This document shows, in pieces, positions 1 through 64,000 of a stretch of DNA of 64,000 nucleotides. Below the pieces are notes generated by a model. It saw only the letters and a list, made by a program, of their open reading frames with translations. It had not been told where the DNA came from and ran no database searches. This DNA is from Lysobacter solisilvae (lineage in GTDB: Bacteria; Pseudomonadota; Gammaproteobacteria; Xanthomonadales; Xanthomonadaceae), in the NCBI RefSeq assembly GCF_016613535.2, contig NZ_CP071518.1, positions 2,480,001 to 2,544,000 of the forward strand, given 5' to 3'. Every line of letters begins with the position of its first letter. Within the stretch, counting starts at the first letter, position 1. A program made the translations under genes and the position numbers.

Positions 1-68
1 TCGGGACACTCGCCGGAACTCTCGGGACACATGCCCGCATATGCCGGGACAGTGTCCGGAACGCTCGA
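1..68. repeat. Degenerate ~21-nt direct repeat at window edge
   Basis: About three imperfect units, each beginning with cgggaca (near 2, 23 and 45) and carrying ccggaac or similar further on. The array is cut by the window edge. From the end of the repeat to the promoter at 272 I see no convincing gene: the short open frames there match nothing I recognise. Confidence 0.4.
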
Positions 69-271
69 GACATCCTTCAGGCGTCGCTGGCCTGAATCCA
101 GTATTCCGCGAGCAGTTCCAGCCTGTCGGCTCACCGGTCCGGATCCCGCGGAGCGGCGCAGGGATATCTCAACGGGTATCCAGCCTGGATCACCGGTGCC
201 CGGGCTCCGCGGCGCGCAATCGGCCCGGCGGGGCGCGGGACCACCCGTAGCCGCCACGCCCGCCCGCTGAA

Positions 272-301
272 TTGACCTGACGCGGGCCGGCCGCCTACAA
301 T
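272..301 (+). promoter_or_regulatory. Sigma-70 promoter of tRNA-Thr
   Basis: A -35 box TTGACC at 272-277 and a -10 box TACAAT at 296-301 are separated by 18 nt. The predicted start near 308 lies about five bases before the mature tRNA 5' end. The hexamers match consensus at 5/6 positions each. Confidence 0.75.
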
Positions 302-312
302 TCCGCCCCTTC

Positions 313-388
313 GCCGGAATAGCTCAGTTGGTAGAGCGGCGCATTCGTAATGCGTAGGTCGTAGGTTCGATTCCTATTTCCGGCACCA
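313..388 (+). tRNA. tRNA-Thr (CGT anticodon)
   Basis: A 76-nt cloverleaf with acceptor arms GCCGGAA/TTCCGGC, discriminator A and an encoded CCA end. The anticodon loop TTCGTAA contains CGT, which reads the threonine codon ACG. The T-arm carries the usual GGTTCGATTCC. It stands alone between its own promoter and a terminator. Confidence 0.95.
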
Positions 389-401
389 GCAAGACAACCA
401 G

Positions 402-427
402 GCCGCCTTCGGGCGGCTTCGTTGTTT
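402..427 (+). terminator. Intrinsic terminator of tRNA-Thr
   Basis: A six-base stem gccgcc/ggcggc with a ttcg tetraloop (402-417) is followed by a T-rich stretch, 14 bases after the tRNA. Confidence 0.7.
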
Positions 428-563
428 TCGGGTTCCGCTGAACCGGCAGCGGGTGCCGCAAAGGGGCGGTGAGCCGACGTCCGGATGGTCGCGCCCATGC
501 CGCCGACGCAGGCGGTCGTGCTTTGCGGCGACCTCGCCGGACCTATTTGCTAGGGTTGTCCCC

Positions 564-1289
564 ATGACCGAATTCGGCACATCCCCCAATCGCGTGGCCC
601 TGTGGACCGCATTCCTGCGGGAACGGCAGGTGCGCAGCATGGCCGAAGTGGGTGTCTACCGGGGCAAGTTCGCCGCCCACCTGCTGGCCAATCTCCCCGA
701 GCTGTCGCGCTACGTGATGATCGACCCGTGGCGGAACATCCCGGAGTGGAACAAGCCGCTCAACAAGGACGACGCCACCTTCGAGCGGGTCTACCAGGAC
801 TGCCTGGCGGCCACGGACTTCGCCGCGGACCGGCGGCAGGTGCTGCGCGGCAGGACGACCGAGGTGGTCAGCCAGATTCCCGACGGCTCGCTCGATTTCG
901 CCTATATCGACGGGGACCACACCCTGCGGGGCATCACGATCGACCTGGTCGCGATGTACCCGAAGGTTCGCGAGGGCGGCTGGATCGCCGGTGACGATTT
1001 CTGCCGCTCCATCTGGCAGCACAACGCCTCCTTCGAGCCCACGCTGGTCTTCCCGCTGGCGGTGCACTTTGCCGAGGCCCTGGGGCTGACGATCCATGCG
1101 CTGCCGCACGAGCAGTTCCTGATCCACAAGCAGCCGGGCACGTTCCGGTTCGTGGACACCGTCGGCGGTTATGAAGACGCCTGCCTCAAGTCGCAGTTCA
1201 TCGATGCCTGCGGTCCAGGTCCGCGCGACGGCGGGCCGCGCGACGGCGGGCCGCGCGACGTCTCGCATGGCGAGACAGCCAGCGTCTAA
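564..1289 (+). CDS. Class I SAM-dependent methyltransferase (Methyltransf_24-like)
   Basis: A 241-residue soluble protein. The motif I region reads AEVGVYRGKFAAHLL, followed by an acidic post-I position (VMIDPW) and the segment LDFAYIDGDHTLRGITIDL, which is typical of the Methyltransf_24 family, where the His/Asp cluster binds metal or substrate. The substrate cannot be told from sequence. The ATG at 564 was chosen over earlier in-frame codons because the conserved fold starts shortly after it. The C-terminus ends in a low-complexity run of three GPRDG units encoded by a perfect 15-nt tandem repeat, absent from the expected fold. It is monocistronic, 31 nt before radA. Family assignment is fairly sure; the role is not. 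Confidence 0.8.
   Translation: MTEFGTSPNRVALWTAFLRERQVRSMAEVGVYRGKFAAHLLANLPELSRYVMIDPWRNIPEWNKPLNKDDATFERVYQDCLAATDFAADRRQVLRGRTTEVVSQIPDGSLDFAYIDGDHTLRGITIDLVAMYPKVREGGWIAGDDFCRSIWQHNASFEPTLVFPLAVHFAEALGLTIHALPHEQFLIHKQPGTFRFVDTVGGYEDACLKSQFIDACGPGPRDGGPRDGGPRDVSHGETASV
1221..1260 (+). repeat. 15-nt tandem repeat in the methyltransferase 3' end
   Basis: Two perfect copies of ccgcgcgacggcggg (1221-1235, 1236-1250) and a 10-nt third copy. Translated in frame it gives GPRDG repeats just before the stop codon. Confidence 0.85.
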
Positions 1290-1319
1290 GCTGACGATCC
1301 TCCCGCTCTCTCCGAAGAC

Positions 1320-2699
<1,380 letters not shown>

Positions 2700-2711
<12 letters not shown>

Positions 2712-2886
2712 CAGGATCACGCGTGACAGGAGCACGCGTGACAGGAGCACGCGTGACAGGCGCACGCCGACCGGCTCGTGCTGACAGGATCGCGCTGACC
2801 AGTTCGCGCTGACCAGTTCGCGCTGACGAAATCGCGCTTACAAGTTGGCGCTGACCAGATGGCGCTGACCAGGTCGGCGCCGGACC
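2700..2886. repeat. 14-15-nt minisatellite between radA and the cytochrome c assembly gene
   Basis: About thirteen degenerate units fill nearly the whole intergenic space between two convergent genes. The first four copies (gatcacgcgtgacag or gagcacgcgtgacag, 2700-2759) repeat the last three codons and stop of radA. Later units drift to a gcgctgaccag core (2788-2872). No terminator hairpin is obvious inside it. Confidence 0.85.
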
Positions 2887-2889
2887 GGC

Positions 2890-3678
2890 TCAGCGCGGCG
2901 CGAGCAGCAGTTCCAGCACAAACTTGCTGCCGAAGAATGCCAGCACCAGCAGGGCCATCGCGCTCAGTGTCCAGCGCACGGCCGTCGCGCCGCGCCAGCC
3001 CAGTCGCCAGCGTCCGAGCAGCAGCGCGCCGAAGGCCAGCCACGAGAGCACGCTCAGCACCGTCTTGTGCACCAGGTGCTGGGCGAACAGGTTCTCCACG
3101 AACAGCACGCCGGTCAGCAGCGTGGCGGTCAACAGGGCAAAGCCGACCGCGATCGTGCGGAACAACAGGGTTTCCAGTTCCACCAGCGGCGGCAGCGCGC
3201 GCAGCCAGGCGTGGAATTCGCGCCGGCGCAGCGCGCCTTCCTGCACCCAGAGCATGACCGCCAGCAGGGCCGCGACGGCCAGGGTCGCGTAGGCGAGCAG
3301 GGCGCACCACGCATGCATCTGCAGGCGCCAGTCGAGCTGCGTGGCGGGCGTATGGCCCTGCCAGTGGTAGCCGGCCAGGGCGAGGGCGGCCAGCGGCATC
3401 ACGATCACGCCAAGCGCGGCCATGCGTCCCATGGCGCCGACCAGCGCGGTCAGCATCGCCATGCCCAGGCCGACGAGCGAGAGCGCGGCGAAGAAGTGCA
3501 GGTCCGGTCCGCCGGCCTGGCGCCAGGCCACGACGTGGGCGGTCAGATGCAGGGCGATGGCGACCACGGACAGTGGCAGCCACAGGCTCGCGCGGCTGCC
3601 GCGCTCACGACGCACTTCCACGACCAGCGCGGCCGCCGCGGCGAGATAGGCCAGGATGGCGATGAGAACGAATGTCAT
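2890..3678 (-). CDS. Cytochrome c assembly protein, CcsA/YpjD family
   Basis: A 262-residue integral membrane protein with about eight hydrophobic segments starting at MTFVLIAILAYLAAAAALV. Its conserved histidines (LHLTAHV, MHAWCALLAYATL, HLVHKTVLSVLSW) are those expected of haem-handling CcsA/CcmC-type proteins. The start at 3678 puts the first transmembrane helix at the N-terminus; the longer open frame upstream is unrelated. It is divergent from ffh, an arrangement I recall from other xanthomonads. Whether it truly handles haem or is the less-defined YpjD branch is open. Confidence 0.88.
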   Translation of the reverse strand: MTFVLIAILAYLAAAAALVVEVRRERGSRASLWLPLSVVAIALHLTAHVVAWRQAGGPDLHFFAALSLVGLGMAMLTALVGAMGRMAALGVIVMPLAALALAGYHWQGHTPATQLDWRLQMHAWCALLAYATLAVAALLAVMLWVQEGALRRREFHAWLRALPPLVELETLLFRTIAVGFALLTATLLTGVLFVENLFAQHLVHKTVLSVLSWLAFGALLLGRWRLGWRGATAVRWTLSAMALLVLAFFGSKFVLELLLAPR

Positions 3679-3917
3679 CGCGCGAGTGTCGCACAAGCAC
3701 CCGGCCTCTCCGGAAGGGGGGCAGCGGGCGGATCGTGGGACGCCGATCGGCTGGAGGCGGTCCCGGCGGGGTGATTGACGGCGTATTTGGCGTAGTAATC
3801 GATGCTGCGGTCTGGAAGCGATGCCGCGGCGGCGGTCCGACCGGGGCAAGTCCGGGCGCAAAGCCGGCGGGCTATACTTCACGACCGTTTTCCGCACGTT
3901 CCAGTGGGTTGCCCGCC

Positions 3918-5285
3918 ATGTTCGAATCCCTCACCCAGCGACTCTCCGGCACCATCGACCGCCTGCGCGGCCGCGGCCGCCTGACCGAGGAGAACATCCG
4001 CGAGGCCACGCGCGAGGTGCGCATCGCGCTGCTGGAGGCCGACGTCGCGCTGCCGGTGGTGCAGGCGCTGGTCGAGCGGATCAAGGTCCGCGCGGTCGGC
4101 CAGGAAGTGCTCAAGTCGCTCACGCCGGGCCAGGCCCTGATCAAGATCGTGCGCGACGAGCTGACGGCCGTCATGGGTTCGGCGGCCACCGACCTCAACC
4201 TCAACGTGCCGGCGCCGGCGGTGATCCTGATGGCCGGCCTGCAGGGCGCGGGCAAGACCACCACCGTCGGCAAGCTCGCCAAGCACCTGAAGGAAAAGCG
4301 CAAGAAGAAGGTGATGGTGGTGTCGGCCGACGTGTACCGTCCCGCCGCCATCGAGCAGCTGCGGACGCTGGCCGAGCAGGTCGACGTCCTGTTCTTCCCG
4401 TCCAGCGCCGACCAGAAGCCCGAAGCCATCGTCCGCGCCGCGATCGACGACGCGCGCAAGTCCTATGTCGACGTGCTGATCGTCGACACGGCCGGCCGCA
4501 CGAGCATCGACGAGGCCATGATGGCCGAGATCAAGGCGCTGCACGCCGCCGTGTCGCCGGTGGAGACGCTGTTCGTCGTCGACTCGATGACCGGCCAGGA
4601 CGCCGCCGTCACCGCCAAGCACTTCGCCGAAGCGCTGCCGCTCACCGGCGTGGTGCTGACCAAGACCGACGGCGACGCCCGCGGCGGCGCCGCGCTGTCG
4701 GTGCGCTACATCACCGGCCGCCCGATCAAGTTCATTGGCGTCGGCGAGAAGCCCGATGGCCTGGATGTCTTCCATCCCGACCGCATCGCCAGCCGCATCC
4801 TCGACATGGGCGACGTGCTGTCGCTGGTGGAGCAGGTCGAGCAGCAGGTCGACAAGGACAAGGCCGCCAAGCTGGCCGAGAAGGTCGCCAAGGGCAAGAA
4901 GTTCGACCTCAACGACCTGAAGGACCAGCTCGAGCAGATGCAGAACATGGGCGGCATCCATGGCCTGATGGACAAGCTGCCGGGCATGGGCCAGATACCG
5001 GACAACGTCAAGAACCAGGTGACCGGCAAGGAAGTGCCGCGCATGGTGGCCATCATCAATTCGATGACCAAGAAGGAGCGTCGCAACCCGACGCTGCTCA
5101 ACGGCTCGCGCCGCGCGCGCATCGCCAAGGGCGCCGGCCTGACGCCCGCCGACGTCAACAAGCTGATGAAGCAGTACCAGCAGATGGAAAAGATGATGAG
5201 CAAGCTGTCAGGCGGCGGGATGAAGGGCCTGATGCGGGGCATGAAGGGCATGATGGGTGGCCGCGGCGGAATGCCGTTCCGGTGA
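3918..5285 (+). CDS. ffh: Signal recognition particle protein Ffh
   Basis: A 455-residue SRP54-type GTPase that binds 4.5S RNA and signal peptides and targets ribosomes to FtsY. The N-domain (MFESLTQRLSGTIDRL) is followed by the G-domain: P-loop GLQGAGKTT near residue 107, DTAGR, and TKTDGDARGGAAL. The methionine-rich M-domain ends MKGLMRGMKGMMGGRGGM. A TATACT -10-like box lies at 3873-3878, with no clear -35. The ATG at 3918 matches the conserved N-terminus. Confidence 0.97.
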   Translation: MFESLTQRLSGTIDRLRGRGRLTEENIREATREVRIALLEADVALPVVQALVERIKVRAVGQEVLKSLTPGQALIKIVRDELTAVMGSAATDLNLNVPAPAVILMAGLQGAGKTTTVGKLAKHLKEKRKKKVMVVSADVYRPAAIEQLRTLAEQVDVLFFPSSADQKPEAIVRAAIDDARKSYVDVLIVDTAGRTSIDEAMMAEIKALHAAVSPVETLFVVDSMTGQDAAVTAKHFAEALPLTGVVLTKTDGDARGGAALSVRYITGRPIKFIGVGEKPDGLDVFHPDRIASRILDMGDVLSLVEQVEQQVDKDKAAKLAEKVAKGKKFDLNDLKDQLEQMQNMGGIHGLMDKLPGMGQIPDNVKNQVTGKEVPRMVAIINSMTKKERRNPTLLNGSRRARIAKGAGLTPADVNKLMKQYQQMEKMMSKLSGGGMKGLMRGMKGMMGGRGGMPFR

Positions 5286-5388
5286 TGGCGCAGGGCGCAC
5301 GCGGCTGGAAGGCTGCGTCGCCTGGCCTGCGCCAATCCGGCGGGACGCGAGGGCTAGGCTGGAGGCCTGGTTCCCTGGAAGCGCACTG

Positions 5389-5985
5389 ATGACCGACCCC
5401 CGCCATGTCCTGTTCCTGCTGGGCAGCGCGCGCGCCCACGGCAACGCCGAGCAGCTCGCGCGCCGCATGGCCGAACACCTCGCGCCCCGCGATGAATGCC
5501 GGTTCCTGCGGCTGGCCGACCACCCGCTGCCGCCCTTCGTGGACCACCGTCACGACGCGGGCGTCTACGCCGCGCCCACCGGGCACGAGGCGATCCTGGC
5601 TGAAGCGACCCTGGCGGCGACGGACCTGGTCATCGCCGCGCCGCTGTACTGGTACAGCCTGCCGGCCAGCGTGAAGCTCTATCTGGACTACTGGAGCGCC
5701 TGGATGCGGGTGCCCGGCCTGGGCTTCCGGGAACACATGGCGGGCAAGCGGCTGTGGGCCGTCTGCGTGACCAGCGACGAGGACTTCGGCCCCACCGCGC
5801 CCTTCGTGGAAGCGCTGCGGCTGAGCGCCGATTACATGGGCATGGAGTGGGGCGGGGCGCTGCTGGCCCGGGGCAACCGGCCCGGCGACGTGCGCCAGGA
5901 CCCCCATGGCTGGGCCGCCGCTGCCAGTTTCCTCCAGACACCCCTCGTGCCGGTTCGGGTGGAAGATGGGGTTTCGCTGGCCTAA
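5389..5985 (+). CDS. NAD(P)H-dependent FMN oxidoreductase (flavodoxin-like fold)
   Basis: A 198-residue protein opening with beta1 and the FMN phosphate loop (VLFLLGSARAHGNAEQLARRMAE), followed by the PLYWYSLPASVKLYLDYW segment typical of NAD(P)H-dependent flavin reductases and quinone reductases. No membrane or metal motifs are present. It sits alone between ffh and rpsP; the rpsP promoter overlaps its stop codon region. The electron acceptor cannot be inferred. Confidence 0.82.
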   Translation: MTDPRHVLFLLGSARAHGNAEQLARRMAEHLAPRDECRFLRLADHPLPPFVDHRHDAGVYAAPTGHEAILAEATLAATDLVIAAPLYWYSLPASVKLYLDYWSAWMRVPGLGFREHMAGKRLWAVCVTSDEDFGPTAPFVEALRLSADYMGMEWGGALLARGNRPGDVRQDPHGWAAAASFLQTPLVPVRVEDGVSLA

Positions 5986-6000
5986 TCAATGGCTTACAAT
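5972..6000 (+). promoter_or_regulatory. Probable promoter of the rpsP operon
   Basis: A good -10 box TACAAT at 5995-6000 lies just after the oxidoreductase stop; the -35 region (tttcgc) is weak. The -10 sequence is the same as those of tRNA-Thr, rplS and mrp in this window. Confidence 0.5.
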
Positions 6001-6048
6001 TGTCGGCTTACCCTGCCACCCCGGCAGCTGGGCAACACCGAGAACGCA

Positions 6049-6315
6049 ATGGTCAAGATCCGCCTCACCCGTGGCGGCGCGAAGAAGCGCCCCTTCTACC
6101 ACATCATCGTCACCGACAGCCGCAGCGCACGCGACGGCCGCAACATCGAGCGCGTGGGTTTCTACAACCCGGTTGCCCAGGGCAACGAAAAGCGCGTCGA
6201 GCTCGACCTCGAGCGCGTCAAGCACTGGGTTTCCAAGGGTGCGCAGCTGACCGACAAGGTCGCCGTGCTCTGCAAGGACGCGGCCAAGGCCGCTCCGGCC
6301 GCCCCGGCTGCCTGA
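6049..6315 (+). CDS. rpsP: 30S ribosomal protein S16
   Basis: An 88-residue protein starting [19 protein letters not shown], the conserved S16 N-terminus, which fixes the start at 6049 although the frame is open upstream. It assembles early on the 16S rRNA 5' domain. The C-terminus is Ala/Pro/Lys-rich, as often seen in this family. It is the first gene of rpsP-rimM-trmD-rplS; a GC-rich hairpin (6323-6344) lies between it and rimM. Confidence 0.97.
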
Positions 6316-6382
6316 ACCGGCGGGCCGCGGTTCGATCCGCGGCCATGCTGTTCTGCGGCACGCTTTCCGGCGACACGCACAC

Positions 6383-6901
6383 ATGAATCATGATCCGGGG
6401 CGCCGCATCCTGCTGGGCAGGGTGAACGGCGCCTTCGGTGTGCGTGGTGAAATCAAGCTGGAGTCGTGGACGGAACCGCGCGAAGCCATCTTCCGCTACC
6501 AGCCCTGGATCCTGCGGGACCCGCAGGGCGGCGAGCGGGAGTTGCGCGGCGTGCGCGGCAAGGTCAGCGGCAAGAGCCTGGTGGCCACGTTTCCCGACGT
6601 CACCGACCGCGACATGGTCGAGGCGATGCGTGGCACCGAGATCTACGTCCCGCGCAGCGCGCTGCCGCCGCCCAGCCCGGGCGAGTACTACTGGGTCGAC
6701 CTGGAAGGCCTGCGCGTGCTGACGGTCGAGGGCGTGGACTTCGGCACCGTCTCGCACGTCTTCGCCACCGGCGCCAATGACGTGCTGGTGGCCCGCGACG
6801 GCGAGCGCGAGCGCCTGATTCCCTTCGTGCAGCCGCAGTACGTCACCGGCGTCGACTTCGACGCGGGCGTGGTCACGGTCGACTGGGATCCGGATTTCTA
6901 G
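6383..6901 (+). CDS. rimM: Ribosome maturation factor RimM
   Basis: A 172-residue 30S maturation factor. The N-terminal RimM domain ([22 protein letters not shown]) contains the conserved G-x-GxRGE loop. The C-terminal PRC-barrel domain reads [16 protein letters not shown] and ends [25 protein letters not shown]. It acts on S19/16S rRNA 3' domain assembly. It lies 67 nt after rpsP and before trmD, the usual operon order. Confidence 0.96.
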
Positions 6902-7000
6902 CCCGGCCCGGCCGTCACCCGCCCAGCCCACCGTCACCGCGGATGCATCGCGCGATGACACACTTCCGTCCAGCCGCTCCTGCCTTTCGAGGGTGTCCGC

Positions 7001-7762
7001 GTGCGCATCGACGTCATCAGCCTGTTTCCCGAATTCGTCGCCCAGTGCGCCGCGTTCGGCGTGACCGGGCGGGCGGGCGAGCGCGGCCTGCTGCAGCTCC
7101 ACGGCTGGAATCCGCGCGACTTCGCCCAGGGCAACTACCGCCGGGTCGATGAGCGCCCGTTCGGCGGCGGGCCGGGCATGGTGATGATGATCGACCCGCT
7201 GCGGGCTGCCCTCCAGGCGGCGCGCGAGGCCGATCCCAGGCCGACGCGCGTGATCTACCTCAGTCCCCAGGGCGTTCCGTTCACCCAGGCCAGGGCCCGC
7301 GAGCTGGCCACGCGGGAACGCATGGTGCTGCTGTGCGGGCGTTACGAAGGCATCGACGAGCGGCTGATCGAGGCGGAGGTCGACGAGGAGCTGTCGATCG
7401 GCGACTACGTGCTGTCCGGCGGCGAGCTGGCCGCGGCGGTGGTCATCGACGCGGTGGCGCGGCTCCAGGAAGGCGCGCTCGGGGACGACCAGTCGGCCGT
7501 CCAGGACAGCTTCGAGGACGGCCTGCTGGACTGCCCGCATTACACCCGGCCGGTCGAACACGAGCTCGGGCAGGTGCCGCCGGTGCTCATGTCCGGCAAC
7601 CACGCCCAGATCGCCCGCTGGCGCCGGCTGGAGTCGCTGGGGCGCACCTGGCGCCGCCGGCCGGACCTGCTGGACGAGGCCGCCCTGTCCAAGACCGACC
7701 GGGCGCTGCTGGATGCCTACCGCGCCAGGCTGGCCGAGATCGGCGACGACTCGGACGGCTGA
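7001..7762 (+). CDS. trmD: tRNA (guanine37-N1)-methyltransferase TrmD
   Basis: A 253-residue SPOUT methyltransferase that makes m1G37 and prevents frameshifting. The trefoil-knot SAM site is visible as [14 protein letters not shown] and [26 protein letters not shown] and the C-terminal [16 protein letters not shown] are also conserved. The start is GTG at 7001, directly encoding the conserved [12 protein letters not shown]. Third gene of the rpsP operon. Confidence 0.97.
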
Positions 7763-7842
7763 ACGGCCCCCCCGGGGTCCGGCGGCGCGGCCAAGGCGCG
7801 ATGTCCCGGCCCGGCCAGGCGGGGAAAAAACCGGCTAACCCC

Positions 7843-7872
7843 TAGCCACGAAAGGAAAAAGGCCGCTACAAT
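7843..7872 (+). promoter_or_regulatory. Probable internal promoter of rplS
   Basis: TAGCCA at 7843-7848 and TACAAT at 7867-7872 are spaced by 18 nt within the 185-nt trmD-rplS gap, suggesting that L19 can be made independently of the upstream operon. Confidence 0.55.
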
Positions 7873-7947
7873 TGGCGGCTAGCTCCACCGATGCCCGACG
7901 CGGGTCCACGTGCACTCGCGCGATAACTACTCAAACAGGCCATAGCC

Positions 7948-8346
7948 ATGAACAAGCCCTCTCTCCATACGCTCCTGCAGAATTTCGAAGCCGAACAGGT
8001 GCAGCGCCAGCTGCCGGACTTCGGCCCGGGCGACACCGTCGTCGTCAACGTCAAGGTCAAGGAAGGCAACCGCGAACGCGTCCAGGCCTATGAAGGCGTG
8101 GTGATCGGCAAGAAGAACGCCGGCCTGAACTCCTCGTTCACGGTCCGCAAGATTTCGCACGGCTACGGCGTCGAGCGCGTGTTCCAGACCCACAGCGCGG
8201 TCATCGATTCGCTGGAAGTCAAGCGCCGCGGCAAGGTCCGCGCCGGCAAGCTGTACTACCTGCGTGGCCTGGAAGGCAAGAAGGCGCGCATCAAGGAAGA
8301 CCTCGCCGCCTACGCCAAGGCGAAGGCCGCACAGCCGCAGAAGTAA
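7948..8346 (+). CDS. rplS: 50S ribosomal protein L19
   Basis: A 132-residue protein located at the 30S-50S interface. The conserved core includes [28 protein letters not shown] in the N-terminal half, [16 protein letters not shown], and [16 protein letters not shown]. The Lys/Ala-rich tail is common in proteobacterial L19. Last gene of the rpsP-rimM-trmD-rplS block, with an apparent promoter of its own and a terminator hairpin 23 nt downstream. Confidence 0.97.
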
Positions 8347-8368
8347 TTTTCGCGCCTGCGCGACCCGA

Positions 8369-8397
8369 ACGGCCGCCCTTGGGCGGCCGTTTGCGTT
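8369..8397 (+). terminator. Intrinsic terminator after rplS
   Basis: A ten-base inverted repeat acggccgccc/gggcggccgt (8369-8378, 8381-8390) is followed by ttgcgttt. Confidence 0.7.
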
Positions 8398-8479
8398 TGG
8401 ACGATCGCGCAGCCGACGGATCTCGCGACCGCGGTGCGTGTCGTCCACACCATCTTTCCATCGCGGCGGGACACTATCC

Positions 8480-8524
8480 GCATGGGAACTGTCCGAATGG
8501 AATCCACCCGAATGGAAGCTGCGA
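8480..8524 (+). repeat. 15-nt repeat at the hslR start
   Basis: Three imperfect units (gcatgggaactgtcc, gaatggaatccaccc, gaatggaagctgcga) in register, each supplying an in-frame ATG. Confidence 0.6.
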
Positions 8525-8913
8525 ACTCCGACAGCGTGCGCCTGGACCTGTGGCTCTGGGCCGCACGCTTCTTCAAGACCCGCGCCCTCGCCCGGCAGGC
8601 CATCGACACCGGCAAGGTGGAGTGGGGCGGTCAACGCGCGAAGGCCTCGCGCGCGGTGCGCGTGGGCGACGCGCTGCGCATCGCCCGTGGCGAGGATCAG
8701 TACGAAGTGCAGGTGCTGGCGGTCAGCGACACGCGCGGGCCGGCCAGCGTCGCCCAGGGGCTCTACGCCGAAAGCGAGGAGTCGCGGATCAGGCGGGAAG
8801 CCGCGCGCGCAACGCGGGCGGCCGAACGCGCGGGCTTCCGACCGCCGGAGACCAAGCCCGACAAACGCGCGCGGCGTCTGATCCGCGCGCTCGGGGACAT
8901 CGACGCGACCTGA
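8482..8913 (+). CDS. hslR: S4-domain RNA-binding protein, Hsp15 (HslR) homologue
   Basis: A protein of about 143 residues whose core, VRLDLWLWAARFFKTRALAR, aligns with E. coli Hsp15, which binds stalled 50S subunits carrying nascent chains. The S4 fold continues with GKVEWGGQRAKASRAVRVGD, and the basic tail (PDKRARRLIRAL) is also like Hsp15. The start is uncertain: in-frame ATGs at 8482, 8497 and 8512 lie in successive 15-nt repeat units, and a GTG at 8434 is possible. None has a strong ribosome binding site. The residues before VRLD (RMESTRMEA) come from the repeat and are probably not functional. Confidence 0.88.
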   Translation: MGTVRMESTRMEAANSDSVRLDLWLWAARFFKTRALARQAIDTGKVEWGGQRAKASRAVRVGDALRIARGEDQYEVQVLAVSDTRGPASVAQGLYAESEESRIRREAARATRAAERAGFRPPETKPDKRARRLIRALGDIDAT

Positions 8914-8919
8914 CCCGTT

Positions 8920-8940
8920 CCCGTCGGACGCACCGACGGG
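8920..8940. terminator. Hairpin between convergent genes
   Basis: Perfect eight-base arms cccgtcgg/ccgacggg with a 5-nt loop, between the hslR stop and the DUF937 stop. There is no clear T-tract, so function as a terminator is inferred from position. Confidence 0.45.
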
Positions 8941-8952
8941 CCGGTTGTGCGC

Positions 8953-9567
8953 TCAGCGCAGGTCGCGACCGGGTTGCCGGTTCCCCAACGCCGATCCGGC
9001 CAGGCCGATGAGGTCGGAGAAGTCCGTGTCCCCATCGCCATCGCGATCGAGCACGGCGCCGAGCAGGCCACCGCCCAGCCCGCCGCGCTGCCGGATCTGC
9101 TCATGTTCGTCGCCCAGGGTCTGGCCCAGCGCCTGCGGGCTCGCGCGCCCCTGCGAGAAGGTCCGCTTGGCCAGATAGGCGAGCACGATCGGTGCCAGCA
9201 TCTTCAGCAGGGAACCGGCCTGGCTGCTGCCCAGTCCGGTGGCCGATCCCAGTCCGCGCGCCGCGCCCTCCTGGCGGTTGCCGAAGATGTGGCCGAGGAT
9301 TTCCGCGCCCTGGCCGCCGCCGCCCAGCGCCGAGCCGAGCACGCTGCCGATATCCAGGCCGGCATGGTCACGTTCGAGCGCGCCGTAAAGCGCGTCGGCG
9401 CCCTGCGGCTGGCTGGCGTTGCGACCCAGCGCGCCCAGCAACAGGGGCAGGGCCGCGGACACCGCGCCGGAGGCCTGCGATTCGGAGAGGCCCAGTTGCT
9501 GGCTGATCTGGGCAAGTTGGGGGCCCTGCAGCTGGTTCAGGAGGTCGTCGCTCAGCAGCGTGTTCAT
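8953..9567 (-). CDS. DUF937 (YidB-like) protein with EF-hand-like tail
   Basis: A 204-residue protein. The helical DUF937 region reads LLNQLQGPQLAQISQQLGLS followed by ALPLLLGALGRNA, rich in Gly and small residues. Near the C-terminus is DRDGDGDTDFSDLIG, which has the DxDxDG spacing of an EF-hand or dockerin calcium loop. No signal peptide is evident. A GAGGG Shine-Dalgarno-like site precedes the ATG at 9567. DUF937 function is unknown; calcium binding is inferred from the loop only. Confidence 0.8.
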   Translation of the reverse strand: MNTLLSDDLLNQLQGPQLAQISQQLGLSESQASGAVSAALPLLLGALGRNASQPQGADALYGALERDHAGLDIGSVLGSALGGGGQGAEILGHIFGNRQEGAARGLGSATGLGSSQAGSLLKMLAPIVLAYLAKRTFSQGRASPQALGQTLGDEHEQIRQRGGLGGGLLGAVLDRDGDGDTDFSDLIGLAGSALGNRQPGRDLR

Positions 9568-9769
9568 GCCGGACCCTCGGGGGAATGATGGGAACGCAAT
9601 CGTAGTCCCGCATCGTTCGCGACGAGTGACGAAGGCCGCCGCCACCAGGCGGGAATCGCCGGCATCCACCACGCCCATCCGGGCTCGCGCGCGAACGCCG
9701 ACGGCCACCGTTCCAATGCCGGGTCGGGAACGGACTACCACGCGCCCGTAGTGGGCGGCTGCGCCGTGC

Positions 9770-12391
9770 TCAGAGCAGTTGCTTGAGCCGGTACAACGCC
9801 TCGAGCGCCTGCTTGGGCGTGAGATCGTCGGGGTCGATGCCGGTCAGTGCATCCAGTGCCGCCGATGTGGGCGCGAACAGGCCGAACTGCTGCGGCTGGT
9901 CCAGCGCGGGAGCGCTGAGGTCCGGACGCGGCGCATCGCGTCCCTGCTGTTCGAGTTCGGCCAGGCGGCCGCGCGCCTGCTTCACCACGGCCTTGGGCAG
10001 GCCGGCGAGCGCCGCGACCTGCAGTCCGAAGCTGCGGTCGGCCGGGCCGTCCTTGACCGCGTGCATGAAGACCAGCGATTCACCGTGCTCGACCGCGTCC
10101 AGGTGCACGTTGGCGATGCCGCTGCCGGGTTCGGCCAGCGCCGTGAGCTCGAAGTAGTGCGTCGCGAAGAGCGTGTACGCGCGATTGGCGTGGGCCAAGT
10201 GCCGCGCGCAGGCCTCGGCGAGGGCGAGGCCGTCGTAGGTCGACGTGCCTCGGCCGATCTCGTCCATCAACACCAGCGACTGCGCGGTCGCGTGGTGGAG
10301 GATGTAGGAGGTCTCGCTCATTTCGACCATGAAGGTCGACTGCCCGCGGGCCAGGTCGTCGCCGGCGCCGATGCGGGTGAGGATGCGGTCGACCGGGCCG
10401 ATGCAGGCGCGCGTGGCCGGCACGAAGCTGCCGATATGGGCCAGCAGCACGATCAGCGCGTTCTGGCGCATGTAGGTGCTCTTGCCGCCCATGTTCGGGC
10501 CGGTGATCACCAGCATGCGGCGGGCGTCGTGCAGGTCCAGGTCGTTGGGTTCGAAGGGCTCGGCGCGCACGGCCTCCACGACCGGATGCCGGCCGCGTTC
10601 GATGCGGATGCCATCGCCGTCGGTCAGTTCGGGGCGCGACCAGTCCAGGGCCTGGGCGCGTTCGGCCAGGCAGGCCAGCACGTCGATCTCGGCCAGGCTG
10701 GCGGCGCAGCACTTGAGCGGTTCCAGGCGCGCGTTGAGCGCATCGAGCAGTTGTTCGTACAGCAGGCGCTCGCGCGCGAGCGAGCGTTCGCGGGCGGACA
10801 GCACCTTGTCTTCGAACTGCTTGAGTTCCTGGGTGATGTAGCGCTCGGCGCCGGTCAGCGTCTGGCGGCGCGTGTAGTGGGCGGGCGCCTTGTCCGACTG
10901 GCCCTTGCTGATCTCGATGAAATAGCCGTGGACGCGGTTGTAGCCGACCTTGAGCGTACCGATGCCGGTGCTCGCCCGCTCGCGGGCTTCCAGGTCGATC
11001 AGGAACTGGTCGGCATGCGTGGAGAGCGTGCGCAGCTCGTCCAGTTCGGCGTCGTAACCGTCGGCGAAGATCCCGCCGTCGCGCGCCAGTACCGGTGGCT
11101 GCGGCATCAGCGCGCGGGCCAGCAGGCCGGCGTGTTCGCCGTGGTCGCCCAGCTGCGCGGTGAGTTCGGACAGGCGCGGCGAGTCGAGCGCGGCCAGGTG
11201 GCCGCAGGCGACGGGCAGCAGGCCCAGGCCGTCGCGCAGGGTGGACAGGTCGCGCGGCCGGGCGCTGCGCAGGGCCACGCGCGCGAGGATGCGCTCGAGA
11301 TCGCCCAGCGCGCGGAAGGCCTCGCGCAGCCGCTGCGCCACGCCCGATTCGATCAGCGCCGCCACCGCATGGTGGCGCCGGCGCAGCACCTCGCGATCGC
11401 GCAACGGGCGGTGCAGCCAGCGGCGCAGCAGGCGTCCGCCCATCGGGGTGATCGTGGAGTCCAGCACGCCCAGCAGCGTGGTGCGGGTGTCCCCGTCGAC
11501 GCGCGTGTCCAGTTCCATGTGCCGGCGCGTGGCGGCGTTCATGGCGATGGCGCCATCGCCCGATTCCATGGCGATGGAGGTGAGGTGGGGCAGGCGCTGC
11601 TTCTGGGTTTCCTCGACGTAGCCCAGCAGCGCCGAGGCGGCCGCGATGCCCAGCGGCCGGTCGTCGATGCCGAAGCCGGAAAGGTCGTGCACGGCGAAGA
11701 ACCGCAGCAGCTGGCGGCGGCCGCTGTCGGCGTCGAACAGCCACGGCGCGCGGCGACGCAGGCCGGTACGGGCGAGCAGGAAACCGCTCCAGCCCTCCTC
11801 GTCGGGAATCAGCACTTCGGCCGGCTCCAGGCGGGACAGTTCCGCTTCCAGCCCGTCTTCGGTGGCGACCTCGTTGACCAGCAGGCGTCCCGCGGCCAGG
11901 TCCGCCCAGGCGATGCCGAAACCGGCCTTGCCCCTTGCCACGGCCATCAGCAGCGTGTCGCGGCGTTCGTTGAGGAGGGCTTCGTCGGTCACCGTGCCGG
12001 GGGTCACGATGCGCACGACCTTGCGCTCGACCAGGCCCTTGGCCAGGGCGGGATCGCCGATCTGTTCGCAGATTGCCACCGATTCGCCAAGCGCGACCAG
12101 CCGTGCGAGATAGCCTTCGTACGCATGGACCGGCACGCCGGCCATGGGGATGGGCTGGCCGGCCGAACTGCCGCGCTGGGTCAGGGTGATGTCGAGCAGT
12201 CGCGCCGCCTTGCGGGCGTCGTCGAAGAACAGCTCGTAGAAGTCGCCCATACGGAAGAACAGCAGAACGTCCGGATGCTCCGCCTTGGCGGCGAAGAACT
12301 GCTTCATCAGGGGCGTGTGCTCGGCGGGAGGCGCGGCGGGGGCGCGTTCGGGTTCCACGGTGCGGTCGTGCGGAGGGGGCGTGCTGTCCAT
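9770..12391 (-). CDS. mutS: DNA mismatch repair protein MutS
   Basis: An 873-residue protein that recognises mismatches and recruits MutL. The mismatch-binding domain has the [15 protein letters not shown] motif containing the Phe-x-Glu finger. Connector, lever and clamp domains follow, then the ATPase with Walker [29 protein letters not shown], and [11 protein letters not shown]. The C-terminal helix-turn-helix tail ([17 protein letters not shown]) is present. I chose the ATG at 12391 because the preceding open frame lacks conserved residues. It is divergent from the TonB receptor gene. The intact mutS contrasts with the disrupted mutL at 40-41 kb. Confidence 0.97.
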
Positions 12392-12633
12392 CGAGGTCCG
12401 GTGCGGCTGGTACGTGCAACGGGCTGCATGATGACAGCAAGCGGGCGGCCGATGCGCGCCGCGCCGCACGGCCCGTGAAGGGAGCCGGGGCATATGCTAG
12501 CTTCACACCCGACTGCCCTGTATGCCGCGACAGCGGGCCACGGGTAGGGCACACCGCGCAAGGGGCGGCGCGGACAAGAAAAACCGGAATCCGGAGCGGC
12601 GCGGGCCGCTCCCGACCAAATGGGGGCTCGTCC

Positions 12634-15297
12634 ATGAAAGGCAACGCGCAGAGAAAAGTCTTGTCGCTGGCGGTGATTGCCGTGCTGGCCACGATGGTGG
12701 GCCTGCCGGCGCACGCACAGGAGGCTCCGGCGGCCGCGCCGGCGCCTGGCGAGCGTGCTCCGGGTGAGCAGGAGAAGGCCACCACGCTTTCGGAGATCGT
12801 CGTCACCGCCCAGAAGCGCGAGGAGACGTTGCAGAACGTCCCGATCGCGCTGACCGCGTTGCCCGAGCAGTTGCTGCAGGACACCGGCGTCAAGGACATC
12901 AAGGACCTGCAGATCCTGGTGCCCGGCCTGACCGTCACCAGCACCCAGAACGAAGCCATCACCACCGCGCGCATCCGCGGCATCGGCACGGTCGGCGACA
13001 ACGCCGGCCTGGAATCGTCGGTGGGCGTGGTGATCGACGGCGTCTACCGCCCGCGCAACAGTGTCGGCTTCGGCGACCTGGGCGAGCTGGAGCGCATCGA
13101 AGTGCTCAAGGGGCCGCAGGGCACGATCTTCGGCAAGAACACGTCGGCGGGCGTCATCAACGTCATCACCCGCCGGCCCTACTACGGCACCGGCGTCGAG
13201 GGTGAGGTCACGGTCGGGGACTACAACGCCCTGGGCCTGGCCGGTGCCTTCAACACCACGCTCGGCGAGCGGTCGGCGATGCGCGTTTACGCGGTCAAGC
13301 GCGAACGCGACGGCTTCATGGACGTGCATACCGGCGGCGGTCCGCGGCAGGAAACGGAGGACGGCGACCAGAACTTCCATTCGCTGCGCGGCCAGCTGCT
13401 GTTCGAGCCCACCGATACGCTGGATATCCTGTTCGCGGCCGATTACACCAGCCGTGAGGAAACCTGCTGCGCGGCCGCCACCATCGTGCGAGGCGGCACG
13501 GCGGCCATCATCAATGCGCTGTCGCCGGATGAAGGCGTGGCGCCCGTGGCCGATCCGTTCGCCCGTGATGCCTGGAGCAACCGCAGCACCGAACAGGACG
13601 TCAAGGACAAGGGCGTCCAGGCCGAGGTCAACTGGGATACGCCCTGGTTCTCGGGCGCGACGCTGACCTCGATCACCGCCAATCGCGAGTGGGATGCCAT
13701 CAACGGCCTGGACTTCGACTTCACCAGCGCCGACCTGCTCTACCGCAATCCGGATCCGAACGAATCGCTGACTGCTTTCGACACCTTCAGCCAGGAATTC
13801 CGGCTGACCGGCTCGACCGATTCGATCGACTGGATGTTCGGCGCGTTCTACTCGGACGAGGACCTGGCGCGCAACGATTCCTACCGGATCGGCGCCGCGT
13901 ACGAGCCTTACCTCTCCACCCTGGTCGGCGCGCGCGTGCTCGGCGCACTGGCGCAGCAGCTGGCGCCGCTCGGCATCACGGTGGACCTGTCCAACCCGGC
14001 GATCTTCCTGTCGCAGGTAAGTGGACAGCCGTTTGGCACGAACTTCACCGGCCTGGGCGCGCTCGACCGGCACCGCCAGAACTCCAAGAGCCTGGCGTTC
14101 TTCACCAACAACACCTGGCACGCCACCGACGCCCTCGACCTGACCCTGGGCCTGCGCTACACGCGCGAGGACAAGGAAGTCGATTCGACCTTCAGCAATC
14201 CCAACGGCAGCATCGGCTGCGGATCGGTGCTGGCCAACCCGGCGGCACGCGTCGGTGGCGCGCTGGCGCAGCGGATTCCCAACTTCGCCGCGCTGCCGCC
14301 TGCCATCCAGGCCCAGCTGATCGGGGCCGTGGCGCCGCAGATCGCGGGCTTCATGTGCCTGCCCTGGGCCAACGCGCTGCACAACGGCCGCGCGACGCAC
14401 CAGGAGCGCGAGGAGAAAGAGTGGTCGGGAACGGTGAAGGCGGCCTACCGCTGGAACGAGACCGTGATGACCTACTTCTCCGCCGCGCGCGGCTACAAGG
14501 CCGGCGGCTTCAACCTGGACCGGGTGCAGTCCGCCGACGGCCTGTCCACCAGTGGAGCAGGCGTCCGGCCGGTGAACGACACCTCGTTCCCGGGTGAGTT
14601 CGTCGACAGCTATGAACTGGGCGCCAAGACCACCTGGGCCGACGGCAACCTGCTGCTCAACGCGACCTTGTTCCACCAGACCTACAGCGACTTCCAGCTC
14701 AACAGCTTCCTGGGCACCAGCTTCGTCGTCCGCTCGATCCCCGAAGTGATATCCCAGGGTGTCGACACCGAAGTGCTGTGGAAGTCCGGCATCGACGGCC
14801 TGAGCTTCCAGGGTGGCCTGACCTACGCCGACACCAAGTACGGCGATGAACGGCCGACTGTGGAATTCCTGGACACGCCGGCCGCCAATCCCGGTTCGCT
14901 CTACAAGCTGCCCGGCAGCCAGGCCAGCTTCGCGCCGAAGTGGTCGGGGTCGGGCGCTGTCACCTACGAATGGGATTTCGGCTCCAGCCTGGTCGGTCGT
15001 TTCAACCTGGGCGCCAAGTACATGTCGGATTTCAACACCGGCTCGGACCTGGACGTGGAAAAGGAGCAGGACGCCTACACGGTGGTCAACGCCCGCATCG
15101 GCTTCGGCCGCAAGGACAAGCGCTGGATGGTGGAAGCCTGGGCGCAGAACCTGACCGACGCCGAATACATGCAGGTGGCGTTCGATGCGCCGCTGCAGGC
15201 GCCGGGTACTTCGCTGCCGGGCGATCCGCTGAACTCCTACAACGCGTTCCTCGGCGCGCCGCGCACCTACGGCTTGACCCTGCGGGTGCAGTACTGA
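12634..15297 (+). CDS. TonB-dependent outer-membrane receptor
   Basis: An 887-residue protein with a Sec signal peptide (cleavage expected after GLPAHA near residue 28), a TonB-box-like stretch [19 protein letters not shown], a plug domain with ARIRGIGT and [28 protein letters not shown], and a long beta-barrel ending in the aromatic residue of LTLRVQY. The substrate is unknown; the [12 protein letters not shown] plug is widespread among receptors for diverse substrates. It lies between mutS and pncC with no transporter or regulator nearby, so context gives no clue. Confidence 0.92.
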
Positions 15298-15307
15298 GAC
15301 ATGCGCA

Positions 15308-15335
15308 CGACGGCCCGCCGCGAGGCGGGCCGTCG
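15308..15335 (+). terminator. Long GC hairpin after the TonB receptor
   Basis: Twelve-base arms cgacggcccgcc/ggcgggccgtcg around a gcga loop, 10 nt after the receptor stop. It lacks a T-tract, so it may be a weak terminator or a 3' stabilising hairpin. Confidence 0.5.
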
Positions 15336-15374
15336 CATGCCCGGCGCGATCGGCGGCCCGGCTATAGTTCGCCG

Positions 15375-15875
15375 ATGGACGACACCGCCAGCCCCGAACA
15401 CCTTTCCCGCCTCGCCCAGGAACTGGGCGCCGCGGCGCTGGCCCGCCACCACAGCCTGGTGACCGCCGAAAGCTGCACCGGGGGCTGGATCGCCAAGGTG
15501 CTGACCGACATCGCCGGGTCTTCGGCCTGGTTCGAATGCGGCATCGCCGCCTACAGCTACGAATCCAAGCAGGCCCTGCTGGGCGTGCGTCCTGAGACGC
15601 TGGAGCACCATGGCGCGGTCAGCCGCGAGACCGTCCTCGAGATGGTCTCCGGCGCGCTCGTGCACTCGGGCGCGACGCTGGCCGTGGCCGTGACCGGGAT
15701 TGCCGGGCCCTCCGGCGGCACCGCCGACAAGCCCGTGGGCACCGTGTGGATCGGCTGGAAGCGACGAGGCGGCTACGCGGCGGCCGAGGTGTTCCATTTC
15801 GAAGGGGACCGGGACGCGGTGCGTCGCCGGACCGTGGCCGCGGCCCTGAAAGGCCTGCTGGCGCTGGCGGTCTGA
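15375..15875 (+). CDS. pncC: Nicotinamide-nucleotide amidohydrolase PncC (CinA C-terminal domain)
   Basis: A 166-residue stand-alone CinA_C domain that deamidates NMN to nicotinate mononucleotide in NAD recycling. The motifs [41 protein letters not shown] and [24 protein letters not shown] are the family signatures, with the catalytic Ser in AESCTGG. A TATAGT box at 15363-15368 ends only six bases before the ATG, so the transcript is probably leaderless. It is followed by lexA on the same strand. Confidence 0.95.
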
Positions 15876-15879
15876 GGGC

Positions 15880-15918
15880 TTGCAATTGCCGGAAGGGCGT
15901 TAGTAGTATTGCTACTAA
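15880..15918 (+). promoter_or_regulatory. lexA promoter with LexA operator
   Basis: TTAGTAG/CTACTAA are perfect seven-base inverted arms around tattg (15900-15918), close to the xanthomonad SOS box TTAGN6TACTA. The operator covers a TAGTAT -10 candidate (15904-15909), and its last base is the A of the lexA ATG. A TTGCAA -35 candidate is at 15880-15885. Binding by LexA would block transcription start directly. Confidence 0.85.
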
Positions 15919-16544
15919 TGAACCTGACCGACACCCAGCGCGCCATCCTCGCCCTCATCGCCGAGCGGATCGAAGGCGAGGGCGTCCCGCCTTCGCAGAC
16001 CGAGATCGCGACGGCCTTCGGCTTCAGCAGCGTCCGCGCCGCGCAGTACCACCTCGAGGCCCTGGAGCGCGCAGGCGCCATCCAGCGCATCCCGGGCCAG
16101 GCGCGGGGCATCCGCCTCACCCAGGCCGGCCGCCCGCCCGCCGCCAACGACGATGCCCTGCGCCTGCCGGTGCTCGGCCAGGTCGCAGCGGGTGCGCCGA
16201 TCGGCGCCGGGACGGATCTGGAAGCCGACAACTACGTCCTGCTCGACAAGAACTTCTTCGCGCCCGCGCCGGACTACCTGCTCAAGGTCAAGGGCGACTC
16301 GATGCGCGACGAGGGGATCTTCGACGGCGACCTGATCGGCGTGCACCGCACGACCCAGGCACGCAGCGGCCAGATCGTCGTGGCCCGGATCGACGACGAA
16401 GTCACGGTGAAGCTGCTCAAGATCGGGCGGGACCGCATCCGGCTGCTGCCACGCAACCCGGACTACGCCCCCATCGAGGTCTTGCCCGACCAGGACTTCG
16501 CGATCGAAGGGCTGTATTGCGGCCTGGTGAGGCCCAACCGATGA
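15918..16544 (+). CDS. lexA: SOS repressor LexA
   Basis: A 208-residue repressor. The N-terminal winged-helix domain reads LTDTQRAILALIAERI followed by PPSQTEIATAFGFSSVRAAQYHL. The self-cleavage bond is Ala91-Gly92 in VAAGAPIG, the nucleophile is Ser128 (KGDSMRDEG) and the general base is Lys165 (VTVKLL). The start at 15918 coincides with the end of its operator, implying autoregulation and little or no 5' leader. It lies upstream of recA with a 189-nt gap. Confidence 0.96.
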   Translation: MNLTDTQRAILALIAERIEGEGVPPSQTEIATAFGFSSVRAAQYHLEALERAGAIQRIPGQARGIRLTQAGRPPAANDDALRLPVLGQVAAGAPIGAGTDLEADNYVLLDKNFFAPAPDYLLKVKGDSMRDEGIFDGDLIGVHRTTQARSGQIVVARIDDEVTVKLLKIGRDRIRLLPRNPDYAPIEVLPDQDFAIEGLYCGLVRPNR

Positions 16545-16733
16545 CATCGGACCTCGCTGCCACCCAATGGCGGCGTTTTCCTACCCCGCCGCAGGCCGCG
16601 CATCCCTCGCGCGACCGCAGGCTGGACCGGATACTTTTTTTGCAGGCAGTCCGTCGCGTCTCAGTCTCTGCGATACCCGGCCGCTAACCTGACCTCATTG
16701 CGACATTCACCTCCGAACCAAGGAACCGCCACG

Positions 16734-17771
16734 ATGGATGAGAACAAGAAGCGCGCCCTCTCGGCCGCCCTGGGCCAGATCGAAAAGCAGTACGGCAAGG
16801 GAGCGGTCATGCGCATGGGCGACCAGGTGGCCGAACCGGTCGAGGTCATCGGCACCGGCTCGCTGATGCTGGACATCGCGCTGGGCATCGGTGGCCTGCC
16901 CAAGGGCCGCGTCGTGGAAATCTACGGTCCCGAGTCCTCGGGCAAGACCACGCTTACCCTGCAGACCATCGCCCAGTGCCAGAAGCTCGGAGGCACCTGC
17001 GCCTTCGTGGACGCCGAACACGCCCTCGATCCGACCTACGCCTCCAAGCTGGGCGTGAACGTGGACGACCTGCTGGTGAGCCAGCCCGACACCGGCGAAC
17101 AGGCGCTGGAAATCGCGGACATGCTGGTCCGTTCCAACGCGGTGGACATGGTGGTCATCGACTCGGTAGCTGCACTGACGCCCAGGGCGGAAATCGAAGG
17201 CGAAATGGGCGACCAGCTGCCCGGTCTGCAGGCTCGCCTGATGAGCCAGGCCCTGCGCAAGCTCACCGGCAACATCAAGCGCAGCAACTGCATGGTGATC
17301 TTCATCAACCAGCTGCGCATGAAGATCGGCGTGATGATGCCCGGGCAAAGCCCGGAAACCACCACGGGCGGCAACGCGCTGAAGTTCTACGCCTCCATTC
17401 GCCTCGACATCCGCCGCATCGGCGCAGTGAAGAAGGGCGACGAGATCGTGGGCAACCAGACCCGCATCAAGGTCGTGAAGAACAAGATGGCCCCGCCTTT
17501 CAAGCAGGTCATCACGGAAATCCTGTACGGCGAGGGCATCTCGCGCGAAGGCGAGCTGATCGACATGGGCGTGGAAGCCAAGCTGGTCGAGAAGTCGGGT
17601 GCCTGGTATGGCTACAGCGGGGAACGCATCGGGCAGGGCAAGGAGAATGCCCGTCAGTACCTCAAGGACAACCCGCAGCTGGCCGCCCAGCTGGAGGCGT
17701 CGCTGCGCGAGAAGTTCACCCCCGCCGAAGCCCGTCGCGACGAGGGCGATGCTCCCGTCGCCGATGACTGA
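16734..17771 (+). CDS. recA: Recombinase RecA
   Basis: A 345-residue strand-exchange ATPase and LexA coprotease. The family start [23 protein letters not shown] fixes the ATG at 16734. Walker A is GPESSGKTT near residue 65-73; conserved loops [22 protein letters not shown] and [18 protein letters not shown] follow. The C-terminus is acidic ([10 protein letters not shown]). A GATACTT -10-like element is near 16628, but no LexA-type palindrome is visible in the lexA-recA gap. recX begins 23 nt downstream. Confidence 0.98.
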
Positions 17772-17794
17772 TCGAAATTCCGGCACCCAGGTCG

Positions 17795-18364
17795 ATGCGT
17801 GATTCGGATCTCGAAGTCCCGGACGGCCATGAATCGCCCGGGGCCCGCCGGCCAGACCCGGCGGCGGACGAGATGTCGCCGCTTCTGGCACCTGGGGCGC
17901 CGGGCAAGTCCCGGCGCAGGGTAGCCACCGTCACGGAGCGCGCCCTGGGGCTGCTGACGCGCAGGGAACATTCAAGGAAGGAACTGGTGCAAAAGCTCAC
18001 CTCGCGCGGCATGGAAGCGGCCGAGGTGGAATCCACAGTAGCCCGTTTGGCCAATGACGGCTGGCAGGACGATACCCGGTTCGCCGAGAGTCTGGTCCGG
18101 GCGCGGGCCTCCTCGGGCTACGGCCCGGTCCGGCTTCGGGCCGAGCTGGCTACCCACGGGCTGGACCGGGACGCCGTCGCCCGGGCCCTGGACAGTTTTT
18201 CTGGCGACTGGGCCGAGATCGCCTCCGACCTCGTCCGTCGGCGCTTCGGCCCAGTCGCCAATTTTGACCTCGCCCGACGGCGCAAGGCTGTCGATTTGCT
18301 GGTCCGGCGGGGCTTCGACCGGACGGCCGTGCTGGCTGCCCTCCGGCCCGCCGACGAGGATTGA
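17795..18364 (+). CDS. recX: Regulatory protein RecX
   Basis: A 189-residue modulator of RecA filaments. After a non-conserved acidic/Pro-rich N-terminus come three RecX helical repeats: ALGLLTRREHSRKELVQKL, ARLANDGWQDDTRFAESLV and RRRKAVDLLVRRGFDRTAVLAAL. The position 23 nt after recA gives strong context. The start at 17795 could be later, since the first ~40 residues are not conserved. Confidence 0.93.
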   Translation: MRDSDLEVPDGHESPGARRPDPAADEMSPLLAPGAPGKSRRRVATVTERALGLLTRREHSRKELVQKLTSRGMEAAEVESTVARLANDGWQDDTRFAESLVRARASSGYGPVRLRAELATHGLDRDAVARALDSFSGDWAEIASDLVRRRFGPVANFDLARRRKAVDLLVRRGFDRTAVLAALRPADED

Positions 18365-18507
18365 GGCGCCAACCGGCGGCGCTTGCGCCGCGTGCCTGAT
18401 AGGCTAGAAGGCTTTCCGCATTGGGTTGTCCGCTGGGCCCGTCGCCGCCATGTCTGGTGGAACGGCCGGCGAGCAGCCCGGCCCAGCCCTTCGACTTTGC
18501 GCCAGGC

Positions 18508-21171
18508 ATGAATACGCCCCGTCAACTTTCCACGACCGAAATCCGACGCGATTTCCTCGAATTCTTCCGCTCGAAGGGCCACGCCGTGGTGCCTTCCAGC
18601 CCGCTGGTGCCGGGCAACGACCCGACCCTGCTGTTCACTAACGCGGGCATGGTCCAGTTCAAGGATGTCTTCCTGGGTGCCGAGAAGCGCAGCTACGTGC
18701 GTGCGGTGTCCTCCCAGCGCTGTGTCCGCGCGGGTGGCAAGCACAATGACCTCGACCAGGTGGGCTACACCGCGCGGCATCACACGTTCTTTGAAATGCT
18801 GGGCAACTTCAGCTTCGGCGACTACTTCAAGCGCGATGCGATTGTCTGGGCCTGGGAGCTGCTGACCGACACCTGGCAGCTGCCCAAGGAGCGTCTGCTG
18901 GCGACCGTGTACCACACCGACGACGAGGCCTTCGAAATCTGGAACAAGGTGGTCGGCTTGCCAGCGGAGCGGATCATCCGGATCGGCGACAACAAGGGCG
19001 CGCCGTTCGCATCGGACAATTTCTGGCAGATGGCCGATACCGGCCCCTGCGGTCCGTGCACCGAGATCTTCTACGATCACGGTGCCCATATCGCGGGTGG
19101 TCCGCCCGGTTCGCCTGACGAAGATGGCGATCGTTTCATCGAGATCTGGAACAACGTCTTCATGCAGTTCGATCGCCAGGCCGACGGCACCTTGCTGCCG
19201 CTGCCTGCACCCTGCGTCGATACGGGCATGGGGCTCGAGCGTCTTGCGGCCGTGCTGCAGCACGTGCACAGCAACTATGAAATCGACCTTTTCCAGCACC
19301 TGATCAAGTCCGCAGCCCGCATCACCGGGACCCAGGATGTCGAGCACAAGTCGTTGCGGGTCATCGCCGACCATATCCGTGCGTGCGCATTCCTTATCGT
19401 CGACGGCGTGTTGCCCAGCAATGAGGGGCGCGGGTATGTGCTGCGCCGCATCGTCCGTCGTGCCGTGCGCCACTTCTGGAAGCTGGGCGCGCTGGATCCG
19501 CAGGGCGCCTTCTGGCGCATGGTCGAGCCCCTCGCCGAAGTGATGGGCGACGCCTACCCCGAACTGGTGCAGAAGCGCGAGCTCGTGGAGCGCGCGCTCA
19601 AGGGCGAAGAAGCCGCATTCGCGCAGACGCTGGATGCAGGCATGCAAAGGCTCGAAACCTACCTTGCACAGTCTGGCGGCACGATTGACGGCGAGCAGCT
19701 GTTCCAGTTGCACGACACCTACGGATGCCCGCCCGACCTGATCGCCGACATCCTGCGCGAGAAGGGCAACGAGCTTCCGGCCGGGGCCATGGCCGACTAC
19801 GAACGGCTGATGGAACAGCAGCGCGAGCGCGCACGCGCGGCGGGCAAGTTCGGCGGCGCCACGACGCTGCCGGCGGAACTGGTCGCCCAGCTCAAGCCGA
19901 CGGAATTCCTGGGGTACGAGAAGCTCACCGAAGGCGGGCTGGAAGTCGTCGGGATACTGAGGGACGGCAAGCCGGTGGAGACCCTCCAGCCGGGCGAGGA
20001 GGCCGTGATCATGCTCGATCGCACGCCGTTCTACGCCGAGAGCGGCGGACAGGTGGGTGATACCGGCGAGCTGGACGAAGCCGGTACCCGATTCCTGGTT
20101 CGAGACACGGTGAAGCTGGCTGGCCAGTTCCACGGCCACGTCGGCCAGCTGACTGCCGGGACCTTGCGCCGCGGCGATCGGCTGCTGGGCGCCGTTGATG
20201 CCAAGCGCCGTTCCGCCACCGTACTCAACCACAGCGCGACCCACCTGCTCCACGCCGCGCTTCGCGACATCCTCGGCACGCACGTGACCCAGAAGGGTTC
20301 CCTTGTCGCCCCCGATCGGCTGCGCTTCGATTTCTCCCATTTCCAGCCGCTGACCGTCGACGAACTTGCCCGCGTCGAGCGCCAGGTCAATGCGCAGATC
20401 CGCGACAACCACGCCGCCGAGGTCCACCACATGGGCATGCAGGAAGCGCTGGATTTTGGCGCGATGGCGCTGTTCGGCGAGAAGTACGGCGAACACGTCC
20501 GCGTGCTCCGGATGGGCGAAGCGTCGACCGAGCTGTGCGGCGGCACGCACGTGACCCGGACTGGTGACATTGGCCTGTTCAAGATCATCGCCGAAGGCGG
20601 TGTCTCCGCCGGTGTCCGCCGGATCGAGGCCGTCACCGGCCAGGGGGCGCTGGACCACGTCGCCGAGGGCGAGCGACGCCTGGACGAAGCGGCCGCGCTG
20701 CTTGGCGGCAATGCATCGGACCTCGCCGACAAGGTACGCAGCCTGCTGGACCGCCAGAAAAAGCTGGAGCGCGAGCTGGATTCGATCAAGGCCAAGGCTG
20801 CCTCGGGCGCCACGGCTGACTTGGCCGGCTCGGCCGTCGAGGTCCGTGGTGTCAAGGTAGTGGCCTCGCGACTGGAGGGTTTCGACGCCAAGGCGCTGCG
20901 CGAGGCGGTCGACAGGCTAAAGCATCAGTTGGGGTCGGCCGTTGTTGTGCTGGCCGGTGCCAACGCTGGCAAGGCGGCCCTGGTGGCCGGAGTCAGCGAC
21001 GGGTTGTCTGGCAAGGTCAAGGCGGGCGAGCTACTGTCCCACGTGGCGGGCCAGATCAATGGCAAGGGCGGCGGTCGACCGGACCTTGCCCAGGGCGGCG
21101 GCGACGATGGTCCGGAGCTGGTCCGGGCACTGGCCGGCGTCACGGACTGGGTCACGCAGAAGCTGGCATGA
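18508..21171 (+). CDS. alaS: Alanyl-tRNA synthetase
   Basis: An 887-residue class II synthetase. Catalytic domain: [21 protein letters not shown], the AlaRS segment [20 protein letters not shown], and [12 protein letters not shown]. The editing domain has the zinc-binding [11 protein letters not shown] and [17 protein letters not shown] motifs, which deacylate Ser/Gly-tRNAAla. The C-Ala domain ends [22 protein letters not shown]. The ATG at 18508 matches the usual N-terminus [17 protein letters not shown]; the frame is open further upstream but not conserved. Confidence 0.98.
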
Positions 21172-21321
21172 TGGCTGAATGTTGTATGTAGACAGGGGAC
21201 GCCAAGCTGTTCGGGCCCAGGCGGGCTCCGTAATATGTGCGGCGTTTGTATTTGGAAGTAGGGCGTTCCAGAAGGACGGAGTGCCCAGTCCGGCGATCGA
21301 GGCCGGTAAGAGGAGATTCAC

Positions 21322-21525
21322 ATGCTTATCCTGACGCGTCGCGTCGGTGAGACCCTGATGATCGGTGACTCGGTGACTGTCACCGTGCTCGGCGTCAAGG
21401 GCAACCAGGTGCGTATCGGCATCACCGCACCCAAGGACGTCGCAGTCCATCGCGAGGAGATCTATCAGCGCATCCAGCGCGGCGAAGGTGCCCCCGAGCA
21501 CGACCGAAAGGAAGATGCCGGCTGA
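21322..21525 (+). CDS. csrA: Carbon storage regulator CsrA/RsmA
   Basis: A 67-residue RNA-binding dimer that represses or stabilises mRNAs at GGA sites. [16 protein letters not shown] and [22 protein letters not shown] carry the conserved strand 1 and Arg44-region contacts. AAGAGGAG six bases before the ATG is a strong ribosome binding site and itself contains GGA, so autoregulation is plausible. alaS-csrA-tRNA-Ser is a conserved gammaproteobacterial order. The 150 nt before it holds AT-rich promoter-like sequence (gtaatatg, ttgtattt). Confidence 0.97.
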
Positions 21526-21531
21526 AAGTTA

Positions 21532-21561
21532 TTGCCGTATGAGGGTCGGAGCCGTTATGCT
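21532..21561 (+). promoter_or_regulatory. Promoter of the tRNA-Ser/tRNA-Arg pair
   Basis: TTGCCG at 21532-21537 and TATGCT at 21556-21561 are 18 nt apart, between csrA and tRNA-Ser. Each hexamer matches consensus at 4/6 positions. Confidence 0.55.
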
Positions 21562-21583
21562 CTGCGCCCGCTGAGTTTGCCGC

Positions 21584-21676
21584 GGAGACTTGCCCGAGTG
21601 GCCGAAGGGGCTCCCCTGCTAAGGGAGTATGGGGTCAAAAGCTCCATCGAGGGTTCGAATCCCTCAGTCTCCGCCA
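21584..21676 (+). tRNA. tRNA-Ser (GCT anticodon)
   Basis: A 93-nt class II tRNA with a long variable arm, acceptor GGAGACT/AGTCTCC, discriminator G and encoded CCA. The loop CTGCTAA gives anticodon GCT, reading AGC/AGU. Confidence 0.95.
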
Positions 21677-21745
21677 GTTTCCAAAACGTCTCAAAATTGT
21701 TTGACGAGACGGATTCACAAATGCATAATTTCGCTTCTAGCTTTT

Positions 21746-21822
21746 GCGCCCGTAGCTCAGCTGGATAGAGCACCAGGCTACGAACTTGGTGGTCGGGAGT
21801 TCGAATCTCTCCGGGCGCACCA
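21746..21822 (+). tRNA. tRNA-Arg (ACG anticodon)
   Basis: A 77-nt cloverleaf with acceptor GCGCCCG/CGGGCGC, discriminator A and encoded CCA. The loop CTACGAA gives ACG (inosine-34 after editing, reading CGU/CGC/CGA). It is 69 nt after tRNA-Ser and probably co-transcribed. Confidence 0.96.
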
Positions 21823-21826
21823 CTTG

Positions 21827-21866
21827 CAGGGGCCGACAAGTCAACTTGTCGGCCCCTGTTTTTTTT
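21827..21866 (+). terminator. Strong intrinsic terminator after the tRNA pair
   Basis: Perfect fourteen-base arms caggggccgacaag/cttgtcggcccctg with a tcaa loop, followed by eight T residues. One of the clearest terminators in the window. Confidence 0.95.
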
Positions 21867-22244
21867 GCAGAGCGGAATGCGGTGTATCGCATCCAGGCCG
21901 CTGGCACACCGGCAATCGCGCAAGGCGAAGTCGGATGATGCTGGAGATGCCACGCGGCATGAGTCAGCTCCCGAGCGCTCGCGCATGTTCGCAATGACCC
22001 TCGACACACCCGCACGGCAATCTCGCCGATGCTCGCGCACGCGCCTGCACTCCATCCGATTCCATTCGCGCGCATCGGCCAACGCACATGGCCAGGGGAA
22101 CCAGTCCGAATTCCCTGCGAACGACGTCGCCGAAGGTGGCGGCGGCAGTTCGGTTGTTGGAATCGCGGAAGCAGTCCGCGGCGTACGCGAACGGGATGAC
22201 GCACCGCTCCGGGCAGTTCCAGGACGCCCGCGCCGGCCGAAGCG
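21867..22244. other. Intergenic stretch without a recognisable gene
   Basis: About 380 bases between the tRNA terminator and the stop of the minus-strand hydrolase. The open frames crossing it have no recognisable domain or ribosome binding site, and the sequence shows no clear repeat or RNA fold. Confidence 0.5.
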
Positions 22245-23107
22245 TCAGTCGTCAGCCAGCAGCGCTGAAACGACGGGCCCGGGATGCTTCATCCAGGTGA
22301 AGTGGTCCGCCAGTGCGCCAAGCGCACGGCCATCCAGGACGCGGATGTGGCTTTGCGCGTGCGGGAGTTTTGACAGCAGGAAGCGCAGCGACGATGTCGG
22401 TGCAAGCCAGTCGCGATCGAGCACGACGCCCCTGGCCTGGACAAGCAGTCGCGCCATTCCGGCTTCAAGGTCGGCTGGCATGCCGGCAGCGGCGTAGCGC
22501 CCACTCAGCGCCGTTCGTGCCCAGTCGCGGATGAGGCTGCGCGATTCATTGCCGCCGAAGCCGATGCGGCGTCCCGGCAGATAACCGATCCGCGCCGCCA
22601 GCCACGGCAGAAAGCGGTACACCAGCGGCAGCCACCAGCGGGTACGCGGCGGGAATGCCCGCCAGTACGGGGCACCACTGGCCACCAGCCAGAACCGCCG
22701 TGCCTGGCCTGGATTCTGGCCGAGGAAGCACGCGCCCAGCTGACCGCCCAGGCTGTGGCCACCGAGGATGGATGCGTCCATCTCCAGGCGCGCGGCCATC
22801 GCTGCCGCGGCCGCAGGCAGGTCAAGCTCGAGCAGTTCGCGATATCCCCAGTCGACTGCTCGCGACGGGCGCAGGCTGCTGCTGCCGTTGCCGCGCCAGT
22901 CGTGGATGAACACCGCGATACCCCGCGCGCACAGCGCCTGCGCAAACGGCACGTAGTGCCGGGCAGCAACCCCCATGGCGGGCAGCCACAGCAGTCGGGC
23001 GCGCGGCTGCGCAGGGATCACCGCGGGCATCTGCCAACGGTGTCCGTCGGCAGCAGTCACCTCGAGGCTCTCCACGCCTGTTTCAGCAGCGGTGGAAGCT
23101 TGCGCGC

Positions 23108-23111
<4 letters not shown>
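22245..23111 (-). CDS. Alpha/beta hydrolase (serine aminopeptidase S33-like)
   Basis: A 288-residue hydrolase. The nucleophile elbow is GGHSLGGQLGACFL; an early HDWRGNGSSSLRP segment corresponds to the oxyanion region and the late DHFTWMKHPG region supplies the expected catalytic His. No signal peptide. The ATG at 23111 overlaps the thiD stop by four bases (ATGA), so translation is probably coupled to thiD. The substrate is not deducible; the closest resemblance is to predicted esterases or monoacylglycerol-lipase-like proteins. Confidence 0.83.
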
Positions 23112-23917
<806 letters not shown>

Positions 23918-24095
23918 GCGGCCACCGACTGCGGCGGGCTGCCGGACCCCTTGCCACGCGGAGCTGCACCGTGCGTGATGCGCTGCTGCCCTGCGCCGGA
24001 GGGCTCCATGCCGCGATATCCGCCCCCTCCGGCTGCAGCGGGGACGGGCGCGTGCACGCCCGCCCCGACGCGATGCCCATGGACCACCATGGCGG

Positions 24096-25493
24096 CTACA
24101 GCACCTCGGATGCGAAGTCCGCCAACCGCGAACGCTCGCCACGGCGCAGCGTGATGTGCGCGCTGTGGTTCCATCCCTTGAAACGGTCCACGGCGTAGGT
24201 CAGGCCCGACGTCGTCTCGGTGAGATAGGGCGTATCGATCTGCTCGACGTTGCCCAGGCAGACGATCTTGGTGCCCGGACCGGCACGCGTGACCAGCGTC
24301 TTCATCTGCTTGGGCGTGAGGTTCTGCGCCTCGTCCAGGATCAGCCAGCGACTGAGGAACGTGCGGCCGCGCATGAAGTTCAGCGAGCGGATCTTGATGC
24401 GCGAGGCGAGCAGGTCGTTGGTGGCCGCGCGTCCCCAGCTGCCGCCTTCCGGATTGTGCGTGAGCACTTCCAGGTTGTCGGTCAGCGCGCCCATCCACGG
24501 CGTCATCTTTTCCTCTTCGGTGCCGGGAAGGAAACCGATGTCCTCGCCCACGCTGACCGTGGCGCGCGTCATGATGATCTCGCGGTAGCGCTGCTGGTCC
24601 ATCGTCTGCGCCAGGCCGGCCGCCAGGGCGAGCAGCGTCTTGCCGGTGCCTGCGGTACCCAGCAGGGTGACGAAGTCGATCTCGGGATCCATCAGCGCAT
24701 TGAGGGCGAAGTTCTGCTCACGGTTGCGCGCGGTGATGCCCCATACCGCGTGTTGGTTGTGGCGGTAGTCGTCGACGATCTGCAGGATCACCCGGTCGTC
24801 GTCCAGCCGCGCGACCTTCATCTCGGCCTCTTCGTCGCCCGGCAGGTACAGGAACTGGTTGGGGTACCACTCGTCTTCCTCGTTGCGCCGGATCTCGTAG
24901 AAGGTGCGGCCCTTCTCGGTCCATGAACGCAGGTCCTTGCCGTAGCGCTGCCAGAAGTTCTCGGGCAGGGCGGTCGAGCCGGTATAGAGCAGGCTGAAAT
25001 CGTCCAGCGCACGGTCGTTCTCGTAGTCCTCCGACTCTATGCCGGCGATCGAGGCCTTGATGCGCAGGTTGATGTCCTTGGACACGAACACCACCGGCAC
25101 GCCGGGCTCGGCCTCCTTCAGCGCGAGGATCGAGCCCAGGATGTGGTTGTCCGGGATGACCGCGCCGAACCGCTTGCCGGAATCGAAGTCGCCGGTCTGG
25201 AAACGCAGGCGGCCGATGCTCTGCGCGCCGCGCAGCTGGATGCCCTGGGGGCGGTTGAGCGCGATGCCTTCGTTGATGGCACGCGTGCCCTGGTTCTCGA
25301 TCAGCTCGTTGAGGAACCGGCTGACCTGGCGTGCGTTGCGGCTGGCTTCCGTGTTGCCTTTCTTGCCGTTGTCCAGCTCCTCGATCACCTGCATGGGCAG
25401 GTAGACATCGTGCTCCTCGAACTTGAACAGCGCGGTGGGATCGTGCATCAGCACGTTGGTGTCGAGGACATAGATGCGCTTGCTTCGGGTCAT
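24096..25493 (-). CDS. PIN-PhoH fusion protein (PhoH2/YlaK type)
   Basis: A 465-residue protein. An N-terminal PIN nuclease domain (residues ~5-150) has the acidic residues expected for catalysis in IYVLDTNVLMHD, QVIEELDNGKKG and FVSKDINLRIKA. It is fused to a C-terminal PhoH ATPase (residues ~255-465) with Walker A LLGTAGTGKTLLALAAGL and Walker B FLSRWLILDEAQNLTPKQMKTL. PIN-PhoH proteins have been described as RNA helicases with ribonuclease activity, and occur in toxin-antitoxin-like settings in mycobacteria; no antitoxin partner is visible here. The start at 25493 follows from the PIN N-terminus. Confidence 0.92.
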   Translation of the reverse strand: MTRSKRIYVLDTNVLMHDPTALFKFEEHDVYLPMQVIEELDNGKKGNTEASRNARQVSRFLNELIENQGTRAINEGIALNRPQGIQLRGAQSIGRLRFQTGDFDSGKRFGAVIPDNHILGSILALKEAEPGVPVVFVSKDINLRIKASIAGIESEDYENDRALDDFSLLYTGSTALPENFWQRYGKDLRSWTEKGRTFYEIRRNEEDEWYPNQFLYLPGDEEAEMKVARLDDDRVILQIVDDYRHNQHAVWGITARNREQNFALNALMDPEIDFVTLLGTAGTGKTLLALAAGLAQTMDQQRYREIIMTRATVSVGEDIGFLPGTEEEKMTPWMGALTDNLEVLTHNPEGGSWGRAATNDLLASRIKIRSLNFMRGRTFLSRWLILDEAQNLTPKQMKTLVTRAGPGTKIVCLGNVEQIDTPYLTETTSGLTYAVDRFKGWNHSAHITLRRGERSRLADFASEVL

Positions 25494-26062
25494 CGTGTGT
25501 TCCTGGGACGGAAGGGTGCAGCGGACGGGCACGGACAGGCCACCACGGTCCCGCAGGGCGGGGTGGCGAAGTGGCTGGAGTACGGGGTGGTCACTGGGTC
25601 GAGGCGGCCTTGAGCGCGTCGAGGACGGCCCTGGGCATGGCCGGTCACCTTCACCGGCCGCCATGACTCGCGGATGACGCCTGCGGGATCGATCAGGAAA
25701 GTGCTGCGTTCCACGCCGATGTAGTCCCGGCCGTAGAGCTTTTTCGGCTTGATCACGCCGAAGGCGTTGCAAAGTGTTTCGTCGGTGTCACTGACCAGCT
25801 CGAACCTGAAGCCCTGCTTGGCGCAGAAGTTCTGGTGTGAACGCAGGGAATCGCGGGATACGCCCAGCACGGTGGCATCGAGCTTGCGGAACTTGGGCAG
25901 CAGCGCGTTGAAGTCCAGGCCCTCGGTGGTGCAGCCGGGCGTGCTGTCCTTGGGATAGAAGTACAGGACCAGCCATTTCCCGCGCAGGTCGGCAAGACGC
26001 GTCGTGGAACCGCTGGAGAGCGTGAGGGGCAGGTCGGGAACCTTGTCGCCAACGTCTAGCAT
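25490..26062 (-). CDS. bcp: Thiol peroxidase Bcp (peroxiredoxin), frameshifted C-terminus
   Basis: A peroxiredoxin reducing alkyl and hydrogen peroxides. VGDKVPDLPLTLSSGSTTRL starts the fold; the peroxidatic Cys is in YPKDSTPGCTTEGLDF, and VLGVSRDSLRSHQNFCAKQ matches the family. As written, the frame runs to 25490 and overlaps the phoH start, giving 190 residues. A one-base insertion in the ccc run at 25629-25631 explains this: without it the protein ends at 25591 as AQAVLDALKAASTQ, 156 residues, the normal Bcp length. It lies 48 nt after the gcvR-like gene on the same strand. Confidence 0.88.
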   Translation of the reverse strand: MLDVGDKVPDLPLTLSSGSTTRLADLRGKWLVLYFYPKDSTPGCTTEGLDFNALLPKFRKLDATVLGVSRDSLRSHQNFCAKQGFRFELVSDTDETLCNAFGVIKPKKLYGRDYIGVERSTFLIDPAGVIRESWRPVKVTGHAQGRPRRAQGRLDPVTTPYSSHFATPPCGTVVACPCPSAAPFRPRNTR

Positions 26063-26110
26063 CGGGGTCTCGTCTGGGGGCGCCGTCCTGGCGCCCGATG
26101 GCCGCATCGA

Positions 26111-26671
26111 TCAGAACTTCATCGGGTCCATGATCGCGTCGAGGTTAAGGTGATCACAGAACTCCAGGAAGTCATCGCGCAGTGCAGCAATATGCATGCT
26201 GGCCGGGACGCCGATGGTGACCTGGGCGGAGAACATATCCGCGCCGGTCTGCATCGCGCGGTAGCGCGAGCAGTGCAGGCTCTCGATGGTGATGCCCTGG
26301 CGGTCGAAGAAGTCGGCCAGCTGGAACAGGATGCCCGGCTTGTCGGCCGCCACGACCTCGACGACATACGGCAGCAGGTTCGACTGCACCTGCTTGGGCC
26401 CCGTGCGGTACCAGTTGAGCTTGAGGCCTTCCTCGCGCTCGAGCCGGCTCAGCATCGATTCCAGCTTGGCCACCGCATCCCACGGACCCACGGCAAGGGC
26501 GGTCACGGAGACATCACGTCCCACCGTCGACAGACGGGCGTCCACGAGGTTGCAGCCACTGTCCGTGATGCGACGCGTGACCGACAGCAGCGGGGATTCC
26601 GGATGTGTCGTGTACGCGTTGATCAGGAGGTGGTTTTCGTTCGGCGACGGCCGGGGGGAAATATCGGTCAA
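26111..26671 (-). CDS. gcvR: Glycine cleavage system transcriptional repressor GcvR-like, two ACT domains
   Basis: About 186 residues with tandem ACT domains: first [23 protein letters not shown], second [22 protein letters not shown]. In E. coli GcvR blocks GcvA when glycine is low. The residues [24 protein letters not shown] and the ending [19 protein letters not shown] are as I recall from xanthomonad homologues. No ATG lies near the conserved start; TTG at 26671 (giving a protein beginning [14 protein letters not shown]) is my choice. The frame continues upstream to 26779 without conserved sequence. It is divergent from dapA and heads bcp-phoH-thiD. Confidence 0.85.
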
Positions 26672-26892
26672 GGCGGCGCCTGCGGATGGGAGAACGGGTT
26701 GGGAACCGTGAACATGAACCTGTGCCGTCGCAGGGACGGCGCCGGGTTCAGCATACTTGCCCGCGGTTTCACGCCGCAAGTAACATCTGGATATTCGCGT
26801 TACCGGCCCGATGGCCGCACAATCCCTGCGGCGTGACGACGGATTCGCCTCCGACGCACCTGTCCAGTTCCACTTCCCAGAGCCTTACGACC

Positions 26893-27798
26893 TTGCGACT
26901 TTCCGGCAGCATCACCGCGCTGGCCACCCCCTTCAATGCGGCGGGCGAACTCGACCTGGATGCCTGGCAGCGGCTGCTTGCGCAGCAGCTCGATGGCGGC
27001 ACCCAGGCCGTGGTGGTCGCCGGATCGACCGGCGAGGCGGCCGCATTGCTGGACGCCGAGTTCGACCTGCTGCTGCGCACGGCCGTCGAGTTCATCGCCG
27101 GCCGGATTCCCGTCCTCGCCGGAACCGGCCTGTCGAACACCGCCAAGACGGTCGAGCAGACCCGGCGCGCCGCCGTGCTGGGCGCGGACGCCGCGCTGAT
27201 CGTCACGCCGCCTTACGTGCGCCCCACCCAGGCGGGCCTGGTCGCTCACTATCGCGCGATCGCCGACGATGGCGCGCTCCCGATCGTGCTCTACAACGTG
27301 CCCGGCCGCACCGGCAGCGACCTGCTGCCGGAGACCGTGGCCGAACTCTGCGGCCACCCGCGCATCGTCGCCATCAAGGAAGCCTGCAGCGAGCCCGAAC
27401 GCATGGCCGCGTTGCTGGCGCTCAAGGCCGACGACTTCGCCGTGATCAGCGGCGACGATCCGACTGCATGTCGCGCGCTGCTGGCCGGCGCCGACGGTGT
27501 GATAGGTGTCGCGTCCAACGTGCTGCCCGCCGCCATGCGCTACCTGTGCGACCTGTCGCGCGCCGGCGATGCCGATGCCGCGACGGCCTGGGATGCGCGC
27601 CTGCAGGCGGTTTTCACTTTCCTCGGCGTCGAATCCAATCCGATCCCCATCAAGGCGCTGTTGTCGCTGCAGGGAATCGGCCATGGGCTTCGGCTGCCGC
27701 TGTTACCCCTGTCGGCGGGACATGCCGACCTCGCGCATTCGATGGCCTCGGCCATCCGCGAACTCGAGACCGCGAGCCGGGAACTGCTCGCGGCCTAA
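26893..27798 (+). CDS. dapA: 4-hydroxy-tetrahydrodipicolinate synthase
   Basis: About 301 residues; condenses pyruvate and aspartate semialdehyde in lysine/diaminopimelate synthesis. [18 protein letters not shown] starts the TIM barrel; [17 protein letters not shown], the tyrosine loop [14 protein letters not shown], and the Schiff-base lysine in [15 protein letters not shown] are present. The start is ambiguous: TTG at 26893 gives the typical family N-terminus, GTG at 26833 would add 20 unconserved residues. It is followed 24 nt later by a bamC-like lipoprotein gene, the standard dapA-bamC pairing. Confidence 0.93.
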
Positions 27799-27822
27799 GT
27801 CACGAATCTCTGGAGGAATTCC

Positions 27823-28332
27823 ATGCGTTCCAATGTTTCCCTGCGCCGCACTGCGGGCATCGTTCTGATCGTGGTCGCCGTGAGTGCGGTATCGGGCTGC
27901 AGCTGGTTCCACAAGCCGAACAAGCTGTATGCCGGGGACGCGCAGAGCCGTCCGCTGGAAGTGCCGCCCGATCTCGACCTGCCGCGCACCGACGCCGCTG
28001 TGCAGGTGCCGGGAGCCGCGGTGACGGCTTCGGGTTCGCCGACCACCGCGCCGACGCCGGCACTGGGCTTCCAGGTCACCGGTAGTCGGGACGAGGCCTT
28101 CAACCGGGTCGGCGATGCGCTGGCGCAGGTCGAAGGCCTGACGATTGCCAGCCGCGCCCAGTTGCTGGGGGCCTACGACGTCAGCTACATGGGCAGCAAC
28201 TTCCTGGTGCGCGTCAGTGCAGTGGAAGGCGGCGCCTACGTGTCGGCCGTGGACCCGCGCGGCACCGCCGTGACGGGCGAGGGCCCGACGAAGCTGATCG
28301 GCGCGCTGAAGACGGCGCTGTCGGGCCAATAA
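27823..28332 (+). CDS. bamC: Outer-membrane assembly lipoprotein, BamC/NlpB-like
   Basis: A 169-residue predicted lipoprotein: hydrophobic signal, lipobox VSGC with lipidated Cys near residue 26, then WFHKPNKLYAGDAQSRPLEVPPDLDLPRT, the unstructured BamC-type N-terminus containing PLEVPPDL. It is much shorter than E. coli BamC (about 344), keeping only one helix-grip domain (DEAFNRVGDALAQVEGLTIASR). GGAGGA precedes the ATG at good spacing. Context after dapA supports the call. Confidence 0.82.
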   Translation: MRSNVSLRRTAGIVLIVVAVSAVSGCSWFHKPNKLYAGDAQSRPLEVPPDLDLPRTDAAVQVPGAAVTASGSPTTAPTPALGFQVTGSRDEAFNRVGDALAQVEGLTIASRAQLLGAYDVSYMGSNFLVRVSAVEGGAYVSAVDPRGTAVTGEGPTKLIGALKTALSGQ

Positions 28333-28386
28333 GCTGGCCGGCCAAGAGCGCGGGGCCAGGGCGATACCCTGGCATCCGCGGGCATG

Positions 28387-28414
28387 AAAAAGGGCGCCGA
28401 TGGCGCCCTTTTTT
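28387..28414. terminator. Bidirectional terminator between bamC and fdxA
   Basis: Seven-base arms gggcgcc/ggcgccc with a gat loop, flanked by AAAAA on one side and TTTTTT on the other, so it can serve both convergent genes. Confidence 0.88.
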
Positions 28415-28429
28415 CGTTTCGCGCGTGCC

Positions 28430-28753
28430 TCAGCGCTCGAGCAGGTCGCGCTTGCCCGGCTTGCCTTCCCATTCCTTCGCATCGGGCAGGGCGTCCTTGC
28501 GGGTGGTGAGCACGGGCCAGCTCCTGGACAGTTCGGCATTCAGCGCGACAAACGCTTCCTGCCCGGCCGGCACGTCGTCCTCGGGGTAGATCGCGTTCAC
28601 CGGGCACTCGGGCTCGCACAAGGTGCAGTCGATGCATTCGTCCGGGTCGATCACCAGGAAATTGGGACCTTCGTGAAAGCAGTCGACCGGGCACACCTCC
28701 ACGCAGTCGGTGTACTTGCACTTGATGCAGTTCTCGGTGACGACGAAGGGCAT
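28430..28753 (-). CDS. fdxA: Seven-iron ferredoxin FdxA
   Basis: A 107-residue ferredoxin with one 3Fe-4S and one 4Fe-4S cluster. The first Cys set is [20 protein letters not shown] and the second [18 protein letters not shown]. The segment [17 protein letters not shown] and the tail of about 40 residues ([15 protein letters not shown]) match FdxA of Azotobacter and Pseudomonas type. It stands alone, convergent to bamC. The redox partner is unknown. Confidence 0.95.
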
Positions 28754-28831
28754 GGCGGGGTCCGTGTGTCAGGCGGGGTCAAGTGTAGCCACTCGACGCG
28801 GCATCGGGGATGGGGCCGCGGTGGAGGGAGC

Positions 28832-28859
28832 AACAAAAAACCCGGCGCGGGCCGGGTTT
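28832..28859 (-). terminator. Intrinsic terminator of tRNA-Glu
   Basis: Read on the minus strand, arms aaacccggc/gccgggttt close on a 4-nt loop and are followed by a T-run (the AAAAAA at 28835-28840 on the plus strand), 38 nt after the tRNA. Confidence 0.8.
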
Positions 28860-28897
28860 CGTGTCTGGGGCCCTATCTCAAAATCAGGCCCCGCTTA

Positions 28898-28973
28898 TGG
28901 CGCTCCCTACGGGATTCGAACCCGTGTTTTAGCCTTGAGAGGGCCACGTCCTGGGCCTCTAGACGAAGGGAGC
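28898..28973 (-). tRNA. tRNA-Glu (CTC anticodon)
   Basis: A 76-nt cloverleaf on the minus strand with acceptor GCTCCCT/AGGGAGC, discriminator G and encoded CCA. The loop CTCTCAA gives CTC, reading GAG. D-arm and T-arm sequences resemble E. coli tRNA-Glu. Confidence 0.94.
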
Positions 28974-29154
28974 AGAAAACGTCGCCTCCATGGCGGTCTG
29001 CTTCGTCGGTACTGTCGAAGCATCGCCTGCGAAAGCCGATCCTTCCGGTCATCCGGGGCCTGGTAGCCGAAGGCCACCATGATCCGGGTGCCCGGCGCCC
29101 AGGTAGCGACCTGAACGCGGCCTGCTAGTATAAGCAGCGCCATCGCCTCCGGCA

Positions 29155-30528
29155 ATGGCGTCTCAACCGAATCGACAAGGACCGTGGCGAACTCGCCCGA
29201 TGCCCGCTATCCAAGCCAATCCCATACTCCGGCTGATCCCCCGCGAGGAGCACAACGTCTCCCGCAAGGACATCAGTCCCAATGCCCTGCGCGTCCTCTA
29301 CAGGCTCCGCGACGCCGGTTTCGGCGCGTTCCTGGTGGGCGGTGCTGTCCGTGACCTGCTGGTCGGGGGGCATCCCAAGGACTTCGACGTGGCCACCGAC
29401 GCCACGCCGGAGCAGGTCAAGCAGCTGTTCCGGAACTGCCGCCTGATCGGTCGCCGCTTCCGGCTGGCCCATGTGGTGTTCGGCCGCGAGATCATCGAGG
29501 TCGCCACGTTCCGCGCCAACGCCGACGATGGCAGCGGTGATCGCGAAACCCACGAAGGCGGGCGGGTGCTGCGCGACAACGTCTTCGGCTCGGTCGAGGA
29601 CGATGCGGTACGCCGCGACTTCACGGCCAACGCGCTGTACTACGCGATCGAGGATTTCTCGGTGCGCGACTACGTCGGCGGCTTCGAGGACGTCCGCGAC
29701 CGGCTGATGCGGCTGATCGGCGACCCGGAAACGCGCTACCGCGAAGACCCGGTGCGCATGCTGCGCGCCGTGCGCCTGGCGGCGAAGCTGGATTTCCAGA
29801 TCGAGTCGGCCACCGCCGAACCCATCCCGCGGCTGGCCCACCTGCTGTCCGAGGCGGCACCCGCGCGGCTGTTCGAGGAATGCCTGAAGATGTTCCTGAC
29901 CGGGCACGCGGTCGCCAGCTTCGAGGGCCTGGAACGCCACGGCCTGCTTGCGGCGCTCTTTCCCGAAACGGCGGCGGCGCTCGCCTCCAACCGCAGCGGC
30001 GCCCTGCGCCGCATGCTGGTCGCCGGTCTGAGCGGTACCGATGCGCGCGTCGAGCGCGACGAGCCCGTGTCACCGGCCTTCCTGTTCGCCGTGCTGTTGT
30101 GGCCGGCGTATTGCCGATCCCTGGCGCAGCTCCAGCACGGCGGCATGCATGTCACCGAAGCCGAGCGCCGCGCCGCCGATCGCGTCACCGTGCACCAGTT
30201 GAACACGGTGGCGCTGCCACGCCGGTTCTCACTGCCGATGCAGGAAATCTGGCTGCTCCAGTCGCGCTTCTCCCTGCGGCAGCGCAAGCGCGTGTTCCGC
30301 CTGCTCTCGCACCCGCGCTTCCGGGCCGCGTTCGATTTCCTCAGCGTGCGCCTGGCCGCTTCCAACGAGCACGCCGACGACGTCGAGTTCTGGCGTGAAG
30401 CCCAGCAGCAGCCGGGCGACGTGCTGGCCGCACAGCTCGACGGCCATTCCGCGCACGACGAATCAGGCGAGGCCCCGCGCCGCCGCCGTCGCCGCCGTCG
30501 GAGCGGCTCGGCCGCAGCCGGCGAGTGA
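29155..30528 (+). CDS. pcnB: Poly(A) polymerase I
   Basis: About 457 residues; adds poly(A) tails that target RNA for decay. The nucleotidyltransferase core reads GAFLVGGAVRDLLVGG then PKDFDVATDATPEQV with the catalytic Asp pair; FRNCRLIGRRFRLAHV and the RRDFTANALYY motif fit PcnB rather than CCA-adding enzyme, as does the long Arg-rich tail ([16 protein letters not shown]). A TATAAG -10-like box is at 29129-29134. The start may instead be ATG at 29200. It heads pcnB-folK-panB-panC-panD-pgi, with a 4-nt overlap with folK. Confidence 0.94.
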   Translation: MASQPNRQGPWRTRPMPAIQANPILRLIPREEHNVSRKDISPNALRVLYRLRDAGFGAFLVGGAVRDLLVGGHPKDFDVATDATPEQVKQLFRNCRLIGRRFRLAHVVFGREIIEVATFRANADDGSGDRETHEGGRVLRDNVFGSVEDDAVRRDFTANALYYAIEDFSVRDYVGGFEDVRDRLMRLIGDPETRYREDPVRMLRAVRLAAKLDFQIESATAEPIPRLAHLLSEAAPARLFEECLKMFLTGHAVASFEGLERHGLLAALFPETAAALASNRSGALRRMLVAGLSGTDARVERDEPVSPAFLFAVLLWPAYCRSLAQLQHGGMHVTEAERRAADRVTVHQLNTVALPRRFSLPMQEIWLLQSRFSLRQRKRVFRLLSHPRFRAAFDFLSVRLAASNEHADDVEFWREAQQQPGDVLAAQLDGHSAHDESGEAPRRRRRRRRSGSAAAGE

Positions 30529-31019
30529 ATACGCATACCGTCGCGCTGGTGGGGCTGGGGGCCAACCTCGGTGACGCCGTGGCCACGCTGCGGCACGCCT
30601 TCCAGCACCTGGATGCGATGCCGCACACGCGCCTGCTGCGGACTTCCAGGCTTTACCGGACTCCGGCCTGGGGCCGGACCGACCAGCCGGACTTCATCAA
30701 CGCGGTGGCGATGCTCGATACGGCGCTGACCGCGCGTGAACTGCTGGACGCGATGCTCGACATCGAGCACGCGGCCGGACGCGACCGCGATACCGGCGAT
30801 CGCTGGGGTCCTCGCACGCTGGACCTGGACCTGCTCCTGTTCGGCAATCAGTCCATTGATGAGCCGGGCCTGCACGTGCCGCACCCGCACCTGCATGAAC
30901 GCAGTTTCGCGCTGGCGCCGCTGGTCGAGATCGCGCCCGATGCGATGATCCCGGGCATCGGGCCGGCCCGTGCCGCCCTCGCATCGATCGACACCTCGCA
31001 GCTCAAGCTCGTAGGCTAA
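30525..31019 (+). CDS. folK: HPPK, folate biosynthesis pyrophosphokinase
   Basis: A 164-residue enzyme that transfers pyrophosphate from ATP to 6-hydroxymethyl-dihydropterin. Family features: ALVGLGANLGDAVATLRHAF, SRLYRTPAWGRTDQPDFINAV, and the signature RDRDTGDRWGPRTLDLDLLL. The GTG start at 30525 overlaps the pcnB stop (GTGA), suggesting translational coupling. panB follows after 6 nt. Confidence 0.96.
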   Translation: MNTHTVALVGLGANLGDAVATLRHAFQHLDAMPHTRLLRTSRLYRTPAWGRTDQPDFINAVAMLDTALTARELLDAMLDIEHAAGRDRDTGDRWGPRTLDLDLLLFGNQSIDEPGLHVPHPHLHERSFALAPLVEIAPDAMIPGIGPARAALASIDTSQLKLVG

Positions 31020-31025
31020 GGACGC

Positions 31026-31844
31026 ATGTACACGTCGACTCCCGCAGAAAAGCCCTGGACGGTGCCGATGCTCGCGCAGGCCAAGCGCGACGGCCGCCGG
31101 CTGGTGATGCTCACCGCCTACGACGCCAGCTTCGCGCGCACGCTCGATACCGCCGGCACGGACCTGATCCTGGTGGGAGATTCGCTGGGCATGGTCGTGC
31201 AGGGGCATGGCAGCACGCTGCCGGTCACCGTCGAGGCGACCGCCTACCACGTGACCTGCGTCGCCCGCGGCCTGTCGCGGGCGCTGCTGATCGCCGACCT
31301 GCCGTTCCAGTCCGACGCCACCCCCGAACGCGCGCTGGACGCGGCCACCACGCTGCTCCAGGCGGGCGCGGCGATGGTCAAACTCGAAGGTGCCGGCCAC
31401 AAGCTGGAGGTCATCCGTTTCCTGGTGGAGCGCGAGATCCCGGTCTGCGCACACCTGGGCCTGACGCCGCAGTCGGTGCTGCGTCTGGGCGGATACAAGG
31501 TGCAGGGGCGCGACGACGCCGCCGCGGAAAAGCTGCGGCAGGATGCGCGTGCCGTCGCCGCCGCCGGCGCGGACCTGCTCGTGCTGGAATGCGTGCCCAG
31601 CAGCCTGGCCCAGGCCGTCACCGCCGACCTGGAGATTCCCACGATCGGCATCGGCGCCGGCCCGCATTGCGATGGACAGGTGCTGGTGCTGCACGACCTG
31701 CTCGGCGTGAACAGCGGACATCGCCGGCCGAAGTTCGTGAAGGATTTCCTGGCCCAGGGCGGCTCGATCGAGGGCGCCGTGCGCAGCTTCGCGAAGGACG
31801 TGCGCGACGGCAGCTTTCCCGACGCGCAGCACTCCTACGACTGA
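31026..31844 (+). CDS. panB: 3-methyl-2-oxobutanoate hydroxymethyltransferase
   Basis: A 272-residue enzyme that makes ketopantoate from ketoisovalerate and methylene-tetrahydrofolate. [39 protein letters not shown] and [11 protein letters not shown] carry the Mg and substrate residues; [21 protein letters not shown] is the conserved C-terminal part. First of three clustered pantothenate genes. Confidence 0.97.
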
Positions 31845-31893
31845 ACCTTCCGCGCCGGCATGCTTCCGGCGCCACACGCACCGGATTGCCGCG

Positions 31894-32739
31894 ATGATCG
31901 ACATCGTCTCCGAACTGCCCACGCTGCGCGCGCGGGTGCACCAGTGGAAGCGCGACGGCCTGCGCGTGGCCTTCGTGCCCACGATGGGCAACCTGCACGC
32001 CGGCCATCATTCGCTGGTCCGGATCGCGCGCCGCGAGGCGGACCGGGTCGTCGCCAGCGTCTTCGTCAATCCCACCCAGTTCGGCCCGCACGAGGATTTC
32101 GGCCGCTACCCGCGCACCCCCGACGCCGATGCGCAGGGACTGGCCGTGGCGGGCTGCGACCTGATGTGGGCGCCGACCGTGGAGACCATGTATCCCTTCG
32201 GCGTCGACGGCGCGGTGCGGATCGCCGTGCCGGGCGTGACCGCCGTGCTGGAAGGTGCGCACCGCCCCGGTCATTTCGATGGCGTGGCCACGGTGGTGTC
32301 GCGCCTGTTCCATCAGGTCGAGCCCGACGTGGCCGTGTTCGGCCGCAAGGATTTCCAGCAGTTGGCCGTCATCCGTTACCTGGTGCGGGAGCTGTCCTTC
32401 CCGGTGCGGATCGTCGCGGCCGAAACGCTGCGCGAAGCCGATGGCCTGGCGATGAGCTCGCGCAACCAGTACCTGACGGCGGAGGAGCGGCCGGTGGCGG
32501 CGGAGATCCACCGGACGCTGCAGGCGATGCGGGAGGCCCTGTCCGGCGGCACGCGCGAGGCCGATGTCGAGGCCGAGGCCGTGCGGCGCCTGTCGGCGGC
32601 CGGATTCGAGGTCGACTACGCCGTGGTCAGGACGCCGGAACTGAATGCGCCCGCCGGCCCGGGCGGTCCCCGCGTGGCCCTGGTCGCGGCCCGGCTCGGG
32701 CGCACCCGCCTGATCGACAACCTTGAATTCGAGCTCTGA
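31894..32739 (+). CDS. panC: Pantothenate synthetase
   Basis: A 281-residue class I adenylating ligase joining pantoate and beta-alanine. The HIGH-like motif is in [53 protein letters not shown] and the KMSKS-equivalent [11 protein letters not shown] are present. It starts 49 nt after panB. Pantoate comes from PanB plus a ketopantoate reductase not encoded here. Confidence 0.97.
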
Positions 32740-32861
32740 TTTCGCCGCCCCGGGGACTGGCTGAACGAGTGCCCGCGGGACGTCCCGCTCCATGTTGCAC
32801 CGCGCCATCGGCTGCTAGACTTTGCCCTTTCTCGCTGCCAGCCCGGCTGCCGGAGACCCTG

Positions 32862-33245
32862 ATGCAACTCAACGTCCTCAAGGCCAAGATCCACCGCGCG
32901 AGCGTGACCCACGCCGAGCTGCACTACGAAGGCTCCTGCGCCATCGACGGTCGCCTGCTCGACATCTCGGGTATCCGCGAGTACGAGCAGATCCACATCT
33001 ACAACGTCAACAACGGCGCCCGGTTCGTCACCTACGCCATCCGCGGCGAGGAAGGCAGCGGCGTGATCTCGGTCAACGGTGCTGCCGCGCACTGCGCCCA
33101 GCCCGGCGACCTGGTGATCATCTGCGCCTACGGCGTCTGCGACGAGGCCGAGGCGGCCAAGTACAAGCCGACGCTGGTGTACGTGGATCGCCACAACCAC
33201 CTGACCCACACGAACCACTCGATGCCGGCCCAGGCCGCCGCCTGA
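32862..33245 (+). CDS. panD: Aspartate 1-decarboxylase
   Basis: A 127-residue pyruvoyl enzyme producing beta-alanine for PanC. The self-processing site is Gly24-Ser25 ([11 protein letters not shown]); the conserved Lys9 and the [14 protein letters not shown] and [10 protein letters not shown] segments are present. The 122-nt gap from panC contains a tagact box near 32815, so a separate promoter is possible. The pgi ATG is 12 nt after the stop. Confidence 0.97.
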
Positions 33246-33256
33246 CCCGGCCGCGC

Positions 33257-34765
33257 ATGGAGGCGACTACGCGGTTCGAACGACTCCAGGCCCACGCCCG
33301 CCGGCTGGCGGGCGAGGGTGTATCCGCCTCCGCCGACGCGGCGCGCGCCCAGGCGCTCGCGCTGCGGGTTGGCCCGGTCTACGCGAACTTCGCCCGCCAG
33401 TCCTACGACACCGCCGCGCTGGACGAACTGTTCGCCCAGCTCGATGCGCTCGACGGGGCCGGGCGGATCCGCGCCCTCTTCGACGGCGCGCAGGTCAACC
33501 CGACCGAGGGCCGGCCCGCCCTCCATACCGCCCTGCGCAGCAACCTCTCGCAGTCCGCCGCGAGCCGTGACGGGTACACCCAGGCGGTGGACGCGCGCCG
33601 GCGCATGGGCGCCATGATCCGCGCGCTGGCCCAAACGCCGGTGTCCGACGTGGTCAGCGTGGGCATCGGCGGCTCCGACCTGGGACCGCGCCTGGCGGTG
33701 GATGCGCTGGGCGGCGATGCGTCCCGGTTTCGCGTCCATTTCCTGTCCAATGTCGACGGCTCGGCCGCCCGCCGGGTTCTGGCCGGGCTGGATCCGGCGC
33801 GCACCGCCGCGATCCTGATCTCCAAGAGTTTCGGCACGCAGGAGACCCTGCTCAACGGCGCGATCCTGCGCGACTGGCTGGGCGACGATTCCCGGCTCTA
33901 CGCCGTCACCGCCAATGGCGATCGCGCCGCGGCCGCCTTCGCGATTCCGTCCAGCCGGATCCTGCCGATGTGGGACTGGGTGGGTGGCCGCTACTCGCTG
34001 TGGTCCGCAGTGGGGCTTCCGATCGCCCTGTCCACAGGCATGGAGGCCTTCGAGGCGCTGCTCGAAGGCGCGGCGGCGATGGACGCGCACGTGCTCGACA
34101 CGCCGGTACGGGCCAACCTGGCCGCCTGGCATGCGCTCACCGCGGTCTGGAACGCCAATGCCTGCCAGCACGCGACCCAGGCGGTCATCGCCTACGACGA
34201 GCGCCTCAGGCTGCTGCCCAGCTACCTCCAGCAGCTGGTGATGGAAAGCCTGGGCAAGTCGGTGACGCTCGACGGCCAGCGGGTCGGCTATCCGACCGTG
34301 CCGGTCTGGTGGGGCGGTGCCGGCACCGATTCGCAGCACAGCTTCTTCCAGGCGCTGCACCAGGGCACGCAGCAGGTGCCGATCGAGTTCATCGGCGTGG
34401 TCCGCCCCGACCACGGCCACCGCGCCAACCACGAGGCGCTGTTGTCCAACCTGCTCGCCCAGGCCCAGGCCCTGGCGACGGGGCAGGGCGACGCCGACCC
34501 GCACCGCCGCTATGAAGGCGGGCGTCCGAGCACGACGATCCTGCTCGATGCACTGACGCCGTACGCGCTGGGTGCGCTGCTGGCGATGTACGAGCACAGC
34601 GTCTACCTGCAGGCCGCATGGTGGGGCATCAATCCTTTCGACCAGTTCGGAGTCGAACTGGGCAAGCAGGTCGCCGACGCCCTGCTGCCGGCGATCCGGG
34701 AGGGAGCCGCGGTCGATGACGCGGTGACGCAGGCGCTGCTCGACCAGCTGCGCCGAGAGGACTGA
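33257..34765 (+). CDS. pgi: Glucose-6-phosphate isomerase
   Basis: A 502-residue glycolytic isomerase. [31 protein letters not shown], the signature [19 protein letters not shown], and the C-terminal signature [17 protein letters not shown] are in order. The catalytic His is in [12 protein letters not shown]. Shorter than E. coli Pgi (549), as usual for this branch. Last gene of the pcnB-pan operon; convergent to queG, 9 nt apart, with no room for a separate terminator. Confidence 0.97.
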
Positions 34766-34774
34766 GAGAACGGC

Positions 34775-35851
34775 TCAGCCCTGGCCGTGCCGCGCCAGGG
34801 CCCATTCCACGTGTTCGCGGACCACGGGATTGTCGCTGTCGCGACGGCTGCGCAGCGCCGCCACCACTTCCGGGGAACCTGGCGCATTGCCCAGCGCCAC
34901 GGCGATGTTGCGCAGCCACCGCTCGTAGCCGCTGCGGCGGATCGCGCTGCCCTCGCTGCGCTGCAGGAATTCCTCCTCCGTCCAGGCGAACAGCTGGGCC
35001 AGCGTCGCGCGGTCCAAGTCGTTGCGCACGCGGAAATCAGGCTCGTCGCTGCGCTTGGCGAACTTGTTCCAGGGGCACACGAGCTGGCAGTCGTCGCAGC
35101 CGAAGATGCGGTTGCCGATCAGCGGACGCAGCGCCTCGTCGATCGATCCTTCGTGCTCGATGGTGAGGTAGGAAATGCACCGCCGCGCGTCGAGGCGGTT
35201 GGGCGCCACGATGGCCTGCGTCGGGCAGATGTCGATGCAGCGCGTGCAGGTGCCGCAGTGCGCGCCGGCGGGCACGTCCACCGGCAGGGGCAGGTCGACG
35301 TAGATCTCGCCCAGGAAGAACCAGGAACCGCCGTCCTTGTCGATCAGGCAGGTGTGCTTGCCGATCCAGCCCAGGCCGGCATTGCGCGCCAGCGCGCGCT
35401 CCAGCACCGGCGCCGAATCCACGAACACGCGGTGGCCGAAGGGCCCGACCTCCAGCGCGATGCGGTCGGCGAGCCGCTGCAACCGCTGGCGCATGAGCTT
35501 GTGGTAGTCGCGGCCCAGCGCGTAGCGCGCCACGTACGCGCGTTCGCCATCGGCCAGGTTGTGCCAGGCCTCGTCGACTTCCCGGCCGTAGTCCAGCCCC
35601 ACGCAGATCACCCGCAGCGTGCCGGGCACCAGCTCGTGCGGCCGGGCGCGCTTGTCGCCGTGCCGGGCCATCCAGTCCATCGTGCCGTACAGCCCCTGCT
35701 CGAGCCAGTCGCGCAGGTGTGCCTCATCGGTGCCCAGCTCGACGCCGGTGATCCCGCAGCGCTGGAAGCCGAACTCGCGCGCCAGTTCGCGCACACGCAG
35801 CGCAAGCGCGGCGTAGTCCGGTACGGGCGTGATGTCGGGATCGGGCCTCAT
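34775..35851 (-). CDS. queG: Epoxyqueuosine reductase QueG
   Basis: A 358-residue cobalamin- and Fe-S-dependent enzyme for the last step of queuosine tRNA modification. LARNAGLGWIGKHTCLID is the conserved catalytic region; two 4Fe-4S sets lie in CGTCTRCIDICPTQAI and FGCDDCQLVCPWNKFA; the C-terminus has HEAT-like repeats (LRNIAVALGNAPG). It is divergent from nnr with only 24 nt between start codons, so the promoters must overlap. Confidence 0.96.
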   Translation of the reverse strand: MRPDPDITPVPDYAALALRVRELAREFGFQRCGITGVELGTDEAHLRDWLEQGLYGTMDWMARHGDKRARPHELVPGTLRVICVGLDYGREVDEAWHNLADGERAYVARYALGRDYHKLMRQRLQRLADRIALEVGPFGHRVFVDSAPVLERALARNAGLGWIGKHTCLIDKDGGSWFFLGEIYVDLPLPVDVPAGAHCGTCTRCIDICPTQAIVAPNRLDARRCISYLTIEHEGSIDEALRPLIGNRIFGCDDCQLVCPWNKFAKRSDEPDFRVRNDLDRATLAQLFAWTEEEFLQRSEGSAIRRSGYERWLRNIAVALGNAPGSPEVVAALRSRRDSDNPVVREHVEWALARHGQG

Positions 35852-35875
35852 GCAGGCCAAGTATAGAATCGCCCG

Positions 35876-37363
35876 ATGCCGACCACCCCCGCACTCCGCG
35901 ACGTCGCCGCGCTTCGTGCCATCGAGGCACTCGCCAGCCAGCGGCTTGGCGACGGCTTCGAACTTATGCGCCGTGCCGGCCAGGCCGCCTGGCGGGACCT
36001 CCTGCGCGCATGGCCGGATGCGCATCGGATCGTCGTGGCCTGCGGTCCGGGAAACAACGGCGGCGACGGCTATGTCCTGGCGCGCCATGCGCTGGAGTCG
36101 GGCCGGGAAGTGACGGTCGTGCATGCCCCCGCCCACGCCCCGCGCGGCGAACTGGCACCGCGGGCGGCAGGCGATTTCCGCGAAGCCGGCGGCTCGGTGC
36201 GGACCGACGGCGCGCTGCCCGTGGCCGATCTGCTGGTCGACGCCGTCTTCGGGATCGGCCTGTCTCGCGCGCCGGAGGGCGAAAGCGCGACGTTCATCGA
36301 TGCGCTCAATGCACACGGCGCGCCGATCCTGTCGCTGGACGTGCCGAGCGGCCTCGATGCCGACACCGGCAATGCGCCCGGCCGCTGCATTTACGCGCGC
36401 CGCACGATTGAATTCATCGCGCCCAAGGCCGGCCTGCGCACGGGCGCCGCGCTGGACTACGTCGGCGACCTGTCGCTGGCGACGCTCGCGCTGGAACCGG
36501 CCTGGCTGGACGAGGTGCATGCGTGCGCGAAACTGCTGCAGGCCGACGCGCTCGCGTCCTGGCTGCCGCCACGTGCGCGCAACGCGCACAAGGGCTCGCA
36601 TGGACGGGTCCTGTGCATCGGCGGCGACCACGGCAGCGGCGGCGCGATCATGCTCTGCGCACAGGCGGCCTTGCGCAGCGGTGCGGGGCTGGTGGACGTC
36701 GCCACGCGCGAGTTGCATGTGCCCGCATTGCTGGCGCGGTTGCCCGAAGCGATGGCGCACGTGCCCACGTTCCGGGAGCAGTTCGAGGCCTCGCTGGAAC
36801 GCGCGGACGTGATCGCGGTGGGGCCGGGCCTTGGCCAGGAGTCCTGGGGCGAACACGCGCTGGACACGGCGATGCAGCACGCACAGGGCAGGGCGCTGGT
36901 GCTCGACGCCGATGCCCTGAATCTCGTCGCGCGGCAACACCGCGCACTGCCCGCGGGCACCATCATCACGCCGCATCCTGGCGAGGCGGCACGGTTGCTG
37001 GATACCGATGCCAAGCTGGTGCAGCGCGACCGCCTGGCGGCCGCGCGCGAACTGGCCGCGCGATACGGCTGCGTGGTGGTGCTCAAGGGCGCAGGCACGA
37101 TCGTCGCCGCAGCCGGGCGCACGCCGCGCGTGATCGCCGCGGGCAATCCCGGCATGGCCGTGGGCGGCATGGGCGATGTGCTTACCGGTGTCATCGCCGC
37201 GTTGCGCGCGCAGGGGCTGGCTGCGTTCGATGCGGCGTCCGCCGGCGCGCTGCTGCATGCGTGCGCAGGTGACGCCGCTGCCGCCGCGGGCGAACGCGGA
37301 TTGCTGCCCACCGATCTCATGCCATTCCTGCGTGCGCTGGCCAACCCGGAACCTGTTCGATGA
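35876..37363 (+). CDS. nnr: Bifunctional NAD(P)H-hydrate epimerase / ADP-dependent dehydratase
   Basis: A 495-residue two-domain repair enzyme for hydrated NAD(P)H. The N-terminal YjeF_N epimerase (residues 1-~215) has ACGPGNNGGDGYVLARHAL and ILSLDVPSGLDADTG. The C-terminal ribokinase-like dehydratase (~225-495) has ITPHPGEAARLL, VVVLKGAGTIVA and AAGNPGMAVGGMGDVLTG. A TAGAAT box at 35864-35869 ends six bases before the ATG, implying a leaderless transcript. It overlaps tsaE by four bases. Confidence 0.96.
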   Translation: MPTTPALRDVAALRAIEALASQRLGDGFELMRRAGQAAWRDLLRAWPDAHRIVVACGPGNNGGDGYVLARHALESGREVTVVHAPAHAPRGELAPRAAGDFREAGGSVRTDGALPVADLLVDAVFGIGLSRAPEGESATFIDALNAHGAPILSLDVPSGLDADTGNAPGRCIYARRTIEFIAPKAGLRTGAALDYVGDLSLATLALEPAWLDEVHACAKLLQADALASWLPPRARNAHKGSHGRVLCIGGDHGSGGAIMLCAQAALRSGAGLVDVATRELHVPALLARLPEAMAHVPTFREQFEASLERADVIAVGPGLGQESWGEHALDTAMQHAQGRALVLDADALNLVARQHRALPAGTIITPHPGEAARLLDTDAKLVQRDRLAAARELAARYGCVVVLKGAGTIVAAAGRTPRVIAAGNPGMAVGGMGDVLTGVIAALRAQGLAAFDAASAGALLHACAGDAAAAAGERGLLPTDLMPFLRALANPEPVR

Positions 37364-37818
37364 CCTCGTGCTACCTGCCCGATGCTGATGCCACCGATGC
37401 GCTCGGCGCCGCGCTGGCGCGCACGCGGCCTGCGTTCGCGGTGGTGCATCTGCAGGGCGACCTAGGCGCCGGAAAATCCACGCTGGCGCGCGCGCTGCTG
37501 CGTGCCCTGGGTGTCGAAGGTGCGATCCGCAGCCCGACGTACACCCTGGTCGAGCGCTATCGCCTCGCCGACGGCGGCGAGGCCTGGCACCTCGACCTGT
37601 ATCGCATCGGCGATGCCGCCGAACTGGAGTTCCTCGGGCTCGACGGTGACGAGGCCACCCTCTGGCTGGTCGAGTGGCCCGAACGCGGGCGCGGCGCGCT
37701 GCCGCCCACCGACGTGACAGTCCACCTGCGCATCGAGGGCGAGGGTCGCCAGGCCGACCTGGAGGCCCATTCGGATCGCGGCCGGGCCTGGCTGGAGGCG
37801 ATGGCGGCGATCGCCTGA
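37360..37818 (+). CDS. tsaE: tRNA threonylcarbamoyladenosine biosynthesis ATPase TsaE
   Basis: A 152-residue ATPase of the TsaBDE complex for t6A37. The P-loop is LQGDLGAGKSTLARALL; SPTYTLVERYRL and HLDLYRIGDAAELEFLGLDG are typical. The ATG overlaps the nnr TGA (ATGA). Followed by the amidase gene 118 nt downstream, as in other gammaproteobacteria. Confidence 0.96.
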   Translation: MTSCYLPDADATDALGAALARTRPAFAVVHLQGDLGAGKSTLARALLRALGVEGAIRSPTYTLVERYRLADGGEAWHLDLYRIGDAAELEFLGLDGDEATLWLVEWPERGRGALPPTDVTVHLRIEGEGRQADLEAHSDRGRAWLEAMAAIA

Positions 37819-37936
37819 GGACAAATGCCCGACTTGCGGCAGACTCCTGACCTTGGAACGAGGAAGTCGCGGCAGGTGCCGGATTCCAAAGGAAAAAGTG
37901 CTTGACGAACTGCCACGGCAGTGCTTGACTTGCGTC

Positions 37937-39625
37937 ATGCGCATCCAGGGGGCCACCGTTCAGAAGCTGATGATGGGCCTGGCCCTGTTGTCGGCGCTGG
38001 CGTGGAATCTGGCCCAGGCCAGTGAAATCAAGGGGTTGCAGATCACCGCGGGCGCCACCGGCACCCGTGCGGAAATCGCCCTCGACCAGCCCGGAGCCTT
38101 CAAGGTCATCCGCCTGTCCAACCCCGAGCGTCTCGTCCTGGATTTCACGGGCAGCCGCATGGCGCGCAATGTCGCGATGCCGGCCGGCACCGGGGTGGTC
38201 CGCGCCATCCGCAGCGGACAGCCGGAAGCCGGCATCGCCCGCCTCGTCTTCGACCTGAGCCAGCCTGTCGCCGCCATCGGTCCGCGGCTGGAGCAGGGCG
38301 CCGGTGGCCCCCGCCTGGTGCTGGAATGGCCCGGCGAATTCGCCTCACCCAACGCTGCCCCCGCAGTCACGACCACCACCACGGCGCCCCGGCCGGTCGA
38401 TGCCGCGGCGACGCCCTCGAAGTACCTGCCGTCCCCCGCGCAGATCGCGCGCTCGGAGGCCGAAACCTCCGCCGCGTCGGCCGAAGCGACCTCGCGCCTG
38501 ATCTCCCAGTTGGCCCAGCGGGGAACGGCAACGCCTACCTCTGCGTCCGGCACCCCGGCGACCACCACCGACCCGCGCGCCACGGTGCCGCCGTCGGTCC
38601 GCACGGTGCCCGTCGCGGCCGGCTCGATTTCCGCGGCGCCTGACCGCTCGACGGTCTACGTGCCGCCGGCGCGGGCCGCTTCCGTCGCCCCGGCGGGCGT
38701 CGGCTCGTCCATCCCGACACCCGCGAGGGCCGGATCCTCGACGGCGGGATCCTCGACGGCGGGATCCTCAACGGCGGGATCCTCGACGGCGGCCTCGATG
38801 ACCGCGCCCACCACCGTCGCCAACGCACCGACCCGGCCGCTCGACGATCCGATGCGCAACCGGACCATGCGGCCGCTGGTGATTGCCATCGACCCCGGGC
38901 ATGGCGGGCAGGATCCGGGCGCGATCGGCCAGTCGGGCAAGCGCGAGAAGGACGTCACCCTGGCCATCGCCCGCGAACTGGCGCGCCAGATCAACGCGAC
39001 GCCCGGCCTGAAGGCCTACCTGACCCGCGATACCGACATGTTCATCCCGCTCAACCGACGCGCTCAGCTGGCGCGCCAGGCGAGGGCGGACATGTTTGTG
39101 TCCATCCATGCCGACGCCGCGGAAAACCGCAGCGCGAACGGGTCGTCCGTCTACGTCCTGTCGCTCAAGGGCGCGTCGTCGCAACGCGCGCGCTGGCTGG
39201 CCGACAAGGAAAACGCCTCCGACCTGGTCGGCGGCGTGCGCCTGGAACCCAGCAGCACGCTGACCTCGGTCCTGCTGGACCTGACCCAGAGCGGGCAGAT
39301 GAAGGCTTCCGAGGACGCCGCCTCGAGCGTGCTCAGCGGACTGGGGCAGCTCGGCCGCAACCACAAGCCGCACGTGGAGCGCGCCAACTTCGCCGTGCTG
39401 CGCACCTCCGACATGCCGGCGATGCTGGTGGAGACGGCATTCATCTCCAATCCGGACGAGGAACGCCGCCTGACCGATCCGGCCTCGCAGCGGCAGATCG
39501 CGCGCGCGGTACTGGAAGGCGTCAACACCTACTTCCTGCGGCAGCCGCCGCCGGGAACGCTGTACGCCGCCCGCGCGACGGCCGATTCCTCGCCCCGCCC
39601 GGGCGCGGGCGCCGGCCGACCCTGA
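37937..39625 (+). CDS. N-acetylmuramoyl-L-alanine amidase (AmiB/AmiC type) with AMIN domain
   Basis: A 562-residue periplasmic cell-division amidase. Signal peptide to about residue 32 (ALAWNLAQAS), an AMIN septal-targeting domain (EIKGLQITAGATGTRAEIAL), a 150-residue Ala/Ser/Thr/Pro-rich linker, then a zinc-dependent Amidase_3 domain with IAIDPGHGGQDPGAIG, FVSIHADAAENRS and MPAMLVETAFISN. The linker contains four GSSTA units encoded by a 15-nt repeat. No LysM domain is seen. ATG at 37937 was chosen because it precedes the signal peptide; the longer frame from 37853 would hide it. mutL follows. Confidence 0.93.
   Translation: MRIQGATVQKLMMGLALLSALAWNLAQASEIKGLQITAGATGTRAEIALDQPGAFKVIRLSNPERLVLDFTGSRMARNVAMPAGTGVVRAIRSGQPEAGIARLVFDLSQPVAAIGPRLEQGAGGPRLVLEWPGEFASPNAAPAVTTTTTAPRPVDAAATPSKYLPSPAQIARSEAETSAASAEATSRLISQLAQRGTATPTSASGTPATTTDPRATVPPSVRTVPVAAGSISAAPDRSTVYVPPARAASVAPAGVGSSIPTPARAGSSTAGSSTAGSSTAGSSTAASMTAPTTVANAPTRPLDDPMRNRTMRPLVIAIDPGHGGQDPGAIGQSGKREKDVTLAIARELARQINATPGLKAYLTRDTDMFIPLNRRAQLARQARADMFVSIHADAAENRSANGSSVYVLSLKGASSQRARWLADKENASDLVGGVRLEPSSTLTSVLLDLTQSGQMKASEDAASSVLSGLGQLGRNHKPHVERANFAVLRTSDMPAMLVETAFISNPDEERRLTDPASQRQIARAVLEGVNTYFLRQPPPGTLYAARATADSSPRPGAGAGRP
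38732..38791 (+). repeat. 15-nt tandem repeat in the amidase linker
   Basis: Four near-perfect units of ggatcctcgacggcg (one with a c-to-a type change), in frame, encoding GSSTA repeats around residues 266-285. Copy number should be able to vary without breaking the frame. Confidence 0.9.
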
Positions 39626-39672
39626 ACTGCACGGGTCCGGCCACGCGCGACGCGCGTGAGTCCTGACCGATC

Positions 39673-41530
39673 GTGACCGGTGCCGGTATCATTCCGGCGG
39701 TGACGATCCGCCAGCTTCCCGACACCCTCATCAACCAGATCGCTGCCGGCGAAGTCGTCGAACGACCTGCGTCCGTGGTCAAGGAACTGGTCGAAAACGC
39801 CCTCGACGCCGGCGCCCTGCGCGTGGACATCGACCTGGAGGAAGGCGGCGTCCGCCTGATCCGGATCCGCGACGATGGCCGCGGCATCGCCCCCGAGCAA
39901 CTGTCCCTGGCCGTCTCCCGGCACGCCACGAGCAAGATCGCTTCGCTCGACGACCTGGAAGGCGTCGCCACCCTGGGTTTCCGCGGCGAAGCGTTGCCGT
40001 CCATTGCCTCGGTGAGCCGCTTCGCGCTGACCTCGCGCCACGCCGACGCCGCCCACGGCGCGAGCCTGGAGATCGAGGGCGGCCGCCAGGGCGAACTGGT
40101 GCCCAAGCCGCACCCGCGCGGCACCACGGTGGAAGTGCGCGACCTGTTCTTCAACGTGCCCGCGCGGCGCAAGTTCCTCAAGGCCGAGCGCACCGAACTG
40201 GGCCACATCGAGGACTGGCTCCGCCAGCTGGCGCTGGCCCGCCCGGAAGTCGAACTGCGCGTCACCCACAACGGCAAGCCCTCCCGCCGCTGGAAGGGCG
40301 AGGGCGACCTGCTCTCGCAGGTGCGGCTCAACGAGGCGCTGGGCGAGGAATTCGCGCAGAACGCCCTGCGGGTGGACCACGCCGCCGCGTCGCTGCGATT
40401 GCATGGGTGGATCGCGCGGCCGGTGTACAACCGGGCCAGCGCCGACCAGCAGTTCCTGTACGTCAATGGGCGGGCGATCCGCGATCGCAGCGTCGCCCAC
40501 GCGGTGAAGCAGGCGTATGCGGACGTGCTGTTCCATGGCCGCCAGCCGGCATACGTCCTGTTCCCTGGAGCTGGACCCGCGCCGCGTCGACGTCAACGTG
40601 CATCCGGCCAAGCACGAGGTGCGCTTCCGCGATGCCCGGCTGATCCACGACTTCGTCTACCGCACCCTGCATGAAGCGCTGGCGGACACGCGCGCCGGCT
40701 TGAGCCCGGGCGCGGACCAGCCCCATCCGCCGATGCCGGCAGGTAGCGATTACCGCTGGAACGCGCCGCAATCGCCGCTGGGACTGCAGGTCGAACAGAC
40801 CCGCGCCGGCTACGCCGCGCTGTACGGCGAGCCTGCCATGCCGTCCCCATACGCGGCCGCCGCGGCGGCGCAGCCAGGCCAGGATGCCTTCGCGCCCGCG
40901 CGCCTGCCCGACAGCCAGGAAGCGACGCTGCCCCCGCTCGGGTACGCCATCGCGCAGCTGCACGGCGTCTACATCCTGGCCGAGAGCGCCGAAGGCCTGG
41001 TGGTCATCGACATGCACGCCGCGCACGAGCGCATCGGTTACGAGAGAAGCTCAAGTGCGCGCACGACGGCGAAGGCCTGCGCACGCAGCCGCTGCTGGTG
41101 CCGATGAACGTCGCGGTGTCCGAACGCGAGGCCGACGCGGCCGAACGCGAAGCCGACACGCTGGAGTCACTCGGTTTCGAGATCACCCGCAGCGGTCCGC
41201 AGTCGCTCACGCTGCGCAGCGTGCCGGCCCTGTTGGCCCACGGCGACGTCGAGGCCCTGCTGCGCGACGTGCTGGCCGACCTGCGCGAACACGCGGATAC
41301 CCAGGGCGCCGGCGCCAACCGGGTAATGGCCGCGCGCGACGAACTGCTGGCGACGATGGCCTGCCACGGGGCCGTCAGAGCGAACCGACGTCTCACTTTG
41401 CCCGAAATGAACGCCCTGCTGCGGGAAATGGAAGTGACCGAGCGCTCGGGGCAGTGCAATCATGGCCGTCCCCACGTGGGCGCGGTTCAGCCTGCCCGAG
41501 ATCGATCGCTGGTTCCTGCGAGGACGTTGA
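39673..41530 (+). pseudogene. mutL: DNA mismatch repair protein MutL, three frame disruptions
   Basis: The GHKL ATPase half is intact: [46 protein letters not shown]. The reading frame is then broken three times by insertions: an extra C in ttccctgg (40563-40565), a duplicated AG in gagagaag (41043-41049), and an extra C in gtccccac (41470-41473). Removing these four bases gives 617 residues, close to E. coli MutL (615), ending [20 protein letters not shown]. The C-terminal half keeps endonuclease-type motifs ([30 protein letters not shown]) expected in bacteria without MutH. High conservation across all frames suggests sequencing error rather than decay. Confidence 0.9.
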
Positions 41531-41532
41531 AG

Positions 41533-42520
41533 ATGAGCGTTGCCCTGCGTTGCGCGTCCCAGGCCGCGAAGCTGCTGCTGTCGATGGGTGGGCTGTGCAT
41601 GCTGTCGGTGGGCATGCTGTCCGGTTGCGCCAAGCCCGAGCCGGACGCGGTGCGGCAGGCGCGCGAGGCCAAGGCGCAGGCGTTCACCGCGGGCCAGGCC
41701 ACCTGGCGCGAAACCCGCAAGGCCGACCTGCTCAAGCCCGATGGCTGGACGACGCTGATGGGCCTGCACTGGGTGGATGCCGGTGCGCACTACGTGGGCA
41801 GCGACGGCGACAACGGAATCCGGCTCGCCGTCGGTCCGCCGCACATGGGCATGCTCGAGCGCAAGGGCGACCGCATCCGTTTCGTGCCCGAAAAGGGCGC
41901 CGAACTCACGCTTGATGGCGAGCCGCTCAAGGGCAGCACGCCGCTGCGCAGCGATGCCGACCCGGCCGGGTCCAGTCGATTGGGATTCGACCAGGGCAAG
42001 GGGGGAAGTCAACATCATCAAGCGCGGCGACCGCTACGCCCTGCGCGTGCGCCACGCCGACGCGGCCACACGGACCGGATTCAAGGGCCTGGAATACTGG
42101 CCGGGCGGACAGGACTGGATCATCGAAGGCCGTTTCGTGCCCAACACCGCGGGCAAGGTCATCGCCGTGGGCAACATCATCGGCACGGTGGAAGATGTCC
42201 CCAATCCCGGCGCGATCGAGTTCGAGCGTGGTGGCCAGACCTATCGGCTCGAAGCGCTCGACGGTGGCGACGGCAGCCTGTTCTTCGTCTTCCACGACCG
42301 CACCAGCGGCAAGGGCAGCTATCCTGCGGGACGCTTCCTGGACGCCGCCGCTCCCGATGCCAAGGGCCACGTCGTGCTGGACTTCAACAAGGCCTACAAC
42401 CCCCCGTGCGCATTCACCGCGTACGCCACCTGTCCGTTGCCCCCGCCAGAAAACCGCCTGAACCTGGAAGTGGTCGCGGGCGAGAAGAATTACTCGTTCG
42501 AGGAACGAAAGCACCCATGA
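41533..42520 (+). pseudogene. DUF1684 lipoprotein, frameshifted
   Basis: A predicted lipoprotein (lipobox LSGC near residue 36) of the DUF1684 family: [47 protein letters not shown] and [26 protein letters not shown] are visible, but in two frames. One extra G in the six-G run at 42000-42005 shifts the frame between FDQGKG and [15 protein letters not shown]. The repaired product is 328 residues. It starts 2 nt after the mutL stop and overlaps the next gene by four bases (ATGA). DUF1684 function is not known to me. Confidence 0.85.
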
Positions 42521-43473
42521 GCCTGCCCCGACTGCTCCGCCGCCGCCCCTGGGCGAGCGCGCTGCTCGCCTGCGCACTGATCGCGCCCGCGGTCTATGCC
42601 CTGACACCCGCCTCGGATGCAGCCCCCGCCTCGTCGCCCACGCATCCGCCGCTGTGGAAGGTGTCCGACAAGGACAACTCGCTGTACCTGCTGGGTTCCT
42701 TCCACCTGCTCAAGACCAGCGACTATCCCCTGTCGCAGGACGTGGAAGCCGCCTTCGCCGACGCCGAGTCGCTGGTGTTCGAGGTCACGCCGGCCGAACT
42801 GGCGGACCCTGCCAACGCCGCCAAGATGCAGGCCGCGGCGGGCTACAGCGGCGACCAGCGGCTGAGCACCGTGCTGCCGGCCGACGTGCGCGACAAGCTC
42901 GTCGCGCGCATGGGCGAAGCCGCCTTCGCCCAGCTCGATCCGTACGAGCCGTGGTTCATCAACCTGCAGATGCTGCTGGCCACCGCCAGCCAGATGGGCT
43001 TCCAGTTCGACAAGGGGCTGGACAACCACCTGATGCAACGCGCCGCGCAAGCCGGCAAGCCGACCTCGGGGCTGGAAGGCATCGAATCCCAGTTCAAGGT
43101 GATGGAATCGGCGCCGATGTCCGAACAGGTCGCCGGCCTCAAGGACCTGGTCGACAACCCGGCCGAGATGCCGCGCATGCTCAACCAGATGCACGGCGCC
43201 TGGCGCAGTTCCGACGATGCCACCCTGACCGCGCTCATGCTGAAGGAAATGCGCGAGAAGACGCCGGTCAGCTATCGCCTGATGAACGTCCAGCGCAACG
43301 ATGCCTGGCTGCCAAAGCTGCGCCTGCTGCTCGACAAGGGCGGCAAGGACGATGCGCTGGTGGTGGTGGGCACGCTGCACCTGCTGGGCGAGGACGGACT
43401 GGTGCGCAAGCTGCGCGCCAGCGGTTACACGGTCGAGAGGATCTGCACCGGTTGCGGCGGCAGCAAGCGCTGA
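42517..43473 (+). CDS. TraB/GumN family protein
   Basis: A 318-residue predicted exported protein: signal sequence to about residue 28 ([18 protein letters not shown]), then the TraB/GumN domain with [38 protein letters not shown] and [23 protein letters not shown]. The GxxH and ExxE residues are those proposed for metalloprotease-like activity in Tiki/TraB relatives. It overlaps DUF1684 upstream and the TPR gene downstream (TGATG). The role in the cell is unknown; GumN lies next to the xanthan cluster in Xanthomonas, but no gum genes occur here. Confidence 0.88.
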
Positions 43474-45071
43474 TGTCGGGACCCACGCCCGACCAGGCCA
43501 GCCGGTACTCGGCGGCCGTCGCCGCCCTCAATGCCGGTGACTGGGCGCGTGCGCAGCAGCTGGCGATGTACCTGCTGCGCGAAGTGCCCGGGCATGCCGG
43601 CGTGGCGTTCGTGGCCGGCGTCGCGGCGATGCAGTTGCGGCAGATGCCGCTGGCGGCGTCCTGCCTGCAGCGCAGCGTCGAACTCAATCCCAACCGGGCC
43701 GATTACCTGGCCCAGTACGCGCGCGCGCTGGCGCAGTCCTCGCGCACCCGCGAGGCGGGCGAGGTCGCGCGCCGCGCGATGGCGTTGTCACCGACCGACG
43801 CGATGACGATGGATACCCTGGGCGTGGTGCTGACCCAGGCCAACGAATACGAAGCGGCCGCGCAGATGTTCAGGCGCGTGGCCGAACTGGAACCCGAGCG
43901 TGCGAGCTACCGTTTCAACCACGCCACCGCGCTGGTGTTCGCGGGGGAGCTGGACCGCGCCGAGGCCGAACTGGAAGCCTGCCTGCGCCTGGAACCGCGT
44001 TACTGGAAGGCCTACCTGACGCTGTCGCAGCTGCGCCGCTGGACGCCGCAGGACAACCACGTCCAGCGCCTGGAGGCGATGCTGGCCACGCCGGAGGCCG
44101 ACGAGCCCGAAGCGCGCATGTTCCTGGACATGGCGCTGTCCAAGGAGCTGGAGGACCTGGGCGACCACGCCCGTTCCTTCGATGCGCTGGTGCGCGGCAA
44201 GGCCGCGGGCGGCGGCCTGCGGCGATACAGCTTCGCGCAGGACGCGGCGCTGTTCGACGCCATCGAGACGACCTATCCGGGCGCCGCTCCGGCCGACGCC
44301 GGGCTGGCGACCGATGCGCCCATCTTCATTTTCGGCATGCCCCGCAGTGGCACGACCCTGGTGGAGCGGATCCTGTCGAGCCATCCGCAGGTGCGTTCGG
44401 CCGGTGAACTGCAGGACTTCAGCGTGGCCTTCAAGCGCACCAGCGGCAGCCGGACGCCCGAGCTGCTGGACGTCGACACCATCACCCAGGCCCGCCGCGC
44501 GGACTGGCGCCAGATGGGGCAGGCCTATGTCGACAGCACCCGTGGCCGCAGTGGCGGGCGGGCACACTTCATCGACAAGCTGCCGCACAACTTCCTCTAT
44601 GCCGGCTACATCGCCAACGCGTTGCCGCAGGCCAGGCTGATCTGCATCCGCCGAGATCCGGTGGATACCTGCCTGAGCAACCTGCGGCAGCTGTTCGCGC
44701 AGAACTCGCCCTACTACGACTACTCGTTCGATCTGCTCGACATCGGCCGCTACTACGTGCGCTTCCACCGCCTGATGGAATTCTGGCAGCGGCAGCTGCC
44801 GGGGCGCATCCTGCAGATCGAATACGAGCAGCTGGTCGACCAGCAGGAAGCCTGGAGCCGCCGCGTGGTTGAATTCTGCGGGCTGCCGTGGGACGAGGCC
44901 TGCCTGCGCTTCGAGGAAAACGCGGCACCCGTGGCCACCGCGAGCGCGGCGCAGGTGCGGGTGCCGATGTACCGCACGGCGGTGCGCCGCTGGAAGCGCT
45001 ACGAAGCCCAGCTGCAACCACTGCTCGCGCTGCTGGCCGATGCCGGCATCGCGGTGGATCGCGCGGACTGA
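43473..45071 (+). CDS. TPR-repeat sulfotransferase
   Basis: A 532-residue soluble protein. The N-terminal half (to about residue 270) has five or six TPR units, e.g. AMQLRQMPLAASCLQRSVELNPN and ALVFAGELDRAEAELEACLRLEP. The C-terminal sulfotransferase domain opens with the PAPS 5'-phosphosulfate loop FIFGMPRSGTTLVERIL and has the 3'-phosphate motif RLICIRRDPVDTCLSNLRQ. Bacterial TPR-sulfotransferases modify unknown acceptors, possibly proteins or glycans. The start overlaps the TraB stop by one base, so the three genes after mutL are likely co-transcribed. Confidence 0.9.
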   Translation: MSGPTPDQASRYSAAVAALNAGDWARAQQLAMYLLREVPGHAGVAFVAGVAAMQLRQMPLAASCLQRSVELNPNRADYLAQYARALAQSSRTREAGEVARRAMALSPTDAMTMDTLGVVLTQANEYEAAAQMFRRVAELEPERASYRFNHATALVFAGELDRAEAELEACLRLEPRYWKAYLTLSQLRRWTPQDNHVQRLEAMLATPEADEPEARMFLDMALSKELEDLGDHARSFDALVRGKAAGGGLRRYSFAQDAALFDAIETTYPGAAPADAGLATDAPIFIFGMPRSGTTLVERILSSHPQVRSAGELQDFSVAFKRTSGSRTPELLDVDTITQARRADWRQMGQAYVDSTRGRSGGRAHFIDKLPHNFLYAGYIANALPQARLICIRRDPVDTCLSNLRQLFAQNSPYYDYSFDLLDIGRYYVRFHRLMEFWQRQLPGRILQIEYEQLVDQQEAWSRRVVEFCGLPWDEACLRFEENAAPVATASAAQVRVPMYRTAVRRWKRYEAQLQPLLALLADAGIAVDRAD

Positions 45072-45177
45072 GCTCGCCCGCGCGGATCCCGCGCGGAAAA
45101 CACATCGATGATGGGCGAGTTGGATCCGGCGGGACGGAAGCTCGCCTCGCCGCGCCTGCCTGGCGACGGCGGAACGG

Positions 45178-45615
45178 TTACGACGCCGGCGCCGCCGGCA
45201 CCAGCACGATGCAGTCGACCGGGCAGGCGGGAATGCACAGCTCGCAGGCGGTGCACAAGGGCTCGACCACCGTATGCATGTGCTTGGCGGCGCCGAGGAT
45301 GGCGTCGACCGGACAGGCCTGGATGCACTTGGTGCAGCCGATGCAGTCGGCCTCCACGACCAGGGCCACCTGGGCGGGCTTGTGCGCGCCACGTGCGCGA
45401 TCGAAGGGCCGTGGGGCCACGCCCAGCACATGGGCCAGCGCGCGCGCGCCTGCGTCGCCTCCGGGCGGGCAGCGATCCACATCCGCCTCCCGCGCCGCCA
45501 TCGCCTGCGCATACGGCCGGCAGCCGGCGAATCCGCACTGCCCGCACTGCGTCTGCGGCAGCAGGCGGTCCAGCCGCTCGATCAGCGCTTCGCGATCCGC
45601 CGCCGGCAGGTTCAC
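45178..45615 (-). CDS. RnfB-like 4Fe-4S protein
   Basis: A 145-residue iron-sulfur protein. The N-terminal (Fe-S)/DUF-type motif is [18 protein letters not shown] with a later RCPPGG, then two ferredoxin cluster sets: [18 protein letters not shown] and [18 protein letters not shown]. It resembles RnfB/RsxB but lacks the N-terminal membrane helix, and no other rnf genes are present. The GTG start overlaps the metG stop (GTGA), so it is the downstream partner of metG. Confidence 0.88.
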
Positions 45616-47708
45616 TTCACCGGCATGCCCGGCAGGGCGTTGGCGTCCACGTCCAGCAGGCTCAGCGGACCGTTGTCGAAGCCGGCCGACAGGATCATGC
45701 CCTCGCTGATGCCGAACCGCATCTTGCGCGGGGCGAGGTTGGCGATGAACACGACCTTGCGGCCCACCAGCTTTTCCGGCTCGCCATAGCTGGCGCGGAT
45801 GCCGGAGAAGATCTGCCGACGGCCCAGTTCACCAGCGTCCAGTTCGAAGCGCAGCAGCTTGTCCGAGCCCTCGACGAACTCGCAGGCCAGCACGGTGCCG
45901 ATGCGCAGGTCGAGCCTGGCGAAGTCGTCGATGCCGATGTACGGCGTCGCCGCCGGCGCGGCCGATGCAGCGGCCGGGGCCGGCGCGGATGCGACAGGGG
46001 CGGCGGCAGCCGGGACCACCGGAGCGGGCGCCGCGGCCGCAACGTCGGCGGTCGGGGTGAGGGTTTCCTTGCTGGCTTCGATCATGGTTTCGATGTGCTT
46101 GGGATCAATGCGGGTGAACAGCGGCGCGTAGGGCCGGATGCGGTGGGCCAGCAGCGGCGCCTCCAGATCGGACCAGTGACGCACGGGCGCGTCCAGGAAG
46201 TCCTCGGCCGCACGGGCCAGCTGCGGCATGACCGGCTTGAGCGCGGTGTTGAGGACGCGGAAGAGGTTCAGGCCCTGCGTGCAGACGGCATGCAGCTGCG
46301 CGTCGGCGCCTTCCTGCTTGGCCAGCACCCAGGGCTTGTGCTCGTCGATGTAGCGGTTGGCTTCATCGGCCAGCGCCATCGTCAGGCGCAGCGCGGTGGC
46401 CGCCTCGTTGCGCGAGTAGGCCTGGGCGATGGGTTCGAGCTGTTCGACGAAGCGCGCGTACATCGCATGGTCGGGCAGGGCGTCGGCCAGCTGGCCGTCG
46501 AAACGCTTCTCGATGAAGCCCGCGCAGCGGCTGGCGAGGTTGACGAACTTGCCGACCAGGTCTGCGTTCACGCGGGCGGTGAAGTCGGCGAAGTTCAGGT
46601 CGACGTCGTCCACGCCGCCGGAGGTCTTGGTGGCGATGTAGTAGCGCAGGGCTTCGGGCGGCAGGCCGACGTCGAGGAACGTGCGGGCCATGATGAAGGT
46701 GCCGCGCGACTTGGACATCTTCTCGCCGTTGACCATCAGGTAGCCGTTGACGTGCAGGCGGGTGGGCGTGCGCAGCCCCGCGCCGTGCAGCACGGCGGGC
46801 CAGAACAGGCCGTGGAAGTTGACGATGTCCTTGCCGATGAAGTGATGCAGCTCCGAAGCGCTGCCGCGCGCCAGATGGCCGAAGAAGTCCAGCCCCTCGC
46901 GCTCGCACAGGGCCTGGAAGCTGCTCAGGTAGCCGATGGGCGCATCCAGCCACACGTAGAGGAACTTGCCCGGATGCCCCGGGATCTGGAAGCCGAAGTA
47001 CGGCGCATCGCGCGAGATGTCCCACGCACGCAGGCCGCCTTCCGCATCCAGCCATTCCAGCAGCTTGGCCTTGACGCCCGGCGTGGCGATGTCGCCGGCC
47101 ATCCATTCGCGCAGGAAGCCTTCGAAGCCGCCGACCTCGAAGAAGAAGTGCTCGGACTGGCGCAGCTCCGGCGTCGCCCCGGTCAGCACGGAGCGCGGCT
47201 CGATCAGTTCGGTGGGCGCGTAAGTGGCGCCGCAGTTCTCGCAGTTGTCGCCGTACTGGTCCGGCTTGCCGCAGTTCGGGCAGGTGCCCTTGACGTAGCG
47301 GTCGGGCAGGAACATCGCCTTGACCGGGTCGAAGAGCTGGGCCACCGCGCGACGGGTGATGTGCCCGCTATTGTCGAGCTTGGTGTAGATCGCCTCGGTC
47401 AGTGCGCGGTTGCGTGCCGAGTGGGTGGAGTCGTAGTGGTCGAAGGCCACGCCGAAATCGGCGAAATCGCGCTCATGCCCCGCCTGGATGCCGGCGATGA
47501 ACTCCTCGGGCGTCGTCCCGGCCTTCTCGGCGGCCAGCATGATCGGCGTGCCGTGGGTGTCGTCGGCGCACACGAAGTGCACCGTCGCTCCGGCCATCCG
47601 CGCCGCCCGCGTCCAGATGTCGCCCTGGATGTAGCCCACGAGGTGGCCCAGGTGCAGGGCTCCGTTGGCGTAGGGCAGGGCGCAGGTGACGATCGCGGTG
47701 CGGGACAT
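45612..47708 (-). CDS. metG: Methionyl-tRNA synthetase
   Basis: A 698-residue class I synthetase. [17 protein letters not shown] holds the HIGH motif; a zinc knuckle is in [21 protein letters not shown] positions (two CxxC pairs); KMSKS is in [17 protein letters not shown]. After an Ala/Pro linker, a C-terminal Trbp111-like tRNA-binding/dimerisation domain reads [20 protein letters not shown] to GMPVK. Divergent from mrp in some relatives; here separated from it by DUF2147 and a TonB receptor. Confidence 0.98.
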
Positions 47709-47825
47709 GGCAAGGCTGGAGACGAGGGGGCGCGATTATCGCATGCCATCCCGCCGGGCTTGCGGCGAGCGGTGTCGCGGACGCCCGGGCCAAGTCGCCC
47801 CGGAACCACCGCGTCCCAAACGAAA

Positions 47826-47848
47826 GCGGCCCGGCAATGCCGGGCCGC
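47826..47848 (-). terminator. Terminator after the DUF2147 gene
   Basis: Ten-base arms gcggcccggc/gccgggccgc around aat; on the minus strand it is followed by tttcgttt. Confidence 0.75.
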
Positions 47849-47886
47849 GAGTATCACTTCGCAGGTATCGCTTCGCGGGAGGACGC

Positions 47887-48327
47887 TTACTGCTGGCGCA
47901 CCCAGGTCTGGCTGCGGCCGAGCAGCGAGAAGCCCATGAAGCCGCGCACTTCGAGCTTCGCGCCGCCCTCGATGGGCGTCATCTTGGCCGAGTACACCTT
48001 GCCGTTCTTCGGGTCCATGATCTTGCCGCCTTCCCAGGTCTCGCCCTCACCCTTGTTCATGCCCCACAGGATGACCATGCCCTTGATGGGCTTGTTGTGG
48101 TTGGCGCCCTTGCACGCGTCGCACAGCGGATTGGGGCCTTTCTCGGAGTTGAAGACTTCCAGCACCTTGCCGGCGAGCGCGCCGTTGGCGGTCTGGTAGA
48201 TCTCGACCGTCGACTTCACCTTGCCGGTGGCGTCGTCGATCGTCTTCCACGTGCCGACCGGCGAGGACTGGGCGAACGCCGCCATCGGCAGGATGGCCAG
48301 CAGCAGGGCAATGAAACGGATGCGCAT
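47887..48327 (-). CDS. DUF2147 exported protein
   Basis: A 146-residue protein with a Sec signal peptide (LLLAILPMAAFAQSS). The mature part starts SPVGTWKTIDDATGKVKSTVEIYQ, the DUF2147 opening, and contains a CDACKG pair that may form a disulfide, DPKNGKVYSAKM, and the ending LGRSQTWVR. Family function is unknown; members are periplasmic lipocalin-like barrels. Monocistronic, followed by its own terminator. Confidence 0.9.
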   Translation of the reverse strand: MRIRFIALLLAILPMAAFAQSSPVGTWKTIDDATGKVKSTVEIYQTANGALAGKVLEVFNSEKGPNPLCDACKGANHNKPIKGMVILWGMNKGEGETWEGGKIMDPKNGKVYSAKMTPIEGGAKLEVRGFMGFSLLGRSQTWVRQQ

Positions 48328-48580
48328 GGGTCCCCTCCCAGGGATTGTGTTGGCCGCACGGCGAATGCCGTCCGGATTGGGCTGTTATACCGGCATCCGC
48401 CGACGTATGGAACGGGGGCGCCGCAACCGTTCAGCGCGGACTGGCCCCGGTGTCGGGAACCCTTCAGCCAGCGCCCGTGAAAGCGGCCTCGGGCTGTGGG
48501 GATGCCGCCAACGGGTGGGCCCGACGCGCGCCATGCAGTCGGCGCGGCGCCACACGCGGTGCCCGGGCAGGTGGACGAGC

Positions 48581-48612
48581 AAAAAAAAAGGCCCCGCCGA
48601 AGCGGGGCCTTT
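48581..48612 (-). terminator. Terminator of the second TonB receptor
   Basis: Eleven-base arms aaaggccccgc/gcggggccttt on a cgaa loop; the minus-strand transcript continues into nine U residues (AAAAAAAAA at 48581-48589). The 250 nt between this and the DUF2147 start hold no gene that I recognise. Confidence 0.93.
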
Positions 48613-48634
48613 CGTTTACAGCACTCGAAGCCGA

Positions 48635-51535
48635 TTAGTCCCGGTTGAACAGGTAACGGGCTTCCAGGAAGTACGCACGGCCATACACGTCGTAGTTGCC
48701 CGTGTTGTACGGCGAACCGGTCAGGCCGTCGTAGGTCAGGTCCATGTCGGGCATACGGTTGCCCAGGTTGGTGACCAGGAACGACATGCTGAAGTCCGGG
48801 GTGAAGTCGTAGTTCACGCTCGCATTGAACGTGGTGTACGAACCGACGCCGCGGTTACGACCATAAGCCGTGGGGACAGACGTGATGAACGCCACGTTGT
48901 TGCCCGTCGGACCGATGTAGTTGCCGTACAGCGTGGCGGTCAGCGCGTCCTTCGACCAGGACACCGAAGCATTGGCCTTGTAGCGCGGATCGGTGGTGTA
49001 GAACTCGTCGTAGACCAGGTCCAGGGTCGGATCGTCCGGGAAGGTCTGCGAGTCGTGCTTCAGGTTGCGCGTCCACGAACCGTTGACGTTCAGGTCGCCC
49101 CAGGCGCCGAGGCTCTGGCCCCAGTTGAGGGCAACGGTGACCGCTTCCACGTCGCGATGAGCCAGGTTGATCTTGGTCAGCGAGATGTTCTGCAGCGCAC
49201 CCAGGGCGTTACGCGTGATCGCATCGAACGCCGCCTGGCAGGTGCCCGAGTTCGGATCGAGCAGGCCCGAACCGCCGTTGGCCACCGAGGTGCAGTCGTA
49301 TTCGTCGCGCATGATGCGACCGGCGCTCTGCAGGACGGTTTCGTTCTCGATCTTCCAGTTGTAGTAGTCGACGCCGACCGAGAACTTCGCGGTCGGAGCC
49401 CACACCACACCGGCGTTCCACACGTCGGCGTCGATCGGTTCCAGGTCCGGGTTGCCCTGCTGGGTACCGAAGTACTGCGCGGCTTCCAGGTTCTGCGGGC
49501 AGCCGGCTTCATCCGGATCGAAGCCCGCCTGGCTGCAGCCCAGGTCGTCGCGGACCGAGCTGTAGAAACCGCTCACGCCCTGGAACATGTCCGACAGGGT
49601 CGGCGCGCGGAAGGCGGTACCGAACTTGCCACGGAACAGCAGGCTTTCGATCGGACGGAATTCCAGGCCGACGCTGTAGGTCGGGCTGTCGATCGTGCGG
49701 CCACCGGCGTCGAACGAGTCATAACGACCCGACAGCGAGATGGTCAGCGGTTCCCACACCGGCAGGCGCATTTCGCCGGTCACGGCGTAGCGGTCACGCG
49801 TACCCTGGCCGCTGACGGAGGTGGTGCCCCAGATTTCCGATTGCAGCGTGACCGGATCGGGGATCAGCAGTGCGTCGGGGTTGTACTTCCACTTTTCCTT
49901 GCCGAACTCGACGGACGCAGCGATACCGGCGTCACCGCCCGGCAGCGAGAACAGCGAGCCGTTGGTGATCTGGGCGCGCAGCATGTCGTCGTAGGTCAGG
50001 CTGCGGTTGACGGTGCGAGTGGTGAAGCTCTCGAACGCGCCGGCCGGCAGCAGCTGGTAGAACGCCTCGTAATCAGGCGTATAGACCTGGTAGGCGCCGA
50101 AGTACGGGTCCAGCATGAGGCTGCCGTCCGGATTGGTCAGCGCCGGGCCCATGATGTTGGTTTCGAACCAGTCGTTGATCGGATCAGCCAGGCGGGCCCA
50201 GCTGTTCTCGTTCAGCGTGTACTGGGTGCGGGTGAAACCGACGTCGTAATCCCAGTTGGACTCGCCGAAGGTGCCGTTGACGCCGACGGTGTAGGCGTAC
50301 GACTCGCTCTTGTCATGGTTCATCGACTGTTCCCAGCCGCCGGCCATGTCTTCAGGCGCGAAGGCGCGCTGGAGCTGGAAGAAGTCGTCCAGGTTCGGGT
50401 CGTAGAAGTAGCCCCACTTGACGCTCGAGCCCCACCAGGTGAAGTTCGAACCGATGTGGTAGTCGACCGTCTCGCGGTTGTACAGCGCATCGGCATACAG
50501 CTGGGTGTTGTCGCTGATGTCGAAGGTGAAGTGCGAGTAGAGCTGGGTCGCTTCCTTGCCGTTGCGCAGGGTGCGGTAGCCCGGGGTGTACATCGAGCCG
50601 CAGTACGGCGCCGGACGGGCCGGACGGGTCTGCACGCCGGTCGTGCCGCCAAAGGCGTCGGAGACGTTTTCGCAGTTGTTCGGGTCGAGGAAGTTGTAGC
50701 TGGTGAACGGGCTGAAGACCAGCCAGTCACGGCTGGCAACCGGCACGCCGTCGTTGGGATTGTTCGGGTTGTCCAGCGGGTGCTGGTTGAACTGCTTGGT
50801 CAGGTCGCGCTGGTAGGCCCAGATCGGGTCGCGCATTTCGTACTGGATACCGGCCAGGACGGTGCCGCGGTCATCGGCGAAGCTGAAGCTGTCGGCCAGG
50901 CTCAGGCGCGTGCTCTGGCCGCCACCCTCGTGGTAGCCACCGACGCGGGCCGTGAGGGCCGTGCCGTCCATGCGCTTCTTGAGGATGACGTTGATGACGC
51001 CGGCGATGGCGTCGGAACCGTACAGGGAGGACTGGCCGCCCGGCAGGATTTCGATGCGCTCGACCAGGTCGACCGGGATGCCGCTGATGTTGTTGAACGT
51101 GTCGGTGCCGTTGTACAGCGCCGGGTAGTTCGCCATCGGGCGGCCGTCGATCAGGTACTTGGTGTAACCAACCGGCAGACCGAACAGGCTGTTGGTTTCA
51201 GCGCCCTGGGTGAACGAGGCGGAGGACTGGTTGCCCTGCACGCCACCGGTCGCCATGGAGCTCTGGTTCAGGGCTTCCTGGACGCTGTTGAAGCCACGCG
51301 CCTGCAGGTCGTCCGCCGTGATGACGGTCACCGGCTTGAAGGTTTCCAGCGTCGTCTGCGGAATGAGCGAGCCGGTCACCACGACCTTGTCGAGTTCGGT
51401 GGCGTCCTGGTCGGTCGTCGCTGCAGGCTGGGTCTGGGTCTCCTGGGCCATGGCCGCGCTTGCGGTCAGGACCAGTGCGCTCATCAGAGCGGCCGACAGC
51501 GTGGAGCGCTGCAGGCGGTTGTTTCTAACTGCCAT
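48635..51535 (-). CDS. TonB-dependent outer-membrane receptor
   Basis: A 966-residue receptor. Signal peptide ends near ASAAMAQ (residue ~31), TonB box ATELDKVVVTGS, plug with ITADDLQARGFNSVQEALNQ, IEILPGGQSSLYGSDAIAGVINVILKKR, and a barrel ending GRAYFLEARYLFNRD. The plug type (VVTGSLI / QEALNQ) is common among Xanthomonadales receptors for peptides or carbohydrates, but the substrate cannot be given. An AAGGGG ribosome site precedes the ATG. The AT-rich 51620-51645 (aaattaacatgggtttaac) is the likely promoter zone. It interrupts the metG-mrp neighbourhood. Confidence 0.93.
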   Translation of the reverse strand: MAVRNNRLQRSTLSAALMSALVLTASAAMAQETQTQPAATTDQDATELDKVVVTGSLIPQTTLETFKPVTVITADDLQARGFNSVQEALNQSSMATGGVQGNQSSASFTQGAETNSLFGLPVGYTKYLIDGRPMANYPALYNGTDTFNNISGIPVDLVERIEILPGGQSSLYGSDAIAGVINVILKKRMDGTALTARVGGYHEGGGQSTRLSLADSFSFADDRGTVLAGIQYEMRDPIWAYQRDLTKQFNQHPLDNPNNPNDGVPVASRDWLVFSPFTSYNFLDPNNCENVSDAFGGTTGVQTRPARPAPYCGSMYTPGYRTLRNGKEATQLYSHFTFDISDNTQLYADALYNRETVDYHIGSNFTWWGSSVKWGYFYDPNLDDFFQLQRAFAPEDMAGGWEQSMNHDKSESYAYTVGVNGTFGESNWDYDVGFTRTQYTLNENSWARLADPINDWFETNIMGPALTNPDGSLMLDPYFGAYQVYTPDYEAFYQLLPAGAFESFTTRTVNRSLTYDDMLRAQITNGSLFSLPGGDAGIAASVEFGKEKWKYNPDALLIPDPVTLQSEIWGTTSVSGQGTRDRYAVTGEMRLPVWEPLTISLSGRYDSFDAGGRTIDSPTYSVGLEFRPIESLLFRGKFGTAFRAPTLSDMFQGVSGFYSSVRDDLGCSQAGFDPDEAGCPQNLEAAQYFGTQQGNPDLEPIDADVWNAGVVWAPTAKFSVGVDYYNWKIENETVLQSAGRIMRDEYDCTSVANGGSGLLDPNSGTCQAAFDAITRNALGALQNISLTKINLAHRDVEAVTVALNWGQSLGAWGDLNVNGSWTRNLKHDSQTFPDDPTLDLVYDEFYTTDPRYKANASVSWSKDALTATLYGNYIGPTGNNVAFITSVPTAYGRNRGVGSYTTFNASVNYDFTPDFSMSFLVTNLGNRMPDMDLTYDGLTGSPYNTGNYDVYGRAYFLEARYLFNRD

Positions 51536-51726
51536 CTTTTTCCCCTTGGATCGGTGGTTGGCTACTTGTATTGCAAGTCTTTTTTCGCCGGCGCAGGCGG
51601 CCGGTACGAGACCGACCTGCCGAAATTAACATGGGTTTAACGCAGATGTCATGGGGTCCGGGGCAAAAAAGCTTGTCCGGTCCCTGAAGAGTTATCCGTT
51701 CTCCCCCGACGTCGTGCCGGGGCCCC

Positions 51727-51766
51727 TACAATTGCTGCAATGCGGCATGCCCCGCGAGCCAGGTGA
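51727..51766 (+). promoter_or_regulatory. mrp promoter with 8-codon leaderless uORF
   Basis: A TACAAT -10 box is at 51727-51732; a start about seven bases later falls on the ATG at 51740. That ATG opens an 8-codon frame (MRHAPRAR) whose TGA at 51764-51766 overlaps the mrp GTG start as GTGA. The -35 is weak. Confidence 0.45.
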
Positions 51767-52857
51767 ACCCCGTGAAAGAAGCGCTGCAGGCCCGTCTGGC
51801 CGCTCTCCCGATGCCGGAAATGGGGCTCCTCACCCTGGGCGAAGCGGGCGCCGTCTTCCGCATTGCCGAATCTGGCGATCGGGTTGCGGTCGAGATTCGG
51901 CTGGGCTTCCCCTCCGGCTGGCTCGAGCCATGGCTGGAGCAGGCCGTGAAGCAGGCCGCCGCGGCCGAGGGCCTGGAACTGGGCGCGCTGACCGTGCAGT
52001 CGCGAGTCGCCAGCCACGCCGTCCAGGGCGCGCTGACCCCGCTGCCCGCGGTGCGCAACATCATCGCCGTGGGTTCGGGCAAGGGCGGCGTCGGCAAGTC
52101 GACGGTGGCCGTGAACCTCGCGCTGGCGCTGTCGGCCGACGGCGCCCGCGTCGGCGTCCTGGATGCCGACATCTACGGCCCCAGCGTGCCGATGATGCTG
52201 GGCCTCACCGGCCGTCCCGACAGCCCCGACGGCAAGACCATCGAACCCATGCACGCGCACGGGATCGAGGCGATGTCGATCGGACTGCTGGTGGACCAGG
52301 ACACGCCGATGATCTGGCGGGGTCCGATGGCGACCTCCGCGCTCACCCAGCTGTTGAACGAAACCCGCTGGGGCGGCGCCGACGGGCAGGGGCTGGATTA
52401 CCTGATCCTCGACCTGCCGCCGGGCACCGGCGACATCCAGCTCACCATGGCGCAGAAGATCCCCGTCGCCGGCGCGGTGGTGGTGACCACGCCGCAGGAC
52501 GTGGCCACGCTGGACGCCCGCAAGGCGCTGAAGATGTTCGAGAAGGTCGAGGTGCCGGTGCTGGGCCTGGTCGAGAACATGGCCGTCCACGTCTGCACCC
52601 AGTGCGGCCATGCCGAGCACGTCTTCGGCGAAGGCGGCGGCGAGCGGATGGCGGCCCAGTACGGCGTCAAGCTGCTGGGAAGCCTGCCGCTGGAGGCGCG
52701 CGTGCGCGAACAGGGCGACGCCGGCACGCCCATCGTGGCCAAGGCGCCGGAAACGCCGGCCGCCGGACAGTTCCGGATGACCGCCCGTCGCCTCGCCATC
52801 GCGCTGGCCGGGCGCCCCCAGGTGGCCAGGCCCCTGTCCGTGTCGCTTCTGGGCTGA
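51763..52857 (+). CDS. mrp: Iron-sulfur cluster carrier ATPase Mrp/ApbC
   Basis: A 364-residue MRP-family P-loop ATPase that carries Fe-S clusters. An N-terminal MIP18-like region (to ~90) is followed by the deviant Walker A GSGKGGVGKSTVAVNLAL, LDADIYGPSVPMMLG, and LPPGTGDIQLTMAQ. The cluster-binding CxxC is in AVHVCTQCGHAEHVFG. The GTG at 51763 is the only sensible start and overlaps a short upstream ORF. In related genomes dcd is the usual neighbour; here a protease gene intervenes. Confidence 0.95.
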   Translation: MNPVKEALQARLAALPMPEMGLLTLGEAGAVFRIAESGDRVAVEIRLGFPSGWLEPWLEQAVKQAAAAEGLELGALTVQSRVASHAVQGALTPLPAVRNIIAVGSGKGGVGKSTVAVNLALALSADGARVGVLDADIYGPSVPMMLGLTGRPDSPDGKTIEPMHAHGIEAMSIGLLVDQDTPMIWRGPMATSALTQLLNETRWGGADGQGLDYLILDLPPGTGDIQLTMAQKIPVAGAVVVTTPQDVATLDARKALKMFEKVEVPVLGLVENMAVHVCTQCGHAEHVFGEGGGERMAAQYGVKLLGSLPLEARVREQGDAGTPIVAKAPETPAAGQFRMTARRLAIALAGRPQVARPLSVSLLG

Positions 52858-52925
52858 AAAAGCCGCCCTCGGCCTGCTGCGACGCAACATGCGCGGGCCG
52901 GGACCCTCCCTCTAGATTCGACGTT

Positions 52926-52951
52926 CGCGGCCCTCACGGGCCGCGTTTGTT
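52926..52951 (+). terminator. Terminator after mrp
   Basis: Eight-base arms cgcggccc/gggccgcg with a tcac loop (52926-52945), followed by tttgtt. Confidence 0.75.
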
Positions 52952-53004
52952 GCGCGACCTGGGCCGGCCGCGCAATCCGTCAACTCCCCTGAGGGTCCCA
53001 TCTG

Positions 53005-54370
53005 ATGAAGCATCCGTTCCGCACCGCGGCCCTGAGCGCCGCCGTGATCGCCTCGCTCGGTTTCTCCGCCGCCGCCCTGGCCGCTGGCCGCCCCGACCCT
53101 GGTGTTGTCGGGCCTGAAGGCCGGCAAGCCCCATGAAGCCAGCGAGCTGCTGGTCAAGTTCCGCGACGGCTCCACCGCCGCCCAGCAACTGGCCGTCCGC
53201 CAGGGCCTGGGCGCGCAGAAGATCCAGACCGTGCGCGGTGGCAAGGGCGAACTGGCGCTGCTGCGCCTGCCCGCCGGCAAGAGCCTGGCCGCCAGCGTGA
53301 GCGCCCTGGCGTCCAACCCGGCCGTCGAATACGCCGAGCCGAACTGGATCTACCAGCACAACGCCACTTCCAACGACACCTACTTCACCAACGGCGCGCT
53401 GTGGGGCATGTACGGCGACGCCTCCTCGCCGGCCAACCAGTACGGCTCGCAGGCGTCGGAAGCCTGGGCCGCCGGCCACACCGACTGCGGCAACGTCATC
53501 GTCGGCGTGATCGACGAGGGCATCTACTACAACCACGAAGACCTCGCCGCCAACATCTGGAGCAATCCCTACGATCCGGCCGACGGCGTCGACAACGACG
53601 GCAACGGCAAGGTCGACGACGTCCGCGGCTGGGACTTCGACGGCGGCAGCAACAACATCAACTCCGGCGGCGCCAACGACGACCACGGCACGCATGTGTC
53701 GGGCACCATCGCCGGCGTGGGCGGCAACGGCAAGGGCGTGGCGGGCGTGTGCTGGAGCGGCGTCAAGCTGATCAGCGCCAGGTTCCTGGGCCGTCGCGGC
53801 GGCACCACCGCCAATGCGATCGCGGCGGTGGACTACATCACCGACCTGAAGACCCGCCATGGCCTGAACATCGTCGCCACCAACAACTCGTGGGGCGGTG
53901 GCGGCTTCTCGCAGGGCCTGCAGGACGCGATCGGCCGCGCGAACACGGCCAACATCCTGTTCATCGCCGCCGCCGGCAACGATGCGTACAACAACGACGC
54001 CACGGCCAGCTATCCCTCGAACTACCCGAACGCGAACGTGATCGCGGTCGCCTCGACGACCAGCACCGGCGGCCTGTCGAGCTTCTCGCAGTGGGGCGCG
54101 ACCACGGTCGACATCGGTGCGCCGGGTTCGGGCATCTATTCGTCCGTTCCCAAGAGCGTCAAGGGTCAGCTCACCTCGGCCTACGCCAGCTACAGCGGCA
54201 CCTCGATGGCCACCCCGCACGTGACCGGCGCCGCGGCGCTGTACAAGTCGTCGCATCCGGCCGCCACGGCCGCGGACATCAAGGCCGCGATCCTGGGCAC
54301 CGCGGTGCCGACGCCGTCGCTCAACGGCAAGGTGCTCACCGGTGGCCGCCTGAACGCCAGCGGCTTCTGA
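53005..54370 (+). pseudogene. Secreted subtilisin-like serine protease (S8), frameshifted in the signal/propeptide
   Basis: MKHPFRTAALSAAVIASLGF starts a Sec signal peptide, but an extra C in the cccc run at 53091-53094 shifts the frame right after ALAAGRP. Restored, the protein has 454 residues: a propeptide (LLVKFRDGSTAAQQLAVRQG ... AVEYAEPNWIY), then the S8 catalytic domain with Asp in IVGVIDEGIYYNHEDL, His in DDHGTHVSGTIAG, oxyanion Asn in FIAAAGNDAYNN, and Ser in YSGTSMATPHVTGAA. DVDNDGNGKVDD-like acid residues suggest a calcium loop. An extracellular protease of this kind fits a predatory or saprophytic lifestyle. The frame open from 53102 alone would lack the signal peptide. Confidence 0.9.
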
Positions 54371-54390
54371 TCGACCCGCCCGTTGCACCC

Positions 54391-54423
54391 GAAGGCCCGG
54401 TCTTCTGACCGGGCCTTCTTTTT
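54391..54423 (+). terminator. Terminator after the subtilase
   Basis: Twelve-base perfect arms gaaggcccggtc/gaccgggccttc with a ttct loop and a five-T tract, 20 nt after the stop. Confidence 0.93.
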
Positions 54424-54519
54424 GGGCCGACGGCAGGCGAACGACTGGGGGGCTCCGCAGCGCCGGCAGGGAAGGCGTGGCGGATCCCGAAGGCAGAGGG
54501 CGGGACCCGGAGCGGGGTG

Positions 54520-54897
54520 GTCGACTGAAAAAGACTGACGCTCGACTCTCAGAGAGTGGCGTTCGACTCCAAAAGACTGGCGCTCGACTCTAAAAGAGTG
54601 GCGCTCGACTCTAAAAGACTGGCGCTCGACTCTAAAAGAGTGGCGCTCGACTCTAAAAGACTCGCGTTCGACTCTAAAAGACTCGCGCTCGACTCTCAGA
54701 GAGTGGCGCTCGACTCTAAAAGACTCGCGCTCGACTCTCAGAGAGTGGCGCTCGACTCTAAAAGACTCGCCCTCGACTCTCAGAGAGTGGCGCTCGACTC
54801 TAAAAGACTCGCGCTCGACTCTAAAAGACTGGCGCTCGACTCTCGGAGAGTGGCGCTCGACTCCAAAAGACTGGCGCTCGACTCTCGCAGAGCTTCG
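54520..54897. repeat. 21-nt minisatellite, 18 units
   Basis: Eighteen head-to-tail units of exactly 21 nt. Most begin ctcgactctaaaag and end in actggcg, actcgcg or agtggcg; a second class reads ctcgactctcagag then agtggcg, in which actct-cag-agagt is itself a small palindrome. The first (54520) and last (54877) units are the most diverged. Because 21 is a multiple of three, both strands stay open through the array (plus frame: [14 protein letters not shown] heptads), but these frames run antiparallel through real genes and have no start signals, so I treat it as non-coding. Confidence 0.95.
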
Positions 54898-55178
54898 GCT
54901 GGGTCCCGGGGAAGGGGGCGCCTGGCGCCCCGAGGGGGCCGCTTCGCCGTCCGGGCGTGGCGCCGGGCTCCCGGAGGGCGGCAACTGCCCTGCGCAGACC
55001 GCATTTCCAGCGCCCGAAGAGCGGAGCCCCGGTCCCGGAGCGTGGCCGTTGGTACTCCAGGCTGGGCCCACGGGGCCCTGCCGGCGGGCCGTGGGCCCGG
55101 GAGCACCGCCAGTTCCGGATGCCCGAGGTCGTCCGGCGGGCCCGGGACGTTCCGGCACCGCCCCGTGCCGCTTAGAAT
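54898..55178. other. GC-rich intergenic stretch upstream of dcd
   Basis: No gene seen. It contains inverted repeats: ggggcgcc/ggcgcccc near 54915-54931 and gggcccacgg/ccgtgggccc (55064-55073, 55089-55098). A TAGAAT box at 55173-55178 is the likely dcd -10. Confidence 0.5.
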
Positions 55179-55210
55179 CGCGCTTTCTTTCTCGCGGAAC
55201 CCCCCGACGC

Positions 55211-55780
55211 ATGAGCATCAAGTCCGACCGCTGGATCCGCCGGATGGCCGAGCAGCACAGCATGATCGAGCCGTTCGAACCGGGCCAGGTCAAGCAGGAT
55301 GCCCAGGGCCATCGCATCGTCAGCTTCGGCACCTCCAGCTACGGCTACGACGTGCGCTGCTCACGCGAGTTCAAGGTCTTCACCAACATCAACTCGACGA
55401 TCGTCGATCCCAAGCACTTCGACAGCGGCAGCTTCGTCGACATCGAATCGGACGTGTGCATCATCCCGCCCAATTCCTTCGCGCTGGCCCGCACCGTCGA
55501 GTACTTCCGCATTCCCCGCGACACGCTGGTGGTGTGCCTGGGCAAGAGCACGTACGCGCGCTGCGGCATCATCGTCAACGTGACGCCGCTGGAGCCGGAA
55601 TGGGAAGGCCACGTCACCCTGGAATTCAGCAACACCACGCCGCTGCCGGCGCGCATCTACGCCAACGAGGGCGTCGCGCAGATGCTGTTCTTCCAGTCCG
55701 ACGAAGTCTGCGAAACCTCCTACAAGGACCGCGGCGGCAAGTACCAGGGCCAGAAGGGCGTGACGCTGCCCCGCACCTGA
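55211..55780 (+). CDS. dcd: dCTP deaminase
   Basis: A 189-residue trimeric enzyme converting dCTP to d[25 protein letters not shown] is the conserved start, fixing ATG 55211. [17 protein letters not shown], the active-site segment [34 protein letters not shown] (catalytic Glu in PEWEGH), and the C-terminal lid [12 protein letters not shown] are present. Normally next to mrp; separated here by the protease gene and the minisatellite. Confidence 0.97.
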
Positions 55781-55799
55781 CCCTGCCGCGGCACCGAAA

Positions 55800-55819
55800 G
55801 CCCGGCCCATCGGCCGGGC
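55800..55819. terminator. Hairpin between dcd and the small exported protein
   Basis: Eight-base arms gcccggcc/ggccgggc with a catc loop between two convergent genes; on the minus strand ctttcgg follows, so it best fits as the end of the long minus-strand operon. Confidence 0.6.
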
Positions 55820-55826
55820 GCGGTGC

Positions 55827-56123
55827 TCAGGGCTTCTGGTAGGTGACGAAGAACCCCACCAGGTCGTTGTTCTCGACGTAGGGCTGCACGTCCTGCACGC
55901 GGTAGCCGCGGGCGGCGAAGGCGGTGTGCGCGCGGGTGAGCGAGTTGGCGGCGCCCTGGTTGCGGAAGCCCCAGCTTGCATCGACCCAGATGGTCACCGC
56001 CGCCAGGTTCAGGCGCGCGGCTTCCTCGGCCGAGGCTTCGGGCTTCTTCTCGAAAATCGCGGCGTCGGCCGGCGCGGTGGCCAGCAGGCCGGCAAGGACG
56101 GCGACGAGGACGGGCATGCGCAT
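55827..56123 (-). CDS. Small exported protein of unknown function
   Basis: A 98-residue protein with a signal peptide (VLVAVLAGLLATAPADAA). The mature part is AIFEKKPEASAEEAARLNLA with VTIWVDASWGFRNQG and a C-terminal VQPYVENNDLVGFFVTYQKP. No family recognised. It is 59 nt after pcp on the same strand and may be the last cistron of that operon. Conserved aromatic and Gly residues suggest a small folded domain. Confidence 0.65.
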   Translation of the reverse strand: MRMPVLVAVLAGLLATAPADAAIFEKKPEASAEEAARLNLAAVTIWVDASWGFRNQGAANSLTRAHTAFAARGYRVQDVQPYVENNDLVGFFVTYQKP

Positions 56124-56182
56124 GGGGGACTCCTGTGTGTTGTGGGCCTGCGCGGCAAGCGCGCAGTGGGTTCGGGTGCGGA

Positions 56183-56839
56183 TCAGTGTTCGGCGCCGGC
56201 GCTGAGCCGGGCATCGGTCGAAGTGGTCAGGGCGACCTGCAGCGCCAGCCGCAGGCCCGCCTGCACGGTGGCCACGTCCAGCGACGGGGCGCCCGGGTGC
56301 CGCGCCGCCTGCTCGGGCGAATAGGGGATGTGGATGAAGCCCCCGCGGGCCGCGCGACGACGCAGGGCATGCATCAGCCCGTAGAAGACATGGTTGCAGA
56401 CGAAGGTGCCGGCGGTCTGTGACACCTCCGCCGGAATCCGTGCGGCCTGCAGCGCGGCGAGCATCGCCTTGATCGGCAGGTCGGTGAAATAGGCGGCGGG
56501 GCTGTGCGCCACTACGGGTTGGTCGACCGGACGCGCGCCCGCGTTGTCCGGAATCCGCGCGTCGTCGACGTTGATCGCCACGCGCTCCAGGCTCATCGCG
56601 GCGCGGCCGCCGGCCTCGCCGACGCAGAGCACCAGCGCCGGGCGCAGGGTACGGATGGCGGTGCGCAGGTCGTCCAGCGCGGCGCCGAACGCCACCGGCA
56701 GGCAGCGCGTGTGGACGCGGTGGCCGGCGATCAGCTCGCCTTCGATGGCGCTCACGGCCTGCCAGCTGGGATTGACGGTCTCGCCGCCGAAGGGCGCGAA
56801 TCCGGTCAGCAGGACGTTGGGCGGGGCGGGGCTGGGCAT
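56183..56839 (-). CDS. pcp: Pyroglutamyl-peptidase I
   Basis: A 218-residue C15 cysteine peptidase that releases N-terminal 5-oxoproline from peptides. [21 protein letters not shown] is the family start; the catalytic Glu lies in [19 protein letters not shown], Cys in [19 protein letters not shown], and His in [14 protein letters not shown]. It is the downstream end of the pxp/DUF969/DUF979 cluster, so it probably supplies the 5-oxoproline that PxpABC consumes. Confidence 0.95.
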
Positions 56840-56937
56840 CGGCGGGAGTGTAGGGCGGCCGGCCGCCGCGCGGCACCGCCGCGGCGACCGCGTGGCCGGG
56901 ATCGATTCATCTGCCGGGCGGCGCCTGCCAGCGGCGA

Positions 56938-57904
56938 TCAGCGGAACACGATCACGTACATCAGCACGACATTGCACGCCAGCAGCACCAGGCCCGTCAT
57001 CCACTGCGCGCGGATCACGCCGTAGGGATCCTTCAGTTCCAGCAGCGCGGCGGGCACCAGGTTGAAGTTGGCCGCCATCGGCGTCATCAGTGTGCCGCAG
57101 TATCCCGACAGCATGCCGATGGCGGCCAGCGAGGCCGCGTCGGCGCCGTGCAGCGTCACCAGCAGCGGCAGGGCGACGCCGGCGGTCATCACCGGAAACG
57201 CGGCGAAGGCGTTGCCCATGATGATGGTGAACACGGCCATGCCCACGGCGTAGGCGACGACCACCACGAACGCGTTGTCGACGGGGATGACGTCGCGCAC
57301 GACGCCGGCCACGGCTTCGCCCACGCCGCCCGCCTCGAACACGCTGCCCAGCGTGGCCAGCAGCGGCAGCAGCGCGGCCCAGCCGATGGCGTCGATCAGC
57401 CGGCGGGACTGCTCCACGGCGCTCCAAGGGCGTCTGCCGCGTGAGCCGGCACGCCGCGGCCAGCGCGACCACGCAGGCCACCGCCAATGCGATCACGGTG
57501 GTCTGCTTCGCATCGAGCAGGCGCAGGCCCGCCACGGAGATCTCGGCCACCGAGAATCCGAACGCCTTGACCGCCAGCACCAGCGTCACGATCGGGATCA
57601 GCAGCGCCGGACCGAACAGGCGGTTGCCCAGGCGTTCGGCTTCGGCCTGTTTTTCCTGCGGATCGGATTCTTCATAGCGCCCCATGCGCAGCCCGCCCAG
57701 TCCCGCGAGCAGGGCCAGCACCACCACCAGCGCGCCCACCGCCGCCGCGGGCATGTGCTCCGCGCCGAACAGCAGCAGCGCCAGCAGCCCCCAGAACAGC
57801 CCGGTGGTATGCCGGCGCGGATTGCCGCGGTCGCGCGCGCCGCGCCAGGCGATCGACAGGAAGTACGCGCCCAGCAGCCAGTAGACGTGGGTGAGGGTGA
57901 TCAT
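56938..57904 (-). pseudogene. DUF979 membrane permease subunit, frameshifted
   Basis: An integral membrane protein. The first part, from ATG 57904, reads [20 protein letters not shown] with further helices to [11 protein letters not shown]; the second continues in another frame as [20 protein letters not shown] to [12 protein letters not shown] one-base insertion near 57418-57422 (cggcgctcc) separates them; restored length is 321 residues, about nine helices. DUF979 always pairs with DUF969. The ATG overlaps the DUF969 stop (ATGA). Inferred role: uptake of 5-oxoproline or related compound. Confidence 0.88.
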
Positions 57905-58656
57905 GGCGCGGGCTTTGACCGGTCGCGCATCGTGCCGTCGCGCATCGCCTCGTCGCGCATCGTCCAGTCACGCAGCAGGCGCCGCTCGAAGCGGCGGATG
58001 CGCGCGGCGTGGATGACGAAGGCGCACAACGCCGTGGGGATGCCCCACACCGCGATCTGGTAAGGCTCCAAGGTGATGCCGTGGTCGGCGTAGAAACTCT
58101 GCATGAGCAGCACCGCGCCGAAGGCGATGAAGATGTCCTCGCCGAAGAACAGGCCGACGTTGTCGGTGGCGGCGGACATGGCGCGGATGCGCTCGCGCTG
58201 GCTGTCGTCCACGTGCGAGCCGTGCGCCTGCGCCGCGACTTCCGCCGCACCTTCGGCCATCGGCGCCAGCAGCGGGCGCACCGCCTGCGGATGCCCGCCC
58301 AGGCCGGTCAGGCCCATGGCCGAGGCCAGTTGGCGCATGAACAGGTAGGCGATCAGCAACCGGCCCATCGTCGCGCCGCGCAGGCGGGCGATCCAGGCCT
58401 GCGCGTGCTCCTTCAGGCCGTGGCGTTCGAGCAGGCCGATCACCGGCAAGGTCAGCAGGAACACCAGCAGGTAGCGCTTCTCGGTGAAGGCGGTGCCGAT
58501 CACCTCCAGCAGTTCCACCGGCGACATCCGCGCCGCCAGCCCGGTCACGCCGGCGGCGATCACCACCACCAGCGCCGGGTTCATGCGCAGCACGAAGCCG
58601 GCGACGACGGCCGCCACGCCCAGCAGGGGCCAGTAGTTCATGGGGTCGGCGCTCAC
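57901..58656 (-). CDS. DUF969 membrane permease subunit
   Basis: A 251-residue membrane protein with about five helices: [60 protein letters not shown] and later [43 protein letters not shown] is the conserved core. GTG at 58656 was chosen for its AAGG site; ATG at 58641 is the alternative. The C-terminus ends in [13 protein letters not shown], made by a 15-nt tandem repeat. Located between pxpA and DUF979. Confidence 0.88.
57922..57966 (-). repeat. 15-nt tandem repeat at the DUF969 3' end
   Basis: Three units of gtcgcgcatcg plus four variable bases (plus-strand reading), in frame, coding MRDxx repeats just before the stop. Confidence 0.8.
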
Positions 58657-58684
58657 GGGTGGGCCTTCATGGGTGGGCTTTCAT
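58657..58684 (-). repeat. 14-nt direct repeat before DUF969
   Basis: Two units gggtgggccttcat / gggtgggctttcat directly upstream of the DUF969 GTG; on the coding strand each carries an ATGAARG that could act as a ribosome site. Confidence 0.7.
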
Positions 58685-58735
58685 GGTCGGGACCGTCGGG
58701 CTGGAAATGCATGTCACGCGCGTGCAGGCGGCCCT

Positions 58736-59486
58736 TCATGCAGGCGCGCCGAATGCGCGGATCGACACACCGTCGCGCTCGAGCGCGGCGCGGATCGCGC
58801 GGGCGAAAGTCGCGGCGTCGGGGCGGTCGCCGTGCAGGCATAGCGTGTCGGCGCGCACGGCCACTTCCTCGCCGTTGCGCGCGGTGACGCGGCCGCGGGC
58901 CACCAGCGCACGCACCTGGGCCAGGCTGTCATCGAGGGTCTCGATGACCGCGCCCGGCTCGCCGCGCGGCGTCAGGCGTCCATCGGGTTCGTAGCGGCGT
59001 TCGGCGAACACCTCGTGCGCCACCCGCAGGCCGGCGCGTTCGCCGGCTTCGGTCAGCCGGGAGCCCGACAGCCCGAACAGGACCAGCGCCGGATCGGCCT
59101 GGCGCACGGCCAGGGCAATCGCGTCGGCGATGTCCGCATCGCGTGCGGCCAGGTTGTAGAGCGCGCCATGCGGCTTGACGTGCGCCAGGCGGACGTCCTT
59201 GGTCGGCGGCCAGCGCCGCGAGCCGCTCGATCTGGGCAGCCACCAGGGCGGTGACCGCCGCCGGCTCGATCGCCAGTTCGCGGCGGCCGAAGTGCTCGCG
59301 GTCATCGAACCCCGGGTGCGCGCCCGCCGCCACGCCGTGCGCGCGGCACAGGCGCAGCGTGGCGCGCATGCTCGTGTCGTCGCCGGCATGCGCACCGCAG
59401 GCGATCGACGCCGAGGTGATCAGGGGGATGATCGCGGCGTCGTCGCCGCAGCCTTCGCCCAGGTCACAGTTGAAATCGATGCGCAC
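58736..59486 (-). pseudogene. pxpA: 5-oxoprolinase subunit A (LamB/YcsF), frameshifted
   Basis: The family start [21 protein letters not shown] is followed by [20 protein letters not shown] and [19 protein letters not shown]. After ALAAD the frame shifts because of one extra base at 59201-59202 (ccttggtcgg); the rest continues [21 protein letters not shown] to LCLHGDRPDAATFARAIRAAL. The restored protein has 249 residues, normal for PxpA. With PxpBC it hydrolyses 5-oxoproline to glutamate at the cost of ATP. Confidence 0.92.
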
Positions 59487-59517
59487 GGTGCGTGCCGGGG
59501 CAGGGAAGCCGTGGGCG

Positions 59518-59682
59518 CTACTTGCGGCTGAACAACAGGCCCAGCCCCACGATCACCAGGATCGCCGGCCACCACGTGCTGATCAGGCGGCCCAGGCTGA
59601 GATTGGTGAAACCCAGGTTGTTCAACAGGAACAGCGTGCCGACCACGATCAGCACCAGTGCCGCGACCACATTGCCTTTCAT
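59518..59682 (-). CDS. Small two-helix membrane protein (DUF5668/LiaF-like)
   Basis: A 54-residue protein with two transmembrane segments: [20 protein letters not shown] and [19 protein letters not shown], ending FSRK. This pattern (LLNNLG ... WPxxLIxxGL) is that of DUF5668 / LiaI-LiaF-like toast-rack-associated proteins. The ATG overlaps the pxpC stop (ATGA) and the gene sits 31 nt before pxpA. Its link to oxoproline metabolism is unclear. Confidence 0.8.
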
Positions 59683-60656
59683 TCCCCGTATCCCCTTTGC
59701 AGTTTGAAATCGATCATCAAGGTGATTCTGGCCAGCCGGGCGCGCGCGGCGCAAGCCAGCTGCGTCGCGGTTCGCGCATCGCAGGCGGAAAAATGCACGG
59801 GCTGGCCGGGCCGCAGCTGGGCCAGGCGCTGCAGGTCGACGGCGATCACGTGTCCGAGGCGAGGGTAACCGCCTACGGTCTGCGCGTCGGCCAGCAGGAC
59901 GATGGGGCGGCCATCGGGCGGCAGCTGCACGGTGCCCGGCGCGACCGGCGCGGAAATCTGCTCGTGCGTGTCCAGCGACAGCGCCTCGCCGTCCAGGCGC
60001 AGGCCTTGCCGGTCGCTGCGTGCACTGGCGCGCCACGGCATGCGCGCGAACGCGTCGGCGCCGGGCAGGTGCGCGGGCACATAGCGGATCGGCGCCGCGC
60101 GCCCATGGGGCTGGCGATCGTGCGCGAGCGGATCCACCCACCAGGCGGGAAAGCGTGGCTCCGGACCGGGGTCGGGCGCAGCAGACACGTGCAGCCTGTC
60201 GCCCGCGCGCAATGCGCGCCCCGCGAGGCCGCCGAAGCCGCCGCGCAGGTCGGTGCTGCGGCTGCCGAGCACGGGCGGCACGTCCAGTCCGCCGCCGATC
60301 GCCAGCCAGGCGCGCGTGCCGTCGCAGGCCGCGCCCAGGCTGAGTTCGCCCGCGGGCAGGGACACGGGCCTGCCGCCGGGGATGTGGGCGGCCACGCCCG
60401 TGGAGGACGTGAACTTCATCGGCAGCCAGGCGCCGCACAATGCGATGCGCGTGGGCACGTCGAAGCGCAGCGTCGGACCCTGCAGCGTCATTTCCAGCAC
60501 GGCCGCGTCCGGGTCGTTGCCCACCAGCCGATTGGCGAGCGCGGCCGCATCCGGGTCGAGCGCGCCGGCGCGCGCGATGCCCAGGTGGCGCCAGCCGTGG
60601 CGCCCGCGGTCCTGCACCGTGGTCAGCAGGCCCGGTTGCAGGACGTGCAGGCTCAT
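59679..60656 (-). CDS. pxpC: 5-oxoprolinase subunit C (biotin-dependent carboxylase-like)
   Basis: A 325-residue protein of the KipA/urea amidolyase-like family. LHVLQPGLLTTVQDRGRHGW is the diagnostic start; ARAGALDPDAAALANRLVGN, GAWLPMKFTSSTGV and GGYPRLGHVIAVDLQRLAQL follow. It overlaps pxpB by four bases and the small membrane gene by four bases. It acts as the partner of PxpB in the ATP-dependent phosphorylation step. Confidence 0.95.
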   Translation of the reverse strand: MSLHVLQPGLLTTVQDRGRHGWRHLGIARAGALDPDAAALANRLVGNDPDAAVLEMTLQGPTLRFDVPTRIALCGAWLPMKFTSSTGVAAHIPGGRPVSLPAGELSLGAACDGTRAWLAIGGGLDVPPVLGSRSTDLRGGFGGLAGRALRAGDRLHVSAAPDPGPEPRFPAWWVDPLAHDRQPHGRAAPIRYVPAHLPGADAFARMPWRASARSDRQGLRLDGEALSLDTHEQISAPVAPGTVQLPPDGRPIVLLADAQTVGGYPRLGHVIAVDLQRLAQLRPGQPVHFSACDARTATQLACAARARLARITLMIDFKLQRGYGE

Positions 60657-61339
60657 GCGGCATCCATCGGCAGCGGCACGAAGCGCACGCGGTCGCCCGA
60701 CGCGAGCAGGGACGGCGCCTGGCGCGTGGCGTCGAACAGCACGCTGGGCGTACGCCCGATCAGCCGCCAGCCGCCCGGACTCTCGCGCGGGTAGATGCCC
60801 GTCTGCGCACCGCCGATGCCGACGCTGCCCGCCGGCACGCGCGTGCGCGGCGTGGCCAGGCGCGGCAGCGCCAGGGCCGGATCCAGCCCGAGCAGGTAGG
60901 GGAATCCCGGCGCGAAGCCGATCATCGCCACCGTGTACTCGCGGTCGGCATGGCGTCGCACGAACTCTTCGGGCGTCAGGCCCAGTTCGGCCGCGCTGGT
61001 GGCCAGGTCGGGGCCGTCGTCGCCGCCGTAGGCCACGGGGATTTCGACCAGTCGCGAACCGTCGCCGGCGGCGTGCTGCGGCCCCTGCGAATGCGCCGCG
61101 CCCTGCGCCTGCTCCAGCAGCCAGCGCGCGGCGGCGTCGCCGTCGATGGCGGCCGGATCGAAGAACAGCGCCACGCTCGCGTAGGCGGGCACCAGGTCGC
61201 GCACCCAGTGCGGTCGCCGTGCCTGCAGGTGCGCGCACAGGGCGTGCACGCGCGCGTTGAGGGCGGGGTCGATGCGGTCGCCCAGGTGCAGCAGCCAGGC
61301 GTCGTCGGCTAGCGCTTCCAGCGCCGGCGCGTCGCTCAC
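60653..61339 (-). CDS. pxpB: 5-oxoprolinase subunit B (allophanate hydrolase subunit 1-like)
   Basis: A 228-residue KipI-type protein: LLHLGDRIDPALNARVHAL, VPAYASVALFFDPAAID, IPVAYGGDDGPDLATSAAEL, and the conserved FAPGFPYLLGLDPALALPRLATPRTRVPAG stretch, with GWRLIGRTPSVLFD near the end. The GTG start at 61339 overlaps the HIT gene stop (GTGA). It functions with PxpC and PxpA. Confidence 0.95.
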   Translation of the reverse strand: MSDAPALEALADDAWLLHLGDRIDPALNARVHALCAHLQARRPHWVRDLVPAYASVALFFDPAAIDGDAAARWLLEQAQGAAHSQGPQHAAGDGSRLVEIPVAYGGDDGPDLATSAAELGLTPEEFVRRHADREYTVAMIGFAPGFPYLLGLDPALALPRLATPRTRVPAGSVGIGGAQTGIYPRESPGGWRLIGRTPSVLFDATRQAPSLLASGDRVRFVPLPMDAA

Positions 61340-61766
61340 GCCAGTGCCGCGCGCAGGCGCTCGATGCGTCCGACCAGCGCCTCGGTCGAGTAGGGCTGCG
61401 CGGAGGCCATGCCCCACACCGGCCGCGGCCAGGCGATGTCGTCGGTGAAGCGGGCGATGACGTGCACACGTGCAGCTGCGGCACGACATTGCCCAGGGCG
61501 GCCACGTTGAGTTTGTGCGGCTTGAACACCGCCTGCAGCATGCGCCCGGCCTGGCTGATCTCGGCCGAAAGCTGCGCCTGCTGCTCGGTGTCCAGGTCGG
61601 TCCATTCCACCGCGCCTTCCACGCGCGGCACGAGGATCAGCCAGGGATGGTTGGCGTCGTCCATCAGTTGCAGGTCGCTCAGCGCGAAGTGCGCGACCGG
61701 ATGCGTGTCTTCGGCCAGTTGCGGATGCAGGTGCCAGCCGACCGGAGCCTGGGGGTGCTTGCTCAT
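61336..61766 (-). pseudogene. HIT-family protein, frameshifted
   Basis: A histidine-triad nucleotide-binding protein of about 142 residues. FALSDLQLMDDANHPWLILVPR and LNVAALGNVVPQLHV are in one frame; HVIARFTDDIAWPRPVWGM in another. The break falls inside the histidine triad (QLHVHVIAR) and is a 2-base insertion of ac at 61471-61475 (gtgcacacgtgc). Restoring it gives a complete protein. ATG 61766 overlaps the dienelactone hydrolase stop. Related HIT proteins hydrolyse nucleoside phosphoramidates; no specific link to the operon is evident. Confidence 0.88.
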
Positions 61767-62432
61767 CTCAGGTTCTCCGCGAGGAAGTCGATCGTGCGCT
61801 GCCACGCGAGCGAGGCGCTGGGCGCGTGGTAGTGCGCATTGTCCACGTCGCGGTTGAAGGCGTGGCCGGCCTCCTCGTAGACATGGATGCGGGCCGTCGG
61901 CTGCCTCGCCCGGTGCAGTTCGATGGCTTCCGCGGGAATGCTGTCGTCGCGCGCACCGAAATGGAACATCAGCGGGGCGCGCGCCGGTTCGTCGAGGAAG
62001 GGCACGCTGCGCGCGCCGTACCAGCTCACCGAGGGCAGGCCCAGGCGCGTATTGCCCCAGGAAGGCCACGCTCCCGCCCCAGCAGAAGCCCACCACGCCC
62101 GTGCGCAGGCCCTCGGCCTGCAGTTCGTCGGCGGCGGCGCCCACGATGTCCACGGCGCGGTCGAACCCCAGGGCATTGCGCAGGTCGACGCCGCGCTGGG
62201 TGTCCTGCGGCGTGTAGGCCAGTTCCACCCCGGATTCCACCGGGTCGTAGAGGGCCGGTGCCAGCGCCACGAACCCGGCCGCCGCGAAGCGCTCGGTCAC
62301 GCGGCGGATGTGCTCGTTGACGCCGAAGATTTCCTGCAGGACCACGACAGCCTGGCGGGCCGGCACGGTCGGGTCGGCGCGCCAGGCCCGCACGGGCCCG
62401 TGGGGCGTATTCAGGTCGATCCATCGGCTCAT
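61763..62432 (-). pseudogene. Dienelactone hydrolase family protein, frameshifted
   Basis: An alpha/beta hydrolase of 222 residues once repaired. RQAVVVLQEIFGVNEHIRRV supplies the conserved Glu, VVGFCWGGSVAFL the Cys nucleophile; after an extra G in the run at 62055-62058 the frame continues NTRLGLPSVSWYGARSV, HFGARDDSIPAEAI (Asp), and EEAGHAFNRDVDNAHYH (His). The catalytic Cys-Asp-His triad is therefore complete. It heads the minus-strand operon that leads to pxpBCA. Physiological substrate unknown. Confidence 0.9.
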
Positions 62433-62642
62433 GGCGGCGTGGTCTTTCGGGGCAGGGCAGACCGCTACTTAACGCCTAGCCGGCCCCTGCCTGCAAGCCG
62501 CCCGCCGGGGTGGGCCTGGCCCGCCATGGCTGATTGCTTCCGCGGTGAAAAATGGGCTGGTGCCGGCTGCGGCCACGGCACGCCACAGGCAGCGTCATTG
62601 GCTGCGCTGCGTCGCACACCCCAAGCACCCGGCGACGCGCCT

Positions 62643-63374
62643 TTATTGGCGGGCGGGCCGCGCTCCTCCGCCACCGTTGCGTTGCGTAGCCGCGCGGCTT
62701 TCCGCGAAATCCGGGAAGGTTTCCGCTATCGGCGCCGCATCCGGCAGGATGTAGAAAACCCCGCCGCGCTCGAACGTCGGACGGATGATCCCCTCGTAGA
62801 ACTCGGGCGCGACGTTGATGCAGCCGTGAGTGATGCGGTTGTCGTCCGGCGTGGGCGTTGCAAGGCGTTCGGCGCGTCTCTCGGCAGGAACGCCCGTGGC
62901 CGTGGGGTGCATGGAGACGGCGGAGTCGTAGTCCACCCACAACACGCGCCCGGCGTCGACAGATGGACCGAAACCGCCCACGAAGCGACCCGCGGGCGTC
63001 GTGCGATCCCGGCCCGGAATCTCGCGAAGCGCGAGACCGGCGATGCCGGGGGCCGAATGGTCGCCGATCGCCGAGCCAAACAGCCCGGGTGCCGCGCCGC
63101 GAAGCCGGCCGTCACCGTCGAACACGAGGATCTGTGCGGCGGCCTTGTCGATGACCGCGAACGGGAAGCCTTCGCTGTCCCTGGCCGCGACAACCCAGCC
63201 CGCGAGCTCAATCACCGTGCCGGATACTTCCTGGCCTTGCGGTAGCAGGTCGACGGCCGCGACCGGTTGCTCGGCGGTGTCCTCGGCGCTGGCCACGCCA
63301 AAGCTCGCGAACGCCAGCGCAAGCGCCAGCGCACCATTTACGGCCCGGATCGCGGGGTGTCTGCACGTACGAAT
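62643..63374 (-). CDS. Exported L,D-transpeptidase (YkuD domain), probable ATT start
   Basis: A 243-residue protein if translation starts at ATT 63374. The first standard codon (GTG 63296) would remove the signal peptide ALALALAFASFGVASA that precedes it in the same frame, and an AAGGAA site lies six bases before the ATT. The mature protein has the YkuD catalytic stretch TPDDNRITHGCINVAPEFYE with the Cys in HGCIN, and LWVDYDSAVSMHPT. L,D-transpeptidases crosslink peptidoglycan or attach lipoproteins to it. Located 95 nt after a coiled-coil lipoprotein gene. Confidence 0.82.
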   Translation of the reverse strand: MRTCRHPAIRAVNGALALALAFASFGVASAEDTAEQPVAAVDLLPQGQEVSGTVIELAGWVVAARDSEGFPFAVIDKAAAQILVFDGDGRLRGAAPGLFGSAIGDHSAPGIAGLALREIPGRDRTTPAGRFVGGFGPSVDAGRVLWVDYDSAVSMHPTATGVPAERRAERLATPTPDDNRITHGCINVAPEFYEGIIRPTFERGGVFYILPDAAPIAETFPDFAESRAATQRNGGGGARPARQ

Positions 63375-63415
63375 GGGCGGTTCCTTGGAACAAAAGCTGG
63401 ATCAAGACAAGGAGA

Positions 63416-63439
63416 CCGGTGACCAGCAAAGGTCACCGG
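63416..63439 (-). terminator. Hairpin between lipoprotein and transpeptidase genes
   Basis: Perfect nine-base arms ccggtgacc/ggtcaccgg with a 6-nt loop. Without a T-tract on either strand it may be a partial terminator or processing signal reducing expression of the second gene. Confidence 0.5.
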
Positions 63440-63469
63440 GCCTCGGTTCAGGCCGTTCGTCGCGAACGA

Positions 63470-63739
63470 CTAACCGCGCGGCTTGCGGCGCGGTGCCGCT
63501 TCGAGCTGCTGGACGCGGCTTTCCATCTGATCCAGTCGCTGGTTGGCCTGCTGCGCGGACTGATTGGCCGATTCGGCGCTCTGCGCTGCGCCCTGCACCT
63601 TTGCGTCGAGTTGATCGAGGCGCGAGTTGATCGTCGCGAACTCCTCGTCATAGGTGGCGCAGCTGGCAAGTCCCAGGGTGGCGATGATCGCCACGCCGAG
63701 CGTACGCGCCATCACCAGAGGTTGCTTGGTAAGTGACAT
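63470..63739 (-). CDS. Small coiled-coil lipoprotein (Lpp/OprI-like)
   Basis: An 89-residue lipoprotein. Signal VMARTLGVAIIATLGLASC has the lipobox LASC (Cys near residue 27), followed by a heptad-rich coil with hydrophobic L/V/I at a/d positions (INSRLDQLDAKVQGAAQSAE ... QRLDQMESRVQQLEA) and a basic tail RRKPRG. The size, coil and position suggest a murein-lipoprotein-like structural role. AGGAGG seven bases before ATG 63739 is a strong ribosome site, consistent with high expression. Confidence 0.85.
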   Translation of the reverse strand: MSLTKQPLVMARTLGVAIIATLGLASCATYDEEFATINSRLDQLDAKVQGAAQSAESANQSAQQANQRLDQMESRVQQLEAAPRRKPRG

Positions 63740-63745
63740 TTCCAA

Positions 63746-64000
63746 TCCTCCTTCGTCTGGGGTTTCCGAACATGGGGGGCCGTTTTGCCGGAGTCATGAC
63801 CCGAATTCAGGTTAAGCAGGCATAGGTACATGGATTGTGAAGGCGTGGCGACCGGTGGAGTTGCAGCTTGAATCCATCGCTTTCCAGTGAAAACCGCAGC
63901 ATCTGATCGGCGGTCACAACACTAGTCACCCGACCAAAGGTGAACAGTAGAGCGTGCCGAGCGAGCCGTTTGCACCGACTGATCTTGAGACTTCCCAAGT
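63746..64000. other. Lower-GC end of the window
   Basis: After the lipoprotein promoter region, base composition drops visibly from the ~68% GC typical of the window toward ~50-55%. A minus-strand frame open from 63807 to the edge (ending HRSPRLHNPCTYACLT) could be the 3' end of a gene outside the window, but I recognise no domain. Confidence 0.3.

Follow-up and report, generated by a model that had tools for sequence, protein, structure and literature searches.

Frame-breaking insertions in a Lysobacter solisilvae genome: probable long-read consensus errors, half of them near an expanded CCWGG motif

When eight conserved genes of a bacterial chromosome lie broken within a single stretch, and one of them is mutL, interrupted three times over, is the damage in the cell or in the assembly? 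The question is raised by a window of 64,000 nucleotides (the whole stretch analysed, positions 2480001-2544000) in the single-contig genome of Lysobacter solisilvae (3,933,292 bases, 99.84% complete). Taken at face value, this genome describes a mutL-deficient strain with many pseudogenes, a description that is probably wrong. Here we trace the breaks in the window against related sequences, follow them through the rest of the genome and its ribosomal RNA genes, and weigh the processes, technical and biological, that might have written them.

Ten insertions in eight genes

The window was compared with 15 relatives (four genomes and 11 named loci, among which a species may be represented more than once), of which two genomes, G001 and G002, belong to the same genus and share 76% and 74% DNA identity with it, respectively, over the mutL region. 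The closest named records bearing MutL come from Lysobacter, Vulcaniibacterium, Luteimonas and a Lysobacterales bin. Breaks were located by searching the relatives' open reading frames against the window with tblastn and by aligning the DNA around each site. The ten insertions in eight genes proposed by an earlier sequence-only reading could all be located, with one extra base at eight sites and two at the second mutL site and the HIT gene, and alignment of each gene to close relatives, the check which that reading had suggested, found the extra bases missing from every relative whose alignment spans the site, at all ten sites. Frameshifts inherited from a shared ancestor are thus ruled out, both tblastn and DNA alignment finding the relatives to be without them. 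The breaks are as follows, in window coordinates, where expanded CCWGG denotes that motif with one or two duplicated bases:

25623..25635, minus strand: bcp (AhpC/TSA family), +1 at 25629, expanded CCWGG; an insertion against G001, G002 and G017 by DNA alignment; AhpC-TSA match
40560..40569, plus strand: mutL, first break, +1 at 40563, expanded CCWGG; absent in 15 of 15 relatives; DNA_mis_repair split at profile position 79
41042..41049, plus strand: mutL, second break, +2 (GA repeat) at 41042-41046, not CCWGG; absent in 15 of 15 relatives; MutL_C split
41468..41474, plus strand: mutL, third break, +1 in a C run at 41469, not CCWGG; absent in 15 of 15 relatives
42000..42010, plus strand: DUF1684 gene, +1 in a G run at about 42004, not CCWGG; tblastn and DNA alignments; DUF1684 in the downstream piece
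53095..53102, plus strand: subtilase, near its start, +1 at 53098, expanded CCWGG; G001 the sole support; Peptidase_S8 in the downstream piece
57423..57432, minus strand: DUF979 gene, +1 at about 57428, expanded CCWGG; G017; DUF979 split 2-145 / 145-307
59189..59203, minus strand: pxpA (LamB_YcsF), +1 at about 59197, expanded CCWGG; G001, G002 and G017 by tblastn; LamB_YcsF split 1-100 / 99-239
61463..61470, minus strand: HIT gene, +2 (CA repeat) at 61467, not CCWGG; G001, G002, G017, L023, L058 and G012; only the upstream piece matches HIT
62050..62060, minus strand: dienelactone hydrolase, +1 at 62055, expanded CCWGG; G001, G002, G017, L023 and L058; DLH split 2-114 / 124-215

For mutL (at its first two breaks), DUF979, pxpA and dienelactone hydrolase, Pfam matches flank the break. 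For bcp, DUF1684, subtilase and HIT one of the two pieces is matched, the downstream piece of HIT having returned no Pfam match. At the DUF979 site, support at the DNA level comes from G017 alone because the alignments of G001 and G002 stop short of it. The window's single isolated one-nucleotide deletion relative to G001 (21309) falls where the frame model described below detects no coding. The earlier description of the inserted bases as mostly duplicating a neighbour in a short C or G run proved incomplete, since six of the ten sites are expanded CCWGG motifs, two of them through an extra A or T.

Damage beyond the window

Frame switches elsewhere were called with a three-periodic coding-frame model trained on the relatives' genes, at a strict setting that demands an old frame open for at least 55 nt beyond the switch and arms of at least 100 nt each. 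At this setting the model recovers seven of the ten window sites. It calls nothing in 80 kb from each of G001, G002, G017 and G012 (whose genes had served for training), nothing in the 219 kb of the 11 named loci and nothing in 240 kb of G001, the earlier 80 kb included. Applied to 29 other stretches of the same genome (580 kb, 10 kb of it counted twice), it makes 24 calls, spread over 14 of them, which rules out decay confined to the region of the window. At this outside rate, the Poisson probability of seven or more calls in 64 kb is 0.02, so that the window is somewhat enriched in breaks but not unique. Three loose tblastn joins (net +20, -10 and -5) were excluded from the break count, and a further strict call at 1879920, which appears only when stretches are joined, stands outside the 24.

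At 12 of the 24 outside calls, the same protein is matched before and after the break; the domain scan covered, at least in part, the pieces of 22 calls (all but L123:6758 and L123:7104). The genes so matched encode an ABC_tran protein, HrpB, an RND pump, 6-phosphogluconolactonase, a SurA-like isomerase, asparagine synthase, ribonuclease R, HemA, EF-Tu, SecE, a class-II DAHP synthase and a c-di-GMP phosphodiesterase; two more outside calls fall in SMC. A single SecE match occurs in the genome, with the domain falling entirely within the downstream piece, so that this break by itself need not be lethal. The dimerisation domain of HemA is found only in two pieces, one of them below cut-off. EF-Tu is present in two copies, one open over 400 residues and the other broken, which are 99.2% identical over 1205 columns and differ by one indel, CC-AC-AGG in copy 1 against CCAAG in copy 2. 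The word in copy 2, CCAAG, is not the CCWGG motif.

By frame direction, 19 of the outside calls behave like +1 (or -2) and five like +2 (or -1), among them ribonuclease R (+2 against G001), EF-Tu (+2 against its sister copy) and 6-phosphogluconolactonase, whose break has the form CC-TC-TGG. No single-base deletion is established in a protein gene, and there are at most two candidates, L115:14445 and L184:203. The first of these, in the 465 kb region, may be a gene boundary, the transglycosylase domain upstream being nearly complete; it was kept in the count.

Ribosomal RNA genes are hit as well. The genome carries two operons, and where comparing one with the other could not tell which copy was wrong, alignment to relatives could. 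In 16S copy A there are two insertions, and in copy B a scrambled block three bases shorter, all at positions of constant length in eight sequences from seven other genomes, leaving no intact 16S gene in the assembly. Copy B of the 23S gene carries nine private indels, two of them insertions and seven deletions; copy A has no private indel. None was found in one 16S and two 23S genes of G001 or in a partial 23S of G002; more distant relatives have private rRNA indels too, up to four in 23S and three in 16S. Among 18 CCWGG positions in the rRNA genes, seven are disrupted in a single copy, one of these seven being uncertain as most relatives lack the motif there. Heavier damage in these operons, which are repeats, would fit a failure of polishing in repeats. 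The earlier claim that no deletion is seen therefore stands for the protein genes of the window and falls genome-wide on 23S copy B; in the stretches analysed, errors in protein genes are nearly all insertions, with deletions carried by rRNA.

The CCWGG motif and a candidate methyltransferase

CCWGG was first noticed by eye and then tested in the same sites, all 34 of them (10 in the window, 24 elsewhere) with none dropped. The expanded forms seen are CCCTGG, CCCAGG, CCTTGG, CCAAGG, CC-TC-TGG and CC-AC-AGG. Of the 34 sites, 16 have an expanded CCWGG no more than 4 nt away, where chance would supply 0.87 (p 5e-17), and 17 have one no more than 8 nt away (1.57 by chance), namely six of the ten in the window and 11 of the 24 elsewhere. 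The other 17 have no expanded CCWGG within 8 nt, which counts against the explanation by methylation. None of 31 other motif classes was enriched (best uncorrected p 0.065 at 4 nt and 0.055 at 8 nt), nor was CCSGG in this strict test. Scanning 2075 six-mers placed CCCTGG/CCAGGG first (8 sites, 0.71 expected), CCTTGG/CCAAGG second (5 sites, 0.43 expected) and CCCCCC third, while a scan of 5-mers was headed not by CCWGG but by CGTCC (11 seen, 2.2 expected), with CCAGG third. The strict test replaced a more permissive one because the background of the latter was high: within 15 nt, CCWGG occurred at 21 of 34 sites against 11.3 expected (p 6e-4) and CCSGG at 21 against 13.7 (p 0.01), and within 3 nt CCWGG occurred at 14 of 34 (p 1e-6). 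Over the whole genome, CCTTGG/CCAAGG is not raised (7.1 per 10 kb, against 5.8-7.6 in four relatives). Local G+C within 50 nt is slightly raised around the sites, at 0.720 compared with 0.690 (p 0.001), partly because the motif is itself rich in G+C.

EcoRII and Dcm act on CCWGG. A search for C5-methyltransferases (PF00145), for which the prediction had been recorded beforehand, returned one match in the genome, at about 678 kb. The same search found none in G001 or G002, the same-genus genomes, and such enzymes in 10 of the 19 genomes searched. The match exceeds the cut-off of TIGR00675 and scores 420 bits against NF007772 (cut-off 710). Adjoining it are a Vsr gene (107 bits) and then an EcoRII-type nuclease gene, with 77.5 bits for EcoRII-C (cut-off 25) and a partial match of 21.5 bits to EcoRII-N, below its cut-off of 25. 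The family and the neighbours of the methyltransferase predict a specificity for CCWGG, and the motif is probably methylated in this strain.

Origin of the breaks and comparison with known systems

We hold it to be highly likely that the breaks are consensus errors of long reads and no part of the cell's DNA, the CCWGG share stemming from unmodelled Dcm/EcoRII-type methylation and the rest being errors of run length and dinucleotide repeats; the platform was most likely nanopore. The methyltransferase at about 678 kb would methylate a cytosine in CCWGG, a modification on which the basecaller would have lacked training, so that at a small share of CCWGG sites a duplicated C, W or two-base unit would be emitted alike in most reads and retained in the consensus, with ordinary run-length and dinucleotide errors making up the other half. 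That these are errors at all is argued most strongly by 16S, as the loss of every intact copy is something that a living cell should not be able to afford, and also by the breaks in SecE, HemA, one EF-Tu copy and SMC. The methylation part is suggested by the concentration of errors at CCWGG, rather than simply at homopolymers, in agreement with the methyltransferase encoded. The earlier attribution to residual long-read error is supported by the same evidence.

Long-read error without methylation, whether from PacBio continuous long reads or plain homopolymer miscalls, would account for the plain runs or dinucleotide repeats at mutL 2 and 3, DUF1684 and HIT, and for the third rank of CCCCCC among six-mers; we nevertheless judge it improbable, as it does not explain the concentration at CCWGG, including the extra A or T inside CCTTGG/CCAAGG, while CCSGG is not enriched. 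Far less probable still is the biological alternative of the sequence-only reading, in which the mutations are real and the lineage is a mutator deficient in mutL. Three breaks do lie in mutL itself, and insertions in runs fit a loss of mismatch repair in general; against this, both 16S copies and HemA are damaged, so that genes the cell cannot lose were not spared, and the insertions track a methylation motif rather than run length, with about half of the sites lacking CCWGG. Finally, the restriction system might itself write indels into its host, the strain's EcoRII-type nuclease cutting its own chromosome and error-prone repair leaving scars. The nuclease gene adjoins the methyltransferase and the duplications fall inside the site expected of it, yet filling in a five-base overhang would yield five-base duplications, life without an intact 16S gene would again be demanded and the non-CCWGG half of the sites would be left unexplained, which makes this the least probable reading of all. 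Consensus error thus remains our explanation: the breaks are very probably not a real biological feature, and in the living cell all eight genes, with mutL among them, are most likely intact. A 16S sequence taken from this assembly is damaged. Frame breaks consisting of CCWGG with a duplicated base, found together with a matching methyltransferase gene, suggest themselves as a check on assemblies that needs no reads.

With EcoRII-type restriction-modification the methyltransferase locus shares C5-methyltransferase, Vsr and EcoRII-type nuclease genes lying side by side; it differs in its partial, sub-threshold EcoRII-N match, and its recognition site and activity are predictions. In Listeria (PMC10687267), where modification-mediated nanopore errors fall at GCAGC and GCTGG, a strain-specific methyltransferase system likewise brings lineage-specific motifs that degrade the consensus, but the errors there are mismatches and those here are indels. 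Kastor (PMC12007338) addresses long-read assembly errors that fragment genes, and the insertions it describes include a false second A following CCCA, TCCA and ACCA, a pattern that CCAAGG shows here; false deletions outnumber insertions there, whereas protein-gene errors here are nearly all insertions, and the word methylation is absent from its main text. A like error pattern is that of the benchmark of Wick et al. 2019 (PMC6591954), in which about 70% of nanopore consensus errors, under default models of the ONT basecallers then current, fell in CCAGG/CCTGG and were ascribed to training data without Dcm methylation. There the truth was known, for Klebsiella, whereas here it is inferred from relatives and the CCWGG share is smaller (17 of 34 within 8 nt); in both, errors concentrate in CCWGG, with those of homopolymers second.

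Sequence context of the breaks and a methyltransferase neighbourhood

Across the 34 break sites, drawn from the window and from other stretches of the genome, CGTCC/GGACG is an over-represented 5-mer in the vicinity of the breaks, with 11 occurrences against 2.2 expected, and perhaps represents a second sequence context of errors besides CCWGG. A group of consecutive genes that includes a methyltransferase lies in L199, a stretch outside the window:

L199:7944-11899 (genome about 677944-681899): genes for a Dcm/EcoRII-type methyltransferase, for Vsr, for an EcoRII-type nuclease and for a DUF7669/NucS_C nuclease

PF00145 has no match in either of the two same-genus genomes (G001, G002).

Further frame and length differences

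Alignment to G001 reveals a possible +1 insertion at window 6031-6044, which would be an eleventh beyond the ten of the sequence-only reading and whose site is not CCWGG, together with the sole isolated 1-nt deletion, at window 21309, in a stretch that the frame model sees as non-coding. Within one gene, the model leaves frame for 84 nt (window 38712-38796) and then returns, a switch left out of the break count because its arm is too short. Outside the window, three neighbouring frame breaks cluster around an AAA/GspA-like gene (L123:6284-8990; genome about 2056284-2058990), one of the three being covered by the Pfam scan.

Ribosomal RNA copies

Two rRNA regions lie within the loci L117 and L120:

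Genome 800157-805099 (-): rRNA region
Genome 1503131-1508057 (+): rRNA region

Private length changes are present in both 16S copies of the assembly, and nine occur in 23S copy B; a 16S sequence drawn from this genome would mislead.
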